From: a virus
Direction: 5' to 3' (one strand)
IMG/VR virus record: IMGVR_UViG_3300025655_000128
Location: 1 to 36,263 of that record
Length of the DNA stretch: 36,263 bases
Shown: piece by piece, positions 1 to 36,263 of the stretch
How the letters are laid out: each line of letters starts with the position of its first letter
Position numbering within the stretch: the first letter of the stretch is position 1
Translations under genes and position numbers: made by a program
The notes under the pieces: model-generated
The model's database searches: none
What the model saw: the letters and a program-made list of their open reading frames with translations, nothing else
Told to the model about the DNA's origin: nothing

Positions 1-994
1 TCTTATCCTCAGTAGTTTCTAGCAAGTGAACTGCAATCTCTCTAAGTAGAGTTGATTTACCACTACCAGTGCCAGAAGTCCAAAGAGTAATTTCACCAAA
101 GCGCATACCCTTTAGTTTGGCATTTAGCCCTACCATGAATTCGGGGTAAGGTACAGACTCCATTTCATTATAAGCAACCACACGATCCCATAGGTCTTCT
201 TTGTTAAGAATACCAGCAGGTGTGTATTCACAGGCATCATAAACAGCTTTTAGAACTTTGTCGGGGTCTTTAATCCAAGTATCGCTTGCATCCTTTTCTG
301 GAGTTTTAGCAATCTTGACCTTGTCATAACCAATAATACGTGCTGCTTCTTTTGTAGCCTCTTGGCCAACGGCATCATTATCGAACCAAATGATAACCTC
401 TTCGAAGTTGCGAATCCAGTCACGTTCTTCTACCAGATCTTTTAAGGTAGTGGCAGAGCGAATAGAAACAACAGGGTAAAAAGTATTATAGCGTTTATGC
501 CAAGCAGAAGCAACCGCCAAGGTGTCTAGCTCCCCCTCAGTAATTACTAAGCGCTTGCCACCATTAAACAGGTGCTGTCCGAAGAGACCACCTTTTACTT
601 TACCAACGTTAGCCTTAAACTCTTTAGGCAGACCTCTTACTTTATATCCTGTTAGCACACCCTCGTTATGATAAGGGTAGTAGTGAGCATCGATGGCTCC
701 GTTAATGTCATAAGACACCTTAACACCATAATACTCAGCTATTGTCTTGTTAATGTTTCGTTCACGGAAACCCCTAACAGGGTAGTCCTCAGAGACTTCT
801 CGTAAGCTTGGCCCCCAAGAGTTGTCAACAGATTCAAACTCTGATTCATCATTCATAGGCTTAACATAGTCCCCTTTCGCTCTGTGTGATTTTCCGCAGC
901 TGAAGCAGTAAGTAGAGCCGTCCTCATAGATTTGAAGAGGATCAGAGCCGCCGCAGTCATTACAAGGTTGATTCTTAGTAACTATTCGCCCCAT
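1..994 (-). CDS. T7 gp4-like DNA primase/helicase, C-terminus cut by the window edge
   Basis: Starts at an ATG at 994 behind GAGGAATAAAG and runs off the left edge, so about 331 residues are present. I translated it by hand. An N-terminal zinc finger is visible (Cys11, Cys14, Cys30, Cys33; CNDCGG then CFSCG). A Toprim primase core follows, with EGELDTLA and FDNDAVG, and near the edge a Walker A loop, SGTGSGKST, that opens the hexameric helicase domain. In T7 the same layout makes primers for the lagging strand and unwinds the fork with the phage DNA polymerase. It sits downstream of the exonuclease and DNA polymerase genes, as part of a T7-type replication module. The helicase motor beyond Walker A lies outside the window. 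Confidence 0.95.
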   Translation of the reverse strand, partial: MGRIVTKNQPCNDCGGSDPLQIYEDGSTYCFSCGKSHRAKGDYVKPMNDESEFESVDNSWGPSLREVSEDYPVRGFRERNINKTIAEYYGVKVSYDINGAIDAHYYPYHNEGVLTGYKVRGLPKEFKANVGKVKGGLFGQHLFNGGKRLVITEGELDTLAVASAWHKRYNTFYPVVSIRSATTLKDLVEERDWIRNFEEVIIWFDNDAVGQEATKEAARIIGYDKVKIAKTPEKDASDTWIKDPDKVLKAVYDACEYTPAGILNKEDLWDRVVAYNEMESVPYPEFMVGLNAKLKGMRFGEITLWTSGTGSGKSTLLREIAVHLLETTEDK

Positions 995-996
995 CT

Positions 997-1191
997 TTAT
1001 TCCTCGTCTGAGTTATCCGGTTCCATTGTCATTTCAGCTACAAACTTGCTCATCTCTGTAAAGAACAAGTAAAATAAAAGTGACAAAACAATATCAACTT
1101 CTACAATGTTAAACGTGTGGAGGATAATAGAACCTACTAAGTTAAGCATTGCAGCCATCCACAACGCTGGTGCAATTGGATGTATTTTCAT
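997..1191 (-). CDS. small two-helix membrane protein, unknown function
   Basis: 64 residues. Two hydrophobic stretches (about residues 8-25 and 30-44) are followed by an acidic tail ending DNSDEE, so an inner-membrane hairpin is likely. Its start overlaps the stop of the GIY-YIG gene by four bases and its stop is two bases from the primase/helicase start, so it is translated within the replication operon. I do not recognise a family. It could be a membrane anchor for replication or an exclusion protein, but nothing in the sequence decides this. Confidence 0.7.
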   Translation of the reverse strand: MKIHPIAPALWMAAMLNLVGSIILHTFNIVEVDIVLSLLFYLFFTEMSKFVAEMTMEPDNSDEE

Positions 1192-1658
1192 TCGTATTTC
1201 TTTCTCAAAGTTTTAGCATACGCTTTAGTCTTTTTAGTCGGACCCTCACTAGGAACAAACCTAATTGCAGCAATTTGGCGGTTATAAAATCGAGGTGTTT
1301 TACCATCCTTAAGATATTCCGTCATAGAATCAGAAAGCATTTGAAGGTAAGCTTCTGCGTAGTAAAGACCTCCTTTTGTATTATATAAGTCTATTATTTC
1401 AAAACTAAAGTTCTTTTTACCATACTTAGTGATATCTTTCTTTAGCGTTGTAGAAGACCCCATGTAAGTTTTCCAGCTCATAGGTTTACCATAGGTCTTA
1501 GATTTTTTCTTACCCCCATGCCAGAGCTGTTTCTTACCAATGTAATACTGTTTTGTTGTTAAGTTTTCAATACAGTATACAAAGCCAAACCATTCTTCAG
1601 CATTAAAGTTTTTATAACAACTCCAATGCCCTGTATCACTCACTAATTGCTTTGTCAT
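1188..1658 (-). CDS. GIY-YIG-type putative endonuclease
   Basis: 156 residues. The N-terminal half has the paired motif of GIY-YIG nucleases: VYC near residue 28 and YYIG at 38-41, separated by a short turn. A lysine-rich stretch (KKQLW, KKKSK) follows, and a later YYAEAY supplies a candidate metal-binding glutamate. Members of this superfamily make double-strand or branched-DNA cuts. In phages they act as homing or host-DNA-degrading enzymes. The gene lies between the exonuclease, whose end it overlaps by 23 bases, and the helicase, a place where T7-like phages often keep nucleases. A role in junction processing or host DNA breakdown is inference. Confidence 0.7.
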   Translation of the reverse strand: MTKQLVSDTGHWSCYKNFNAEEWFGFVYCIENLTTKQYYIGKKQLWHGGKKKSKTYGKPMSWKTYMGSSTTLKKDITKYGKKNFSFEIIDLYNTKGGLYYAEAYLQMLSDSMTEYLKDGKTPRFYNRQIAAIRFVPSEGPTKKTKAYAKTLRKKYE

Positions 1659-2349
1659 AGACTTCTCGCTTTACTTTGAAATGATCATTCATGTGTCGCC
1701 AAATGTGAATTAAACGACCATTAGCAATCATATACTCATACCCCTCCTCTTTATAAAACTTTTCATAAGCTTTACAAACAGAGGCCCGATAGTCTGTAGA
1801 CCCTTCTAGAATAGCTTCAGCTGTTTTAGGTCCAATCCTAGGGATCCCTGGAATGTTATCCGTTGGATCACCCATTATAACTTGTTTCCAATAGAAGTAC
1901 TCTGCATATGCTTCCTTAACCTCGTAAATAAACTCCTTACGTGGGTTGTAGTGTAGCCCTGGGATACAGTCAAGATCCTTGTCAACCGAAATAACAATAT
2001 TCTCAATACAAGCTGCAGTAAGCTCATTTGCCCAAACACGGATCATATCATCTGCTTCACAGTTATCTGTAAAAATACAGCCTTCGTAACGTTCTACTAT
2101 GTCAGACTTCAAATCTAAGAACCATTCTGGTCTTGTTGATTTTGACTTTGTCCTGTTACCTTTATAGTTAGGAAACAAGTCTACTCTAAAGTTGTCAGGG
2201 CCACCAAGGGCCATGACGTAGTCTGTAGCAAAAACACTTTCAAGTGAGCTATTAAACAACCCATCAAATTTATCATTTGCTTCTTGTTTAGTATCCATAC
2301 CCCATATACTCATGTAGAGAAGTACATCACCGTCAATAATAGCTATCAT
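1636..2349 (-). CDS. FEN/PIN-type 5'-3' exonuclease (T7 gp6-like role)
   Basis: 237 residues, the size of T4 RNase H/T7 gp6-type 5' nucleases. Metal-binding acidic residues are visible in order: DGD at 6-8, EADD at 98-101, and DKDLD at 123-127. The helix-3-turn-helix DNA-binding motif reads GDPTDNIPGIPRIGPKTA at about 160-177. The family removes RNA primers from lagging strands and helps degrade host DNA to feed phage synthesis. The ATG at 2349 is preceded by AAAGGAAAACTT. A 19-nt motif that also precedes the SSB gene lies just upstream (2361-2379). Confidence 0.92.
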   Translation of the reverse strand: MIAIIDGDVLLYMSIWGMDTKQEANDKFDGLFNSSLESVFATDYVMALGGPDNFRVDLFPNYKGNRTKSKSTRPEWFLDLKSDIVERYEGCIFTDNCEADDMIRVWANELTAACIENIVISVDKDLDCIPGLHYNPRKEFIYEVKEAYAEYFYWKQVIMGDPTDNIPGIPRIGPKTAEAILEGSTDYRASVCKAYEKFYKEEGYEYMIANGRLIHIWRHMNDHFKVKREVYDKAISE

Positions 2350-2360
2350 AAGTTTTCCTT

Positions 2361-2379
2361 TATTGTTCTTTAACGTCAG
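2361..2379 (-). repeat. 19-nt repeated intergenic motif, copy 1
   Basis: Plus strand reads TATTGTTCTTTAACGTCAG. A copy with one difference lies at 14341-14359. Both are in the short leader of a minus-strand DNA-metabolism gene, 12 bases before the exonuclease start here and 47 bases before the SSB start there. It could be a promoter, a processing site or a regulator site. Two copies are too few to decide. Confidence 0.4.
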
Positions 2380-2392
2380 CTAATTTTTTCTC

Positions 2393-2857
2393 TTACTCTT
2401 CTTGGTCTTCCTTCCAAGACTCCCAGTTCCTATCAATCCCCCAGTCTTCAATAAGCTCTTGCGAGGCCTCTGTTTTCAAACCATCGTCCTCAAAATCATA
2501 CGAGTAAGATTCCTCTTCTCCGTCTTTATACTCTCCAACAAACATCATTCCTTCTTCATGGAAAGTAGCTTCAATTTTGATGTTATGAAGCTTTTCCCCA
2601 TAAGAGTATGCCGCTATTGGAGGCCCCCAAGCAGTATCAAAGTTAATTGTTAGCATGTTGTTAGCTTCGTCGAGATCCCAGCTTGCGTTTTGAGCCTCCC
2701 ACTTTGTTCCCCAAAGTTTAACTGCCTCATTATAGTCCCACTCTCCGATTGGGCAAAGTGTTTCTAAGAGTTTGTCTTCTTCCAAAGCCCGTACAATAAG
2801 ATCCAGTTTATTTTTACGGCCAGAGATTACGACGCTGTTCATACACCAGTTTGGCAT
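2393..2857 (-). CDS. Api92-like ferredoxin-fold protein (YubB/DUF1281-type)
   Basis: 154 residues from the ATG at 2857, chosen over an upstream ATG at 2884 because it gives the family-typical start MPNWCMN and has AAGGAAAC eight bases upstream. The protein resembles the small Api92/YubB family found in phages and plasmids, with an N-terminal MPNWC, a central WGT(K)W segment, NFDTAWGPP and an acidic tail. The family has a ferredoxin-like fold and no established activity. It overlaps nothing and follows the MazG-like gene by one base. Confidence 0.75.
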   Translation of the reverse strand: MPNWCMNSVVISGRKNKLDLIVRALEEDKLLETLCPIGEWDYNEAVKLWGTKWEAQNASWDLDEANNMLTINFDTAWGPPIAAYSYGEKLHNIKIEATFHEEGMMFVGEYKDGEEESYSYDFEDDGLKTEASQELIEDWGIDRNWESWKEDQEE

Positions 2858-2858
2858 T

Positions 2859-3146
2859 TTAGTTTCCTTTTCCATTAATAGCACGAGTTTCTAGTTTGTT
2901 GATGTTATGCTTCATCAACCGATTCAGCGTGTAACCTCGACTGCGTGCAATCATAGTTACATACCACAGTACATCAGAAAGCTCATCAAAGATTTCATCG
3001 CTATGACGAGTGCCTTTGCGTGTTTCTTTAACTCGCTCAGACATCACCTCACCCACCTCTGCAGCAAGGCCTGTAAAGAGGGTCTCACTTGTAGTCCCTT
3101 CCTCAAAAAAGCATTCAGCTTGAAGTTCATATTTCTTAACTCGCAT
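2859..3146 (-). CDS. MazG-like nucleotide pyrophosphohydrolase
   Basis: 95 residues from the ATG at 3146, which has AAGGAG seven bases upstream; a longer reading from 3182 lacks this. The all-alpha NTP-pyrophosphohydrolase signature is present: AEVGEV with Glu30 and Glu33, then DELSDVLWYV with Glu55 and Asp58, the acidic cluster that binds magnesium. Family enzymes hydrolyse (d)NTPs or (p)ppGpp to monophosphate and pyrophosphate. In phages they are thought to adjust nucleotide pools or host alarmone levels. It overlaps the upstream gene by 11 bases. Confidence 0.85.
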   Translation of the reverse strand: MRVKKYELQAECFFEEGTTSETLFTGLAAEVGEVMSERVKETRKGTRHSDEIFDELSDVLWYVTMIARSRGYTLNRLMKHNINKLETRAINGKGN

Positions 3147-3363
3147 AGTAGGCTCCTTCAGGTAAGTTAAAAGCTGCAACAATGTCTTTAAATTGCTGGC
3201 TAGATAGCATAATCATTTGAACACCGTCTGACTCGTCAATCTGACGAATGTAGATATCATCATCATACAAAATTACTTCAACATCATCGTGTCTTCCTTT
3301 TCCATCTAGAGTAGTTATAGTGATACCTTCACCACGATCCGTATCAAATTCAATAGTAAACAT
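3136..3363 (-). CDS. small conserved-looking phage protein, unknown
   Basis: 75 residues, acidic (many Asp/Glu), no cysteines, no membrane segment, ending LPEGAYYAS. The pattern suggests a small beta-rich cytoplasmic protein. It overlaps the MazG-like gene at its stop, which implies coupled translation. I recognise no family. Confidence 0.65.
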   Translation of the reverse strand: MFTIEFDTDRGEGITITTLDGKGRHDDVEVILYDDDIYIRQIDESDGVQMIMLSSQQFKDIVAAFNLPEGAYYAS

Positions 3364-3364
3364 T

Positions 3365-3568
3365 TTATCTCTTTACCTGCCAGTAAACCCAAGCACGAGC
3401 ACAATGCCCTGAACCAAGTAAGGTGTCAAGTAAGAACACCAAGTTAAACTTATTGTTGCGTTTGCTTTCCCAACTTCTAGCGGAAAAGGTTTGATTTAAC
3501 TCTCCCCCTAATGAAAAATTCAACAGCATAGACAAATTGATAGCAATCTTTTTTAGACGCTTAGACAT
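3365..3568 (-). CDS. short phage protein with NQTFSAR signature
   Basis: 67 residues, basic N-terminus (MSKRLKK), a weakly hydrophobic first third, then NQTFSAR and a C-terminal HCARAWVYW. From memory, small phage and prophage proteins with this NQTFSAR plus aromatic/Cys-His ending are common, but no function is assigned to them. It overlaps the upstream repeat-protein gene by eight bases. Confidence 0.65.
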   Translation of the reverse strand: MSKRLKKIAINLSMLLNFSLGGELNQTFSARSWESKRNNKFNLVFLLDTLLGSGHCARAWVYWQVKR

Positions 3569-3977
3569 CTTTGTTCTCCTTTAAGGTATCCTGAACTCCG
3601 CAACGATAGCCCTCTTCACAGCCCTCTTCGTAACCATCATCGTAGCCATCTGTGTAGCCTTCTTTACGGCCTTCTTTGAAGCCTTCTTCATGGCCCTCTT
3701 CGCGAGCGTCATTCTCCTCTGCTTCCGCAGTCCGGTAGCCGGAGTTGTAGCCCTCCTCATGACCAGCGTCATAACCACTATCATAACCCTCCTCATACAT
3801 CAACTCTGCTTCAGAGGTATACTCTGACAGGGCTTCTCCAACACAGTTCTCTTCAAGCTCCTCAAGCAGTGCCACAAGATCTAGATCAAGTTCTAGAGTA
3901 TCGTGAGCCTTAACCTCTTTGTAAAAACGATCAAACATTATACGAATAGTTTCTTCTACTGAGTAAGTAACTGACAT
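3561..3977 (-). CDS. tetrapeptide glycine-repeat protein (GxxxG every four residues)
   Basis: 138 residues. The first 60 look like an ordinary acidic alpha-helical domain. From residue 64 the protein has 14 glycines exactly four residues apart in two runs (64-80 and 95-127), mostly as EEGY, DSGY, EEGH and KEGR. The regular period could give a glycine stripe along a helix, a self-association surface. Similar GxxxG strings occur in Yae1-like proteins, but I claim no homology. The DNA is correspondingly repetitive. Start at 3977 is preceded by GAGGAATAAAAG. Confidence 0.75.
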   Translation of the reverse strand: MSVTYSVEETIRIMFDRFYKEVKAHDTLELDLDLVALLEELEENCVGEALSEYTSEAELMYEEGYDSGYDAGHEEGYNSGYRTAEAEENDAREEGHEEGFKEGRKEGYTDGYDDGYEEGCEEGYRCGVQDTLKENKDV

Positions 3978-3980
3978 CTT

Positions 3981-4331
3981 TTATTCCTCTGAAATTGTTT
4001 CAAGAAAGATTACCTCAAGAAAGTGGCAAACTTTTTCTGCATTTACTTCTTTACCGTCTCGATAAAAGCCTTCTAGCTCCATATCGACACCAACACACAT
4101 CTCCCCGTATTCCCCTAAGAGGAACACAGCAAGGTCTTCATCGTTTGCTGCGCTAGTACACAAAACCATTTCTGCACCATATTCTGTTTCAAACCAACCA
4201 GAGATCTCGCTGTCTTTCTCAGCAAGAAGTTCTTTGTACTTTTCTTCTAGTTCCCTGAACTTAGCTTCAGCAGACCATGCTCGTAAAGCCCACTCTTCTT
4301 TCGTTGCTGCGGCTATGCGATAATCACTCAT
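3981..4331 (-). CDS. small protein with N-terminal coiled coil, unknown
   Basis: 116 residues. Residues about 12-45 (EEWALRAWSAEAKFRELEE onward) read as a charged helix likely to form a coiled coil. The rest is an acidic mixed domain with DLAVFLLGEYGE. No catalytic pattern is evident. The start at 4331 lies inside the stop of the upstream gene (ATGAGTGA) and has GGAG upstream, so translation is coupled. Confidence 0.65.
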   Translation of the reverse strand: MSDYRIAAATKEEWALRAWSAEAKFRELEEKYKELLAEKDSEISGWFETEYGAEMVLCTSAANDEDLAVFLLGEYGEMCVGVDMELEGFYRDGKEVNAEKVCHFLEVIFLETISEE

Positions 4332-4521
4332 AGTCTTTCACTCCATGCTTCTCAATGTCTTCTAGCACATGCTTTAACATCCACTCGATGTCTTCTTTGT
4401 CCTCACCCATGATCCTTACAGGCTCTACAGTGTAACCACCTGACCTGTAGTTCTCATGTATGCCATACCAGACTTCACCGTCAGGTTCTGTGTGTTTCAT
4501 CAGTTGATAGTGCCAAGTCAT
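4324..4521 (-). CDS. small phage protein (MTWHYQLMK...), unknown
   Basis: 65 residues, starting MTWHYQLMKHTEPDGEVWYGIHE. It looks like a small antiparallel beta domain followed by a helix. Such short phage proteins beginning MTWxY are frequent, but no function is known to me. The start site (GAAGGAGAAACAG before ATG) is nearly identical to the junction between the two WYLN genes upstream, which suggests that the duplication there included this junction. Confidence 0.65.
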   Translation of the reverse strand: MTWHYQLMKHTEPDGEVWYGIHENYRSGGYTVEPVRIMGEDKEDIEWMLKHVLEDIEKHGVKDYE

Positions 4522-4837
4522 TCTGTTTCTCCTTCAATACATAAGTGATACCCTCAATTACGACCTCTTTGCCATCACAGGTAGCCTTAGTTGTGGCTTT
4601 CTTGTGCTCTTGTTCTGTTAGAGGCTTATCGTTTAAGTAGTAAGCCTTGTAACCACCAGTTCCTTCAACAGCTGGACCAGCCTCACGGTGTAGTTTATCG
4701 TTCAGATACCACTCCGTAGTGCCATTAGCGAGCTCAATAGCTGGACCATCCTCACGGTGCAGCTTATCGTTTAGGTACCAATACTTAGTGCCATCAGGGT
4801 ATACTTTTACTGTGTACTTAATCGTTTTGTTAGTCAT
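4481..4837 (-). CDS. WYLN-repeat protein, downstream tandem paralogue with read-through tail
   Basis: 118 residues. Three repeats of about 20 residues carry the core WYLNDKLHREDGPAIE; the third is the variant YYLNDKPLTEQE. MORN-like repeats of this W/Y-LN-K-HREDGPA type occur in bacteria and phages, and their role is unclear. It is a close paralogue of the gene at 4839-5147. That one stops after VLKEK at a TAG. Here the same position is CAG, so the frame runs on for 14 extra residues and ends 41 bases inside the next gene. Confidence 0.75.
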   Translation of the reverse strand: MTNKTIKYTVKVYPDGTKYWYLNDKLHREDGPAIELANGTTEWYLNDKLHREAGPAVEGTGGYKAYYLNDKPLTEQEHKKATTKATCDGKEVVIEGITYVLKEKQNDLALSTDETHRT

Positions 4838-4838
4838 T

Positions 4839-5147
4839 CTATTTCTCCTTCAATACATAAGTAACACCATCAATTACTACTTCCTTGCCTGAACAAGAGG
4901 TAGGCTTAGACGTAGTAGCTCTCTTGTACTCTTGTTCTGTCAGAAGCTTATCGTTTAAGTAGTAAGCCTTGTAACCATCACCGTACTCAATAGCTGGACC
5001 ATCCTCACGGTGGTACTTACCATTTAGGTACCAAGACTTATCACCATTAACGTACTCACAAGCTGGACCATCCTCACGGTGACGTCTACCATTCAGGTAC
5101 CAATGCTTAGAGCCATCAGCGTAGACTCTTGCTGTATATTCAATCAT
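4839..5147 (-). CDS. WYLN-repeat protein, upstream tandem paralogue
   Basis: 102 residues from the ATG at 5147, behind GGAGAAGATAGA; a longer reading from 5171 lies inside the previous gene. It has three repeats (WYLNGRRHREDGPACE, WYLNGKYHREDGPAIE, YYLNDKLLTEQEY) and a C-terminal cap ending DGVTYVLKEK. The layout matches the paralogue at 4481-4837 throughout, showing a recent tandem gene duplication. Stop TAG and the next ATG are separated by one base. Function unknown. Confidence 0.75.
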   Translation of the reverse strand: MIEYTARVYADGSKHWYLNGRRHREDGPACEYVNGDKSWYLNGKYHREDGPAIEYGDGYKAYYLNDKLLTEQEYKRATTSKPTSCSGKEVVIDGVTYVLKEK

Positions 5148-5305
5148 TCTATCTTCTCCAAAACTAAACATTGATTGTATTCAACTACAAATCCACAAGC
5201 ACGAAGGAAGTTTTGAAACTCTTCAAGAACACTATCCATAGACGCATGTTCTGCCATTTCTATTTCAATCTTTGTGCCGTCACTGTGTTGGTGTGTAAAC
5301 TTCAT
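5144..5305 (-). CDS. 53-residue phage protein with FLRACGF motif
   Basis: Reads MKFTHQHSDGTKIEIEMAEH, a middle helix, then FQNFLRACGFVVEYNQC and an end in LEKIE. A beta hairpin followed by a helix ending F(L)R-CGF recalls very small phage proteins that I know only as hypothetical. The start has an excellent GGAGG site nine bases upstream. ATGA overlaps join it to genes on both sides (stop TGA at 5144 inside the next start; start inside the stop of the 19-residue frame). Confidence 0.65.
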   Translation of the reverse strand: MKFTHQHSDGTKIEIEMAEHASMDSVLEEFQNFLRACGFVVEYNQCLVLEKIE

Positions 5306-5361
5306 CCTTTATCCTCCATCGTGCCTTTTAATGTAGCCAAGACGTTCTCAAGTTTAGTCAT
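5302..5361 (-). CDS. 19-residue micro-ORF, probable remnant of the MTKLE family
   Basis: Reads MTKLENVLATLKGTMEDKG. Its start overlaps the previous stop as ATGA and its stop overlaps the next start as ATGA, so a ribosome could pass straight through. Its first five residues and start context match the alanine-rich genes at 6435, 6603 and 6895. It may be a shrunken copy that now serves mainly as a coupling leader, with GGAGG of the next gene inside it. Whether the peptide itself matters is unknown. Confidence 0.4.
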   Translation of the reverse strand: MTKLENVLATLKGTMEDKG

Positions 5362-5684
5362 TTGATAATCCAATCCATATTCCTCCAGTCAGTATCTTCT
5401 GGCATCATCTCAACTTTGTCGCCATGAAGTTCTTGTAGTCGATTCCAGATATGAGCATTGTTCATTCTCAGTCTGTACGACTCTTTATAACAAAGATATG
5501 TGCTACCACTAGAACTTTTAAAGTAGTAGTTATCGTCGGTCTCGTTTACTTCTGTGATACCACTATTCATTCGCCAAGAGCTGCCATCTAAGTAACCGCC
5601 AGAAGTGCCAACAAGCAGACGATAGTGAGGGTCGTCACCTTTCATCTTGATAACTACCCAGTTGTCACAGTTATATTCACTCAT
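5358..5684 (-). CDS. conserved phage protein (SGGYLDG / NNAHIW type), unknown
   Basis: 108 residues with NWVVIKMKGDD, SGGYLDGSSWRMNSGI, and the end RMNNAHIWNRLQ...EDTDWRNMDW. From memory this matches a family of hypothetical proteins spread through environmental phages; no activity is known. It reads as a small mixed alpha/beta cytoplasmic domain rich in aromatic residues. AAAGGAGAG precedes the ATG at 5684. Confidence 0.7.
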   Translation of the reverse strand: MSEYNCDNWVVIKMKGDDPHYRLLVGTSGGYLDGSSWRMNSGITEVNETDDNYYFKSSSGSTYLCYKESYRLRMNNAHIWNRLQELHGDKVEMMPEDTDWRNMDWIIK

Positions 5685-5696
5685 TACTTCTCTCCT

Positions 5697-6200
5697 TTAA
5701 TCCCAAAGACTTTCAAAGTACTTTCCAAACAACTTGAACCCGTTGTTCATACGTTCTTGATGTATTTTCATTGCAGCACGGTCAACACGAAAGGTATCGT
5801 TGGGTCCATGTTTCATAACACTGTAACCTTCTTCATCAGCATCTTCAAAGTAGAAGTCAGACTCACCGCTGTAGTATTGCTCTTCCCAGTCGTAATTCTT
5901 TTGATGAAAAGACCAAATCATCTCATTTAGCACCCAAGTCCACCGTTCGTGGTGAGTGTCGTCAGTACCTCCAAGCCAGTTGCCGTTGATGTCCACGCTG
6001 TCAGATTTTGGTTTAAGGTCTGGCGGACAGTCATCCACATCTACGTAAGGTGCGCCATGCTTTGCTAGGGCTAGCTTTACAAGCATTGGTTCAATAATCA
6101 TAGCAAGAGTGTGATCCATTGACCAGATGTCGTAGTCATCTATCTGTATGCTTGTTTCTCGTTCACCCTCGTCTGAGTATGGTCCAATATTAACTTTCAT
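5697..6200 (-). CDS. conserved phage protein (WSMDHTLA / HERWTWVLNEMIW type), unknown
   Basis: 167 residues. Distinctive stretches are WSMDHTLAMIIEPML, KHGAPYVDVDD, HERWTWVLNEMIWSFHQ and the C-terminal RMNNGFKLFGKYFESLW. I recall this arrangement from many phage genomes as a protein of unknown function, always near replication or accessory genes. The His/Asp/Glu-rich core might bind metal, but no catalytic motif is certain. Good ribosome binding site GAGGAG before 6200. Confidence 0.75.
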   Translation of the reverse strand: MKVNIGPYSDEGERETSIQIDDYDIWSMDHTLAMIIEPMLVKLALAKHGAPYVDVDDCPPDLKPKSDSVDINGNWLGGTDDTHHERWTWVLNEMIWSFHQKNYDWEEQYYSGESDFYFEDADEEGYSVMKHGPNDTFRVDRAAMKIHQERMNNGFKLFGKYFESLWD

Positions 6201-6204
6201 TTTC

Positions 6205-6435
6205 CTACTCCTCTTGCTTCTTCAGTTCAGCTTCATACGCAGCACGAGCAGCATCATAAGCACCACGAGCAGCACGAACAGCATCCCAAGCATCCTCAGC
6301 AGCATCAGCAGCAGCATCCCAAGCAGCATAAGCATCCTCAGCATCACCCTCAGCAGCATCATTAGCATCCTCAGAAGCATCCAGAGCAACATAAGCAGCA
6401 TCACGGGCAGCTTTCAGGTCTTCAAGTTTAGTCAT
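6205..6435 (-). CDS. alanine-rich repeat protein, MTKLE family, third copy
   Basis: 76 residues: MTKLEDLKAARDAAY then alanine-rich short repeats (DAAEDAW, AARGAYDAARAAYEAEL) and a KKQEE end. It should form a single long helix. Coded by GCT-rich DNA made of short repeats. It overlaps the end of the upstream copy through AATGACTAA. Of the three full-size loci, two look intact. Function unknown; antifreeze-like, scaffold-like or nucleic-acid-mimic roles would all be guesses. Confidence 0.7.
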   Translation of the reverse strand: MTKLEDLKAARDAAYVALDASEDANDAAEGDAEDAYAAWDAAADAAEDAWDAVRAARGAYDAARAAYEAELKKQEE

Positions 6436-6870
6436 TTTCTTTTTCCTTTTGCTTCTTTAGTTTAGCAGCATTAGCAGCGTACCGAGCAGCATTAGCAGCA
6501 TTATCAGCCGTGCAACTTTCTCAGCAGCACGAGCAGCACGAGCAGCACGAGCAGCATCACGAGCAGCATCACTGGCAGCCTTTAGCTCTTCAAGTTTAGT
6601 CATTTTCTTTCTCCTCTTGGTATTTTAGTTCAGCCTCATACGCATCACGAGCAGCACGAGCAGCAGCAGCGTTAGCAGCAGAACGAGCAGCATCAGCAGC
6701 ATACCAAGCAGTATTAGCATCCTCAGCGGCAGCACAAGCCTCACGAGCAGCAGCACGAGCAGCATAAGCAGCAGCACGAGCAGCACGAGCATCAGCACAA
6801 GCCTCATCCACAGCAGCACAAGCATCATCGCGGATGTTGTAAGCGGCAACAATAGCCGCCTCATAAACAG
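6222..6870. repeat. GC-rich microrepeat tract coding alanine repeats
   Basis: The plus strand is dense in AGCAGC and AGCAGCACG units across three neighbouring genes. The tract creates spurious Leu/Met-rich frames on the same strand. It is a likely substrate for slippage and unequal recombination, which fits the frameshifted middle copy. Confidence 0.75.
6428..6603 (-). pseudogene. frameshifted alanine-rich MTKLE copy
   Basis: Begins MTKLEELKAASDAARDAAR with a good GAGGAGAAAG site, then loses frame near 6505-6526. In the opening frame it ends at 6457 after 48 residues with an out-of-family Leu/Met-rich tail. Shifting the frame by one base restores the family pattern (ADNAANAARYAANAAKLKK) and the shared ending KEKEND, whose stop overlaps the next MTKLE start at 6435. 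So this is the middle member of the tandem array, inactivated or split by a one-base change (or a sequencing error). Confidence 0.65.
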
Positions 6871-6895
6871 CTTTTAGTTCTTCAAGTTTAGTCAT
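6596..6895 (-). CDS. alanine-rich repeat protein, MTKLE family, first and longest copy
   Basis: 99 residues: MTKLEELKAVYEAAIVAAY, then 60 residues of Ala with regularly placed Arg, Asp and Tyr, ending YEAELKYQEEKEND. Nearly 40 per cent alanine by eye, predicted as one long amphipathic helix. The stop TAA is read from the start region of the next copy (AATGACTAA). The preceding gene ends with the same (E)KKND-stop overlap, so every member is translationally chained. Cytoplasmic; function unknown. Confidence 0.7.
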   Translation of the reverse strand: MTKLEELKAVYEAAIVAAYNIRDDACAAVDEACADARAARAAAYAARAAAREACAAAEDANTAWYAADAARSAANAAAARAARDAYEAELKYQEEKEND

Positions 6896-7088
6896 TCTTC
6901 TTCTCCCACTGTTGTTGTAGTTTATCTAAGGTCACAGACGAGATAATTACTTCGTAACCCGCCAGAGGGCCTTCTAGAATCAAGGCGACCCCATACCCCG
7001 TGTGGCGTGAGTCTGCTTCAGTTAACACGATGTCAAGATCAACCTCGGCCTCAAACCCTTCAATCGTTGTGTAAACTCGCTTGTCCAT
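6888..7088 (-). CDS. small protein preceding the alanine-rich array, unknown
   Basis: 66 residues, MDKRVYTTIEGFEAEVDLDI, then a Gly-rich middle and VTLDKLQQQWEKKND. It looks like a small beta-rich domain with a C-terminal helix. It begins inside the upstream gene (29-base overlap) with AAGGAG upstream. Its last codons overlap the MTKLE start exactly as the array members do with each other. No family recognised. Confidence 0.65.
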   Translation of the reverse strand: MDKRVYTTIEGFEAEVDLDIVLTEADSRHTGYGVALILEGPLAGYEVIISSVTLDKLQQQWEKKND

Positions 7089-7362
7089 ACCACTCTCCTT
7101 CTATGTTATAGTAACGCTGGTAGATGTTTTCCAACCCAGCCTTGTCAGGATGTTTCCGAACCCACATACCAGTTGCAGGTTCAAAATGTTTTTTAAAGAA
7201 GTTATCCAGCTTACGATTACCAGTTGCTATAGCTGTGTCAACAAGGTAAGATAGCTTATCGTACTCTGCATCAGACAGTATGCTGTGGTCTTTATACTCA
7301 TAAGCATAAGCAGCGACAGAGAGCCTTATTCGTAGCCCAACCTGATCGCTCTTAAGCGACAT
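7060..7362 (-). CDS. small helical protein with ligase-like SDAEYDKL motif
   Basis: 100 residues. The segment HSILSDAEYDKLSYLV resembles the start of NAD-dependent DNA ligases (the Ia domain SDxEYDxL), but nothing of the ligase catalytic core is present. The rest, KLDNFFKKHFEPATGMWVRKHP, is basic and aromatic. It may be a small NMN/NAD-site-like or DNA-binding protein; I only note the resemblance. It overlaps both neighbours. Confidence 0.6.
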   Translation of the reverse strand: MSLKSDQVGLRIRLSVAAYAYEYKDHSILSDAEYDKLSYLVDTAIATGNRKLDNFFKKHFEPATGMWVRKHPDKAGLENIYQRYYNIEGEWYGQASLHND

Positions 7363-7762
7363 AGTAACGATCTTCTAGGCAAGTCCAAGCGTCACTGAGC
7401 AGGGCCTCGGAGTAACTTACCTCTTTAAACTCCCCCAAGAGTTCATCCTTTGTGTCAAGCTTGTTGTAAACAAGACAAGCCTGTACCGCTGAAGAACGAG
7501 GTGTTCGAGGGTTTAACTGAAGAAAACTCTCTTGGCTTTTAACATAGCCCGAGTTTAAGACATTCTCTACAAAGTCATTGTAGTCCATCATAACAATAGG
7601 TTCAAGATAACCTTTGTAATAGCCCATCCCGAGCTTTGGGTTATACGTTAGCTTATTCATTGCCCGCAAGGTATCTAGGTGACGATACAGTTTTGCAGCA
7701 AAGTGAATCTGCCAAGGGTTGTCGAAAGAAAAGATAATGTGGTTGTTGATAAGCTTAGTCAT
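7352..7762 (-). CDS. hypothetical protein downstream of DNA polymerase
   Basis: 136 residues, soluble, with many aromatic residues (NPWQIHFAAKLYRHLDTL, MGYYKGYLEP). No recognisable active-site pattern. It starts 18 bases after the DNA polymerase stop, behind AAAGGATAAAAAAAC, so it is read from the same message and may serve replication. Confidence 0.65.
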   Translation of the reverse strand: MTKLINNHIIFSFDNPWQIHFAAKLYRHLDTLRAMNKLTYNPKLGMGYYKGYLEPIVMMDYNDFVENVLNSGYVKSQESFLQLNPRTPRSSAVQACLVYNKLDTKDELLGEFKEVSYSEALLSDAWTCLEDRYYVA

Positions 7763-7780
7763 GTTTTTTTATCCTTTAAA

Positions 7781-9589
7781 TTAGTGCACTTCGAAGTAGT
7801 CTGAGCCGACGTTACAATCGCCGCAGTCCATAATAGTAATACCATACTGTTTAGGTGCTTCTCGGAAACATTCCATAATAATTTCCCGTGCTTGTTCTGT
7901 TTGATCTTCTCGAACTTCTACTGAATGTTCATCGTGGTAGAAAAGTAAGTGACTAAAATCAATGTTTGCTTCCTTTAGCTTTTGATCAATCATTACCACA
8001 GTGGCTTTCATTACCACAGCCTCTGCACCTTGAATTAAATAGTTGAGTGCTTTGTGTTGGCTGTCTGTGAAGATTGGTCTGTCGTCTAAGCCAGGAATAT
8101 ACCCCTGTTCTTCCGCTATGTGCTGAACTTTTGAGATTAGCTTTTTAAGCTCAGGGAAAGCGTTAGTGAACTTGTTCTTTAGCTTTGTTCCTTCTTTCTC
8201 AGGGACATTAAGAATAGACCCAAGTTTTTTACCCCCTGCACCGTAGAGGTAAGCAAAGATAAAAGGTTTAGCTAAAGCTCTAGAACAACCCAGTACGTCA
8301 GCGTTTTTCTGATGAATGTCACCCTCAAGAACTTCTCTAGTGTAGTCAGGGTCTTTCATAAAGTGTGCAAGAAGCCTAAGCTGGCAACCAGCAGAGTCAG
8401 CGCTAACAATTTTGTAACCTGGTTTTGTTACAAACAACCTGCGGATTTCAGGCCCAAGGGTCGCCTTCCCGCTTGGCAAGTTAGCAATAATCTTGTGGGT
8501 TTGTCTAAAGGTAGGTGTACCTACGTTAAACACATCTCCATGAATACGCCCCTTCTTGTCAACATACTCAAACCAACCCCTCATAATAGAGTGACGAGAC
8601 CGCAGAGTATAGTATTCCATCAAAGCCTGACCTACATCTCCAAGTCCTTCCAAGGAACTATCTGAGAGCTTTGGCGAGACTTTGATAAACTGGCCATTGA
8701 TCTTTTTCCAGTTCCACTCGTCCGGTTTCCATCCAAGACTATCAAGATACCTCTTAACAGTATCAGTGTTGCCGATGTCCCCAGTAATAAACTCAATTCG
8801 GTTGAACTCCCCCCAGACAGGGCAAGTATCAACAGTGACGCTATCATCAAGCTGAAACCAATTACGCATCCATGCAAGCGGTTTTCCAACTTTCGTAAAC
8901 TTTGGTGATTTCGGGTCATTGTCTACTTTCTTTACTCTTGCAAGTAATTTGGGGTTAATGAAGTTTTCAATGTCCTTCATTTTATACTCTACATGCTGAA
9001 CTAACTCCTTTGCCGCTGCTAAGTCAAACTGCCAACCTCCCTGACATTGTTCAACCATAATACGATCCATCTCCATCTCTAAGCGAAGTGCTTTTAAGAT
9101 CTTCTTGGAGCCAGCCGCAGCGGCATACTTCTTTGTTTCTTCAATGAGATACTTGTAAACACGAGTCCCTAGTCGCACGTCTTGCTTCATGTACTCAAAC
9201 ATATCCTCGTTAAACTCTTCCCAACCTCCAGTGTAATCTCCTTTTTGATCCCCAAAGAAGTTACCCCAAAGCTTTAGGCTATGACCAAAGCCAAAACGAC
9301 GGTAGTTAAGAACTTGAGACATTACTTTAGTACACTGCACCACTGCCTTCGGCTCCCAAGGTTTCTTGTAGTACTTTTTAGAAAGAATGTTTAGCGCTGG
9401 GATGTCATACCCCAACGCATTATGTGCTACAATAACCTCTGCTTTGTCTAACAAAACAAGGAACTCTGCAAACTCATAGTCCCTAAACCAATACTCTTGT
9501 CCTGTGTCTACATCAATGGCTCCTGCACAATGAAATTTAGATACTGTAGGTAAAAGGCCATTGGCCTCGATGTCAATTACAAGTTTCAT
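7781..9589 (-). CDS. family A DNA polymerase with 3'-5' exonuclease (T7 gp5-like)
   Basis: 602 residues against about 704 for T7 gp5. Exo I is DIEAN (Asp6, Glu8), Exo II is in NALGYDIPAL (Asp62) and Exo III in YMKQD (Asp137). Polymerase motif A is ADSAGCQLR with Asp398, the O-helix R437-K441-F445-Y449-G450, and motif C YHDEHSVEV with Asp553. It should copy the phage genome with proofreading. Two details stand out: Gln403 where most family members have the steric-gate Glu, and Phe445 where T7 has Tyr. The shorter length suggests that the T7 thioredoxin-binding loop is reduced or absent. Start at 9589 behind TAGGAGAACTT. Confidence 0.96.
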   Translation of the reverse strand: MKLVIDIEANGLLPTVSKFHCAGAIDVDTGQEYWFRDYEFAEFLVLLDKAEVIVAHNALGYDIPALNILSKKYYKKPWEPKAVVQCTKVMSQVLNYRRFGFGHSLKLWGNFFGDQKGDYTGGWEEFNEDMFEYMKQDVRLGTRVYKYLIEETKKYAAAAGSKKILKALRLEMEMDRIMVEQCQGGWQFDLAAAKELVQHVEYKMKDIENFINPKLLARVKKVDNDPKSPKFTKVGKPLAWMRNWFQLDDSVTVDTCPVWGEFNRIEFITGDIGNTDTVKRYLDSLGWKPDEWNWKKINGQFIKVSPKLSDSSLEGLGDVGQALMEYYTLRSRHSIMRGWFEYVDKKGRIHGDVFNVGTPTFRQTHKIIANLPSGKATLGPEIRRLFVTKPGYKIVSADSAGCQLRLLAHFMKDPDYTREVLEGDIHQKNADVLGCSRALAKPFIFAYLYGAGGKKLGSILNVPEKEGTKLKNKFTNAFPELKKLISKVQHIAEEQGYIPGLDDRPIFTDSQHKALNYLIQGAEAVVMKATVVMIDQKLKEANIDFSHLLFYHDEHSVEVREDQTEQAREIIMECFREAPKQYGITIMDCGDCNVGSDYFEVH

Positions 9590-9620
9590 AAGTTCTCCTA
9601 GCTTACTTGTTGGTTTTTAT

Positions 9621-9821
9621 TTATTCGGTTAGCTTGCGCATCTCTGTTGCCATGTTAAACAACAGGTAGGCGAGTTGTTCAGCATACTCATCTGAGATAG
9701 CTCCTTCTAAAAACATTGCTGACCAATGCTCTAGAGACTCCGCCAAGTGCGTGTAATCCTTTCCGTCCATATCAAAGGTCATGTTTTTTAGTTCTTCAAA
9801 CGTTACGTTGTTGTTGTTCAT
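9621..9821 (-). CDS. 66-residue acidic helical protein, unknown
   Basis: From the ATG at 9821, behind GTGGAG: MNNNNVTFEELKNMTFDMD, then a helical C-terminus HLAESLEHWSAMFLEG...LAYLLFNMATEMRKLTE. A longer reading from 9905 is rejected because that stretch codes for another gene in a different frame. Ends 31 bases before the polymerase start. Function unknown. Confidence 0.6.
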   Translation of the reverse strand: MNNNNVTFEELKNMTFDMDGKDYTHLAESLEHWSAMFLEGAISDEYAEQLAYLLFNMATEMRKLTE

Positions 9822-9963
9822 CGTTGATCTCCACTTCTGCTTCTTTGTAAAACTCATAGGATTTGTAGGCTTGGAAAATAGCCGCTCGTCTGGGCAAGTC
9901 ATCAAACCGTTCGTACATTTTTGCCATACGCCTAATGTAGGCTAGCTCAACTTTCTTTAGCAT
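9796..9963 (-). CDS. 55-residue basic/aromatic small protein
   Basis: Hand-translated: MLKKVELAYIRRMAKMYERF, then a helical YKSYEFYKEAEVEI stretch, ending QQQRNV. It starts 17 bases inside the previous gene with GAGGG upstream and overlaps the next gene start by 26 bases. A predicted helical, positively charged N-terminus suggests nucleic-acid or protein binding, but no family is recognised. Confidence 0.55.
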   Translation of the reverse strand: MLKKVELAYIRRMAKMYERFDDLPRRAAIFQAYKSYEFYKEAEVEINDEQQQRNV

Positions 9964-10210
9964 TTGGAAGCCCTCTAATCTCTAACAACTCTTTGGTGGT
10001 TAGCTCACGAGTAACCTCGTAAACTTCTATATCTTCGATGGGAAAGCTAAAGTGAAAGTAGTCAGTAGCCCGAAGTGCCAACCCAAGTTCTTTCTTACTA
10101 TCATAGTAGTTAACGGAACAACCATCGTAGCCGTTATCTTTAAGTATAAGGTATTTAACGCTCATTGCCTCGTTCTCCTTAAAAGCATCAATATTTTTTT
10201 GACTAATCAT
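9947..10210 (-). CDS. hypothetical protein, 87 residues
   Basis: ATGA overlap with the upstream stop supports the start at 10210. An internal ATG at 10165 with an excellent AAGGAG nine bases upstream is an alternative and would give 72 residues beginning MSVKYLILKDNGYDG. The body looks like a small alpha/beta domain (FHFSFPIEDIEVYEVT, then TTKELLEIRGLP). Function unknown. Confidence 0.65.
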   Translation of the reverse strand: MISQKNIDAFKENEAMSVKYLILKDNGYDGCSVNYYDSKKELGLALRATDYFHFSFPIEDIEVYEVTRELTTKELLEIRGLPNAKES

Positions 10211-10413
10211 ACTAAATCTCCATTTACAAAGTCAGGCCATACCTCGTCTTCTCGTTTAATTGTTATTGCCAAGTCCTCAAGTTGACCGTAGGCCTCAATG
10301 TGGCTTTCTGCGTGAGCTAAGTAGGAGTGTTCTCCGAATTCCCAATCCTTCAAGTCTTGCTGCATTGTTCTCATTACACTTTCTAGAACATCTAAAATTT
10401 CTTTATTTGTCAT
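10207..10413 (-). CDS. hypothetical helical protein, 68 residues
   Basis: MTNKEILDVLESVMRTMQQDL followed by a His-rich middle (GEHSYLAHAESHIEAYGQ) and an acidic end. Predicted all-helical. Starts ten bases inside the DUF3310 gene end with AAGGAG upstream. No family recognised. Confidence 0.65.
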   Translation of the reverse strand: MTNKEILDVLESVMRTMQQDLKDWEFGEHSYLAHAESHIEAYGQLEDLAITIKREDEVWPDFVNGDLV

Positions 10414-11140
10414 TGTTACTCTCCTTTTCCAAGATTTCTACCATACGGTTTGCATACCAAGCAATCTTCTTGGCATCTTGTAGTTTAGCATCTTTCTTAC
10501 CAATGCGAAAAGAGTACTTGAATACGTGGCCCATAGTGTGCGCCTCAATGCCAGAGAGGTGTGCTAGAGCGTACTGCATGACATCCATATACTCCAACCC
10601 ATCGGGGTGCTCCTCGTAGGCCTCTGGTGGGATAATCTTGTAGTGCTTCGGGTTGATAATCTGCTCCTGAGTCCACTTGTCCATCTCTTCAAACTTTCCG
10701 TGGAAGTCAAGAGCTTTCTCAGCAGACCTCTTCTTCTCTTCTTTATCAGCAAGCGTATTGTAGCTTAAGGCGTCTTGGAAGTCCTTGTAGCCATACTCAT
10801 AAGGGTCGAGTTCTTCGACTTCACTGCTTTCTTTCTCAAGATACTCAGCATAGCCAAAGTTACCTGTTTCTGGTTCAACAATCTTCATACCATCTTCCTC
10901 TTGCTGCATAAGTTCATTCATAATACGACGTTCCACTCGGTTGTAGTTATTAAGCATTAGCCAGTCCGCCCACTGTTTGATTGATTCTCTTGATTTCAGA
11001 TACTCTGATTTTTTACCAGCAACAGCATAAATCATAGATCCCGGGAGTAAACTACTCCATAAGTCTATTGCACCTTGAAAACTATCTGTTGTAAGGGTTA
11101 CTTCCCCTGTCTTTTCAAAAACCTTATAGATCGGCGTCAT
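10403..11140 (-). CDS. DUF3310 protein (T7 gp1.7 nucleotide kinase-like domain) with N-terminal extension
   Basis: 245 residues. The C-terminal third (about 160-240) has the DUF3310 pattern: INPKHYK, then DGLEYMDVMQYAL, SGIEAHTMGHVFKYSFRIGKK, and DAKKIAWYANRMVEIL. T7 gp1.7, which shares this domain, is a dTMP/dGMP kinase, so a role in making dNTPs from host breakdown products is plausible. The first 150 residues are unlike that family and highly acidic around 85-115; their role is unknown. Start behind AGGAGAG. Confidence 0.8.
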   Translation of the reverse strand: MTPIYKVFEKTGEVTLTTDSFQGAIDLWSSLLPGSMIYAVAGKKSEYLKSRESIKQWADWLMLNNYNRVERRIMNELMQQEEDGMKIVEPETGNFGYAEYLEKESSEVEELDPYEYGYKDFQDALSYNTLADKEEKKRSAEKALDFHGKFEEMDKWTQEQIINPKHYKIIPPEAYEEHPDGLEYMDVMQYALAHLSGIEAHTMGHVFKYSFRIGKKDAKLQDAKKIAWYANRMVEILEKESNNDK

Positions 11141-11318
11141 TGTACTCTCCTGCTTTAAGCTCTTGTACTTTCATTTTAAGCTCGGCCTTGTTAGCAAATC
11201 CCATTGCTTGTGCTGCCATTTGTTCAGCATCATAACGACTAAAACCCGCATCATACTCTAGTATAGCTGTTCGCTCTTCAAACAAACCATCTAATTTCAA
11301 ACCTTTTAGTTCTAACAT
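11124..11318 (-). CDS. small phage/plasmid-type protein (ILEYDAGFSRYDAEQMA)
   Basis: 64 residues with ERTAILEYDAGFSRYDAEQMAAQA, a short segment I recall from small replication-associated proteins of phages and plasmids (often as a tail on primases). It would form two helices. No enzyme motif. It overlaps the DUF3310 start by 17 bases and shares one base (TAATG) with the upstream stop. Confidence 0.65.
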   Translation of the reverse strand: MLELKGLKLDGLFEERTAILEYDAGFSRYDAEQMAAQAMGFANKAELKMKVQELKAGEYNDADL

Positions 11319-11683
11319 TATACATAAGCCTCTATAATAGGGTGGTTTCCTTGCATACTCAAAACAGCTACTGCTGCAGAGAGGATCTCTTCTTTAGTGT
11401 CAGCTAACACAAAGCTGTTGTTTTTGTAGGGGTTATAGGAGATACGGAAAGGGTTGCCAGAAGAAAGAAACCTCGCTTCTGTTAAATGCCCTACCACAAA
11501 GGCATGAACATTTTTCTTTTTGTCTTGTAAAACCTGATCTCGTCCTGCTTGTCTTACGACAAACTTAGGTAGGGCTACTACTACTGAGTCTTTATGAGCG
11601 ATAACTTTCCCGTAATCACTCGTCTCACGGGACTGGATTGAGAAGATGTTTTTGTGTAGATTCCAGTAAACTGCTACTTTCAT
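11318..11683 (-). CDS. conserved phage protein (VYWNLHK / ISYNPYKNNSFV type)
   Basis: 121 residues beginning MKVAVYWNLHKNIFSIQS with the middle VVVALPKFVVRQAGRDQVLQ, NVHAFVVGHL and later FRISYNPYKNNSFVL. From memory this is a widespread phage family near replication genes with no known activity; the conserved Asn-Pro-Tyr-Lys and Gly-Arg-Asp suggest nucleotide or nucleic-acid contacts, as inference. Weak ribosome site; probably coupled to the upstream gene, whose stop abuts this ATG. Confidence 0.7.
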   Translation of the reverse strand: MKVAVYWNLHKNIFSIQSRETSDYGKVIAHKDSVVVALPKFVVRQAGRDQVLQDKKKNVHAFVVGHLTEARFLSSGNPFRISYNPYKNNSFVLADTKEEILSAAVAVLSMQGNHPIIEAYV

Positions 11684-11845
11684 TTAGTATTCCACTTCTT
11701 CTTCTAAAAGGGTTACTTTATATACTTTTATGTAATCCCTGCTTCTAGCATTTTTAGCTGAGTCTAAGCAAACTTTTAAAGAGGGGCTACTAAAGTCAAG
11801 TTTGTCCCCTAACCAAACTTCATAATAAGTTTCACGTTGTTGCAT
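11684..11845 (-). CDS. 53-residue small protein with strong ribosome site
   Basis: Hand-translated: MQQRETYYEVWLGDKLDFSS, then a charged helix SAKNARSRDYIK and VYKVTLLEEEVEY. AGGAGG lies four bases before the ATG, the best site in this part of the window. Stop TAA abuts the next ATG. Looks like a tiny beta-alpha-beta fold. Function unknown. Confidence 0.65.
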   Translation of the reverse strand: MQQRETYYEVWLGDKLDFSSPSLKVCLDSAKNARSRDYIKVYKVTLLEEEVEY

Positions 11846-11846
11846 G

Positions 11847-12239
11847 TTAACCTCCTGCTACTTCATTCCAAATACGTTGATCATTATAACATGTATGCCC
11901 CTTTGGCCTCAACGCAGCTTCAATTTGTAGAGCCTCCTTTTTATTAAGATTTACTCCAATGATCCTGATACCAATAAGGTCTTTTGGTCGAAACAAGTCA
12001 AGCATTTGGATTACCTTACGACGACGAGGACGCAACCCTTTAGCACATTCTTGACTTTCAATACGATAACGCTCCATAATAACCTCGTAAGGAGCAATAC
12101 CAACATACCCCCACTCAATGTCTTTTGGGTTCCAGTTGTCCCCCTTACCCTTGTAGTACAAGTGATAAACATTGTAAGTGCTCATTTTTTCAATTATGTG
12201 AAAACGTTTCATTTCTTCTGAGTACCAGCGATTAGCCAT
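11847..12239 (-). CDS. GIY-YIG-like protein
   Basis: 130 residues. YNVYHLYYKG (22-31) and GYVGIAP (44-50) are spaced like GIY and YIG motifs. They are followed by a candidate catalytic Arg in ERYRIE and a C-terminal QIEAALRP with Glu107 in the position of the metal-binding Glu. Basic stretch PRRRK in the middle. Likely a small nuclease. It differs clearly from the GIY-YIG gene at 1188-1658, so the two are not recent duplicates. Confidence 0.55.
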   Translation of the reverse strand: MANRWYSEEMKRFHIIEKMSTYNVYHLYYKGKGDNWNPKDIEWGYVGIAPYEVIMERYRIESQECAKGLRPRRRKVIQMLDLFRPKDLIGIRIIGVNLNKKEALQIEAALRPKGHTCYNDQRIWNEVAGG

Positions 12240-12244
12240 TTTAT

Positions 12245-12439
12245 TTAAGCTCCTTTGTTTAGTTCAGAGTTCAAGTTTTCTAGATAAGACATCGTAATCT
12301 CTTCTTGTCGTTGTTCACGGCTAATATTACTATCAGGGTTCTCCTTGAACTCTTCCTCTGCCCATAGAAAGATGATTGCCCTAGTAAGCTTAATCAGTTC
12401 TTCTTCTGAGTAGGTCAAAGTGCTTTTCTTGTAAGACAT
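12245..12439 (-). CDS. small acidic helical protein, unknown
   Basis: 64 residues, TYSEEELIKLTRAIIFLWAEEEF at the N-terminus and a charged helix SREQRQEEITMSYLENLNSEL. Predicted two helices. Clean AAAAGGAAA site before 12439. No family recognised. Confidence 0.6.
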   Translation of the reverse strand: MSYKKSTLTYSEEELIKLTRAIIFLWAEEEFKENPDSNISREQRQEEITMSYLENLNSELNKGA

Positions 12440-12454
12440 GGTATTTCCTTTTGA

Positions 12455-12733
12455 TTAATCATCTATGTCGTTGTAGTTTAGAACTTCAACTAGCTGCCCT
12501 GTGAGAGGTACTAACTCTACATACCAGCGGATTCGATTAACGACCCCTCCCAGGCGGAAAGAAACAAGCTCAACGACCTTTATCATGTCTCTTACTGAAT
12601 GTGCTGACATATAGAGGTGAGGGTCGTTTCGTGTTTGGTAGTACGAAGGGTTATCGAGCATTTCTTGAGGGTTGTCTAAGTTGTCTTGGTCCATCATAAA
12701 GAACCGTGCGATTTCTAAGCCTTTATATCTCAT
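12455..12733 (-). CDS. hypothetical protein, 92 residues
   Basis: MRYKGLEIARFFMMDQDNLDN followed by a mixed C-terminal domain (MIKVVELVSFRLGGVVNRIRWYVEL). No catalytic motif, no membrane segment. Starts 13 bases after the deoxyribosyltransferase-like gene, behind AAGGAG. Confidence 0.65.
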   Translation of the reverse strand: MRYKGLEIARFFMMDQDNLDNPQEMLDNPSYYQTRNDPHLYMSAHSVRDMIKVVELVSFRLGGVVNRIRWYVELVPLTGQLVEVLNYNDIDD

Positions 12734-12745
12734 TAGTAGTACTCC

Positions 12746-13186
12746 TTATAGAGAATAGTCAATAGCAGCATCAATAGCGTCTTGAAGCGAGTCGTGTACT
12801 TCAGTAGCCATGGCTGTCATAAACGGGTTTAACTTGTCTTCTGGGTTCTTGAACATGATGATGATTTTGTTCTTCATGTGTGAGAACATAACCTCTGCCG
12901 CTGTTCCTTGTGCTTTAGCGTGAGGATGGTCTCGCATGTCTGTCAAGAGTACTTCACAACGAGCAATGTCACGAAGGTCTTGACGGAAGATGCGGTTAGC
13001 TATGTTGTCTGATAGCCCGTTGTCATCCAAGCTTTGCTCATGGAAGCTAATTCGGCGGGTAGGATCAAGACAAAAGACGTCAGCAGCCTCTAGTTGCTCT
13101 GTAGCAACGTCCCGCCATCCTTTCATCTCTTTCCCAGTAAAGCCAGCCATTGGTCCAGCTAGATAGACTCCTCGTAGTAGGTTCAT
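12746..13186 (-). CDS. nucleoside 2-deoxyribosyltransferase-like protein
   Basis: 146 residues. The N-terminal VYLAGPMAG (7-15) and the later QGTAAE (93-98, with candidate nucleophile Glu98) match the nucleoside deoxyribosyltransferase fold, which exchanges bases on deoxyribonucleosides or hydrolyses nucleotides. A role in base salvage or modified-nucleotide handling fits its place among DNA-metabolism genes. Members of the superfamily vary in substrate, so the exact reaction is open. Start behind AAGGAGGAAG. Confidence 0.8.
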   Translation of the reverse strand: MNLLRGVYLAGPMAGFTGKEMKGWRDVATEQLEAADVFCLDPTRRISFHEQSLDDNGLSDNIANRIFRQDLRDIARCEVLLTDMRDHPHAKAQGTAAEVMFSHMKNKIIIMFKNPEDKLNPFMTAMATEVHDSLQDAIDAAIDYSL

Positions 13187-13347
13187 TCTTCTTCCTCCTT
13201 ATTTGTGATGCTTGCTGCTAAGTTCCAAGCCATTACAGCAGCAATACTAGCCATAGCCTTTTCTGAACTCTCCAAGTTATCAAGCCATGCATGGAGTTCG
13301 TCCCAGTCAGCAGGGGTGTGAAAGAATCCTAACTCTGCTATTTTCAT
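13183..13347 (-). CDS. 54-residue small protein, unknown
   Basis: Hand-translated: MKIAELGFFHTPADWDELHA, then WLDNLESSEKAMASIAAVMA and a lysine/glutamate end KEEEE. Predicted helical. Start shares a base with the upstream stop (TAATG) and its stop overlaps the next ATG (ATGA). Its last codons contain the AAGGAGG used by the deoxyribosyltransferase-like gene. Confidence 0.65.
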   Translation of the reverse strand: MKIAELGFFHTPADWDELHAWLDNLESSEKAMASIAAVMAWNLAASITNKEEEE

Positions 13348-13631
13348 TAAAACAACTCCTCTTCTTCAAATCGAACTTTGATTACTTCGTTGTGAGCCTT
13401 TGCTATTGCAATTTCTTGCATCCATCTTGTTGCTTTGATTTGAGGGTAGTCTTCGGATAAACCTGCTGTAATCTCTTCACGCTTACATGCAATGATGTTT
13501 TCTCTGTTTAATATGTGGCTCTCACCTCGAAACAATACTTTGTTGTTTTTTGAAGCATTGTAGATAGTGTACTTGATGAGTTTGCCATCGGTACGGCGGT
13601 TTTTTGTGTAAATCTTATTAAAGTTTGTCAT
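13347..13631 (-). CDS. small basic protein, unknown
   Basis: 94 residues from the ATG at 13631 behind GAGGTAACACT. A reading from 13682 would begin inside a candidate promoter and is not chosen. Contains IYTKNRRTDGKLIKYTIY and a helix RWMQEIAIAKAHNEVIKV. Possibly nucleic-acid binding because of its basic beta strands; no family recognised. First gene after a candidate phage promoter. Confidence 0.6.
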   Translation of the reverse strand: MTNFNKIYTKNRRTDGKLIKYTIYNASKNNKVLFRGESHILNRENIIACKREEITAGLSEDYPQIKATRWMQEIAIAKAHNEVIKVRFEEEELF

Positions 13632-13666
13632 AGTGTTACCTCTTGGTTGACGTATTTGATAATAAA

Positions 13667-13694
13667 AGCAGTTTATACACATGCTTAGGTGTTT
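13667..13694 (-). promoter_or_regulatory. candidate phage RNA polymerase promoter, site 1
   Basis: Plus strand begins AGCAGTTTATACACAT and continues GCTTAGGTGTTT. It matches site 3 (18978) at 26 of 28 positions and sites 2 and 4 less fully. It fills the gap between SSB and the next gene on the same strand, 36 bases before that start. Non-palindromic and about the length of T7-type promoters. Confidence 0.6.
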
Positions 13695-13697
13695 CTA

Positions 13698-14294
13698 TTA
13701 AAAGTCTAGATCGTCGTTGTCGTCCAGGGAGTCGCTAACTTGGTTATCACCGACTGTAATAACCTTCATTTCAGTCATCTCAAAGGCATCTTCTTTTGGT
13801 TTCTGCTCATACTTCATAAGGTTAGTTACCTGAATTGCCATCAACATGTTTGCACGACCGTCTTTACCTTGGTAAGTGTAGTCATACTGGAACAGACGAA
13901 CGTTTGCAAGAGAAGCATTTCCAACTTCTCGTGGGTCAATTGGTGTAAGATCACCTCCGACGAGTTGTACTGGTTGTTGTGCAGAACCATCTGCCTTGGT
14001 TACTTTCTTACGAACATTAACAGAGAAGTAAGGCTTACCTGTTTTTTCACACTTAACAACTTCACGCACTTTTTCATTAAGCTCATCCAACATCGGTTGA
14101 CCGCTTGAGTCTTTAACAATGCGCTTCAGCGGTTTAAAGTTAATACCTTCTTTGGCATAAGCTGCCGCTGCGGTCTTATCAGTGGTACGAAGCTGCACTT
14201 CCCAGTAGTCTGGTTTGCTAGGGTCCATATTCTTTACAGGACGAGCTGCATCAACTTTTACCCACCACAGTTCAACATTTTTTACGATAGCCAT
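13698..14294 (-). CDS. T7 gp2.5-like single-stranded DNA-binding protein
   Basis: 198 residues. An OB-fold-like body with alternating aromatic strands (ELWWVKVDAARP, YWEVQLRTTDK, PYFSVNVRKK) precedes a strongly acidic tail that ends DDNDDLDF. In T7 the acidic tail with a terminal Phe contacts the polymerase and helicase and is needed for replication; the same ending here argues for the same role. Start behind AGAGGAAATC. A repeated 19-nt motif lies upstream. Confidence 0.85.
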   Translation of the reverse strand: MAIVKNVELWWVKVDAARPVKNMDPSKPDYWEVQLRTTDKTAAAAYAKEGINFKPLKRIVKDSSGQPMLDELNEKVREVVKCEKTGKPYFSVNVRKKVTKADGSAQQPVQLVGGDLTPIDPREVGNASLANVRLFQYDYTYQGKDGRANMLMAIQVTNLMKYEQKPKEDAFEMTEMKVITVGDNQVSDSLDDNDDLDF

Positions 14295-14340
14295 TATAGA
14301 TTTCCTCTTGGTTTGTTTCTAGTATTTCGATAAGGAACAT

Positions 14341-14359
14341 TATTGTTCTTTAGCGTCAG
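14341..14359 (-). repeat. 19-nt repeated intergenic motif, copy 2
   Basis: Plus strand reads TATTGTTCTTTAGCGTCAG, one base different from 2361-2379. It sits in the SSB leader between two genes of the same strand. Function open (promoter, processing site, or regulator site). Confidence 0.4.
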
Positions 14360-14366
14360 GTATTAT

Positions 14367-14585
14367 TTAGTCAACGATTTCAACAAGTTCCCAGTCTTTG
14401 CCTTCATCCTCAAGGTAAAGCTCTGCGTAGAACTCTTCATCTATTTGACTGGGGTTTACAATTACTTCGAGGTATTCCTCGTCTGGACCAACTGCTTGGA
14501 CATAAGCAAGCTCTTCCAAATCTTCAAACTTGATCTTGATAGTCTTACGCAAAAGCGAAGTCGGATTGGAGTACAGATTCGACAT
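14367..14585 (-). CDS. acidic 72-residue protein overlapping RNAP end
   Basis: MSNLYSNPTSLLRKTIKIKF at the N-terminus, then about 50 residues with very many Glu/Asp (EELAYVQAVGPDEEYLEV). It starts 41 bases inside the RNAP coding end with AAGGAACACTAA upstream, so it is coupled to RNAP. The acid-rich body could mimic DNA or bind RNAP, as small T7-group regulators do, but that is speculation. Confidence 0.65.
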   Translation of the reverse strand: MSNLYSNPTSLLRKTIKIKFEDLEELAYVQAVGPDEEYLEVIVNPSQIDEEFYAELYLEDEGKDWELVEIVD

Positions 14586-16716
14586 TTAGTGTTCCTTTCT
14601 GAGGGGATAAGTCGAGAGCGTCTAGTTGTGTTAAGATGTCTTCTAGGGGTTCTGCTTGGTATAACTCAACAAACTTCTGCCTAACGTGCAAGAACATGTG
14701 ATTCATATTACCAGCATGACAACCAAAAGAATCATGAACAACAGTTGTAGTGTAGTCCGCATCGTGAATACACATTGTTAGGTGAACAGCATCTAGGCTA
14801 TGCACTATGTTCGGTGCAGCGCCTGTTTTCTGTTTACTTTCGTTAAGAGTAGTTTCTTCCCACACTTGTAATTGAACTTTAAGAATTTCGTCCCCATACT
14901 TTAGCTCAGTCCTTTTATTGGTTGGCTTTCGGTAGGCTTGAAACACTGGAAAGTTAGTTACAGGGGAGATCCAAGTTAAGTATACTTTCTTTTCGTTAGC
15001 TCTCTCAGCAAGAGTTTGGAATAGTCTTAACATACGAGCTGGACCTTTTAGCTCCTCATAGCAGGTTTGATACACGAGAGAGCCTAAGAGGGCTCCCCAG
15101 AGATGCTCTTTGTCCCTTAGATAAGGGGAGATATCCCTTGTATCCTCTATCACCTGTTGGCCCATACCGTAGGCTGTACCACCGTATCCCAGTGTCATAA
15201 CGTTACGCTTTACAGTCTTACGTTGGATTTTCTTGTCTTGGATGTTCGTCCAGTAAACAGGAAAAAGTTTCTCTCGCAAGCCTCTGTTTTGATTACGCCA
15301 AGTCTGAGCTGCTTGAAACGCTAGTGCCTTTCTTTCAGACTTGTCTGGTGCTTCTTGATACTCTTTTTGAAGCTTTGTTGCTGTTTGAAACACATCATTA
15401 AACTTGTTAATAGTTTCTGGGTCTAACTTGTTCTTTTTGTCTTCAAGGCTGTCCCAAGTCTTTTCTGCGATAAACATGTAAACATCACCAGGAAGGTCTT
15501 GAGGAACCAAGTTAACCAGAGGGGCAACCTCATCATCTTGAGACATAGCAACAAGGTGTTGAACACCGTTATTAGAGCCATCGATGTAGACTGGTAAGCA
15601 ACTTGGAAAGTCTTCTGGTTCGTTACCATCCCCATTCCAGTTAGAAACCATACTATGCTCATGACAAGCGGAAAGGAAACTAAAGGGTTTATCAGCTTTC
15701 ATCCAACCAGTATTTTTCATAGGGTTGTTAACATACGACATCATGTCGTCAAAGTTATCTAGAACCCACTGAGCACGGTCATCAAGACTAACCTTGTCAT
15801 TCCCCCAAACGTTAGCAGTATGAACACACAACCAGTAGTAACCGTTTTCCCCTAGGGGTACCGCCTCGTCTAGCATTAGGATACCCTTTGCATTGTCACT
15901 AGACTGCTCGTGTAAGAAGGCTGTGTTAGGGTAGATGCGTCCACGGAAGTCTAGGTTATACAAGTGATAGAATGGCTTGTCTAGGTTCTTCTCTGCAAGC
16001 CTTTGGATAGCCTCTGCTTCGATAATTAACGAAGCCCGTTTAATTGGATCAATCTCCTTTGTGAACTTAAAAGGGTTTGACTCAGAGTGCATACACTGTT
16101 TGTAAACCTCAAAGACAGGTTGATTGATACGCCAAGCTGTATTATTTAGCTTATTTAGAGTATCAACAATATAGCTCATGTCATTCTTCTCAAAGTACTT
16201 TAGAGCGTCCTCATAGCCTTTCTTAATAACGCTAATACCTGTTGTAGAGTGATAAGCAGAACCATCCCAAGGCGCTGCTGGTGTATTTACAGGGAACATG
16301 TCACACTTCTCAGTATCTACAAGATCTAACAACTCCTTAATTGCTACCCAGTCTTTTGCGTAAATGAAGTAAGTTCTGTGTTTATCTTTTTTACCATTAC
16401 GGTAGGTGTGTTTCTTACGATAGCCCAGTATCCCAAGTTCAATATAACTAATCAGAACAAACCAACCGCCTTGAATGTCTAGCACACTGTTTTGTTTCTG
16501 ACGTAGTTTTTGTCGAAGCCGTCTACCAATACTACTAGCTACTTCTACTAAGCTTGAGTTTCTTTCTAATCCTTTTAAGATATGTGTGTAAGAGAATTCT
16601 ACAATATCTCTTGCTCCCATTTCAGTTAGGTAGCTCGCAGATTGTCTATTGTCTAGCATCCCCTGTCTGTAATTAAGGTCTTGTGTTAACTTTTCTAGTA
16701 CTGTTTCTTTGATCAT
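14545..16716 (-). CDS. T7-like single-subunit RNA polymerase
   Basis: 723 residues against 883 for T7 RNAP, the loss being mostly N-terminal. The key motifs are in place: DFRGR at 256-260, motif A DGSNNGVQH with Asp379, motif B KRNVMTLGYGG with Lys503 and Tyr511, motif C VHDSFG with Asp662, and the C-terminal SDFAFA, the 'foot' also seen at the end of T7 RNAP. It should transcribe middle and late phage genes from phage-specific promoters, candidates being the 28-nt motif at four sites. The shorter N-terminus may change promoter opening. Weak ribosome site (AGAAAGACAATA). Confidence 0.97.
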   Translation of the reverse strand: MIKETVLEKLTQDLNYRQGMLDNRQSASYLTEMGARDIVEFSYTHILKGLERNSSLVEVASSIGRRLRQKLRQKQNSVLDIQGGWFVLISYIELGILGYRKKHTYRNGKKDKHRTYFIYAKDWVAIKELLDLVDTEKCDMFPVNTPAAPWDGSAYHSTTGISVIKKGYEDALKYFEKNDMSYIVDTLNKLNNTAWRINQPVFEVYKQCMHSESNPFKFTKEIDPIKRASLIIEAEAIQRLAEKNLDKPFYHLYNLDFRGRIYPNTAFLHEQSSDNAKGILMLDEAVPLGENGYYWLCVHTANVWGNDKVSLDDRAQWVLDNFDDMMSYVNNPMKNTGWMKADKPFSFLSACHEHSMVSNWNGDGNEPEDFPSCLPVYIDGSNNGVQHLVAMSQDDEVAPLVNLVPQDLPGDVYMFIAEKTWDSLEDKKNKLDPETINKFNDVFQTATKLQKEYQEAPDKSERKALAFQAAQTWRNQNRGLREKLFPVYWTNIQDKKIQRKTVKRNVMTLGYGGTAYGMGQQVIEDTRDISPYLRDKEHLWGALLGSLVYQTCYEELKGPARMLRLFQTLAERANEKKVYLTWISPVTNFPVFQAYRKPTNKRTELKYGDEILKVQLQVWEETTLNESKQKTGAAPNIVHSLDAVHLTMCIHDADYTTTVVHDSFGCHAGNMNHMFLHVRQKFVELYQAEPLEDILTQLDALDLSPQKGTLNVESVLQSDFAFA

Positions 16717-16825
16717 TATTGTCTTTCTTTTTGTAAGGCTTTGCCTTGCGGCCCTTATCTACAGAAAATTCTACAACAATTTCTCCCTTACAAATAAGTA
16801 AGTAAATTAGAGCAATTGCCATCAT
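16673..16825 (-). CDS. possible 50-residue membrane/basic peptide overlapping RNAP start
   Basis: Reads MMAIALIYLLICKGEIVVEF followed by a basic tail KGRKAKPYKKKDNN. It fills the leader of the RNAP gene and overlaps its first 44 bases. There is no clear ribosome site, so it may be chance. If translated it would be a one-pass membrane peptide. Confidence 0.25.
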   Translation of the reverse strand: MMAIALIYLLICKGEIVVEFSVDKGRKAKPYKKKDNNDQRNSTRKVNTRP

Positions 16826-16874
16826 ATATGATATAGTCTTTAATAACTTGAAAAAAAAATATTTAGTTTAAAGG

Positions 16875-16900
16875 AACCCCACCCCCGAAGGAGTGAGGTT
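16875..16900 (-). terminator. hairpin between HTH gene and RNAP gene
   Basis: An 11-bp stem (AACCTCACTCC with GGGGTGGGGTT, allowing G-U pairs) and a TTCG loop on the minus strand. The following tail CCTTTAAACTAAATATTTTT lacks an immediate U-run, so read-through is likely. In the plus direction ATTTTGTTTT follows the stem. It separates the HTH gene from RNAP, which would then need its own promoter between 16717 and 16874; that 198-base gap shows only AT-rich sequence and the palindrome ATCATATATGAT. Confidence 0.5.
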
Positions 16901-16914
16901 ATTTTGTTTTAGAA

Positions 16915-17148
16915 CTATCCGTTCAATCGTGGGTTGTTAGTATTTAGTGTTTTAACCCAGTTACGAACAGAGTCTTTACAGCAACCGATGTCATAAGCAA
17001 CTTTAGCAATGCTCTCTCCGTTAATTACACGAGAAGCAGCAATAACACGTTCAGCGTTAGTTCGGCCACTATACGGCTGTCCATTTTTAAGGACATAGCG
17101 AGATTTGCTGTAAAAGGATGAGATGGAAGGGAAGTTACGAGTAGCCAT
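16915..17148 (-). CDS. small helix-turn-helix DNA-binding protein
   Basis: 77 residues. A basic serine-rich start is followed by ERVIAASRVINGESIAKVAYDI and GCCKDSVRNWVK, a helix-turn-helix of the transposase/Psq type (repeat VAYDIGCCKDSVRNW is the recognition half). Likely a transcription regulator. Its leader contains several inverted repeats that could be its operator. Placed just before RNAP, it could time RNAP expression. Start behind AAGGAGATCTCTT. Confidence 0.7.
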   Translation of the reverse strand: MATRNFPSISSFYSKSRYVLKNGQPYSGRTNAERVIAASRVINGESIAKVAYDIGCCKDSVRNWVKTLNTNNPRLNG

Positions 17149-17176
17149 AAGAGATCTCCTTATTTATTGGCGGTAC

Positions 17177-17190
17177 AGACCCTGTGGTCT
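17177..17190 (-). other. small leader hairpin before the HTH gene
   Basis: AGACC and GGTCT form a 5-bp stem with a 4-base loop, between the terminator-like hairpin and the HTH start. Confidence 0.45.
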
Positions 17191-17222
17191 AAAAGACCCT
17201 CCAACTTTTTAGGGCTGGAGGG
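17191..17222 (-). terminator. terminator-like hairpin upstream of the HTH gene
   Basis: CCCTCCA and TGGAGGG pair over a 12-base loop and are followed on the minus strand by TCTTTTAG. It lies after the stop of the 17292-17465 gene and before the HTH gene, so it may end the lysis-side message or attenuate HTH expression. Confidence 0.55.
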
Positions 17223-17240
17223 CTAGTTAAACAACAGGGA

Positions 17241-17283
17241 GGATTCCAATGAAATCCACGGAATCCACTCATCGAATGGATTC
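17241..17283. promoter_or_regulatory. overlapping inverted repeats (operator or attenuator candidate)
   Basis: GGATTCC (17241) can pair with GGAATCC (17260), while the overlapping GAATCCA (17261) can pair with TGGATTC (17277). The two stems cannot form together. Such mutually exclusive pairing is seen in attenuators; clustered repeats of TGGATTC could equally be a binding site for the neighbouring HTH protein. Confidence 0.4.
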
Positions 17284-17291
17284 ACTGGATC

Positions 17292-17465
17292 TCACTGTTC
17301 CTGAAGTGTGGACTCTTCGGCCACTTCTTCATGATCACTCAAATGACTTACGTCAATGTAAGTGTGAGACCACTTTTCATCAATTGCTTTAACAAGATTG
17401 CTAAAACTAATAGAGTCCAAGTATTCCCTTTTTTCCTCGTTTGTCATTTTCTTTTTAACCGACAT
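17292..17465 (-). CDS. small charged protein, unknown
   Basis: 57 residues from the ATG at 17465 (MSVKKKMTNEEKREYLDSIS...), chosen because a longer frame from 17528 runs inside the real upstream gene in a different frame. Helical and acidic at the C-terminus (EEVAEESTLQEQ). Overlaps the upstream stop by 11 bases. No family recognised. Confidence 0.55.
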   Translation of the reverse strand: MSVKKKMTNEEKREYLDSISFSNLVKAIDEKWSHTYIDVSHLSDHEEVAEESTLQEQ

Positions 17466-17619
17466 TTGAAGGTTCCACTTTAATTTCACCAACGTGAGGC
17501 ATAAAGGCTCCACGTAATGCTTTTGCATAACGATCTGCGTCTGACTTTAGAAAGAAAGACTTAGTGCAGATCAGGCTAAGGTTTAGGTCGTAGATGCCTA
17601 CTTTGTAAACAGTGTTCAT
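17455..17619 (-). CDS. 54-residue protein, unknown
   Basis: Hand-translated: MNTVYKVGIYDLNLSLICTK, SFFLKSDADRYAKALRGAFM, ending EIKVEPSNVG. AAGGAGAAGACAA precedes the ATG and the start overlaps the upstream stop as ATGA. Looks like a tiny alpha/beta domain. Function unknown. Confidence 0.65.
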   Translation of the reverse strand: MNTVYKVGIYDLNLSLICTKSFFLKSDADRYAKALRGAFMPHVGEIKVEPSNVG

Positions 17620-17717
17620 TTGTCTTCTCCTTTAAGAAGGTAAGGGGTAACGGCGTAGTCCGCAATAGCGGCTAGGAAAGGTGCAGCAAGAGCTGATAGT
17701 ACAAGTACGTGTTCCAT
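17616..17717 (-). CDS. 33-residue hydrophobic peptide
   Basis: Reads MEHVLVLSALAAPFLAAIAD followed by YAVTPYLLKGEDK: one clear membrane helix and a charged tail. AAGGAAAACACT precedes the ATG. It is the first gene after the third palindromic promoter-like element and lies just downstream of the endolysin, so a lysis role (small holin-like or regulator) is possible but unproven. Confidence 0.6.
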   Translation of the reverse strand: MEHVLVLSALAAPFLAAIADYAVTPYLLKGEDK

Positions 17718-17742
17718 AGTGTTTTCCTTTATGGATTGTTAT

Positions 17743-17764
17743 TGATATATGTTATATCATTATA
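17743..17764 (-). promoter_or_regulatory. TATAAT plus palindrome element, copy 1
   Basis: On the minus strand a conserved GCATC, then TATAAT, merges into the perfect palindrome TGATATA-N3-TATATCA. Same arrangement as at 18906 and 19215. No convincing -35 box is present at 16-18 bases. It lies 26 bases before the 33-residue peptide gene, and could be a hairpin promoter, an operator over a start site, or both. Confidence 0.6.
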
Positions 17765-17770
17765 GATGCG

Positions 17771-18172
17771 CTAGCTTTCTCGGTTTTTATAGAACAAGTG
17801 TGTTCCAACCTTACTCACATACTCTAGCTCATCTGCCCAGTAGGGCCAGACATAGTCTGCATGGTAGTGGGTAGTGTCTGTTCCAGGTAGGTAGGTCTCC
17901 GGTTCAGACAAGATAATAGCTGCTGCCTTGTAGATTTCCTCCCATGCTTGTTTGTCTAGGTAACTCATTTTTGTAGGGTCATCAGTAAGACCATCGTGTG
18001 TCCAGCTAAACTGTTGTTTCTGATAAACTACTTCACAAATGGTATCAGGATAACTGCTAGACTCAACTCGATTAAGAGTTACTTCAGCTACCATTTGCTG
18101 ACCGATTAAAGGCTCATTACGAGCTTCAAAAAACATATTAAGTGCTAGGCACATTGTTGCTGTCATAATCAT
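17771..18172 (-). CDS. SleB-type cell wall hydrolase (endolysin)
   Basis: 133 residues. The Hydrolase_2 (SleB) pattern is clear: CLALNMFFEARNE with candidate catalytic Glu16, then GQQMVAEVTLNRV, PDTICEVVYQ and QFSW. This family cleaves peptidoglycan glycan strands. No cleavable signal peptide is evident, so release would need a holin. The first residues MIMTATMCLALNM are mildly hydrophobic. Four small genes for possible membrane proteins lie directly upstream. Start behind AAAGGAGAATGC; it shares a base with the upstream stop. Confidence 0.9.
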   Translation of the reverse strand: MIMTATMCLALNMFFEARNEPLIGQQMVAEVTLNRVESSSYPDTICEVVYQKQQFSWTHDGLTDDPTKMSYLDKQAWEEIYKAAAIILSEPETYLPGTDTTHYHADYVWPYWADELEYVSKVGTHLFYKNRES

Positions 18173-18345
18173 TAAGCATTCTCCTTTAGTGTTTCTTTTA
18201 GAACTTTGTTAAGCGCCTCTTCACAAGGCACAGCTGTAAGGTCTATGAATTCTTTTGACAAAGGCGGACTAAAAAGAACACCCCCAATACTAACTATTAA
18301 CTCTGTAGTGCCTTGTACAAAGGCTTTACCCCAAGTCATTTTCAT
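18172..18345 (-). CDS. 57-residue protein before endolysin
   Basis: Hand-translated: MKMTWGKAFVQGTTELIVSI, GGVLFSPPLSKEFIDLTAVP, then a helical charged tail. One weak hydrophobic stretch (residues 16-26). Its last bases include AAAGGAG for the endolysin. It overlaps the end of the upstream membrane protein gene by 20 bases. Possible lysis accessory; function unknown. Confidence 0.6.
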   Translation of the reverse strand: MKMTWGKAFVQGTTELIVSIGGVLFSPPLSKEFIDLTAVPCEEALNKVLKETLKENA

Positions 18346-18637
18346 TAATTTCTTCCCTTTTATCTGGCATCATATTAACCAGTCTTCGAATAAAACTCTT
18401 TACATCAACTTCTTTGCTAGAACCCTTTGTCATGTGAAACAAAAAATCTACAAGGAAAAAGCCAAGTATAAAAGGCAGATAAGTTATACCTGTATAAATT
18501 ACTTGAACAAGTATTAAGAATAAAACAACAAATTCGTTTATTGCATAAACTTTTTTATCTGTGTATTTGTGGTACCCCAGCCTAATAAACAAAGCCGCTA
18601 AAAACTGAGCTAGAAAAGTTACAACGATTGTTAACAT
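18326..18637 (-). CDS. three-helix membrane protein, holin candidate
   Basis: 103 residues. Hydrophobic segments at about 3-20, 34-51 and 53-70, then a charged cytoplasmic-type tail (KSFIRRLVNMMPDKREEINEN). Three membrane passes before an endolysin suit a class I holin. A tail this long and basic is a little unusual. Start behind AAGGAAACACAAA; candidate phage promoter 17 bases further upstream. Confidence 0.65.
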   Translation of the reverse strand: MLTIVVTFLAQFLAALFIRLGYHKYTDKKVYAINEFVVLFLILVQVIYTGITYLPFILGFFLVDFLFHMTKGSSKEVDVKSFIRRLVNMMPDKREEINENDLG

Positions 18638-18653
18638 TTTGTGTTTCCTTATT

Positions 18654-18681
18654 AGCAGTTTTAAACCATGCTTAGGGTTAC
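18654..18681 (-). promoter_or_regulatory. candidate phage RNA polymerase promoter, site 2
   Basis: Plus strand AGCAGTTTTAAACCATGC followed by TTAGGGTTAC. Shares the invariant AGCAGTTT, CT and AGG blocks with the other three sites. Lies between two membrane-protein genes, 16 bases before the start at 18637. Confidence 0.55.
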
Positions 18682-18685
18682 CTTA

Positions 18686-18871
18686 TTAATATGCGACGTT
18701 ATAGTTTGCCTTCTTGTCTCTTTTGTCGGCTTTATAAAAAGCCATTCCGTACTTGCTATATTTTTTTCTTTTAGATTTTTTGTAAAGGTATTCACCTACT
18801 TTAAAACTAAAAAACTTATAGCTCAGTGTTGTACAGATAGCAAAAACGATTGTATAGATTAGCATAGCCAT
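18686..18871 (-). CDS. single-pass membrane protein with basic tail
   Basis: 61 residues from the ATG at 18871 (AGAGGAACTTAAA upstream); a GTG at 18895 would add eight residues. MAMLIYTIVFAICTTLSYKF is one membrane helix, followed by a Lys/Tyr-rich tail (KSKRKKYSKYG). Position upstream of the lysis genes suggests a holin helper, antiholin or regulator. Confidence 0.6.
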   Translation of the reverse strand: MAMLIYTIVFAICTTLSYKFFSFKVGEYLYKKSKRKKYSKYGMAFYKADKRDKKANYNVAY

Positions 18872-18891
18872 TTTAAGTTCCTCTTGGATTT

Positions 18892-18952
18892 CCACTTGGG
18901 GTTATTGATATATTGTTATATCATTATAGATGCCTTGTTTTTCTCACTTTTT
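18892..18952 (-). repeat. 61-nt repeat with TATAAT plus palindrome element, copy 2
   Basis: CCACTTGGG, then the TGATATA-N4-TATATCA palindrome (18906-18923), TATAAT on the minus strand (18923-18928), and the flank GCCTTGTTTTTCTCACTTTT. Nearly identical to 19202-19262. It lies just before the ATG at 18871 and overlaps that gene's alternative GTG start (18895). Confidence 0.75.
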
Positions 18953-18977
18953 GCACACAAAGTTCGTACAATTTTGA

Positions 18978-19005
18978 AGCAGTTTATACACATACTCAGG
19001 TGTTT
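18978..19005 (-). promoter_or_regulatory. candidate phage RNA polymerase promoter, site 3
   Basis: Plus strand AGCAGTTTATACACATACTC followed by AGGTGTTT. Differs from site 1 at only two of 28 positions. Immediately after the holin-like gene at 19010 and upstream of the palindromic element at 18906, so two types of candidate promoter stand in series here. Confidence 0.6.
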
Positions 19006-19009
19006 TATT

Positions 19010-19186
19010 TTATTTATTTTTTGGCTTATACGAGAAAACATAAGCTAAAGGTATAGCTCCAAAGATAACAGTAAGGATAGCCCACAACCAGGGGTTTTGA
19101 CCATTGTATTTAGCCATAAGAAAGCTAATACGGGCGAGAAGAACTATACACACTACTGTATAGATTGTAAACAGAATAGCAATCAT
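19010..19186 (-). CDS. 58-residue two-helix membrane protein, holin candidate
   Basis: Hand-translated: MIAILFTIYTVVCIVLLARI (first helix), MAKYNGQNPW turn, LWAILTVIFGAIPLAYVFSY (second helix), KPKNK end. Size and two-pass layout fit class II holins. First gene after the tape measure terminator and after the third palindromic element. AAAGGAAATAAAAA precedes the ATG. Confidence 0.7.
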   Translation of the reverse strand: MIAILFTIYTVVCIVLLARISFLMAKYNGQNPWLWAILTVIFGAIPLAYVFSYKPKNK

Positions 19187-19201
19187 TTTTTATTTCCTTT
19201 A

Positions 19202-19262
19202 CCACTTGGGTTACTGATATATTGTTATATCATTATAGATGCCTTGTTTTTCTCACTTTTTT
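19202..19262 (-). repeat. 61-nt repeat with TATAAT plus palindrome element, copy 3
   Basis: Same order as copy 2: CCACTTGGG, palindrome TGATATA-N4-TATATCA (19215-19232), TATAAT on the minus strand (19232-19237), flank GCCTTGTTTTTCTCACTTTT. It stands between the terminator of the tail operon and the first membrane gene. Confidence 0.75.
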
Positions 19263-19289
19263 GTGTAGTTTTTTGCTGACGTATTTGAT

Positions 19290-19315
19290 AAAAAAGGCCA
19301 CCCCGAAGGGTGACC
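19290..19315 (-). terminator. strong terminator after the tape measure gene
   Basis: GGTCACCC and GGGTGGCC form an 8-bp stem with a TTCG loop, followed by TTTTTT on the minus strand. A textbook intrinsic terminator 26 bases after the tape measure stop. It marks the end of the head/tail message. Confidence 0.9.
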
Positions 19316-19340
19316 ATTAAGTTTTATTTTGATAAACTAG

Positions 19341-22300
19341 TTATCGACGGTAGTTGCTCTCTTTATTCTGAGAGTTCACACCTTGAGTAATAGAGGGCAT
19401 CATCTTGATAATCTCTTTACGAGTCTGTCTAGAGATGTCACCTGTTACAGAAAGGTTAACTACTGTTTGATTGCTGCCATTGTTTCCTGAGTTACTCTTT
19501 AGCAATTCCGCAGTCCGTTGACTTGGCAGGACATACTCACCTGGGGTAAGCATGACAGGCACACTATCTTTACCTGCTTGTCCGATGTTAGGGTTGATAA
19601 GACCACCTGCAGATCTCATTTGAACAATACCGCCAGTGTGAAGCGGAGCACCACTAAAGGCTCCAAGTATAGAACTTAGGAAACCGCCGCCACCGCTAAA
19701 CATCCCTGAGAGTCCTTCGAAGATACTAGAAAGACCCTTACCAAGCATTGAGACTACACCTGTAAAGCCTTCAGAAAGACCAGACAAGAAACCGCCCTCT
19801 CCCATAGATTCCATTTGAGACCCGATACCCTCTTTGATCTTGCCGCCAGCAAGGTTACCAACGCCATCAGCGCTACCCATAAGGCTTGAAAAGAACGTAT
19901 CAAACATTACGTCTAGATTAGAAGCCCTAAAGAAAGCTTGTGTGAAAGAATCTACAACAGTGTCAATAATGCTGTTGCTAATAGAATCAAGCAAACTATT
20001 AAAGAAACCAGCAATTGTGCTTTCACCTTTAATAAGAGACTTAAAACTTTCTGCAAAAGCAGAACGTATACTATCAGAAGCAGACTGAGCTTTTGAAGTT
20101 AGATTGTTAAGAAGAGTTGTTTGATACTCTAGCTCTCTGTTGGTCTCAGATTTATTCTTGTAATCATCAAAACTTAAAGTACTAAGCTTTTCTTGCAATA
20201 CAAGAATATTCTTACCGATATCTAAGGTTCTTTGGCTAGTCCCGACGGACTCATCTAACCCAAGAGCCTCTAAGGCTTTATTACCTTGCAATACAGTTCC
20301 TTGGGCAATAAGAGTTTCAAAGATTAACTTCTTTTGTTTTTCTAACTCCGCAACTGCCGCAGACCTTCCCTTAACATCATCTAAGGTAGACTCTGTTATT
20401 TTCTTATTAAGAGCTAATACTTCGCTAACTGGCTTCTTTAGCTTTTCAAAAGCAGCACTACCTAACCCTGCAGCTTCCTGCAAGTTAAAGCCAAAACCAG
20501 CTTCACCAAGACCAGTTACAAACTGTTCAAAAGGATTAACTTTGTCTTTCTTACTTGCCTTATCTGGCTTATCTGGCTTACCTGGACCACGATCATTACT
20601 TAAGAAAGAGGAAACAAGGTCTCTAGCATCAGAAACTTTCCGCTCCATAACTCTAATAATACCAACATCCACTTGTCCGTTTCCAACAAGTTGGAGTCGA
20701 GTAAGAGCTGCCGTAAGAAAGTCAATAGTCCCGCTAGCTCTTAGTATCTCTGTCATAGTATTAGGGTTAATGCTAATTGCTTCTTCCAAAGATTTTGAGT
20801 TTTCTACTTGGCTTAGCGCATTTTCAATTGCACCAATTCGATCTACTTGTGCTAGAGTCATTGAGTTTTCTTCAGCAATTAGAACTTCAAGTAAAGACTT
20901 TGCTCTGCCTAAACTTACTAGCTGCTGGTTTCTTAACGTATTGTCTTTTTGATTCGCATCGTTAATTGAATCTTGAAGCAATTCAATCTCTATTAATTGA
21001 CTCAAGATTTTCTTGTTAACAGTTTCAACGTCACGCCCAGAAGAATTAGTAAGACCAGGGGTGGTTATATTGCTGCTAGGTACTAAGTTAAGTGCGTCAA
21101 TACCTAATTTTTCTAGTCTAGCGTTCATGCGATCAAAAGCAGCTACAACTACTTCAGGGATTGTATCGCCCGCAAGCCCCATTTTATTAGTCATTGCTTC
21201 AAACAGAAGCTTAATGTTTGTTTGAACCTGATCGAAAACTTTAGATCTTTCTTCTGTTGTAACTAAGTTTTGATCAATGTTTTCAAAACGATTTAGCTGC
21301 TCTGTAGCCTTACTTGCTTTTTCTAGCATAGTTTTTGTTAGATCTCTAAGATCCTCTGTACTTAACTTAACAAGATCTTGACTATCAAAGGCACTCGCAT
21401 CAAATATACCCTCACCAAAAACTGATTGCAATGCAGTTGCAGCTTGTAAGAAACTATCCTCTGCAGCAGAGCGCACAACACCTTGTGTTGTTTGAATAAC
21501 TTGATTTACATCGCCGCTAACTGCCGCTAGAAGCTTATCTGCGAGTTCCTGTCTTATAGAAATTCCAGTACCAGTTATTCCACTAGCAGACTCAAACTCT
21601 TTCCCAAGTTCACTCAACGAAGTAAACAAGCTGTTCATAACTTCAGGTGAAACGTTATCTGCGTTCATGCCCGATGACACTGCCATAATGCTGTTCAAAG
21701 ACGATATAAGGGTTGACCCAGAAATAGACTTATTCAACTCCTCTACAAGATTAGAGTCGTTTAAAAGAGCAGCAATAGCAGAGGTGATTTGAAAGTCATC
21801 CCCTGTAGCAATTGAGTTAGAAATTTCTTCAAAAGCAGAGGACAGACCTTCTGACGCTGCGGTTGGAAGCCCCAGCCCTCTTGTAATTTCAGCGGACTGT
21901 GGTACAAAGCTGATGTTATCTTTAAAAATGTTTTCAAAAGGAGCTAGTAACGTTGTTAAAGTTTTACTAGCCGAAGACTGTTCAACACCATCTATTTGCG
22001 GTTTATTGCTGTCTATGAAAGCCTGTCGTGCAGCATCAACCGCACGCTTTACTCTTCTAGTTTCATAACGGCTATTAACACCATTTTCTTCAAGGTTTCT
22101 TTGAGCAGTCTCAAGAATGCTATTGGTTCTTTTAGCAATTGTTTGTAGTTCTTTGCTTTCTTTTATGTTGATATCTTCAAATGAGAACGTATCAAAGATA
22201 TCGTTAAAGTTAACATTCATATCTCCAATTTTATCAAAAGAACCAAGAGACTTAACAAGACTAGCTTCCAGGTCACGAGCTGCTCTTGATGAATAGCCAA

Positions 22301-25300
22301 AGAACTTTCTCGCGCTATCATAAGCGTTGCCGAATCTTTCGCTAATTGTATCACCTTCTCCAAAGAAGGCAATTCCAATAAGACCAATACCGGCTGCAAC
22401 TGCAAGGGCAAGACCTGCAAGACCGGCCAAAAAGCTTCCAATTGCAGCAGCAGCAGCAGAAAGCGCTGACCCAATACCCGCCGCAAAACTTCCTTCTCCA
22501 AGAATCGCAAGCGCAAGCATCCCTCCTCGTACTGCAGAAAACTTACCTACACTTTTAAGGAGAGAAGAGCCTAGCTTTGCGCCAGCAGCTGCACCAATGG
22601 CACCAACTGCACTCAAAACAACAGAACCTAGTTTTCCGCCAAACATCATAAGGCCAATGATACCTAGAGGGTGGTTGATAACACTTTCTATTGAATTAAC
22701 AATTTTATCTAACATACCAACAGTAGCATCGGCTGCATCGTTAGTAGCTGCCTCCGCAGAAGAACCCATAGATGCAAACAATAAAGCCAGACCACCAATG
22801 AGTGCGCCTTTGGTAAACCTGCTCATTCTTCTTGTAAATTTACCTAAGCTCAAACCCATTCTGTATAGAGCATCTTGGAACGGACCGGCCATATTAAGAG
22901 AAAGATCAGACCCTGCTGTCTTAGCTTGTGTTGATAGTATACCAAGCCTTAGGCCCAGAGCGCTTACACCACGACCAACAGCATACATAGAAAACTGGAA
23001 TTTTTCAGCAATTAAGGATGCAGAATCAATTAAAGCCCCCGCAAAAGGCGCTGTACTTTTAGTAGCTAAAGAACTAGACATTACACTCTTTAATACTGAG
23101 AAAGCACCCTGTAACTGAGAAATTACAGCTGAATACCCTTTTGTACCATACAACAAAGAGACAACAAAACCACCTGCAGAAATAATGTCTACTAGCGCAG
23201 TGTCCCCGAATACTCCTCGCAATAGCGTATCTGCTATTAGTATTCCACTTGTAAATTTTGCAAGAGTTGCTCTCCCGCTGCCCCTGCCAATCAAGGCGCT
23301 TTCAAAGAAAGAAATACGAGGGCTGGCACTAGAAAGCGACCCCGCAAGCTTAGAGGCTTTCTTACTTAATACTTTAGCATCATCATCAAATAGCTTCTGA
23401 CGCCCACTAATAAAGTTCTTAATAAGCTTACTAGGCCCAAAACCTGTAAAGTAAGACGTAACACCTGCGGCCAGTAGACCAGGCAATATGTTGAAGAAGG
23501 GGATGCTCATAAGCCCTTTAAGAATAATTCCTGGAATACCTGATACAGAATCGGCTAAGCCTTGCCCAAAGCTAACAGCAGCTTGAGAAAGCGCCCTAAT
23601 AATCTCAGGGATGTTAGCTATAAAGAAGTTCAAGAAAGTACCTGCAGCGGCACCTACACCTTTTGCAAAGTCTCCAATAGCACCAGAGTCTAACAAGGAG
23701 TCTCCAAAGGCATCAATAAGCGTTAAAGCTAGAGCTGCAATAACACCCCCTCGAATAACTTGAGAAAGACCAGCTGCAACGCTAGTGCTGACTAATCCTA
23801 CTAACTTTGTACCAAAAATAGCAGTCAAAATGCTAGTCAAAAATGGAGCAATTTCTCTAACTTCTTTGTAAGCTTCAGAGATTGCTTTTCCAATAGGTTT
23901 TCCAATACCTACAAATAAAGATCTTAAACTTTTTTGCAGGTAATCTACAGGGTCTTTTAATATACTAGAAAACTCAGCCTTAGCATCTATGTTGATTTCT
24001 ATCTTTTTAAACTTAGAAGAAACCGCCGAAAACAAATCCTTAATCTTTGGCATAGCTTTGTTATAGGCGTTAGAAAAAGAAGAAACAATAGAATTACTAA
24101 AATTAGAAACTACAGAAGAGGTTTTACCCAACCATTTTACCGAAAGGATATAGGTTTCTTCCATAAGGTCTGTCCACCAAGAGTTAGCGATAACCTCGTC
24201 GTACACCCAGAAGAACGCTCTCTCAATTTGTTTTAAGTATTTTGTAACGACTTTAGCAGTTTTAGATAAACTTTCAGTTGCCTTGTCAAACACATTTCCA
24301 AAAAGACCCGTGGATAGCAATGCAATACTGTTAAATATTTTCTTTACGTCGTTTTGTAACGCTTCTAAGACTCTTTTTACACCTTGCTTTAGCTCTGTAA
24401 AGGCAATAATAATTACACGGATGCTTTTCAAAGCTAGAATATTACGATAAACTTCATCAAGAAGATCAACAGTTAGCCTTAAAATAAAGTTAAAATCTTC
24501 CATTGAGTTTGATCGAAGACGTAATAAACTCTGATCAATTAAGCCAAGTTTAATCCCCACGGTTTCAATAGAGATTAAGAATGGTCTTATAGCATTTTCA
24601 GATTTTGCAAAAATGTTATAAGTACGTCTTCCTGTGTTTTCTATTTGTTCTGCTATCGTATCTAAGGCTAGAATAGCTTCATTTAAACTTTCAGCCTTAA
24701 ATAAGTTGGTGATACCGCCTCTAGACCCGCCATACGTCGCACTATCCTGTGCAGCGGCGATACCTAGCTTGAAAGATCTAAGACGTTGTTCAATAGCAAG
24801 TATTGGCTTTAAGAAAGAGATATAAAGCTTATCCCCTACTGTACGTAACGGTAAAATAGCTTGCTGTATAGCATTTCCTACACGACCACCAAAGGCAGTT
24901 ACAACTCTACCTACTGCTTGAAATAGAGGTGTCAAATCACTTACTAAGGTTTGTAACTCCGCAATTTTTGCGTAGATGCCAATTTCAAAACCAGAACCGC
25001 TGTTAACAAAAACATCTGTAATTCTATTGAAAGAACGAGTAAAGACATCAGTGAAGCCAATGCCCCTGCTAATCTCCCCAACAACTCGTTTTATAGAGTC
25101 GGACATTACGGTAAATGCTTGAGTTGAAGTTTGCTCTAGTACAGCAAATTCTTTTTCTAATTTTTCTGATTGTCCAAGTAGCGCAGAAAACACAACTTCA
25201 GTGGTAAGTTGACCCTCTGCTGCCATCGCCCTCAGTTCACCTTGAGCAACACCGAGGCTGTCCGCAATAGCGAGAGCAATACGAGGTGCTTGTTCGAGTA

Positions 25301-25808
25301 CAGAGTTAAGTTCTTGTCCTCTGAGAGTGCCAGAAGCTAAACCTTGACCAAGTTGGAAGATTGCAGCGCTAGCTGATTCCGCAGAGCCACCGGAAATTGA
25401 AAGCGCCCTTTGAACCGACAGAGTGGCCTTCTCAATTTCTGTTACAGATGTCCCCGTACCTTTTAAAGCTAAACCAAAACGATTAAAGGTTTCGGCAGCT
25501 AAGCCTACACTCTGCCTAGATTGCCTCGCAATACTGTAAAGGTTGTTTAAACTTTTTCCAAGTTGTTCGTTACGGCCTGTAACAAGTGCTGTTCTGTTTT
25601 CTAGTTCAATTAGGCTGTTAGTTGCACCGTTAATAGACTTAATTGCAACTGCGCCGCCGAAAGCTGTAGCAATACCCTGTGCGAGTCGTGTTAAAGATCT
25701 AGTAACGTTTTTTGTTGTTTTGTCAATGCTTTTTACTGAGTTTTCAAGCTTAGATAAGTCTTGTCTCGCTTTGCTTGTGTCGGCATTGACTCTGATATTT
25801 ACTGCCAT
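19341..25808 (-). CDS. tail tape measure protein
   Basis: 2155 residues from the ATG at 25808 (MAVNIRVNADTSKARQDLSK, AAAGGATAAATATA upstream); a longer reading from 25868 starts inside a hairpin. The N-terminal 250 residues include the tape-measure N-domain pattern SGTLRGQELNSVLEQAPRIA and GELRAMAAEGQLTTE. Several hydrophobic helices follow in the middle (about 650-800 and 1080-1200), and the lambda-like C-terminal AGKDSVPVMLTPGEYVLPSQ. The length of such proteins sets tail length; at roughly 0.15 nm per residue it would be about 320 nm. Expected partners are the G/GT chaperones encoded upstream. Confidence 0.95.
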   Translation of the reverse strand: MAVNIRVNADTSKARQDLSKLENSVKSIDKTTKNVTRSLTRLAQGIATAFGGAVAIKSINGATNSLIELENRTALVTGRNEQLGKSLNNLYSIARQSRQSVGLAAETFNRFGLALKGTGTSVTEIEKATLSVQRALSISGGSAESASAAIFQLGQGLASGTLRGQELNSVLEQAPRIALAIADSLGVAQGELRAMAAEGQLTTEVVFSALLGQSEKLEKEFAVLEQTSTQAFTVMSDSIKRVVGEISRGIGFTDVFTRSFNRITDVFVNSGSGFEIGIYAKIAELQTLVSDLTPLFQAVGRVVTAFGGRVGNAIQQAILPLRTVGDKLYISFLKPILAIEQRLRSFKLGIAAAQDSATYGGSRGGITNLFKAESLNEAILALDTIAEQIENTGRRTYNIFAKSENAIRPFLISIETVGIKLGLIDQSLLRLRSNSMEDFNFILRLTVDLLDEVYRNILALKSIRVIIIAFTELKQGVKRVLEALQNDVKKIFNSIALLSTGLFGNVFDKATESLSKTAKVVTKYLKQIERAFFWVYDEVIANSWWTDLMEETYILSVKWLGKTSSVVSNFSNSIVSSFSNAYNKAMPKIKDLFSAVSSKFKKIEINIDAKAEFSSILKDPVDYLQKSLRSLFVGIGKPIGKAISEAYKEVREIAPFLTSILTAIFGTKLVGLVSTSVAAGLSQVIRGGVIAALALTLIDAFGDSLLDSGAIGDFAKGVGAAAGTFLNFFIANIPEIIRALSQAAVSFGQGLADSVSGIPGIILKGLMSIPFFNILPGLLAAGVTSYFTGFGPSKLIKNFISGRQKLFDDDAKVLSKKASKLAGSLSSASPRISFFESALIGRGSGRATLAKFTSGILIADTLLRGVFGDTALVDIISAGGFVVSLLYGTKGYSAVISQLQGAFSVLKSVMSSSLATKSTAPFAGALIDSASLIAEKFQFSMYAVGRGVSALGLRLGILSTQAKTAGSDLSLNMAGPFQDALYRMGLSLGKFTRRMSRFTKGALIGGLALLFASMGSSAEAATNDAADATVGMLDKIVNSIESVINHPLGIIGLMMFGGKLGSVVLSAVGAIGAAAGAKLGSSLLKSVGKFSAVRGGMLALAILGEGSFAAGIGSALSAAAAAIGSFLAGLAGLALAVAAGIGLIGIAFFGEGDTISERFGNAYDSARKFFGYSSRAARDLEASLVKSLGSFDKIGDMNVNFNDIFDTFSFEDINIKESKELQTIAKRTNSILETAQRNLEENGVNSRYETRRVKRAVDAARQAFIDSNKPQIDGVEQSSASKTLTTLLAPFENIFKDNISFVPQSAEITRGLGLPTAASEGLSSAFEEISNSIATGDDFQITSAIAALLNDSNLVEELNKSISGSTLISSLNSIMAVSSGMNADNVSPEVMNSLFTSLSELGKEFESASGITGTGISIRQELADKLLAAVSGDVNQVIQTTQGVVRSAAEDSFLQAATALQSVFGEGIFDASAFDSQDLVKLSTEDLRDLTKTMLEKASKATEQLNRFENIDQNLVTTEERSKVFDQVQTNIKLLFEAMTNKMGLAGDTIPEVVVAAFDRMNARLEKLGIDALNLVPSSNITTPGLTNSSGRDVETVNKKILSQLIEIELLQDSINDANQKDNTLRNQQLVSLGRAKSLLEVLIAEENSMTLAQVDRIGAIENALSQVENSKSLEEAISINPNTMTEILRASGTIDFLTAALTRLQLVGNGQVDVGIIRVMERKVSDARDLVSSFLSNDRGPGKPDKPDKASKKDKVNPFEQFVTGLGEAGFGFNLQEAAGLGSAAFEKLKKPVSEVLALNKKITESTLDDVKGRSAAVAELEKQKKLIFETLIAQGTVLQGNKALEALGLDESVGTSQRTLDIGKNILVLQEKLSTLSFDDYKNKSETNRELEYQTTLLNNLTSKAQSASDSIRSAFAESFKSLIKGESTIAGFFNSLLDSISNSIIDTVVDSFTQAFFRASNLDVMFDTFFSSLMGSADGVGNLAGGKIKEGIGSQMESMGEGGFLSGLSEGFTGVVSMLGKGLSSIFEGLSGMFSGGGGFLSSILGAFSGAPLHTGGIVQMRSAGGLINPNIGQAGKDSVPVMLTPGEYVLPSQRTAELLKSNSGNNGSNQTVVNLSVTGDISRQTRKEIIKMMPSITQGVNSQNKESNYRR

Positions 25809-25831
25809 TATATTTATCCTTTTTAATAAAA

Positions 25832-25877
25832 TAGCCCCCAACAGCTTCTCTAAATAAATAGAGGCCATCAGGGGCTA
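25832..25877 (-). terminator. hairpin between connector-type gene and tape measure gene
   Basis: TAGCCCC and GGGGCTA close a stem that contains an inner CTCTA/TAGAG hairpin, followed on the minus strand by TTTTATT. It fits an intrinsic terminator or attenuator that lowers tape measure message relative to capsid and tube message. Confidence 0.6.
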
Positions 25878-25882
25878 AAGTA

Positions 25883-26221
25883 TTATTGCGAGGTTATAAG
25901 ACCTATGGTGGAAAGAACTTGCTCAATAAAGTACTTAGGAGCTTGTTTACTACTACCTTGATTCAAGTACGTAACATGATCGACTTCGTTTCTTATGACT
26001 GCGATGTCTTCAAGTCCTAAAATTTTCTTAAGAGAGGTGGTTTCATATTCCCACCCTTCTCTAGCTTCACCCGTATCAACAGGAGTAACTACTCTCAGTT
26101 GTTTTGTAGCGTACTCTACTCTTTCGTGTAGACCAGCTTCTGCAAGATCTAATACTTCTTGCTCGATTCGTTTTAATTCTTGCTTAAAATTTACAACTTC
26201 AAGCGATACTTTGTTTGCCAT
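25883..26221 (-). CDS. HK97 gp10-like tail completion protein
   Basis: 112 residues from the ATG at 26221 (MANKVSLEVVNFKQEL...). The stretch VVTPVDTGEAREGW and the later HVTYLNQGSSKQAPKYFIEQ match the HK97-gp10/minor tail family that joins head and tail. Unusually it lies between the chaperones and the tape measure, rather than beside the other connector genes. The ribosome site is weak, so coupling to the chaperone message is likely. Confidence 0.8.
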   Translation of the reverse strand: MANKVSLEVVNFKQELKRIEQEVLDLAEAGLHERVEYATKQLRVVTPVDTGEAREGWEYETTSLKKILGLEDIAVIRNEVDHVTYLNQGSSKQAPKYFIEQVLSTIGLITSQ

Positions 26222-26225
26222 AGAC

Positions 26226-26566
26226 TTACCTAAACATGTTTGAGGAGCCGTCACCTTTTGTTGCTTTTCTTAACTTATCCAAGAACTGACCTTTCGGTAT
26301 AGCTCTATCTGGGATATGCGAATCAACTTCATTAGACTTAATTAATCTTAGTGTTGGGAATACGTTTTCAGCAGACTCTTTAACGCCTTGTGTTCTGAGC
26401 AGCATATAGGTTCTTTGGTCGTCTCTCCAACCAATTGGCCTTTGTTTAAAGTATTCCACCCACTTAACAAATTCAGTATAAGGCATTTCTCTTTCTAAAA
26501 TATAAACAGGTGTTTTTAGTTCATAAGCTATTTCATAAAGAGACAGTTCCTCTTGTGTTAGTTTCC
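26226..26566 (-). CDS. tail assembly chaperone extension (GT part, made by -1 frameshift)
   Basis: Read as an extension of the upstream gene: after slippage at GGGAAAC the frame continues LTQEELSLYEIAYELKTPVY, then EFVKWVEYFKQRPIGWRDDQ and LLRTQGVKESAENVFPTL, ending NMFR. The fusion would be 212 residues, with 111 beyond the slip. Its PIGWRDDQRT and K-E pattern are typical of T domains that contact the tape measure. An internal ATG at 26486 has only a poor ribosome site, so independent translation is doubtful. Confidence 0.85.
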
Positions 26567-26863
26567 CGCGTTAGAGTTCCCGCCAATGCCTGAAAAGTTT
26601 AAAATGTTTTCAGTAATATCGCTTAGGTCCGCAATTGGGAAACTGTTAAAATCTTCATCGGACAGTTCTTCGGCACCGACTACCGCCAGCTTAATCACAT
26701 CACGAAGAAGGCCAAGTTGAGCGTCTTCCCCTTTTGCTTTTGCTGATTTTTGTACAAGCTTCTGAACCTCAAAAACTTCTTTTACAGACAATTTTCGAAC
26801 TTCCACCTCGTCTTCCATAAATGGGAATTTCTTAGTGATAACTTTACCTACCAAATGTTTCAT
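26558..26863 (-). CDS. tail assembly chaperone (gpG-like)
   Basis: 101 residues, MKHLVGKVITKKFPFMEDEV with RKLSVKEVFEVQKLVQKSAK, and an end rich in Asn/Gly (GIGGNSNAGN). Placed between the tube gene and the tape measure, as in most siphoviruses. Expected to coat the tape measure before tube assembly, in a high ratio to its frameshifted form. Start behind AAGGATTATAAGT. Confidence 0.85.
   Translation of the reverse strand: MKHLVGKVITKKFPFMEDEVEVRKLSVKEVFEVQKLVQKSAKAKGEDAQLGLLRDVIKLAVVGAEELSDEDFNSFPIADLSDITENILNFSGIGGNSNAGN
26561..26567 (-). promoter_or_regulatory. -1 programmed frameshift heptamer GGGAAAC
   Basis: In the chaperone frame the codons are G GGA AAC, exactly the X XXY YYZ pattern; the zero-frame stop TAA follows directly. 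Shifting back by one opens the 111-residue extension. Lambda G/T uses the related GGGAAAG. Confidence 0.85.
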
Positions 26864-26874
26864 ACTTATAATCC

Positions 26875-27114
26875 TTACTTTAATTTGTCTTTTTCTGTGA
26901 ATAATTCTTGGTTATTTACTTGAAAATCGTCTAGCAATTTTCTTACTTGGTGCAATACCGAAAGGGTCTCAAGGCAATCTTTACCTTCAACTGAACCGTC
27001 TTCAAAATCTTTGAATCGTTCAAAACTCTTTCGGATGCTAATATCTACGCTACGCCGCATGTGCCTAAAGGTTGTGCGCATAACAAAACTCTTACTAAAT
27101 GGTTTATCTGTCAT
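26875..27114 (-). CDS. small protein between tail tube and chaperone genes
   Basis: 79 residues, basic N-terminus (SKSFVMRTTFRHMRRSVDIS) and a helical C-terminus. Conserved position suggests a tail assembly role, but no family is recognised. It starts after a terminator-like hairpin that follows the tail tube gene. Confidence 0.6.
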   Translation of the reverse strand: MTDKPFSKSFVMRTTFRHMRRSVDISIRKSFERFKDFEDGSVEGKDCLETLSVLHQVRKLLDDFQVNNQELFTEKDKLK

Positions 27115-27136
27115 GTTATATCTCTTATACTAAAGA

Positions 27137-27160
27137 AGAGAGGGCAATTAAGCCCCCTCT
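27137..27160 (-). terminator. hairpin after the tail tube gene
   Basis: AGAGGGGGC and GCCCTCTCT pair over TTAATT, followed on the minus strand by TCTTTAG. A leaky terminator here would keep tube protein abundant relative to the downstream chaperones. Confidence 0.55.
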
Positions 27161-27170
27161 AATTTTACTA

Positions 27171-27710
27171 TTAGGCTGCAGCAACAGTTGCTGGGCCAAA
27201 GAAGTCAGACTGAGCCGACAGAGTAACAGTCGCAGTAGTTGCGTCTGTCAGCTGTGGGTTAACCAGAATAGCTTCGATTTTGCCTTTGAAGTAGAACTCT
27301 GTGTTTGCAGCTGCAAGAGTCGAATCAGCGCCTTGGTCTGCGGTTACAGCGGATTCTGCCATCATAAAGCGGAATACAAGCTCTTCACCAATCAAAGCGT
27401 GAATTGCTTGCATATCTTCTGCAACGTAGTTAACAGTAACTTCCAAGCTTGGAGCGTCTGCTTGACCTTGAACTTGCGAAGAAGTCTTTTGACCATAAAC
27501 AGGAACGTTTACGATGTTTGCAGGAGTACCTACAGAAGGGAACTCACGCACAGAAGGCATACGGACGTGGTCCGCATCAGCTGTACCTGGGGCTGTGCCC
27601 ACAAAGAGAGCAGCGCACTCTGCTGCAGTGTCTGTACCTGCTGGGATTGCGCCTTTAAAGATGTCGAGGTAAGTGAAGATACCTGCACCAAGAGTTGAGA
27701 TATGAGCCAT
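27171..27710 (-). CDS. major tail tube protein
   Basis: 179 residues. Strand-rich, with a Gly/Ala-rich start, a middle PVYGQKTSSQVQGQADAPSL and EVTVNYV, and a last part with AILVNPQLTDATTATVTLSA. Such a protein placed between connector genes and chaperones is the tube monomer in siphoviruses. A strong GGAGAATAACAA site suits high expression, and a hairpin terminator follows. Confidence 0.85.
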   Translation of the reverse strand: MAHISTLGAGIFTYLDIFKGAIPAGTDTAAECAALFVGTAPGTADADHVRMPSVREFPSVGTPANIVNVPVYGQKTSSQVQGQADAPSLEVTVNYVAEDMQAIHALIGEELVFRFMMAESAVTADQGADSTLAAANTEFYFKGKIEAILVNPQLTDATTATVTLSAQSDFFGPATVAAA

Positions 27711-27713
27711 TTG

Positions 27714-28115
27714 TTATTCTCCGTATTTGGTAAATGGAATTATGTAAGATGCACTATAAAGTGCTTTGTTTTGAGGGTCTAGCCCCTCCACGTTTAAGTA
27801 AGATGTTCCAAACTCTGTACCATTGGTTAAACGCTTGTTTTGAAGTACGGTATCAAGAATATCTGAAATAGCCATAACTCGGGATTGCCCCTCGCCAGCT
27901 TTAACAAATACCTTAACTGCTACCATACCCTTTAGAACTTTATTGCCACCGTAGGCATTTCTGCCACTGTTGCTTGGTAAGACATTTAGTCTACAAAATT
28001 CACTTTCTGTATTGATGTCACCTTGATAGTTATCAGGATAGACCTCAATGTTGTTTACTGTCCAGGCCACAGAGGCGAATACAGATTCAACGTCCGCTAA
28101 GACATTATCATACAT
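27714..28115 (-). CDS. tail terminator/completion protein (gpU-like role)
   Basis: 133 residues, beginning MYDNVLADVESVFASVAWTV with the later VLKGMVAVKVFVKAGEGQSR and YSASYIIPFTKYGE. The size, strand pattern and place directly before the tube gene fit a tail terminator. Inferred from position and general pattern. Start behind AAAGGAGGTATAAT. Confidence 0.65.
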   Translation of the reverse strand: MYDNVLADVESVFASVAWTVNNIEVYPDNYQGDINTESEFCRLNVLPSNSGRNAYGGNKVLKGMVAVKVFVKAGEGQSRVMAISDILDTVLQNKRLTNGTEFGTSYLNVEGLDPQNKALYSASYIIPFTKYGE

Positions 28116-28116
28116 A

Positions 28117-28452
28117 TTATACCTCCTTTGCCAGTATTGCGTCTATAGTAAAACCATTGTCACTATGATCAACAATACTGTAAGCCCCAGAAGAAACAGT
28201 TAGAGTATCATAAACAGACAGGTTTGGGCCTGACTTCATAATAGCAGTAACTGTAAAACCGTCTCCAGAAGATTTTTTGGTCGATTGCAAGATAACATCA
28301 ACAGTAGTAGTACTGGAAGTGCTAACTATGCTCCGTGTTGCAAAATCGTAACCAGAGACGGTTTTTGTAGAAAGTGTACCTTGTTCTACCAAGTCACCTG
28401 CGGCAGCAAAAGCCTTATCAACAGCCTTTGTTACTTTAGCAGAAAGTGACAT
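28117..28452 (-). CDS. head-tail joining protein (head closure type)
   Basis: 111 residues; Thr/Ser-rich beta pattern (TVDVILQSTKKSSGDGFTVT and PNLSVYDTLTVSSGAYSIV). Position between adaptor and terminator suggests a head closure or stopper protein. No family match is certain. The start overlaps the upstream stop by one base. Confidence 0.6.
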   Translation of the reverse strand: MSLSAKVTKAVDKAFAAAGDLVEQGTLSTKTVSGYDFATRSIVSTSSTTTVDVILQSTKKSSGDGFTVTAIMKSGPNLSVYDTLTVSSGAYSIVDHSDNGFTIDAILAKEV

Positions 28453-28958
28453 TAGTTAGCCCTCCACCAGCTTGCACCTAGCCCGTCAACACCTCTTCTT
28501 AAAAGTGGACGGATAGGCTTAATAACAAAACTAGGAGTTACAGAAATTCTAGTAACATCGTTATTAGAATCGCTGACACTGATACTACCAATACTAATAC
28601 TTTCGTATGTTTGGGTTGTCTGTGCTACCAAGTCTTCGTTATTCAGCAGGTGTAAAGCCTGTTCATAAACAGCTACTTTGACTAGAGAAGGGATTTCTGT
28701 TTCAGAAAAAGCAATTTGCATTCCCAGTCTATTATCAAGGTAGTTAGCGTTTCTTCGTGGCCATGCAAGAGCTTGGGAAGAACTAACAGCAGAGCCAATC
28801 CAAGGATTGTTGTCAATAATTTGTGTAGCAGTCACTAAAGCTTCTTCACGGGTTGAGTCTGGAGCGGAAGTCCAACTGGCAGAATCAATTCGTGTTTCAA
28901 AGTAAGCGTCAGCGTCAGCTATTGTCACATAACTATTAGTATTAAGAACTAAAGCCAT
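28452..28958 (-). CDS. head-tail adaptor (DnaT-like fold family)
   Basis: 168 residues with SYVTIADADAYFETRIDSAS, then REEALVTATQIID, LAWPRRN and VAVYEQALHLL: the pattern of the family often labelled 'putative DnaT-like ssDNA-binding protein', which in phages is the adaptor on the portal. Despite the label a structural role is favoured by position, directly after the capsid gene. Start behind AGGAGGAGCTA. Confidence 0.75.
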   Translation of the reverse strand: MALVLNTNSYVTIADADAYFETRIDSASWTSAPDSTREEALVTATQIIDNNPWIGSAVSSSQALAWPRRNANYLDNRLGMQIAFSETEIPSLVKVAVYEQALHLLNNEDLVAQTTQTYESISIGSISVSDSNNDVTRISVTPSFVIKPIRPLLRRGVDGLGASWWRAN

Positions 28959-28976
28959 TAGCTCCTCCTAGTCTTA

Positions 28977-30092
28977 TTATGAGTGGTAGATAGGCAGGAT
29001 GCCCAAGTTCAAAGAATCCATTTTACGGTTCCAAGAGCCAGCAGTTGCGTAAGCAGTGTTAGTTGCGAAAGCATTGGTTGCGCCAGCCCAGTCATAACCC
29101 ATTGGGTGCATGATGAAGCCATAACGGTACCAGATGTTTGTAGAGCCGCCACCTGTGTAGGAAGCTGGGTTACGATCAACTTCAACAGGAGTTGGAGTGG
29201 ACACTGGTGCGAAAGACACAGAACCTGGCTTCAGAACGAAAGAACACTTAGCAGAAGAAGCGTTCAGGTCGCCAGTAGCAGGTGTGATTGTCTGGCTTGC
29301 ACGAGTCATGATCAAGCGGAACTTACCACCGAAGACTGTGTCAAACTCAAGGTTGCCGTCTTGTACACGAGTTTGGTCAACCAAGTTGGCTGCACGCATT
29401 TCAGCCATAACTTCTGGGGAAGTAGCCAAGTACATGAAATCTGGTTCCATGTCTTTGTAAGCCATGCCGATAGCTTTGAAGAGGCGCTCACCACGAGCAG
29501 CACCAATAGCGGAGCTGTCAAAGAGACGACGTGCATCGGAAGTACCTGTTGCAGCGGCACCAAATTCGCCAGCAGCGTTGATGTCAACAAAGAAACCTGT
29601 GTTAGCAGCGTCTGCGTCTGTTTCGAAGGATACAATACCGCCGTTACCAGTACCGCCAGCATCACCGAGGGCAACCTCGTGAGCAGCAACACCCTTAAGA
29701 ACCTTCAAGAGTGCATCACCCTCGTCGTCGCCACGTACTTTTGCGAAGTCACGGGCAATCTTGGAGAGACCGTCTTGCTTCGAAACAACTTCTTGCAAGT
29801 TAACCTGCTGTGCACCGAAGGTACGAACAGTCTTAACATAGTTAGCAATGTCAGTTGTGATATCAGTGTAAGCACCATCAGTAGCAGACGACAACGATGG
29901 AACGTTGATGTTTGCGGAGAGTGGCTTGTACCAACGGAACTGACCAACAAAGGACTCGCCGTTAGCGTTGATGTCATCACGCTGGCCAACGATGCCAGTG
30001 GAGTTAAGCTTTTTCTCAGTTGTGTAAGCCTCATCTGCATAAGCAGAGATTGCGAGTGCTACGTTCTGAAAGTCTGTGTTTGTAATAGCCAT
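28977..30092 (-). CDS. major capsid protein
   Basis: 371 residues of ordinary HK97-type capsid composition (NINVPSLSSATDGAYTDITT near the N-terminus, ERLFKAIGMAYKDMEPDFMY, SPEVMAEMRAANLVDQTRVQ and KFRLIMTRAS). Position after a scaffold gene and before the adaptor, and a good AAGGAAATAAATC site, support the call. The scaffold is a separate gene, so no large delta-domain is expected here. Confidence 0.9.
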   Translation of the reverse strand: MAITNTDFQNVALAISAYADEAYTTEKKLNSTGIVGQRDDINANGESFVGQFRWYKPLSANINVPSLSSATDGAYTDITTDIANYVKTVRTFGAQQVNLQEVVSKQDGLSKIARDFAKVRGDDEGDALLKVLKGVAAHEVALGDAGGTGNGGIVSFETDADAANTGFFVDINAAGEFGAAATGTSDARRLFDSSAIGAARGERLFKAIGMAYKDMEPDFMYLATSPEVMAEMRAANLVDQTRVQDGNLEFDTVFGGKFRLIMTRASQTITPATGDLNASSAKCSFVLKPGSVSFAPVSTPTPVEVDRNPASYTGGGSTNIWYRYGFIMHPMGYDWAGATNAFATNTAYATAGSWNRKMDSLNLGILPIYHS

Positions 30093-30122
30093 GATTTATT
30101 TCCTTATGGTAACTATTAGATA

Positions 30123-30803
30123 TTAGTAAGTGTAATTACCCAGCTGGCCTTTGGCCGCTAGAGAAAGAACTTCTTCTGTTGTCATTTCACCAATAGACTT
30201 TTTCTGTTCCATTGACGAGGTGCCAGACGTAGTTGTCTTACCAGCACCAGTGTTAGCTTTAATTCGAAATAGGAATGAATTCTCTTCATTCTTAGAGTAA
30301 GATGAAATAAAGTCCTGAATGTTAGTACCGGCTTTATGAACCCAAAGACCATCATCATTTTGAACGAGTTGTTCAACAATGTCACGATAGGCCATTTGGC
30401 GACTACGCTCATTACGGAAGTCTAGCCCGCTAAGCGCAGAGTTAACTACACTATCACGGTTAAGCTTAACATTCTCTTCTTCAAAGACCTTAAGCTTTGC
30501 TTGGGCTTCAGCAAGTTTTAGCTCTAGAGCTTCTTGCATTTTTCCCTCTTCTTCCAGACGTTGAATATGAGCTTGTTTTTGTTTTTGCTCAATTTCAACA
30601 GCCTTTTTCAAAGCTTCGTCACGTTCACCCGCCATTCGATCCATGTTGGATTTCATTTTAGCGAGTCGTTCTTGGACTTCACGTTCAATCGGATCTACTT
30701 CACTCTCAGTGACAGTTCCCTCTTGAACAGTTTCTTGTTCTTGAGTCTCAGTGGACTCATCTTGAGCAGTTACTTCTTCAACTACTTTATTCTCTTCACT
30801 CAT
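30123..30803 (-). CDS. capsid scaffold protein
   Basis: 226 residues. Acidic N-terminus (NKVVEEVTAQDESTETQEQE), a long coiled coil about 45-115 (Glu/Lys/Gln rich), and a Gly/Thr tail with STY-rich end GQLGNYTY. Characteristic of scaffolds directly upstream of the capsid gene. A hairpin (30853-30867) lies in its 99-base leader. Confidence 0.88.
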   Translation of the reverse strand: MSEENKVVEEVTAQDESTETQEQETVQEGTVTESEVDPIEREVQERLAKMKSNMDRMAGERDEALKKAVEIEQKQKQAHIQRLEEEGKMQEALELKLAEAQAKLKVFEEENVKLNRDSVVNSALSGLDFRNERSRQMAYRDIVEQLVQNDDGLWVHKAGTNIQDFISSYSKNEENSFLFRIKANTGAGKTTTSGTSSMEQKKSIGEMTTEEVLSLAAKGQLGNYTY

Positions 30804-30852
30804 TATTTCTTCCTTTCAAGCACAGCTTGGGTTATGATTTCTTTAAATATAC

Positions 30853-30867
30853 AGAGTTACAAACTCT
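30853..30867 (-). other. perfect small hairpin in the scaffold leader
   Basis: AGAGTT and AACTCT with a 3-base loop in the gap between the MuF-RNAP gene and the scaffold gene. No U-tail, so not a terminator. Geometry (6-bp stem, 3-nt loop) recalls N4 hairpin promoters. The remaining gap 30804-30902 shows nothing else I recognise. Confidence 0.35.
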
Positions 30868-30902
30868 AGTTAGGTTAAGTCGCATGGGCTATTACAAATA
30901 AA

Positions 30903-33900
30903 CTATGGACCAATTCCATACCAGTCCTTACCCGCAGGTATTGGGGCTAGTATTTCTTCTCTTGTAATCTTATCTTTAGGATCGATAAGACCTTGTGCCT
31001 TTGCTTTAGCAAGTAAAGCGTTGTAAGACTTGTTCGATAAACCCTGTCTACGCATTTCAAGAAGGGTCTTTCTGATAGTATTGCCCTCTAGAGCATCTGC
31101 ATAGATGGTTCTAAGAGCAGCTTTAGCGTTGTCTGCTTCAGCGATGTTTGTAAAGAAAGCATCGTGAATCGTCCCTGTTTCAACGTTGTTTTTACGTCCC
31201 CACAAGTGAAACCTACGTACAATAACTGCGTCATTGCTGTGGTTACCATTTACACCTAATCCAATACGTGCGTCGTTAAGCGAGCCTTTTCCTAGCAGCT
31301 TTCCGTCTTGTGCACTGTCTTCATAGATGTTAGCAATTTTACGACCCGTAACCGGATCAGTAAATTCAATGCGCTCTTGTATCTTTGGTCGATACCTTTG
31401 CGTCATAATCTTTCCGTCAAAAGTAACCCACGGTATATCTACCTTTTGAGTTTCTTCAACAAAAACCTTTGCCACGTCTTTCCAGTAGTTAATGAAGTTG
31501 TCTGTAACCGGAGCACGTTGTGCTAGGTTCTTAGACATAATTCTAGAAACTTCCGAAAATTCTTTTGGGCCAATTATCCCTCGTCTGGAGTTCATAAGTT
31601 TATTTACAAAATCCGCAGTATCAGGATGAATGTCTTGTGCTTGTTTTAACAAAGTTCTACCAGCAGGTTCATTCTTGTTGATCATTTCAATTAGTTCTGC
31701 TCTAAAAGAGGTTAACTCTGATTCAACACCAATGGCACCTTGCCGATTAGCAATCTTAATTTTACCATCAATAATCCTAAGTTGTTCACCGAGGTTATCC
31801 TTAGTAACAGTAACATATCCCTTGCCATCAAGAACTTTTGATAACTGTCCAGCAACGTTTGCAGTCTTAGTCGCATCGCCCGCTCCGTAGAAAGAAACCA
31901 TATTCTGTGACTTAGCCGCCTTAGCTAGGTCTTCCCAAGTAAGACTTGCGTCTCTTAATGCAGGAATCTTTAAGAAATCAGGATCGTTAACGGTGTCCAT
32001 CGCAACTAGGTCATATAGGCGGTTTTTCTGAGTGGTTGGCAAAACATTACTTGCAAGAGATACTTTACGATCCCCCGTCGAGAGTCCAATGATTTGAGCA
32101 CCAGAAGAACTGGCGTCGTTTTCAATCATTAACTTTGTCTTATAGGTTGACAAACGAGATACATTGTTAAAGTCACCGTTTACATGATCATAAACACGAG
32201 CGTACTCTAGAGCCATTCTAGACATCTTAGGTACTTCAGGGCCCTCGAGCCCCTTTATAAGTGGATGTTCTAGAAATTCCCTAAGCCTACGATCTCTTTG
32301 TGTTTTTGACTGAAGCAACCTTCCAAGTTCAAGTAACTTTGATTCATTCCTACGAAAGATTTCTAGACGTCCAGATTGAGTAAGTGCTTCCGTGCCAGGG
32401 CCAATCATAGCTCCTAACTGAATACGAAGCTCCCTCATTGCGCCTGGTGTCATAGACTTTGCAGTACCTGAGTTTAAAAAAGGCCGAACAAGCTCACCGC
32501 CAGTAGGTGTAAGATAACCACGATGGTATACCCGTCCACGGGAGTCAATAAAGACATTTGTTCTAAAGTTCTTATTACGCTGCGCATGAAACTTAACAGT
32601 TGACATAAGGCCATAGCCTTGTTCTCCACGATTAAGTATTTCATGCCGAAGTTCGTTTATAGAGTCATAATACTTCGAGTTACCACGGGGGTCTCTGAAA
32701 CGTACAATGTCGTCCATAAAGCTTGCGAATTCAACATCAACCCCATACTCGACGTTAGACACATGATTCATCATCTGTGCCATTTCAGCATCGATCTGTT
32801 TAGCATCATAGTCAGCAAACTTATCACGAGAAATAATAGGTATACCTGTGTCGTTTCCACGAGAGTCTACAAAGGTCTTTTTATTTGCTTTAACATACAA
32901 CCTATCTCTATCATTGATAGTTCCCAGGCGTCGAGCAATAGTTACTCTTCGCTCTGCCTCTTGGAGCTTTATCAAACCCTTATCAATAACAATAACTTCC
33001 CTAGAGATAGTGTCTTGCCACCCACCGGAAGTTCTCCCAGTTTCCAGATCAAGTACACCCCTTCGTGTTTTACCCCTAAACTGAACTTTGATCATGTTTT
33101 GTTTGACCATAAAGTCTAATATTTTAGAGCCTTCCGCATGATTATCTCTCAGCGTGTTTTTAGTAAAGGGTATAAGGTTTTCAAAATCTTTCGAGAACTG
33201 CTTACCAATGTTAATCGCAAGAGAGTCGTAATCAGTTGACTGTCCTGATGAAATTAGCTTAGCAATCTTAGTGATACTATTAAGTGCTGCGTCATCCATT
33301 ACTTTAGAAGTAGGCTTTTTGTCAGCAATCAAAAATTCCATATCTAGAATTCTTCGAATAGCTTCATTCTTTTTTGATACGAGTTGTGTCCACCAAGAAT
33401 CAGAAGGTTCTCGATTGTATAAGAATTTGTAAGAGTCATAAGCTTGCTTTACAAAGGGTAAATTTAAGAATTTTTTCTTTAGTTTATCCTTAGAAGGATA
33501 CTTTTCAGTAAACCCGTTAAAGTAAACCCGCATAGGTGACCTACCAGTAAAAAACAGCTTTTTGGCTAGGGCTTTTCCTTCGGTACTACGCCAAGCATCA
33601 ATATAACGTTGATCTTTTAGCTGGTCTCTTACAAGCTCTTCAAAGTTGTAGTACTTACCCATAATCTGAACTTGTGGAGTATCCTTGGACAAATAGCTAA
33701 CAAACATCTCTGACCTTTGTCGTGAGCGGGTGTCTAAAAGCCTTGAAACGTTCTGAACAGCGAACCTGTTTTCCGCTCTAACAACTGAAGCAAAATCTTG
33801 CCAAGGGTCTTTGTTTTTAGCATAACGCTCAAAAACAACCCTTAAGTTCTCTACAATTACTGTCTGTTGGTTAACAGAAAGCTTATCATCGAGACTAGAA

Positions 33901-35288
33901 GCCATTGATTCAATAAAGTCTTTTTCTTCTAATTTTAGAAGTTGGGACTTTCTCATAAAGTCAATACGCTCTTGGTAGAGGTTGAAGTCAGGGTCATAGA
34001 GGTTGTTGTTCTTAACCTCACCAGTTAGAGGGTCTGCCGAAAAGTTTCTTTCATCAAATTCGTTACCAACTCTACGTCGAGATGCCTGTTTACCCACCAA
34101 GGAAGTGCCCTTGTAGTCAGTTAGTGACATCGTCTTTGAGTAGTCATCTGAGTCTAGTAAGAAAAGCTGACGAAGGTCTTCTTTATATTTTGGGTTACTT
34201 ACAAGATTACTAGGGCGGCTGGCATCTAGCCTTACATCAACTTCCCTAATCTTTTGTCTAGGTCTAAAGACAGTAGTCGCTTGTGTAGCTCTGTTTCTTA
34301 AGGCTTGGATGGAAAGCGCCTTACCTTTTGGAGTTATGAATTGTTCAGCACTTAGCTTACCTTGTCGAAACAAGTTTACAGCATCCATAGACCCTAATAG
34401 GTTTGATTGAATCTCCATTGGTTGTACTTTTAACCAAGCGCCAAATGATTGTATTTTTGGAGGGAGCCCCGTAAGGGTTTCTACCTTCTTTTTAGCTAGC
34501 TCTGTTTTATTTATCCGGCTTGTGTTTTCTAAAGACAGTTCTTCTTTAGATTTCAACACAGGGATCAAAGAAGATCGGCAGTTCCAGTGAAGCGGAGGCT
34601 TGAACTGATCGTCGTTTATATCATAAATTTTACCGTTATGATAAGAACAAATCGGACTTGTCCTAGAGTCAAGAATAGCTGTAAACATAAATCCTTTAAG
34701 AATGTCTTTATTACTCTCAGCAACCTTTTTAAGAGCTGCAGTTTGAGTAGAAGTAATAGAAGTTCTCGTTAAAGTCTTGGCCTGATACTCTGTTATCTTA
34801 GTTGTTTTAAGAACATCAGCTATAATATCGTTTTGGCTAGCGCCTTTTGCAAGCCCAGCTTTTACTTTAGATTGAATTCTAACAAGCTCACCAGAAGAAA
34901 TGTTTTGAATATTGTTCTTAATATTACTTGGCCCTTTAATGTTTGGCCCAGTAACTTCAGCTAGCAATTCTTTAGTCCGTGGTCTTTGAACTTTATAAAA
35001 GTCTTTTACTTCTTTGTATAGGTTATCACTATGAAAGTCTAACTGTGAAGTAGAAAACTCTTTTAGTGTGTTGGTTTTATGAGAAAGAAGTTCTGTTCCA
35101 AAACGACTTACTTCTTTTGAGACATCATTTTTTACATTATTGCGAAGCAAAGCTTGCAAGTTGTTTCTATGTCTTTTTAGAATTCGTCTGTTTTGTATTT
35201 GAACACCCTCTTCATAAAGCCTCACATCTGCCATATGTGCAACAATTCGATCAAAAAGTTTATCGTTAATATTCATCCAGTCCACCAT
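30903..35288 (-). CDS. MuF minor head protein fused to a single-subunit RNA polymerase (virion RNAP candidate)
   Basis: 1461 residues. About 1-245 form a MuF/SPP1 gp7-type domain: a coiled N-terminus, LTRTSITSTQTAALKKVAES (173-192) and DSRTSPICSYHNGKIY ... PPLHWNCRSSLIP (207-243; Cys214, His217, His234, Cys237). About 260-900 is a linker and RNAP N-terminal-like region. The RNAP core shows DSRGR at 915-919, motif A NDASSSGAQ with Asp1058, motif B KSQNMVSFYG with Lys1126 and Tyr1134, and motif C TIHDAF with Asp1376. Spacing between motifs is closer to N4 virion RNAP than to T7, except a shorter A-B gap. MuF proteins sit inside heads and some are injected, so this RNAP is likely packaged and delivered with the DNA. 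The start has a poor ribosome site; an ATG at 35276 behind GGTGGA is an alternative. Confidence 0.88.
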   Translation of the reverse strand: MVDWMNINDKLFDRIVAHMADVRLYEEGVQIQNRRILKRHRNNLQALLRNNVKNDVSKEVSRFGTELLSHKTNTLKEFSTSQLDFHSDNLYKEVKDFYKVQRPRTKELLAEVTGPNIKGPSNIKNNIQNISSGELVRIQSKVKAGLAKGASQNDIIADVLKTTKITEYQAKTLTRTSITSTQTAALKKVAESNKDILKGFMFTAILDSRTSPICSYHNGKIYDINDDQFKPPLHWNCRSSLIPVLKSKEELSLENTSRINKTELAKKKVETLTGLPPKIQSFGAWLKVQPMEIQSNLLGSMDAVNLFRQGKLSAEQFITPKGKALSIQALRNRATQATTVFRPRQKIREVDVRLDASRPSNLVSNPKYKEDLRQLFLLDSDDYSKTMSLTDYKGTSLVGKQASRRRVGNEFDERNFSADPLTGEVKNNNLYDPDFNLYQERIDFMRKSQLLKLEEKDFIESMASSLDDKLSVNQQTVIVENLRVVFERYAKNKDPWQDFASVVRAENRFAVQNVSRLLDTRSRQRSEMFVSYLSKDTPQVQIMGKYYNFEELVRDQLKDQRYIDAWRSTEGKALAKKLFFTGRSPMRVYFNGFTEKYPSKDKLKKKFLNLPFVKQAYDSYKFLYNREPSDSWWTQLVSKKNEAIRRILDMEFLIADKKPTSKVMDDAALNSITKIAKLISSGQSTDYDSLAINIGKQFSKDFENLIPFTKNTLRDNHAEGSKILDFMVKQNMIKVQFRGKTRRGVLDLETGRTSGGWQDTISREVIVIDKGLIKLQEAERRVTIARRLGTINDRDRLYVKANKKTFVDSRGNDTGIPIISRDKFADYDAKQIDAEMAQMMNHVSNVEYGVDVEFASFMDDIVRFRDPRGNSKYYDSINELRHEILNRGEQGYGLMSTVKFHAQRNKNFRTNVFIDSRGRVYHRGYLTPTGGELVRPFLNSGTAKSMTPGAMRELRIQLGAMIGPGTEALTQSGRLEIFRRNESKLLELGRLLQSKTQRDRRLREFLEHPLIKGLEGPEVPKMSRMALEYARVYDHVNGDFNNVSRLSTYKTKLMIENDASSSGAQIIGLSTGDRKVSLASNVLPTTQKNRLYDLVAMDTVNDPDFLKIPALRDASLTWEDLAKAAKSQNMVSFYGAGDATKTANVAGQLSKVLDGKGYVTVTKDNLGEQLRIIDGKIKIANRQGAIGVESELTSFRAELIEMINKNEPAGRTLLKQAQDIHPDTADFVNKLMNSRRGIIGPKEFSEVSRIMSKNLAQRAPVTDNFINYWKDVAKVFVEETQKVDIPWVTFDGKIMTQRYRPKIQERIEFTDPVTGRKIANIYEDSAQDGKLLGKGSLNDARIGLGVNGNHSNDAVIVRRFHLWGRKNNVETGTIHDAFFTNIAEADNAKAALRTIYADALEGNTIRKTLLEMRRQGLSNKSYNALLAKAKAQGLIDPKDKITREEILAPIPAGKDWYGIGP

Positions 35289-35305
35289 TGTAGAGTAAGT
35301 TGATA

Positions 35306-35333
35306 AGCAGTTTTAAGACTTGCTTAGGTCTTT
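35306..35333 (-). promoter_or_regulatory. candidate phage RNA polymerase promoter, site 4
   Basis: Plus strand AGCAGTTTTAAGACTTGC followed by TTAGGTCTTT. Found in the 50-base gap between portal and MuF-RNAP, so the fusion gene would have its own late promoter. Shares AGCAGTTT, CT and AGG with the other sites. Confidence 0.55.
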
Positions 35334-35338
35334 ATTAG

Positions 35339-36263
35339 TTACTCAATAATTACTGAGTTATCTGATACGTTGTCTACAAGAGGATCTGTCTGAATTTCTT
35401 CTCTTGCAGAGTCATCATCGTAGTCAGCTGGTAGGAAGTCGTTATACTTTGCAATGTTGAGGAAAGTACTTCTACTAATAATACCAGACTGATACCACTC
35501 AGAAACAAGTCGCATAGCACCCTCTCCGCCGACCATCGGTGCAAAGTCGCTAGACATTTGAAATCCAATATCAGAACCGGAGTAGTCCGTGTTATACTTC
35601 CAGTTTAGCATAAAGGCAATAACCTCTTTTAGCGTACCGGAAATTTTAGCGTTAAGAGTACCTAGCTGTGCTGTTTGAGAAGCATTTCTAATCTCAAGAG
35701 CAACACCAGAAGCCGCCTGTTCAGGTGACAACATCCGAATGCCCATCTTAGCCATTTCTTCGATAGTGGAGGAAATTGCACGATCCATGTCTGCCAAAGC
35801 ACCTGTAGGTGTTTCAAGCACGCTAATGCTCTCATCTTTACGAACACGCAACCAAGATCCAAGCCCAGAGTTAACTAGCTCTTCAAACTCTTCGTCAGTC
35901 ATGTCAGACTGTACGATAGGTGTGTAAGTTGCTGCACCGTATAGTAGGTGGTTACGACGAGATACCTTGTTGTAGAGAGACACCTCTCTGTCAATGAGCG
36001 GCATAAGTACAGGTTCAACAGGTTCAATTTGACCGTTAAGTGGCCAGGCTGGAATTCTGTCAATTCTTGTACCAAATATAGTCGGGTAAACTGTCTTAAC
36101 CTTTTTAAACTCCGCAGAAGCTGCGTAGTCAACGTAGTCTTGCTTAACATCCCCGTTTAGAACCTTAAGCTCATTATTCGTATCAGCATGCTCATAGTAA
36201 TCAATAACTAACTTACCACTTTCGTCAAGGTAGTGATCACAAACAGTGTCAACATAGTTAGCG
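35339..36263 (-). CDS. portal protein (DUF4055 type), N-terminus beyond the window
   Basis: The frame stays open to the right edge, giving 307 residues of C-terminal portal. RIDRIPAWPLNG, PLIDREVSLYNKVSRRNHLL, YGAATYTPIV and LEIRNASQTAQLGTLN are typical of DUF4055 portals, where DNA passes into the head and the MuF domain docks. The window cuts it before its start. Its order with scaffold, capsid and adaptor is the usual siphovirus head module. Confidence 0.85.
   Translation of the reverse strand, partial: ANYVDTVCDHYLDESGKLVIDYYEHADTNNELKVLNGDVKQDYVDYAASAEFKKVKTVYPTIFGTRIDRIPAWPLNGQIEPVEPVLMPLIDREVSLYNKVSRRNHLLYGAATYTPIVQSDMTDEEFEELVNSGLGSWLRVRKDESISVLETPTGALADMDRAISSTIEEMAKMGIRMLSPEQAASGVALEIRNASQTAQLGTLNAKISGTLKEVIAFMLNWKYNTDYSGSDIGFQMSSDFAPMVGGEGAMRLVSEWYQSGIISRSTFLNIAKYNDFLPADYDDDSAREEIQTDPLVDNVSDNSVIIE

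Follow-up and report, generated by a model that had tools for sequence, protein, structure and literature searches.

The virion RNA polymerase (vRNAP, gp50) of phage N4 (Schitoviridae) transcribes from single-stranded DNA hairpin promoters, a second polymerase (RNAPII, gp15/gp16) is composed of two chains, and the late genes are transcribed by the host RNA polymerase (PMC4496689). In the long-tailed Thermus phage P23-45, a vRNAP fused to the tape measure protein was shown to transcribe the pre-early genes, among them the gene of a second RNAP (PMC10770324). The Peru-2 preprint reports a podovirus with a second T7-like RNAP, and the part of that preprint available to us describes no head-protein fusion. 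Our literature search returned no polymerase fused to a MuF head protein; its scope did not include the description of DSS3_VP1 (Rihtman 2021), which may say more.

Here we analyze a linear phage fragment from IMG/VR (IMGVR_UViG_3300025655_000128, 36,263 nucleotides, hereafter the window) that is related to roseophage DSS3_VP1 of the Naomviridae and encodes a MuF-polymerase fusion (MuF-RNAP) as well as a T7-like RNAP. It resembles N4 in possessing two single-subunit-type RNAPs, one with the virion genes and the other near small, presumably early genes, and in the order in which the two enzymes would act. The N4 vRNAP differs in its length (3500 aa), in having no MuF part, in its TxxGR, DG.TNG and FD motifs and in its ssDNA hairpin promoters, whereas MuF-RNAP has T7-type motifs, a predicted T7-type fold and a putative two-block promoter; moreover, N4 RNAPII consists of two chains and its counterpart here of one. 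With the long-tailed P23-45 the window shares a polymerase fused to a virion protein, and two RNAPs alongside two different promoter motifs. The P23-45 enzymes, however, are two-barrel RNAPs of the cellular type carried on the tape measure, whereas T7-type RNAPs and a MuF head protein are found here. No two-barrel RNAP fused to a tape measure occurs in the window, where the predicted fold is of the T7 type and the tape measure gene is separate.

Among named phages, DSS3_VP1 and DSS3_PM1 (Naomviridae, Noahvirus) are most closely related to the window; they have the same RNAP pair in the same gene order (63% identity for full-length MuF-RNAP and 57% for the T7-like RNAP) and carry class I and class II elements. 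Their MuF-RNAP is labelled only "head morphogenesis" or "minor head protein-like". We take the host of DSS3_VP1 to be Ruegeria pomeroyi DSS-3. The DNA of both phages is reported to contain dU instead of dT (PMC9868039, PMC12697855). A more distant MuF-RNAP, 29% identical over its length, is encoded by EBPR siphovirus 1; there a group I intron carrying an HNH ORF interrupts the gene, and the partial 54 kb record shows no second RNAP. Pelagibacter phage Kolga has a T7-like RNAP (32% identical) and a MuF head protein related over its first 330 residues, but this protein ends at 633 aa with no polymerase match, and the phage has no class II element.

Organization of the Window

All main genes lie on the minus strand. 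They run from the portal gene through the 1461-aa MuF protein, a scaffold-like protein, the major head protein and small neck and tail genes to a 2175-aa tape measure protein, followed by 2.6 kb of small genes, the 723-aa RNAP and replication genes that include a DNA polymerase and a primase-helicase. Genes with no profile match of their own were labelled by their place in this order. The principal features are as follows, with classes I and II denoting the promoter-like repeats described below.

35339-36262, minus strand: portal protein, cut by the window end, adjoining the MuF-RNAP gene (PHROG portal, 4.2e-22)
30903-35288, minus strand: MuF head protein fused to a predicted T7-type RNAP, 1461 aa (Pfam, DSS3_VP1 homologue, AF2 model and fold match)
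34563-34877, minus strand: MuF domain, residues 138-242 (Pfam Phage_Mu_F, E 1.4e-13)
30909-33650, minus strand: part of MuF-RNAP matching the T7 RNAP fold, residues 547-1460 (motifs and fold match)
19296-19315, minus strand: terminator-like stem-loop between the tape measure gene and class II copy 1 (consensus scan; 6 found against a shuffle mean of 4.1)
19215-19262, minus strand: putative class II promoter copy 1 with downstream hairpin
18906-18953, minus strand: putative class II promoter copy 2 with downstream hairpin
17743-17789, minus strand: putative class II promoter copy 3 with downstream hairpin
16717-19295, minus strand: candidate early region, small genes and a cell wall hydrolase, then the T7-like RNAP
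14545-16716, minus strand: T7-like non-virion RNAP, 723 aa, FAFA end (Pfam, T7 RNAP match, motifs)
14340-14368, minus strand: class I (T7-like) promoter candidate upstream of gene 13698-14294 (same motif in genomes G005, G010 and G034)
2360-2388, minus strand: weaker class I candidate upstream of gene 1636-2349, overlapping the 3' coding end of the preceding gene

An alternative start of MuF-RNAP is possible at residue 5 (35276). Gene 13698-14294 is presumably SSB-like; a PHROG profile search with it gave no match. Gene 1636-2349 is exonuclease-like by its place, as compared with DSS3_VP1. The cell wall hydrolase gene (Pfam Hydrolase_2) occupies positions 17771-18172, between class II copies 2 and 3.

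The Two RNA Polymerases

A sequence-only reading of this DNA had proposed two RNAPs in one siphovirus, and both genes are confirmed at the positions listed above, by Pfam, PHROG and T7 RNAP matches. The 723-aa protein matches Pfam RNA_pol with an E-value of 2.2e-81 and T7 RNAP with 3.3e-60, and the residues for which it had been called T7-like (Lys503, Tyr511 and the FAFA end) are all present. That it forms one chain, where N4 has two subunits, is also right but ordinary, as it is simply a T7-like RNAP. In the 1461-aa protein, MuF and polymerase occupy a single reading frame beside the portal gene, with a weak Pfam RNA_pol match at residues 1045-1417 (E 4.7e-5) and a PHROG RNA polymerase match (E 3.4e-20).

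MuF-RNAP contains the following T7-type motifs: D/TxxGR (DxxGR at 915-919), the motif A Asp (D1058, within DASSSGAQ, which has Gln), the motif B Lys and Tyr (K1126 and Y1134) and the motif C HD (H1375-D1376, within HDAFF). The protein occurs in three diverged groups (A, B and C). An alignment of the first group comprises 50 rows, of which seven are shortened by start choice and were left uncounted; every one of the remaining rows (43/43) retains the Asp and Arg of DxxGR, the two catalytic Asp, the Lys and Tyr of motif B and the His of motif C. When all groups were aligned (48 rows with 31-88% identity to the window), the catalytic residues again did not vary, unlike the Gly of DxxGR. The Arg four residues before the motif B Lys (RxxxK) is absent from 8 of 9 MuF rows, which have A, M or Q; it is present in one (L217) and in all 20 rows from other RNAPs.

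The MuF-fused enzyme had also been placed near N4 vRNAP on account of its longer motif spacings. Two of these distances hold up: DxxGR to motif A spans 143 residues (139 in N4 vRNAP, 116 in T7), and the motif B Lys to the motif C Asp spans 250 (281 in N4, 181 in T7). However, the motif A-to-B spacing of 68 is shorter than in both N4 vRNAP and T7, and the B-to-C spacing is unstable among MuF-RNAPs, amounting to 364 and 389 in two group C rows, so spacing is no proof of kinship. The kinship itself is not supported by motifs, profile comparison or predicted fold, all of which set the enzyme apart from N4 vRNAP. The N4 vRNAP motif set (TxxGR, DG.TNG in motif A, FD in motif C), from which distant N4-like rows also deviate, was not found in MuF-RNAP, which has DxxGR, Gln in motif A and HD in motif C. 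Nor does a 1461-aa protein with an N-terminal MuF domain have the vRNAP format of about 3500 aa in three domains. The hhalign probability is 0.2% against N4 vRNAP and 68% against the T7-like RNAP.

An AF2 model of residues 271-1461, generated from 46 rows, has a mean pLDDT of 81.5; a model run without an alignment (pLDDT 33.7) was set aside. The predicted structure is that of a single-subunit RNAP (Foldseek E 5.3e-19 to 1s76). Its best match is T7 RNAP (VIA Z 29.0, 508 residues at 3.6 Å), followed by mitochondrial RNAPs (Z 26), N4 vRNAP (16.2) and N4 RNAPII (14.9). In an unrooted RNAP tree with long branches, the MuF enzyme and N4 vRNAP fall in separate clades (each 100/100). Three groups, namely N4 vRNAP, the MuF enzyme with N4 RNAPII, and the T7-like enzymes, join at one node, so the tree alone cannot tell the closest pair; the joining of the MuF enzyme with N4 RNAPII (89/72, on long branches) was given no weight. 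Judged by motifs, profile and predicted fold, the MuF-fused enzyme is of the T7 type rather than that of N4 vRNAP.

Distribution and Introns

A first scan for MuF-RNAP identified 159 encoding stretches; scanning with groups B and C aligned gave 449, and with EBPR siphovirus 1 (group C) 49. The RNAP pair recurs across the groups. Of the 39 records that encode the T7-like RNAP, the MuF-RNAP part is present as well in 17; most of the remainder are short fragments. All 17 group B and C records examined encode MuF-RNAP and 10 of them the T7-like RNAP as well, which in half of these (5/10) is in pieces suggesting introns. EBPR siphovirus 1 and a further six records, of 28 to 43 kb, showed MuF-RNAP alone.

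A group I intron with an HNH ORF lies at motif B of MuF-RNAP in EBPR siphovirus 1 (40.5 bits, E 1.4e-8, below the Rfam cut-off of 50) and in G028 (103 bits). A shared intein had been suspected in G028; the insertion is a group I intron instead. In genes of active enzymes, a site of this kind is a common target of such introns. Group I introns carrying HNH ORFs, or repeats resembling an intron core, were seen at L005 28901-29761, at L184 about 1960-2960, and in G046, G042 and G044. They occur in MuF-RNAP and T7-like RNAP genes alike, with similar copies in both genes in G046 and G042.

No match to the dCTP deaminase of DSS3_VP1 was found in the window fragment. Of the other long records examined, only G028 (L205 10362-10688) encodes a relative, with 38% identity, and for this reason no link to dU-containing DNA is claimed.

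Two Classes of Promoter-Like Elements

Repeats outside the long ORFs of long genomes form two main promoter-like classes, besides coding and intron repeats. Class I, which we take to resemble a T7-type promoter, is scattered and genome-specific, reading TAATAGGKTRCGTTAAAGARGGGG in DSS3_VP1, AATACCTGACGTTTAAGAATAA in G005 and G010, AAAATRGGGCGGAATAATGA in G029 and CCCGTTRAATTAACCC in group C. In DSS3_VP1 it stands before the terminase, portal and structural genes. Copies of class II, AAAAAGTGAGAAAA-N5-GCATCTATAATGA, are found past the tail genes on the coding strand, where they precede the gene of the second polymerase, the T7-like RNAP, by 0.5-9 kb. Within one genome the two classes are unrelated, and class I varies between genomes while class II varies little.

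The class IIa core, allowing at most one mismatch, was found in 31 of 39 loci scanned (counting L175, whose single match is really a class IIb element), in every case on the coding strand upstream of the T7-like RNAP and never on the other strand. Seven of the eight loci with no IIa match carry a variant, IIb (GTGGGG...CCCTCTATAAYGA), in the same region; the locus scan found no class II element in L174. A strict count in nine group A/B records likewise placed every class II element on the coding strand upstream of the RNAP; G025 and group C escaped this strict pattern, and their class II elements were recovered with looser ones. In each of four genomes the group C version (CGCGGAAAA...ATCTTATATGA) occurs twice, 1.6-4.2 kb ahead of the RNAP; G044 and G046 each have one additional copy elsewhere, G042 has a near copy and one opposite-strand match, and G041 has no additional copy. 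A looser class II-like site was observed at 67.8 kb in DSS3_VP1.

A logo of 69 distinct IIa copies reveals a 14-base block at -28 to -15, conserved nearly as well as the core, that lay outside the search pattern and is separated from the core by variable bases. The pattern GTGAGAAAA-N5-GCATCTATAAT matches 78 viral-contig stretches against 0 for a swapped-block control. Its single occurrence in 257 Gb of cellular genomes, in a Tannerella MAG, is about what chance would give for 20 fixed bases (estimate 0.5). Among 77 records carrying the class II pattern, 54 have an RNA_pol match, including 31/31 of those of 16 kb or more.

A stem of at least five pairs directly follows 39 of the 69 IIa copies, and one of at least six pairs follows 37. 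When the downstream parts were swapped between copies in 1000 trials, stems of at least six pairs were obtained in 9.8 copies on average and in 16 at most. The hairpin covaries and its stems differ within one genome, which points to a structure rather than an operator. Were it to act as RNA, the start of transcription should lie at or just after CTATA, in the style of T7-type enzymes, and not 6-7 bases past a -10 box. The class II hairpin as the promoter itself is not favoured, because no hairpin was evident in the IIb copies read; the part common to IIa and IIb is the two-block sequence.

Promoter Type and Polymerase Phylogeny

The IIa/IIb type was mapped onto the MuF-RNAP and T7-like RNAP trees of the same records. 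On the MuF-RNAP tree a single change suffices (100% of bootstraps), whereas two are needed on the T7-like RNAP tree, where no bootstrap (0%) allows a single change. The T7-like RNAP tree rejects IIb as one clade with an AU p of 0.0103, in a test that placed G053 and G054, whose promoters were not read, with IIb. Class II, which sits beside the T7-like RNAP gene, thus follows the distant MuF-RNAP gene. The discordance rests on few events (G022 and G025 against G028), and other head-module genes would follow the MuF-RNAP tree too.

A Proposed Transcription Cascade

The N4-like cascade suggested earlier survives in part. Its logic receives strong though indirect support from a separate, conserved class II element upstream of the second RNAP gene that tracks the MuF-RNAP tree, whereas the N4 kinship of the enzyme is not supported. 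What was directly observed comprises two enzymes with conserved catalytic residues, the predicted fold, two motif classes, their places and their covariation with the polymerases. From this we infer packaging, injection, timing and the pairing of enzyme with promoter, and consider it probable that MuF-RNAP is packaged and injected and transcribes the early genes, including that of the second RNAP. MuF-RNAP would be made late and held in the head beside the portal through its MuF part; it is the fusion to MuF and the place of the gene beside the portal that suggest packaging. It would enter the cell with the DNA and start at class II promoters, which would drive the small genes and the T7-like RNAP just downstream of the tail genes. 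In turn, the T7-like RNAP would read class I elements, some of which precede the portal and MuF-RNAP genes, thereby supplying the polymerase of the next virion. Infection may begin without the host RNA polymerase.

Several observations fit this cascade poorly. The placement of a lysis gene, the endolysin-like cell wall hydrolase, is odd if the region is early, and the motif B Arg is mostly missing from the MuF enzyme. The tree discordance depends on the few events named above, L174 shows no class II in the locus scan, and EBPR siphovirus 1 has neither a second RNAP nor class II in the part searched (partial record, 54 kb). Finally, class II holds TATAAT, which would also suit a host sigma-70 RNAP as a -10 box.

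This last point leads to the alternative that class II is a promoter of the host sigma-70 RNAP, which would thus produce the T7-like enzyme, as in T7, leaving MuF-RNAP another role, for instance in DNA entry or in late transcription. This is how many phages with a single T7-like RNAP operate, T7 and Xp10 being named in PMC4496689. Yet none of the 69 class IIa copies matches TTGACA at five or six bases (mean 2.29 of 6, against 2.96 when shuffled) or has a TG before the -10, and a sigma-70 scan of window positions 14000-20000 yielded about as many sites (15) as shuffles did (12.6, sd 4.2). The conserved block at -28 to -15, set off by variable bases, likewise speaks against this reading, and a sigma-70 start point would presumably cut the stem-loop. 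The promoter type follows the MuF-RNAP tree, and Kolga, with a related T7-like RNAP and a MuF protein devoid of polymerase, has no class II. We regard transcription of class II by the host enzyme as unlikely.

Less probable still is that both classes are read by the T7-like RNAP, with class II serving as autogenous promoters of this enzyme or as promoters of the lysis region. The proximity of class II to the T7-like RNAP and cell wall hydrolase genes would agree with this, but the two classes are unrelated within a genome, class I shifts between genomes where class II scarcely does, and the class II type conflicts with the T7-like RNAP tree. That the MuF-fused polymerase is no longer an RNAP and serves as a structural domain, as the mostly absent motif B Arg and the weak Pfam score might indicate, is the most improbable reading, given that the two catalytic Asp, the Lys and Tyr of motif B and the His of motif C never vary, either among the 43 first-group rows counted or in the 48-row alignment, and that introns sit at active-site codons.

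The cascade led by MuF-RNAP is, on our best reading by analogy, closest in idea to that of P23-45, with the N4 logic realized by an independently recruited enzyme and unrelated parts. Somewhat short of an even chance, in our estimate, is the fuller proposal of a third independent route, in which a T7-type RNAP was recruited on a portal-side MuF protein, uses a double-stranded two-block promoter, often gives transcripts with a capping hairpin and leaves the rest to a second T7-type RNAP, so that the host RNAP is never needed. Should the cascade hold, the packaged-polymerase strategy would reach into a large and widespread phage family, long-tailed and mostly uncultured, along a path that differs from the giant vRNAP of N4 and the tape-measure-fused two-barrel RNAP of P23-45. 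It would also raise the question of how a folded polymerase passes a long tail, and offer a new polymerase-promoter pair. The named isolate DSS3_VP1 comes with exact predictions as to the early genes, the start sequence and the enzyme that reads it.

Other Repeats in the Window

A third repeated intergenic element, CCTAAGCATGTGTATAAACTGCTT, occurs on the minus strand in four copies with 69-100% identity (13666-13694, 18653-18681, 18977-19005 and 35305-35333), one of them between the portal and MuF-RNAP genes. Positions 6207-6895 contain alanine-rich coding repeats with periods of 9-12 bases in adjacent small ORFs. A tandem pair of related ORFs with repeated YLNDKLHREDGPA-like motifs, 78% identical in DNA over 237 bases, lies at 4481-5171.

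Follow-up and report, generated by a model that had tools for sequence, protein, structure and literature searches.

Three sigma70-type promoters with -35 boxes, A1-A3, precede the RNA polymerase (RNAP) gene of phage T7. Phage N4 also has three early promoters, P1-P3, which carry hairpins with a 3-base loop (PMC4496689); the N4 hairpin is required, is found on the template strand ahead of the start, and serves a virion RNAP at a few promoters placed before the middle-RNAP genes. In Thermus phage P23-45 a virion RNAP fused to the tape-measure protein transcribes the pre-early genes, that of a second RNAP among them, and two motifs are used (PMC10770324). Fusions of MuF to effector domains have been reported (PMC5512222), and the available part of that report gives no promoter for a MuF-RNAP. 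Literature searches on DSS3_VP1 and DSS3_PM1, Naomviridae, roseophage promoters and MuF or virion RNAPs found neither a promoter paper nor a role for a MuF-RNAP.

The stretch of DNA analysed here (the window, 36,263 bases) is a partial genome, with the portal gene cut at one end and primase/helicase at the other. It derives from a siphophage, a marine bacterial virus whose nearest named relatives are the roseophages DSS3_VP1 and DSS3_PM1 of the Naomviridae, and every gene given a family match, window-wide, lies on the minus strand. The window encodes two single-subunit RNAPs, a T7-like enzyme of 723 aa and a 1461-aa fusion of a MuF domain to an RNAP (MuF-RNAP), with identities to the named relatives of 57% and 63%, respectively. 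DSS3_VP1 and DSS3_PM1 were reportedly described in Rihtman 2021. Three near-identical signals (motif A, copies 1 to 3; Table 1) probably switch on the first genes of this phage, its own RNAP gene included. On balance we favour the reading that every one of them combines an early promoter with the beginning of the transcript made from it, with the MuF-RNAP as the most likely polymerase.

Table 1. Positions in the window of the predicted promoters, transcript starts and neighbouring genes (a slash marks a predicted start).
Feature	Position	Strand	Remarks
Motif B, exact match	2367..2382	minus	in front of 5'-3' exonuclease gene
Motif B, TACCTGACGCTAAA/GA	14347..14362	minus	directly behind RNAP gene; predicted RNA GAACA-AUAA-UGUUC from +1
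T7-like RNA polymerase gene, 723 aa	14545..16716	minus	PF00940, E 2.2e-81; T7 RNAP, E 3e-60; motif A copies lie upstream
Small hydrophobic ORF (33 aa) following copy 1	17616..17717	minus	
Predicted 5' end of transcript 1	17743..17760	minus	7-bp hairpin, 3-base loop; RNA fold -3.2 kcal/mol
Motif A promoter copy 1 (putative), TATAAAAACCGAGAAAGCTAGCGCATCTATA	17761..17791	minus	PWM scan; predicted +1 = A at 17760
Cell wall hydrolase gene	17771..18172	minus	PF07486, E 1.9e-23; between copies 2 and 1
Small ORF (61 aa) following copy 2	18686..18871	minus	no PHROG match
Predicted 5' end of transcript 2	18906..18924	minus	7-bp hairpin; palindrome search and RNA fold
Motif A promoter copy 2 (putative)	18925..18955	minus	PWM scan; predicted +1 = A at 18924
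Small hydrophobic ORF (58 aa) following copy 3	19010..19186	minus	47 nt from predicted start; no PHROG match
Predicted 5' end of transcript 3, AUGAUAUAACAAUAUAUCA	19215..19233	minus	7-bp hairpin from second base; RNA fold -3.8 kcal/mol
Motif A promoter copy 3 (putative), ACAAAAAAGTGAGAAAAACAAGGCATCTATA	19234..19264	minus	PWM scan, conserved on 86 contigs; predicted +1 = A at 19233
Intrinsic terminator	19296..19315	minus	interval between tape-measure gene and copy 3
MuF domain - single-subunit RNAP fusion, 1461 aa	30903..35288	minus	PF04233; candidate motif A user

The initial annotation had described a perfect palindrome, TGATATA-N3/4-TATATCA, fused to TATAAT in three places, and this was borne out: the 36,263 bases contain the palindrome at 17743-17759, 18906-18923 and 19215-19232 only, while 100 dinucleotide shuffles and a reversed-pattern control contained none. 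On the minus strand each palindrome is preceded by GCATC-TATAA, its first base being the last T of TATAAT, and exact matches to TATAATGATATA are confined to the same three places in the record. The reported lack of a -35 was likewise confirmed. Although the elements carry the TATAAT of a sigma70 -10 box, none of the three passed a sigma70 consensus scan in which a -35 was required (15 sites against 13.5 expected between 13500 and 20000); no -35 hexamer was found at 16-18 bases, and the 17-base position reads AAAAGT or AAAACC. Their description as standing before lysis/early genes held in part, the lysis wording applying to the cell wall hydrolase gene (PF07486) that separates copy 2 from copy 1. 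An intrinsic terminator 3' of the tape-measure gene precedes copy 3 and, after it, copy 2, and at each of the three copies the predicted start is followed by a small ORF at a distance of 43-53 bases.

The conserved part of the elements extends further upstream than the palindrome block and comprises an A-tract, GTGAGAAAA, N5 and GCATC. This block, AAAAAGTGAGAAAA-N5-GCATCTATANTR, was found in one to five copies per contig on 86 contigs of related phages, which include several near-duplicates and one contig from the window's own phage. A wider pattern gave 173 sites on these 86 contigs, leaving out 11 loci (nine that were uninspected or in which the motif A context did not convince by eye, and two genome-contig matches). 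In IMG/VR the exact palindrome pattern was present in 15 stretches and the core GAGAAA-N6-GCATCTATAAT in 108, with 111 distinct sites, of which 105 were analysed after removal of six that had no A-tract context. As motif A sites share descent, such counts are not independent of one another. A weight matrix picked up two to four sites per record in ten longer records (two of the matches, G003 5101 and G007 34250, being weak) and none in reversed controls. By the same matrix motif A was absent from the outgroup Kolga; it was also absent from the 50.0 of 54.5 kb scanned of EBPR siphovirus 1, a MuF-RNAP carrier, which speaks against the assignment of motif A to that enzyme. Among named phages (14 records) convincing motif A copies were confined to DSS3_VP1 and DSS3_PM1, both of which have one further partial copy, GCATCTATAATGAACC, elsewhere in the genome behind a terminator-like sequence. 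Plasmids gave no near match to the region. The two matches in the genome-contig scan were rejected as chance, neither having a hairpin and L247 looking, by eye, like an EF-Tu-type gene.

The position of motif A was equally consistent. Of the 33 distinct loci with at least 4 kb of sequence before the 723-aa RNAP gene, all except that of the outgroup Kolga (32 loci) have it upstream of this gene in the sense orientation, and the same pattern was found antisense or downstream in none of 51 RNAP loci, most of which had been retrieved through motif A itself. Among 16 loci retrieved by the RNAP alone, all 11 with at least 1.9 kb upstream had motif A, five of these entering the count by way of a different locus on their contig. 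A Shine-Dalgarno (SD)-like motif with an ORF followed within 110 nt at 99 of the 101 sites whose flanking sequence was long enough (median 42), against 25% of random positions. A test for terminators upstream of all sites gave 3 of 98 against 0.35% at random and was set aside as too strict. In many of the relatives' leaders, CCAAGTGG and CCAAGAGGA recur between the hairpin and the start codon.

Since nearly all sites stand directly before small ORFs, the hairpin with its upstream block could alternatively be read as a leader element of longer transcripts, acting in translation or decay and not as a promoter. The SD-like bases within the block before certain HNH ORFs (see below) are in keeping with this. 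However, the upstream block of copies 2 and 3 does not fold by itself, an Rfam search gave no match, and the element restarts a unit behind a terminator, so that we consider a leader element improbable.

The hairpin is separable from the promoter core. In DSS3_VP1 the core at 35809 has no palindrome, while the other core copy, at 36256, has a covaried stem, TGATAGA-N6-TCTATCA. A hairpin of at least five Watson-Crick pairs beginning exactly at the last T of TATAAT was present at 61 of the 105 sites, compared with a mean of 0.9 in shuffles; allowing G-U pairs raised this to 67, and allowing A-C to 62, though base composition favours A-C. With longer loops, the respective counts among 99 distinct downstream sequences were 64 (Watson-Crick), 70 (G-U) and 66 (A-C). 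The complement of a site's own 5-nt arm was found in 60 of 99 cases, seven of which are HNH coding sequence (long-loop stems GAAGA/TCTTC), and that of foreign arms in 105 of 7828; the GAAGA/TCTTC stems enter this count and the longer-loop test, and are not part of the 105-site hairpin counts. Loop lengths range from 3 to 7, most being 4, and a 5-bp hairpin with a 3-8 base loop is missing at 38 of the 105 sites. The base facing the last T of TATAAT was A in 51 and G in two of 53 cases, never C or T, the adjacent base being free, whereas in a motif B control the same facing base was A in ten, C in four and G in one (n=15). On the sequence evidence, this combination of covariation and G-U polarity is the behaviour of RNA or of an RNA-like strand and not that of an operator. 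As the mismatches tolerated are G-U and not A-C, and the register is fixed at the last T, the structure would be a 5'-terminal RNA hairpin; transcripts from the three signals thus seem to begin with a small hairpin, albeit a weak one as RNA in the window (-3.2 to -3.8 kcal/mol).

These observations bear on two readings that the initial annotation touched on. The first, an N4-type promoter in which the palindrome is extruded as a template-strand DNA hairpin and recognised by the MuF-RNAP, draws on the inverted repeat, on three copies placed before early genes as the few N4 promoters precede the middle-RNAP genes, and on a candidate virion RNAP. In contrast to N4, however, the motif A hairpin lies downstream of the core, on the sense strand, and is variable; hairpin-free copies in DSS3_VP1, DSS3_PM1 and many others keep the core, so the hairpin is not always present. 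Loops vary between 3 and 7 bases instead of being fixed at three, the G-U (not A-C) polarity is that of the non-template strand, and constant sequence directly after the hairpin is missing. Together with a structural model of the MuF-RNAP nearer to T7 RNAP than to the N4 enzyme, this makes an N4-like hairpin promoter very improbable. The second reading, a repressor operator overlapping a sigma-type start site, is consistent with a palindrome that spans the start region and with a weak HTH_29 ORF at 16915-17148. Against it, among 32 contigs with at least two hairpin copies the stems differ in 16 and the total lengths in 20, which does not suit the half-sites of a dimeric protein; the G-U pairs that maintain the symmetry do so on a single strand, and a -35 was looked for without success. 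An operator therefore also seems a poor prospect. The ORF at 16915-17148, of 77 aa and situated just before the RNAP gene, matched HTH_29 below the cut-off (E 0.001) and is a possible early regulator.

If the hairpin forms in the RNA, then the last T of TATAAT must lie within the RNA. Where the -10 was left free (AAAAGTGAGAAAA-N5-GCAT), 86 sites read CTATAAT in 72 cases, CTATAGT in four and CTATATT in two, one being shortened and seven without similarity (chance). CTATANT thus varies at a single position, directly before the last T, where the base after CTATA is A 72, G 4 and T 2 times (a purine in 76 of 78). The hairpin register and this single variable purine position together place the predicted +1 at the bases given in Table 1. 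We infer a start inside 'TATAAT' (CTATA/A), a position not expected from a sigma70 -10 box.

The main rival to this reading is that the elements are early promoters of the host RNAP, TATAAT being a sigma70 -10 box assisted by a host or phage activator bound at the GTGAGAAAA box. Parallels are MotA at T4 middle promoters and the T7 A1-A3 promoters. TATAAT, which the host enzyme favours, is perfect at most sites and varies at the fifth position only, as sigma70 boxes do, and three promoters ahead of an RNAP gene recall A1-A3; yet A1-A3 have -35 boxes, which are missing at all three copies of motif A. Furthermore, a sigma70 start would fall some bases beyond the predicted one; initiation 7 bases past TATAAT would strip the 5' arm from a hairpin whose register is fixed and whose G-U polarity is that of the sense strand. 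On such grounds a plain sigma70 promoter was rejected. Directly after TATANT, the first base is G or A at 116 of 116 distinct sites, as the pattern required, and the second, which was left free, at 115 of 116; such a purine pair is unusual for a sigma70 discriminator. We regard transcription by an activator-assisted host RNAP as unlikely, though it deserves serious consideration.

On 14 contigs (L022, L027, L029, L031, L041, L045, L053, L059, L074, L088, L094, L115, L119 and L128) the ORF of a 101-aa HNH endonuclease begins at the ATG of CTATAATG, so that promoter, SD-like GGAG and start codon overlap. GGAG or a similar SD-like sequence within the promoter block before these ORFs suggests that longer RNAs also cross the block, and the HNH ORFs are possibly leaderless or doubly transcribed. 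Leaderless HNH mRNAs were considered as proof of the start site and set aside as ambiguous, since most of these sites carry the SD-like GGAG.

A second motif would account for the other polymerase. Motif B, TAGGTGACGTTAAA/G, or in its wider form TA[GC][GC]TGACGTTAAA/G, is repeated genome-wide and resembles the SP6 promoter; the T7 and SP6 consensus sequences served for comparison. It has the features of T7-family promoters (a specific 5' half, a TAAA/G start and genome-wide repeats) and is thus a predicted promoter. DSS3_VP1 has 15 strict matches to its core, most with the full motif, and 54 distinct sites were counted over the loci analysed. Within 400 nt behind the RNAP gene it was found in 18 of 31 loci, the window included. 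Hairpins from +1 were present at eight of the 54 sites with Watson-Crick pairs and at 21 with G-U pairs (0.7 and 4.4 in shuffles). From its sequence, motif B fits the 723-aa RNAP. A motif-B-like TAGCTGACACTAAAGA at 11391-11406 on the minus strand, inside an ORF and with two mismatches, may be a promoter or chance (1.24 expected at three mismatches or fewer).

With the 723-aa RNAP paired with motif B, motif A would fall to the MuF-RNAP by exclusion, and the suggestion that it is the promoter of that enzyme is favoured on its position, on the separate motif B and on intact catalytic motifs. The residues D1058, K1126, Y1134 and D1376, which we take, by eye, to correspond to the catalytic Asp, Lys, Tyr and Asp of motifs A, B and C in T7 RNAP, are invariant in five sequences. 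Both RNAPs co-occur in every motif A record complete enough, a co-occurrence that cannot in itself assign the motif. An AlphaFold model of the last 992 residues of the MuF-RNAP (mean pLDDT 71.5, pTM 0.59) matched T7 RNAP with Z 24.4 (599 aligned, rmsd 9.6) and N4 vRNAP, ranked low yet listed, with Z 13.7 (488 aligned, rmsd 4.2); as modelled, the enzyme resembles T7 and mitochondrial RNAPs more than N4 vRNAP, although some kinship with the latter is conceivable. Some of G002, G007, G013, G023 and EBPR siphovirus 1 have the MuF and RNAP matches in separate frames, or a shortened RNAP frame, and in EBPR siphovirus 1 (L146 25771-31144) an HNH gene lies between the MuF and RNAP parts.

In the mechanism that we propose, the MuF-RNAP would be carried in the head, enter with the DNA and transcribe both the small early genes and the one encoding the 723-aa T7-like RNAP; that second enzyme would then use motif B for middle and late genes. 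The promoter would be AAAAAGTGAGAAAA-N5-GCATCTATA, with its start at the purine after CTATA; instead of acting as a sigma70 -10 box, 'TATAAT' would form the melting and start region in a promoter of the T7-family type. The RNA would begin A-U-G-A-U-A..., the palindrome forming its 5'-terminal hairpin, which probably guards short leader mRNAs and helps the RNA to leave the template. Likeness to the T7 family is seen in motif B, close to the SP6 promoter, and may extend to the predicted CTATA/purine end of motif A; the conserved GAG box of motif A, however, sits further upstream than the -17 limit of T7. As in P23-45, an RNAP fused to a structural protein would stand upstream in the cascade and two separate motifs occur, but the P23-45 RNAPs are multisubunit-type (two-barrel) enzymes with a tape-measure fusion, unrelated to the single-subunit enzymes and MuF fusion found here. 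The full proposal, that a MuF-RNAP with T7 ancestry, associated with the capsid, comes in with the DNA, reads the linear double-stranded GTGAGAAAA-N5-GCATCTATA/R and gives 5'-hairpinned first transcripts in a two-polymerase, single-subunit cascade of a siphophage, has in our judgement an even chance of being correct. The elements may thus reveal the use of a second, capsid-protein-fused RNA polymerase. If so, they would be the cognate promoter of a MuF-RNAP fusion, a virion single-subunit RNAP would act on a linear promoter as opposed to the extruded hairpin of N4, and beginning an RNA with a hairpin would be a general habit among phages; with the cultured phages, early transcription in DSS3_VP1-type phages becomes directly testable.

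Between the RNAP and DNA polymerase genes, the window carries a nucleoside 2-deoxyribosyltransferase gene (PF05014, E 1.5e-7; 12746-13186), while in DSS3_VP1 a deoxycytidylate deaminase is encoded close to the DNA polymerase. The DNA of DSS3_VP1 contains dU (PMC12697855), which leaves room for a difference in nucleotide metabolism or in the bases of the DNA.

Follow-up and report, generated by a model that had tools for sequence, protein, structure and literature searches.

According to PMC5512222, virion-delivered single-subunit RNA polymerases (ssRNAPs) are confined to N4-like phages, and the N4-type virion RNA polymerase (vRNAP) is an ejection protein (PMC10925440). The cargo described for MuF head proteins consists of toxins, RNases, RelA/SpoT and similar, not RNA polymerase, as far as the accessible portions of PMC5512222 and PMC6316719 extend. 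In PMC6316719, the MuF protein SPP1 gp7 is targeted by the portal to the procapsid interior, and delivery is proposed for MuF-carried toxins.

The window analysed here is a 36,263-nt stretch of viral DNA (IMG/VR record IMGVR_UViG_3300025655_000128). On its minus strand, an open reading frame of 1461 residues (30903-35288, ATG to stop) encodes a MuF domain joined to a complete T7-type ssRNAP, as a sequence-only reading of this gene had claimed. A literature search returned no description of such a MuF-RNAP fusion; an earlier mention may exist in the primary DSS3_VP1 paper.

The search for the same architecture in viral metagenomes, proposed in that reading, yielded full-length homologues in both IMG/VR and GenBank. 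MuF-RNAP is encoded by hundreds of IMG/VR contigs and by three GenBank phages: DSS3_VP1 and DSS3_PM1 (Noahvirus, 63% identity) and EBPR siphovirus 1 (29%). The head proteins of these three phages belong to the same family, and their public annotation reads only head morphogenesis, minor head or hypothetical protein. The family is found in aquatic long-tailed phages, of which DSS3_VP1 and DSS3_PM1 are cultured marine members that infect a marine laboratory bacterium, and splits into two clades, Noahvirus-like and EBPR-like, that share 32% identity. DSS3_VP1 grows on Ruegeria pomeroyi DSS-3, and its MuF-RNAP has the accession YP_010105321.1. Two genome-contig scans with short exact peptide patterns found no prophage or cellular homologues, an absence that is not proof.

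A MuF domain fused to a T7-type RNA polymerase

Significant Pfam and PHROG matches fall on both halves of the protein. The MuF domain (residues 138-242; 34563-34877, minus strand) is recognized by PF04233 with 52 bits (E 1.4e-13; curated cut-off 29.6), and PHROG 241 'head morphogenesis' matches residues 5-482 (E 4e-43). For the RNAP region (approximately residues 481-1461; 30906-33848, minus strand), the PF00940 RNA_pol match of 22.8 bits (E 4.7e-5) is barely above its curated cut-off, and PHROG 414 'RNA polymerase' matches residues 905-1148 (E 3.4e-20). The model of the MuF half (pLDDT 85) gave no PDB match in structure comparison.

All residue positions listed in the sequence-only reading (C214/H217/H234/C237, PPLHWNCR, D915-R919, D1058, K1126, Y1134-G1135 and H1375-D1376) are correct. 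Its four-residue Cys/His cluster holds only in part: C214, H234 and C237 of the MuF domain are invariant, but H217 is variable and is Arg in the EBPR-like clade. Because H217 is not conserved, a four-residue metal site is not a family-wide feature.

The extent and fold of the RNAP region were delineated by an AF2 model, Foldseek and hhalign. The model covers residues 300-1461 together (mean pLDDT 78.9, pTM 0.70). Its best PDB match in Foldseek is T7 RNAP (E 1.9e-18, probability 1.00); it also matches mitochondrial RNAPs and, in a viral structure library, N4-type vRNAPs (E ~1e-11). A predicted structure with the motifs apart had been named as grounds for refutation; the model is a single right-hand ssRNAP fold and does not refute the reading.

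The palm motifs A, B and C and the DxxGR motif are present in the order of the T7-type ssRNAP superfamily. All lie on the minus strand: DxxGR at residues 915-919 (DSRGR; 32532-32546); the motif A catalytic Asp1058 (ENDASSSGAQII; 32115-32117); motif B, KSQNMVSFYG (31884-31913), with K1126 exactly eight residues ahead of Y1134-G1135; H1350-SND (31230-31241), which in the hhalign register is the counterpart of the T7 NFVHSQD block; and the motif C His1375-Asp1376 (31161-31166). Aligned with the T7, SP6 and H4-4 RNAPs, the family profile scored a probability of 97.9% (P 3e-13); the alignment spans 471 columns and keeps the motifs in register. The full set of catalytic residues that had been read from the sequence is confirmed.

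Gene neighbourhood, second polymerase and promoter-like boxes

The fusion gene occupies the position of a MuF head protein, after the portal and ahead of the scaffold and major capsid genes. Directly upstream is the portal gene (35339-36262, minus strand, cut by the window end; PF13264, PHROG 145), and downstream are the head scaffolding gene (30123-30803, minus strand; PHROG 206) and the major capsid gene (28977-30092, minus strand; PHROG 247). Across the family, the portal gene is immediately upstream in 104 of 113 loci, and in 107 of 108 the capsid gene follows downstream at a distance of no more than 2.5 kb. In a Vibrio siphophage the same slot is taken by a 366-residue MuF protein that has no RNAP part. 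The phage of the window is itself long-tailed, with a tape measure of 2175 residues.

A separate T7-like polymerase of 723 residues, RNAP2, is encoded in the same window (14545-16716, minus strand; PF00940 E 2e-81; PHROG 414 and 2166); the sequence-only reading had overlooked it. Nearly all longer genomes with MuF-RNAP also encode such a second polymerase. It was found in 14 of 16 related records, and both records without it are incomplete. The presence of the two polymerases in one window makes an early-to-late cascade, MuF-RNAP then RNAP2, likely.

Two families of promoter-like boxes accompany these genes, all on the minus strand in the window. Box A is a rigid 27-bp element, GTGAGAAAAnnnnGGCATCTATAATGA, which in the other clade reads TTGCGGAAAAnnnnGTATCTTATATGA. 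Its three copies in the window are at 19230-19256 (GTGAGAAAAACAAGGCATCTATAATGA, followed by an inverted repeat), 18921-18947 and 17757-17783. Among 15 genomes, 14 contain box A, with 25 sites located 1-7 kb upstream of RNAP2 in both clades. All sites are on the coding strand; none occurred on the opposite strand or in shuffles, and the fixed regular expression then matched upstream of RNAP2 in further loci. Box B is found just past RNAP2 (CTGACGCTAAAGAACAAT; 14342-14359) and at 2362-2379 (CTGACGTTAAAGAACAAT).

Many box A sites have an inverted repeat after them. Because these repeats differ in sequence, are not found at every site and sit on the downstream side of the conserved box, hairpin promoters of the N4 style were rejected as the only signal; a hairpin at the 5' end of the transcript would fit as well.

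Box A could also be read by the host. In the Noahvirus-like clade it contains a perfect TATAAT, which host RNAP could use as a -10 element with a weak or activated -35, leaving MuF-RNAP with a different role, for example drawing the DNA in through transcription or recognizing box B. This is unlikely, albeit worth weighing. No TTGACA-like -35 was found at 16-18 bp, and a sigma-70 scan of the region gave a site count below expectation, with no site at box A. Moreover, the element is rigid over 27 bp, and the EBPR-like clade has CTTATATG in place of TATAAT.

Proposed virion delivery and catalytic competence

MuF-RNAP is probably a virion RNAP that is delivered by MuF and opens an early-to-late cascade, resembling N4 vRNAP in function despite another carrier and a T7-type core. 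We infer its packaging, ejection and activity, as well as the assignment of polymerases to boxes. The process would involve: late production of the N-terminal MuF part together with the portal, scaffold and capsid proteins; recruitment of MuF-RNAP by this part into the procapsid beside the portal; carriage of the C-terminal T7-type RNAP in the head and its entry into the cell with the DNA; transcription of the early region by the injected enzyme from box A promoters; and, as the early region would include the gene for the free RNAP2, transcription of the replication and structural genes by RNAP2 from box B promoters. A point against this reading is that a protein of ~165 kDa would need to travel through a siphovirus tail, presumably unfolded. 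It seems somewhat likely that this constitutes a separate route to virion-carried transcription, in which siphophages couple a T7-type RNAP to MuF at the portal, send it down the tail into the cell and, with a 27-bp promoter class of its own, start an all-phage cascade that depends little on the host RNA polymerase.

The location of the gene in the structural module would also suit an active enzyme that is not injected, but is made late for late or packaging-linked transcription at the portal with MuF as merely a procapsid anchor. This appears quite improbable: the structural region already has RNAP2 and the box B promoters at its disposal; PMC6316719 places the action of MuF homologues at the start of infection; and the conserved box A sites upstream of RNAP2 need a polymerase that is present at entry. 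Genome modification was also considered. DSS3_VP1 has dU-DNA (PMC12697855), but dU-DNA was rejected as a general cause of virion RNAP, the pathway markers PF00383 and PF12917 being absent from most relatives.

In structural alignment the RNAP half is only ~13-15% identical to T7 RNAP, a distance that could suggest a remnant that has lost catalysis and keeps a structural or DNA-binding role. The conservation pattern makes this very improbable. Among 138 full-length proteins of the two clades, D915, R917 and R919 never vary, and neither do D1058, K1126, Y1134/G1135, H1350 and H1375/D1376 wherever they are present; a lack of homologues with the catalytic residues, named beforehand as grounds for refutation, is thereby not borne out. 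By conservation, the motif windows rank in the top 1-4% of the protein. Also counting against a dead remnant, a group I intron splits the EBPR siphovirus 1 gene within motif B (Rfam RF00028, 40.5 bits, E 1.2e-8), and its predicted splicing restores QNMV-TFYGAG in frame. The intron match falls short of the curated threshold; the Rfam scan of the window and the EBPR locus at the gathering threshold gave no match. Fusion of two genes by an assembly or frame artefact is refuted, to near certainty, by the recurrence of this full-length frame in the genomes of cultured phages and in dozens of contigs of independent origin.

Comparison with known systems

If the virion reading is correct, the MuF-RNAP family places virion-type ssRNAP in long-tailed phages, with a different carrier and a different core from N4. 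It would offer two candidate promoter classes, box A and box B, and make testable: the passage of a large enzyme along a siphovirus tail; MuF as a general cargo-loading module; and how phages begin infection without host RNAP.

Like the N4 virion RNAP (Schitoviridae gp50), MuF-RNAP is a large protein of several domains, one of them an ssRNAP, with its gene among those for the virion; it is followed by another RNAP that the phage genome encodes, and it structurally matches N4-type vRNAP models. The N4 protein differs in size (~3500 residues against 1461), in its podovirus setting and in its flanking domains, whereas the window encodes a long-tailed phage and a MuF carrier. Its motif C reads FDG, with no His, and its DxxGR lacks the Asp, in contrast to the T7-type DxxGR and HD of MuF-RNAP. 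Membership in the N4 vRNAP family was rejected, as profile comparison with N4 mini-vRNAP by hhalign gave a probability of only 0.2%.

The T7/SP6 (Autographiviridae) and mitochondrial RNAPs share the fold and catalytic motifs and are the closest solved structures. These are free proteins made after entry; MuF-RNAP forms one chain with a head protein and occurs alongside the T7-like RNAP2. With the MuF effectors and toxins (SPP1 gp7-like) it shares a MuF N-terminus, a portal-proximal gene and an enzymatic C-terminal extension (PMC5512222, PMC6316719). The 'new kind of virion RNAP' announced from the sequence is right with regard to architecture; it nevertheless varies two themes already known, virion RNAPs and MuF-carried effectors, and the protein was already public under head-protein names.

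A single-subunit RNA polymerase on a MuF carrier

The open frame that the sequence-only reading placed at 30903-35288 exists on the minus strand and encodes 1461 aa, and the residue numbers assigned to it are all correct. In this product, MuF-RNAP, Pfam identifies a MuF domain at residues 138-242 (52 bits, cut-off 29.6) and an RNA_pol domain at residues 1045-1417 (22.8 bits, cut-off 22); PHROG matches for both halves are stronger. The family profile aligns over 471 columns with the RNAPs of T7, SP6 and an Alteromonas phage (probability 97.9%, P 3e-13), and DxxGR, motif A, the HSxD block and motif C all fall at corresponding positions. The proposed polymerase fold of the C-terminal region is borne out by the AF2 model of residues 300-1461 (pLDDT 78.9, pTM 0.70), which best matches T7 RNAP (E 1.9e-18, probability 1.00), followed by the yeast and human mitochondrial RNAPs. 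The top match in a viral structure library is a 1463-aa protein, 65% identical and evidently the DSS3_VP1 homologue; phage RNAPs come next, and N4-type virion RNAPs after them. At about 0.4-0.57 the global TM-scores are modest, which is to be expected when a polymerase this large and divergent is compared with structures in a different conformation.

Full-length homologues occur in DSS3_VP1 and DSS3_PM1 (63% identity) and EBPR siphovirus 1 (29%), where the public annotation reads head morphogenesis, minor head-like or hypothetical protein. IMG/VR scans returned overlapping sets of 159 contigs with the full protein, at least 525 with the RNAP core and 364 with an EBPR-type core. The family forms two clades, of about 1455 and 1545 aa, with 32% identity between them. 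Across 138 full-length proteins, wherever the contig extends, the predicted catalytic set (D915, D1058, K1126, Y1134, G1135, H1375 and D1376) is invariant, as are R917, R919, H1350 and D1353, and the motif windows rank within the most conserved 1-4%. That MuF-RNAP is a real and widespread single-subunit RNAP on a MuF carrier is well supported.

The EBPR siphovirus 1 copy of the gene is interrupted, and an HNH ORF lies between its parts. The intervening DNA (L004 23179-23405, in the motif B region of the gene and carrying no annotation as an intron) matches the group I intron model at 40.5 bits (E 1.2e-8), short of the curated threshold of 50. Its removal places the junction precisely inside motif B, with QNMV followed by TFYGAG, and yields a single 1532-residue frame. 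Phage group I introns prefer conserved active-site codons of essential enzymes; given this preference, the placement in motif B supports the view that this MuF-RNAP would be a working polymerase.

The window, a 36-kb virus record and a fragment, also codes for a portal, scaffold, major capsid protein and 2175-aa tape measure, which points to a long-tailed phage. Other genes encode a DNA polymerase, primase/helicase and exonuclease. A tandem pair of paralogous ORFs, both containing YLNDKLHREDGPA-type repeats, lies at 4481-4837 and 4839-5171 (78% DNA identity over 237 nt). Small, very alanine-rich ORFs at 6205-6895, built from degenerate 9/12-nt repeats, were apparently duplicated along with their start regions, and an ORF at 3561-3977 carries acidic repeats of the EEGYDxGYEEGY type.

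Gene position and expected packaging

The portal gene lies directly upstream of MuF-RNAP in 104 of the 113 loci reaching that far, and somewhat further upstream in most of the others. A major capsid gene is found within 2.5 kb downstream in 107/108 loci; the one that departs from this is the EBPR record, in which the intron splits the gene. In ordinary siphophages the same slot is occupied by a MuF protein that lacks RNAP (366 aa in Vibrio phage 1.226, for example). According to PMC6316719, the portal targets a few copies of SPP1 gp7 inside the procapsid, only about 25% of the virions that lack gp7 are infectious, and delivery at the start of infection has been proposed for MuF-linked toxins. 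By analogy with these precedents, and given the gene position, the fusion would be expected to package the RNAP in the virion.

In Pelagibacter phage Kolga, a MuF head protein of 633 aa (L278 2501-4402) matches only over roughly its first half and continues as another C-terminal extension. A 29-nt element, its sense strand roughly CCTAAGCAnnnTnTAAAACTGCTT, occurs in four copies (window 13666-13694, 18653-18681, 18977-19005 and 35305-35333; 69-93% identical to the reference copy). One copy falls between the portal and MuF-RNAP genes, which are 50 bp apart. The element is perhaps a processing or terminator stem.

RNAP2 and the two promoter-like boxes

A second RNAP, RNAP2 (723 aa, T7-like, window 14545-16716), was absent from the sequence-only reading. 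This T7-type enzyme is present in 14/16 related records, spanning both clades, and is missing only from a 44-kb fragment and a partial record. In two related genomes (G003:C1:40438-42273 and G011:C1:18123-20177), its open frame reaches 926-994 aa and an insertion, possibly an intein, splits the PF00940 match.

Box A, a rigid 27-nt motif, clusters upstream of RNAP2. A regex composed after these genomes had been inspected gives 25 sites in 14 of 15, all on the coding strand, with none opposite and none in shuffles; in the fifteenth, G001, a looser match picks out one. Of 13 other loci, 11 have box A ahead of RNAP2 by the unchanged regex, on one strand only; several of these loci are near-identical to the window, and both misses have fewer than 600 bases upstream. 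An inverted repeat comes after many of the sites; it differs in sequence from site to site while pairing is kept, the arms co-varying (TGATATA/TATATCA, TGATAC/GTATCA, TGATAGA/TCTATCA). Such repeats directly follow box A at window 17735-17788, 18899-18952 and 19208-19261, and also in DSS3_VP1 and the relatives G013, G008 and G009; the mean fold z after box A is -1.6, versus -0.3 in controls. The repeat may serve as a hairpin at the 5' end of the transcript, or as an element of the promoter.

Box B emerged from repeat analysis as a contiguous motif scattered over the genome, with 14 coding-strand copies in DSS3_VP1 versus about 0.3 by chance. Its CGTTAAA-like core is common to most genomes examined, in both clades, and some of its sites precede the portal gene or follow the MuF-RNAP gene.

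As RNAP2 cannot start its own first synthesis, box A needs a reader that is present at entry: virion RNAP or host RNAP. Box A, examined for a -35 element, has none, and its -10-like part differs from clade to clade; these two features favour virion RNAP. A perfect TATAAT in one clade would nevertheless suit host RNAP, the less likely reader. The simplest chain, for which we infer packaging, would involve: loading of the RNAP in the head by MuF; its entry into the cell along with the DNA; reading of box A by the injected RNAP; production of RNAP2; and reading of box B by RNAP2.

A link between dU-DNA and MuF-RNAP was set aside, because the pathway markers known from DSS3_VP1 are found in only a few of the relatives G001-G014; base substitution seems patchy among DSS3_VP1 relatives.

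Comparison with known systems

A literature search whose reach excluded the DSS3_VP1 genome paper found no report of a MuF-RNAP fusion. In Iyer et al. (PMC5512222), MuF is fused to many effectors and virion RNAPs are placed only in N4-like phages. N4 vRNAP, an ejection protein, sets off a cascade leading to RNAPII (PMC10925440, PMC12633501). Membership of MuF-RNAP in that family is rejected: the profile comparison shows no kinship (probability 0.2%), and motifs, carrier and virion type all differ. By analogy, MuF-RNAP would nonetheless work similarly to N4 vRNAP, starting an RNAP cascade.
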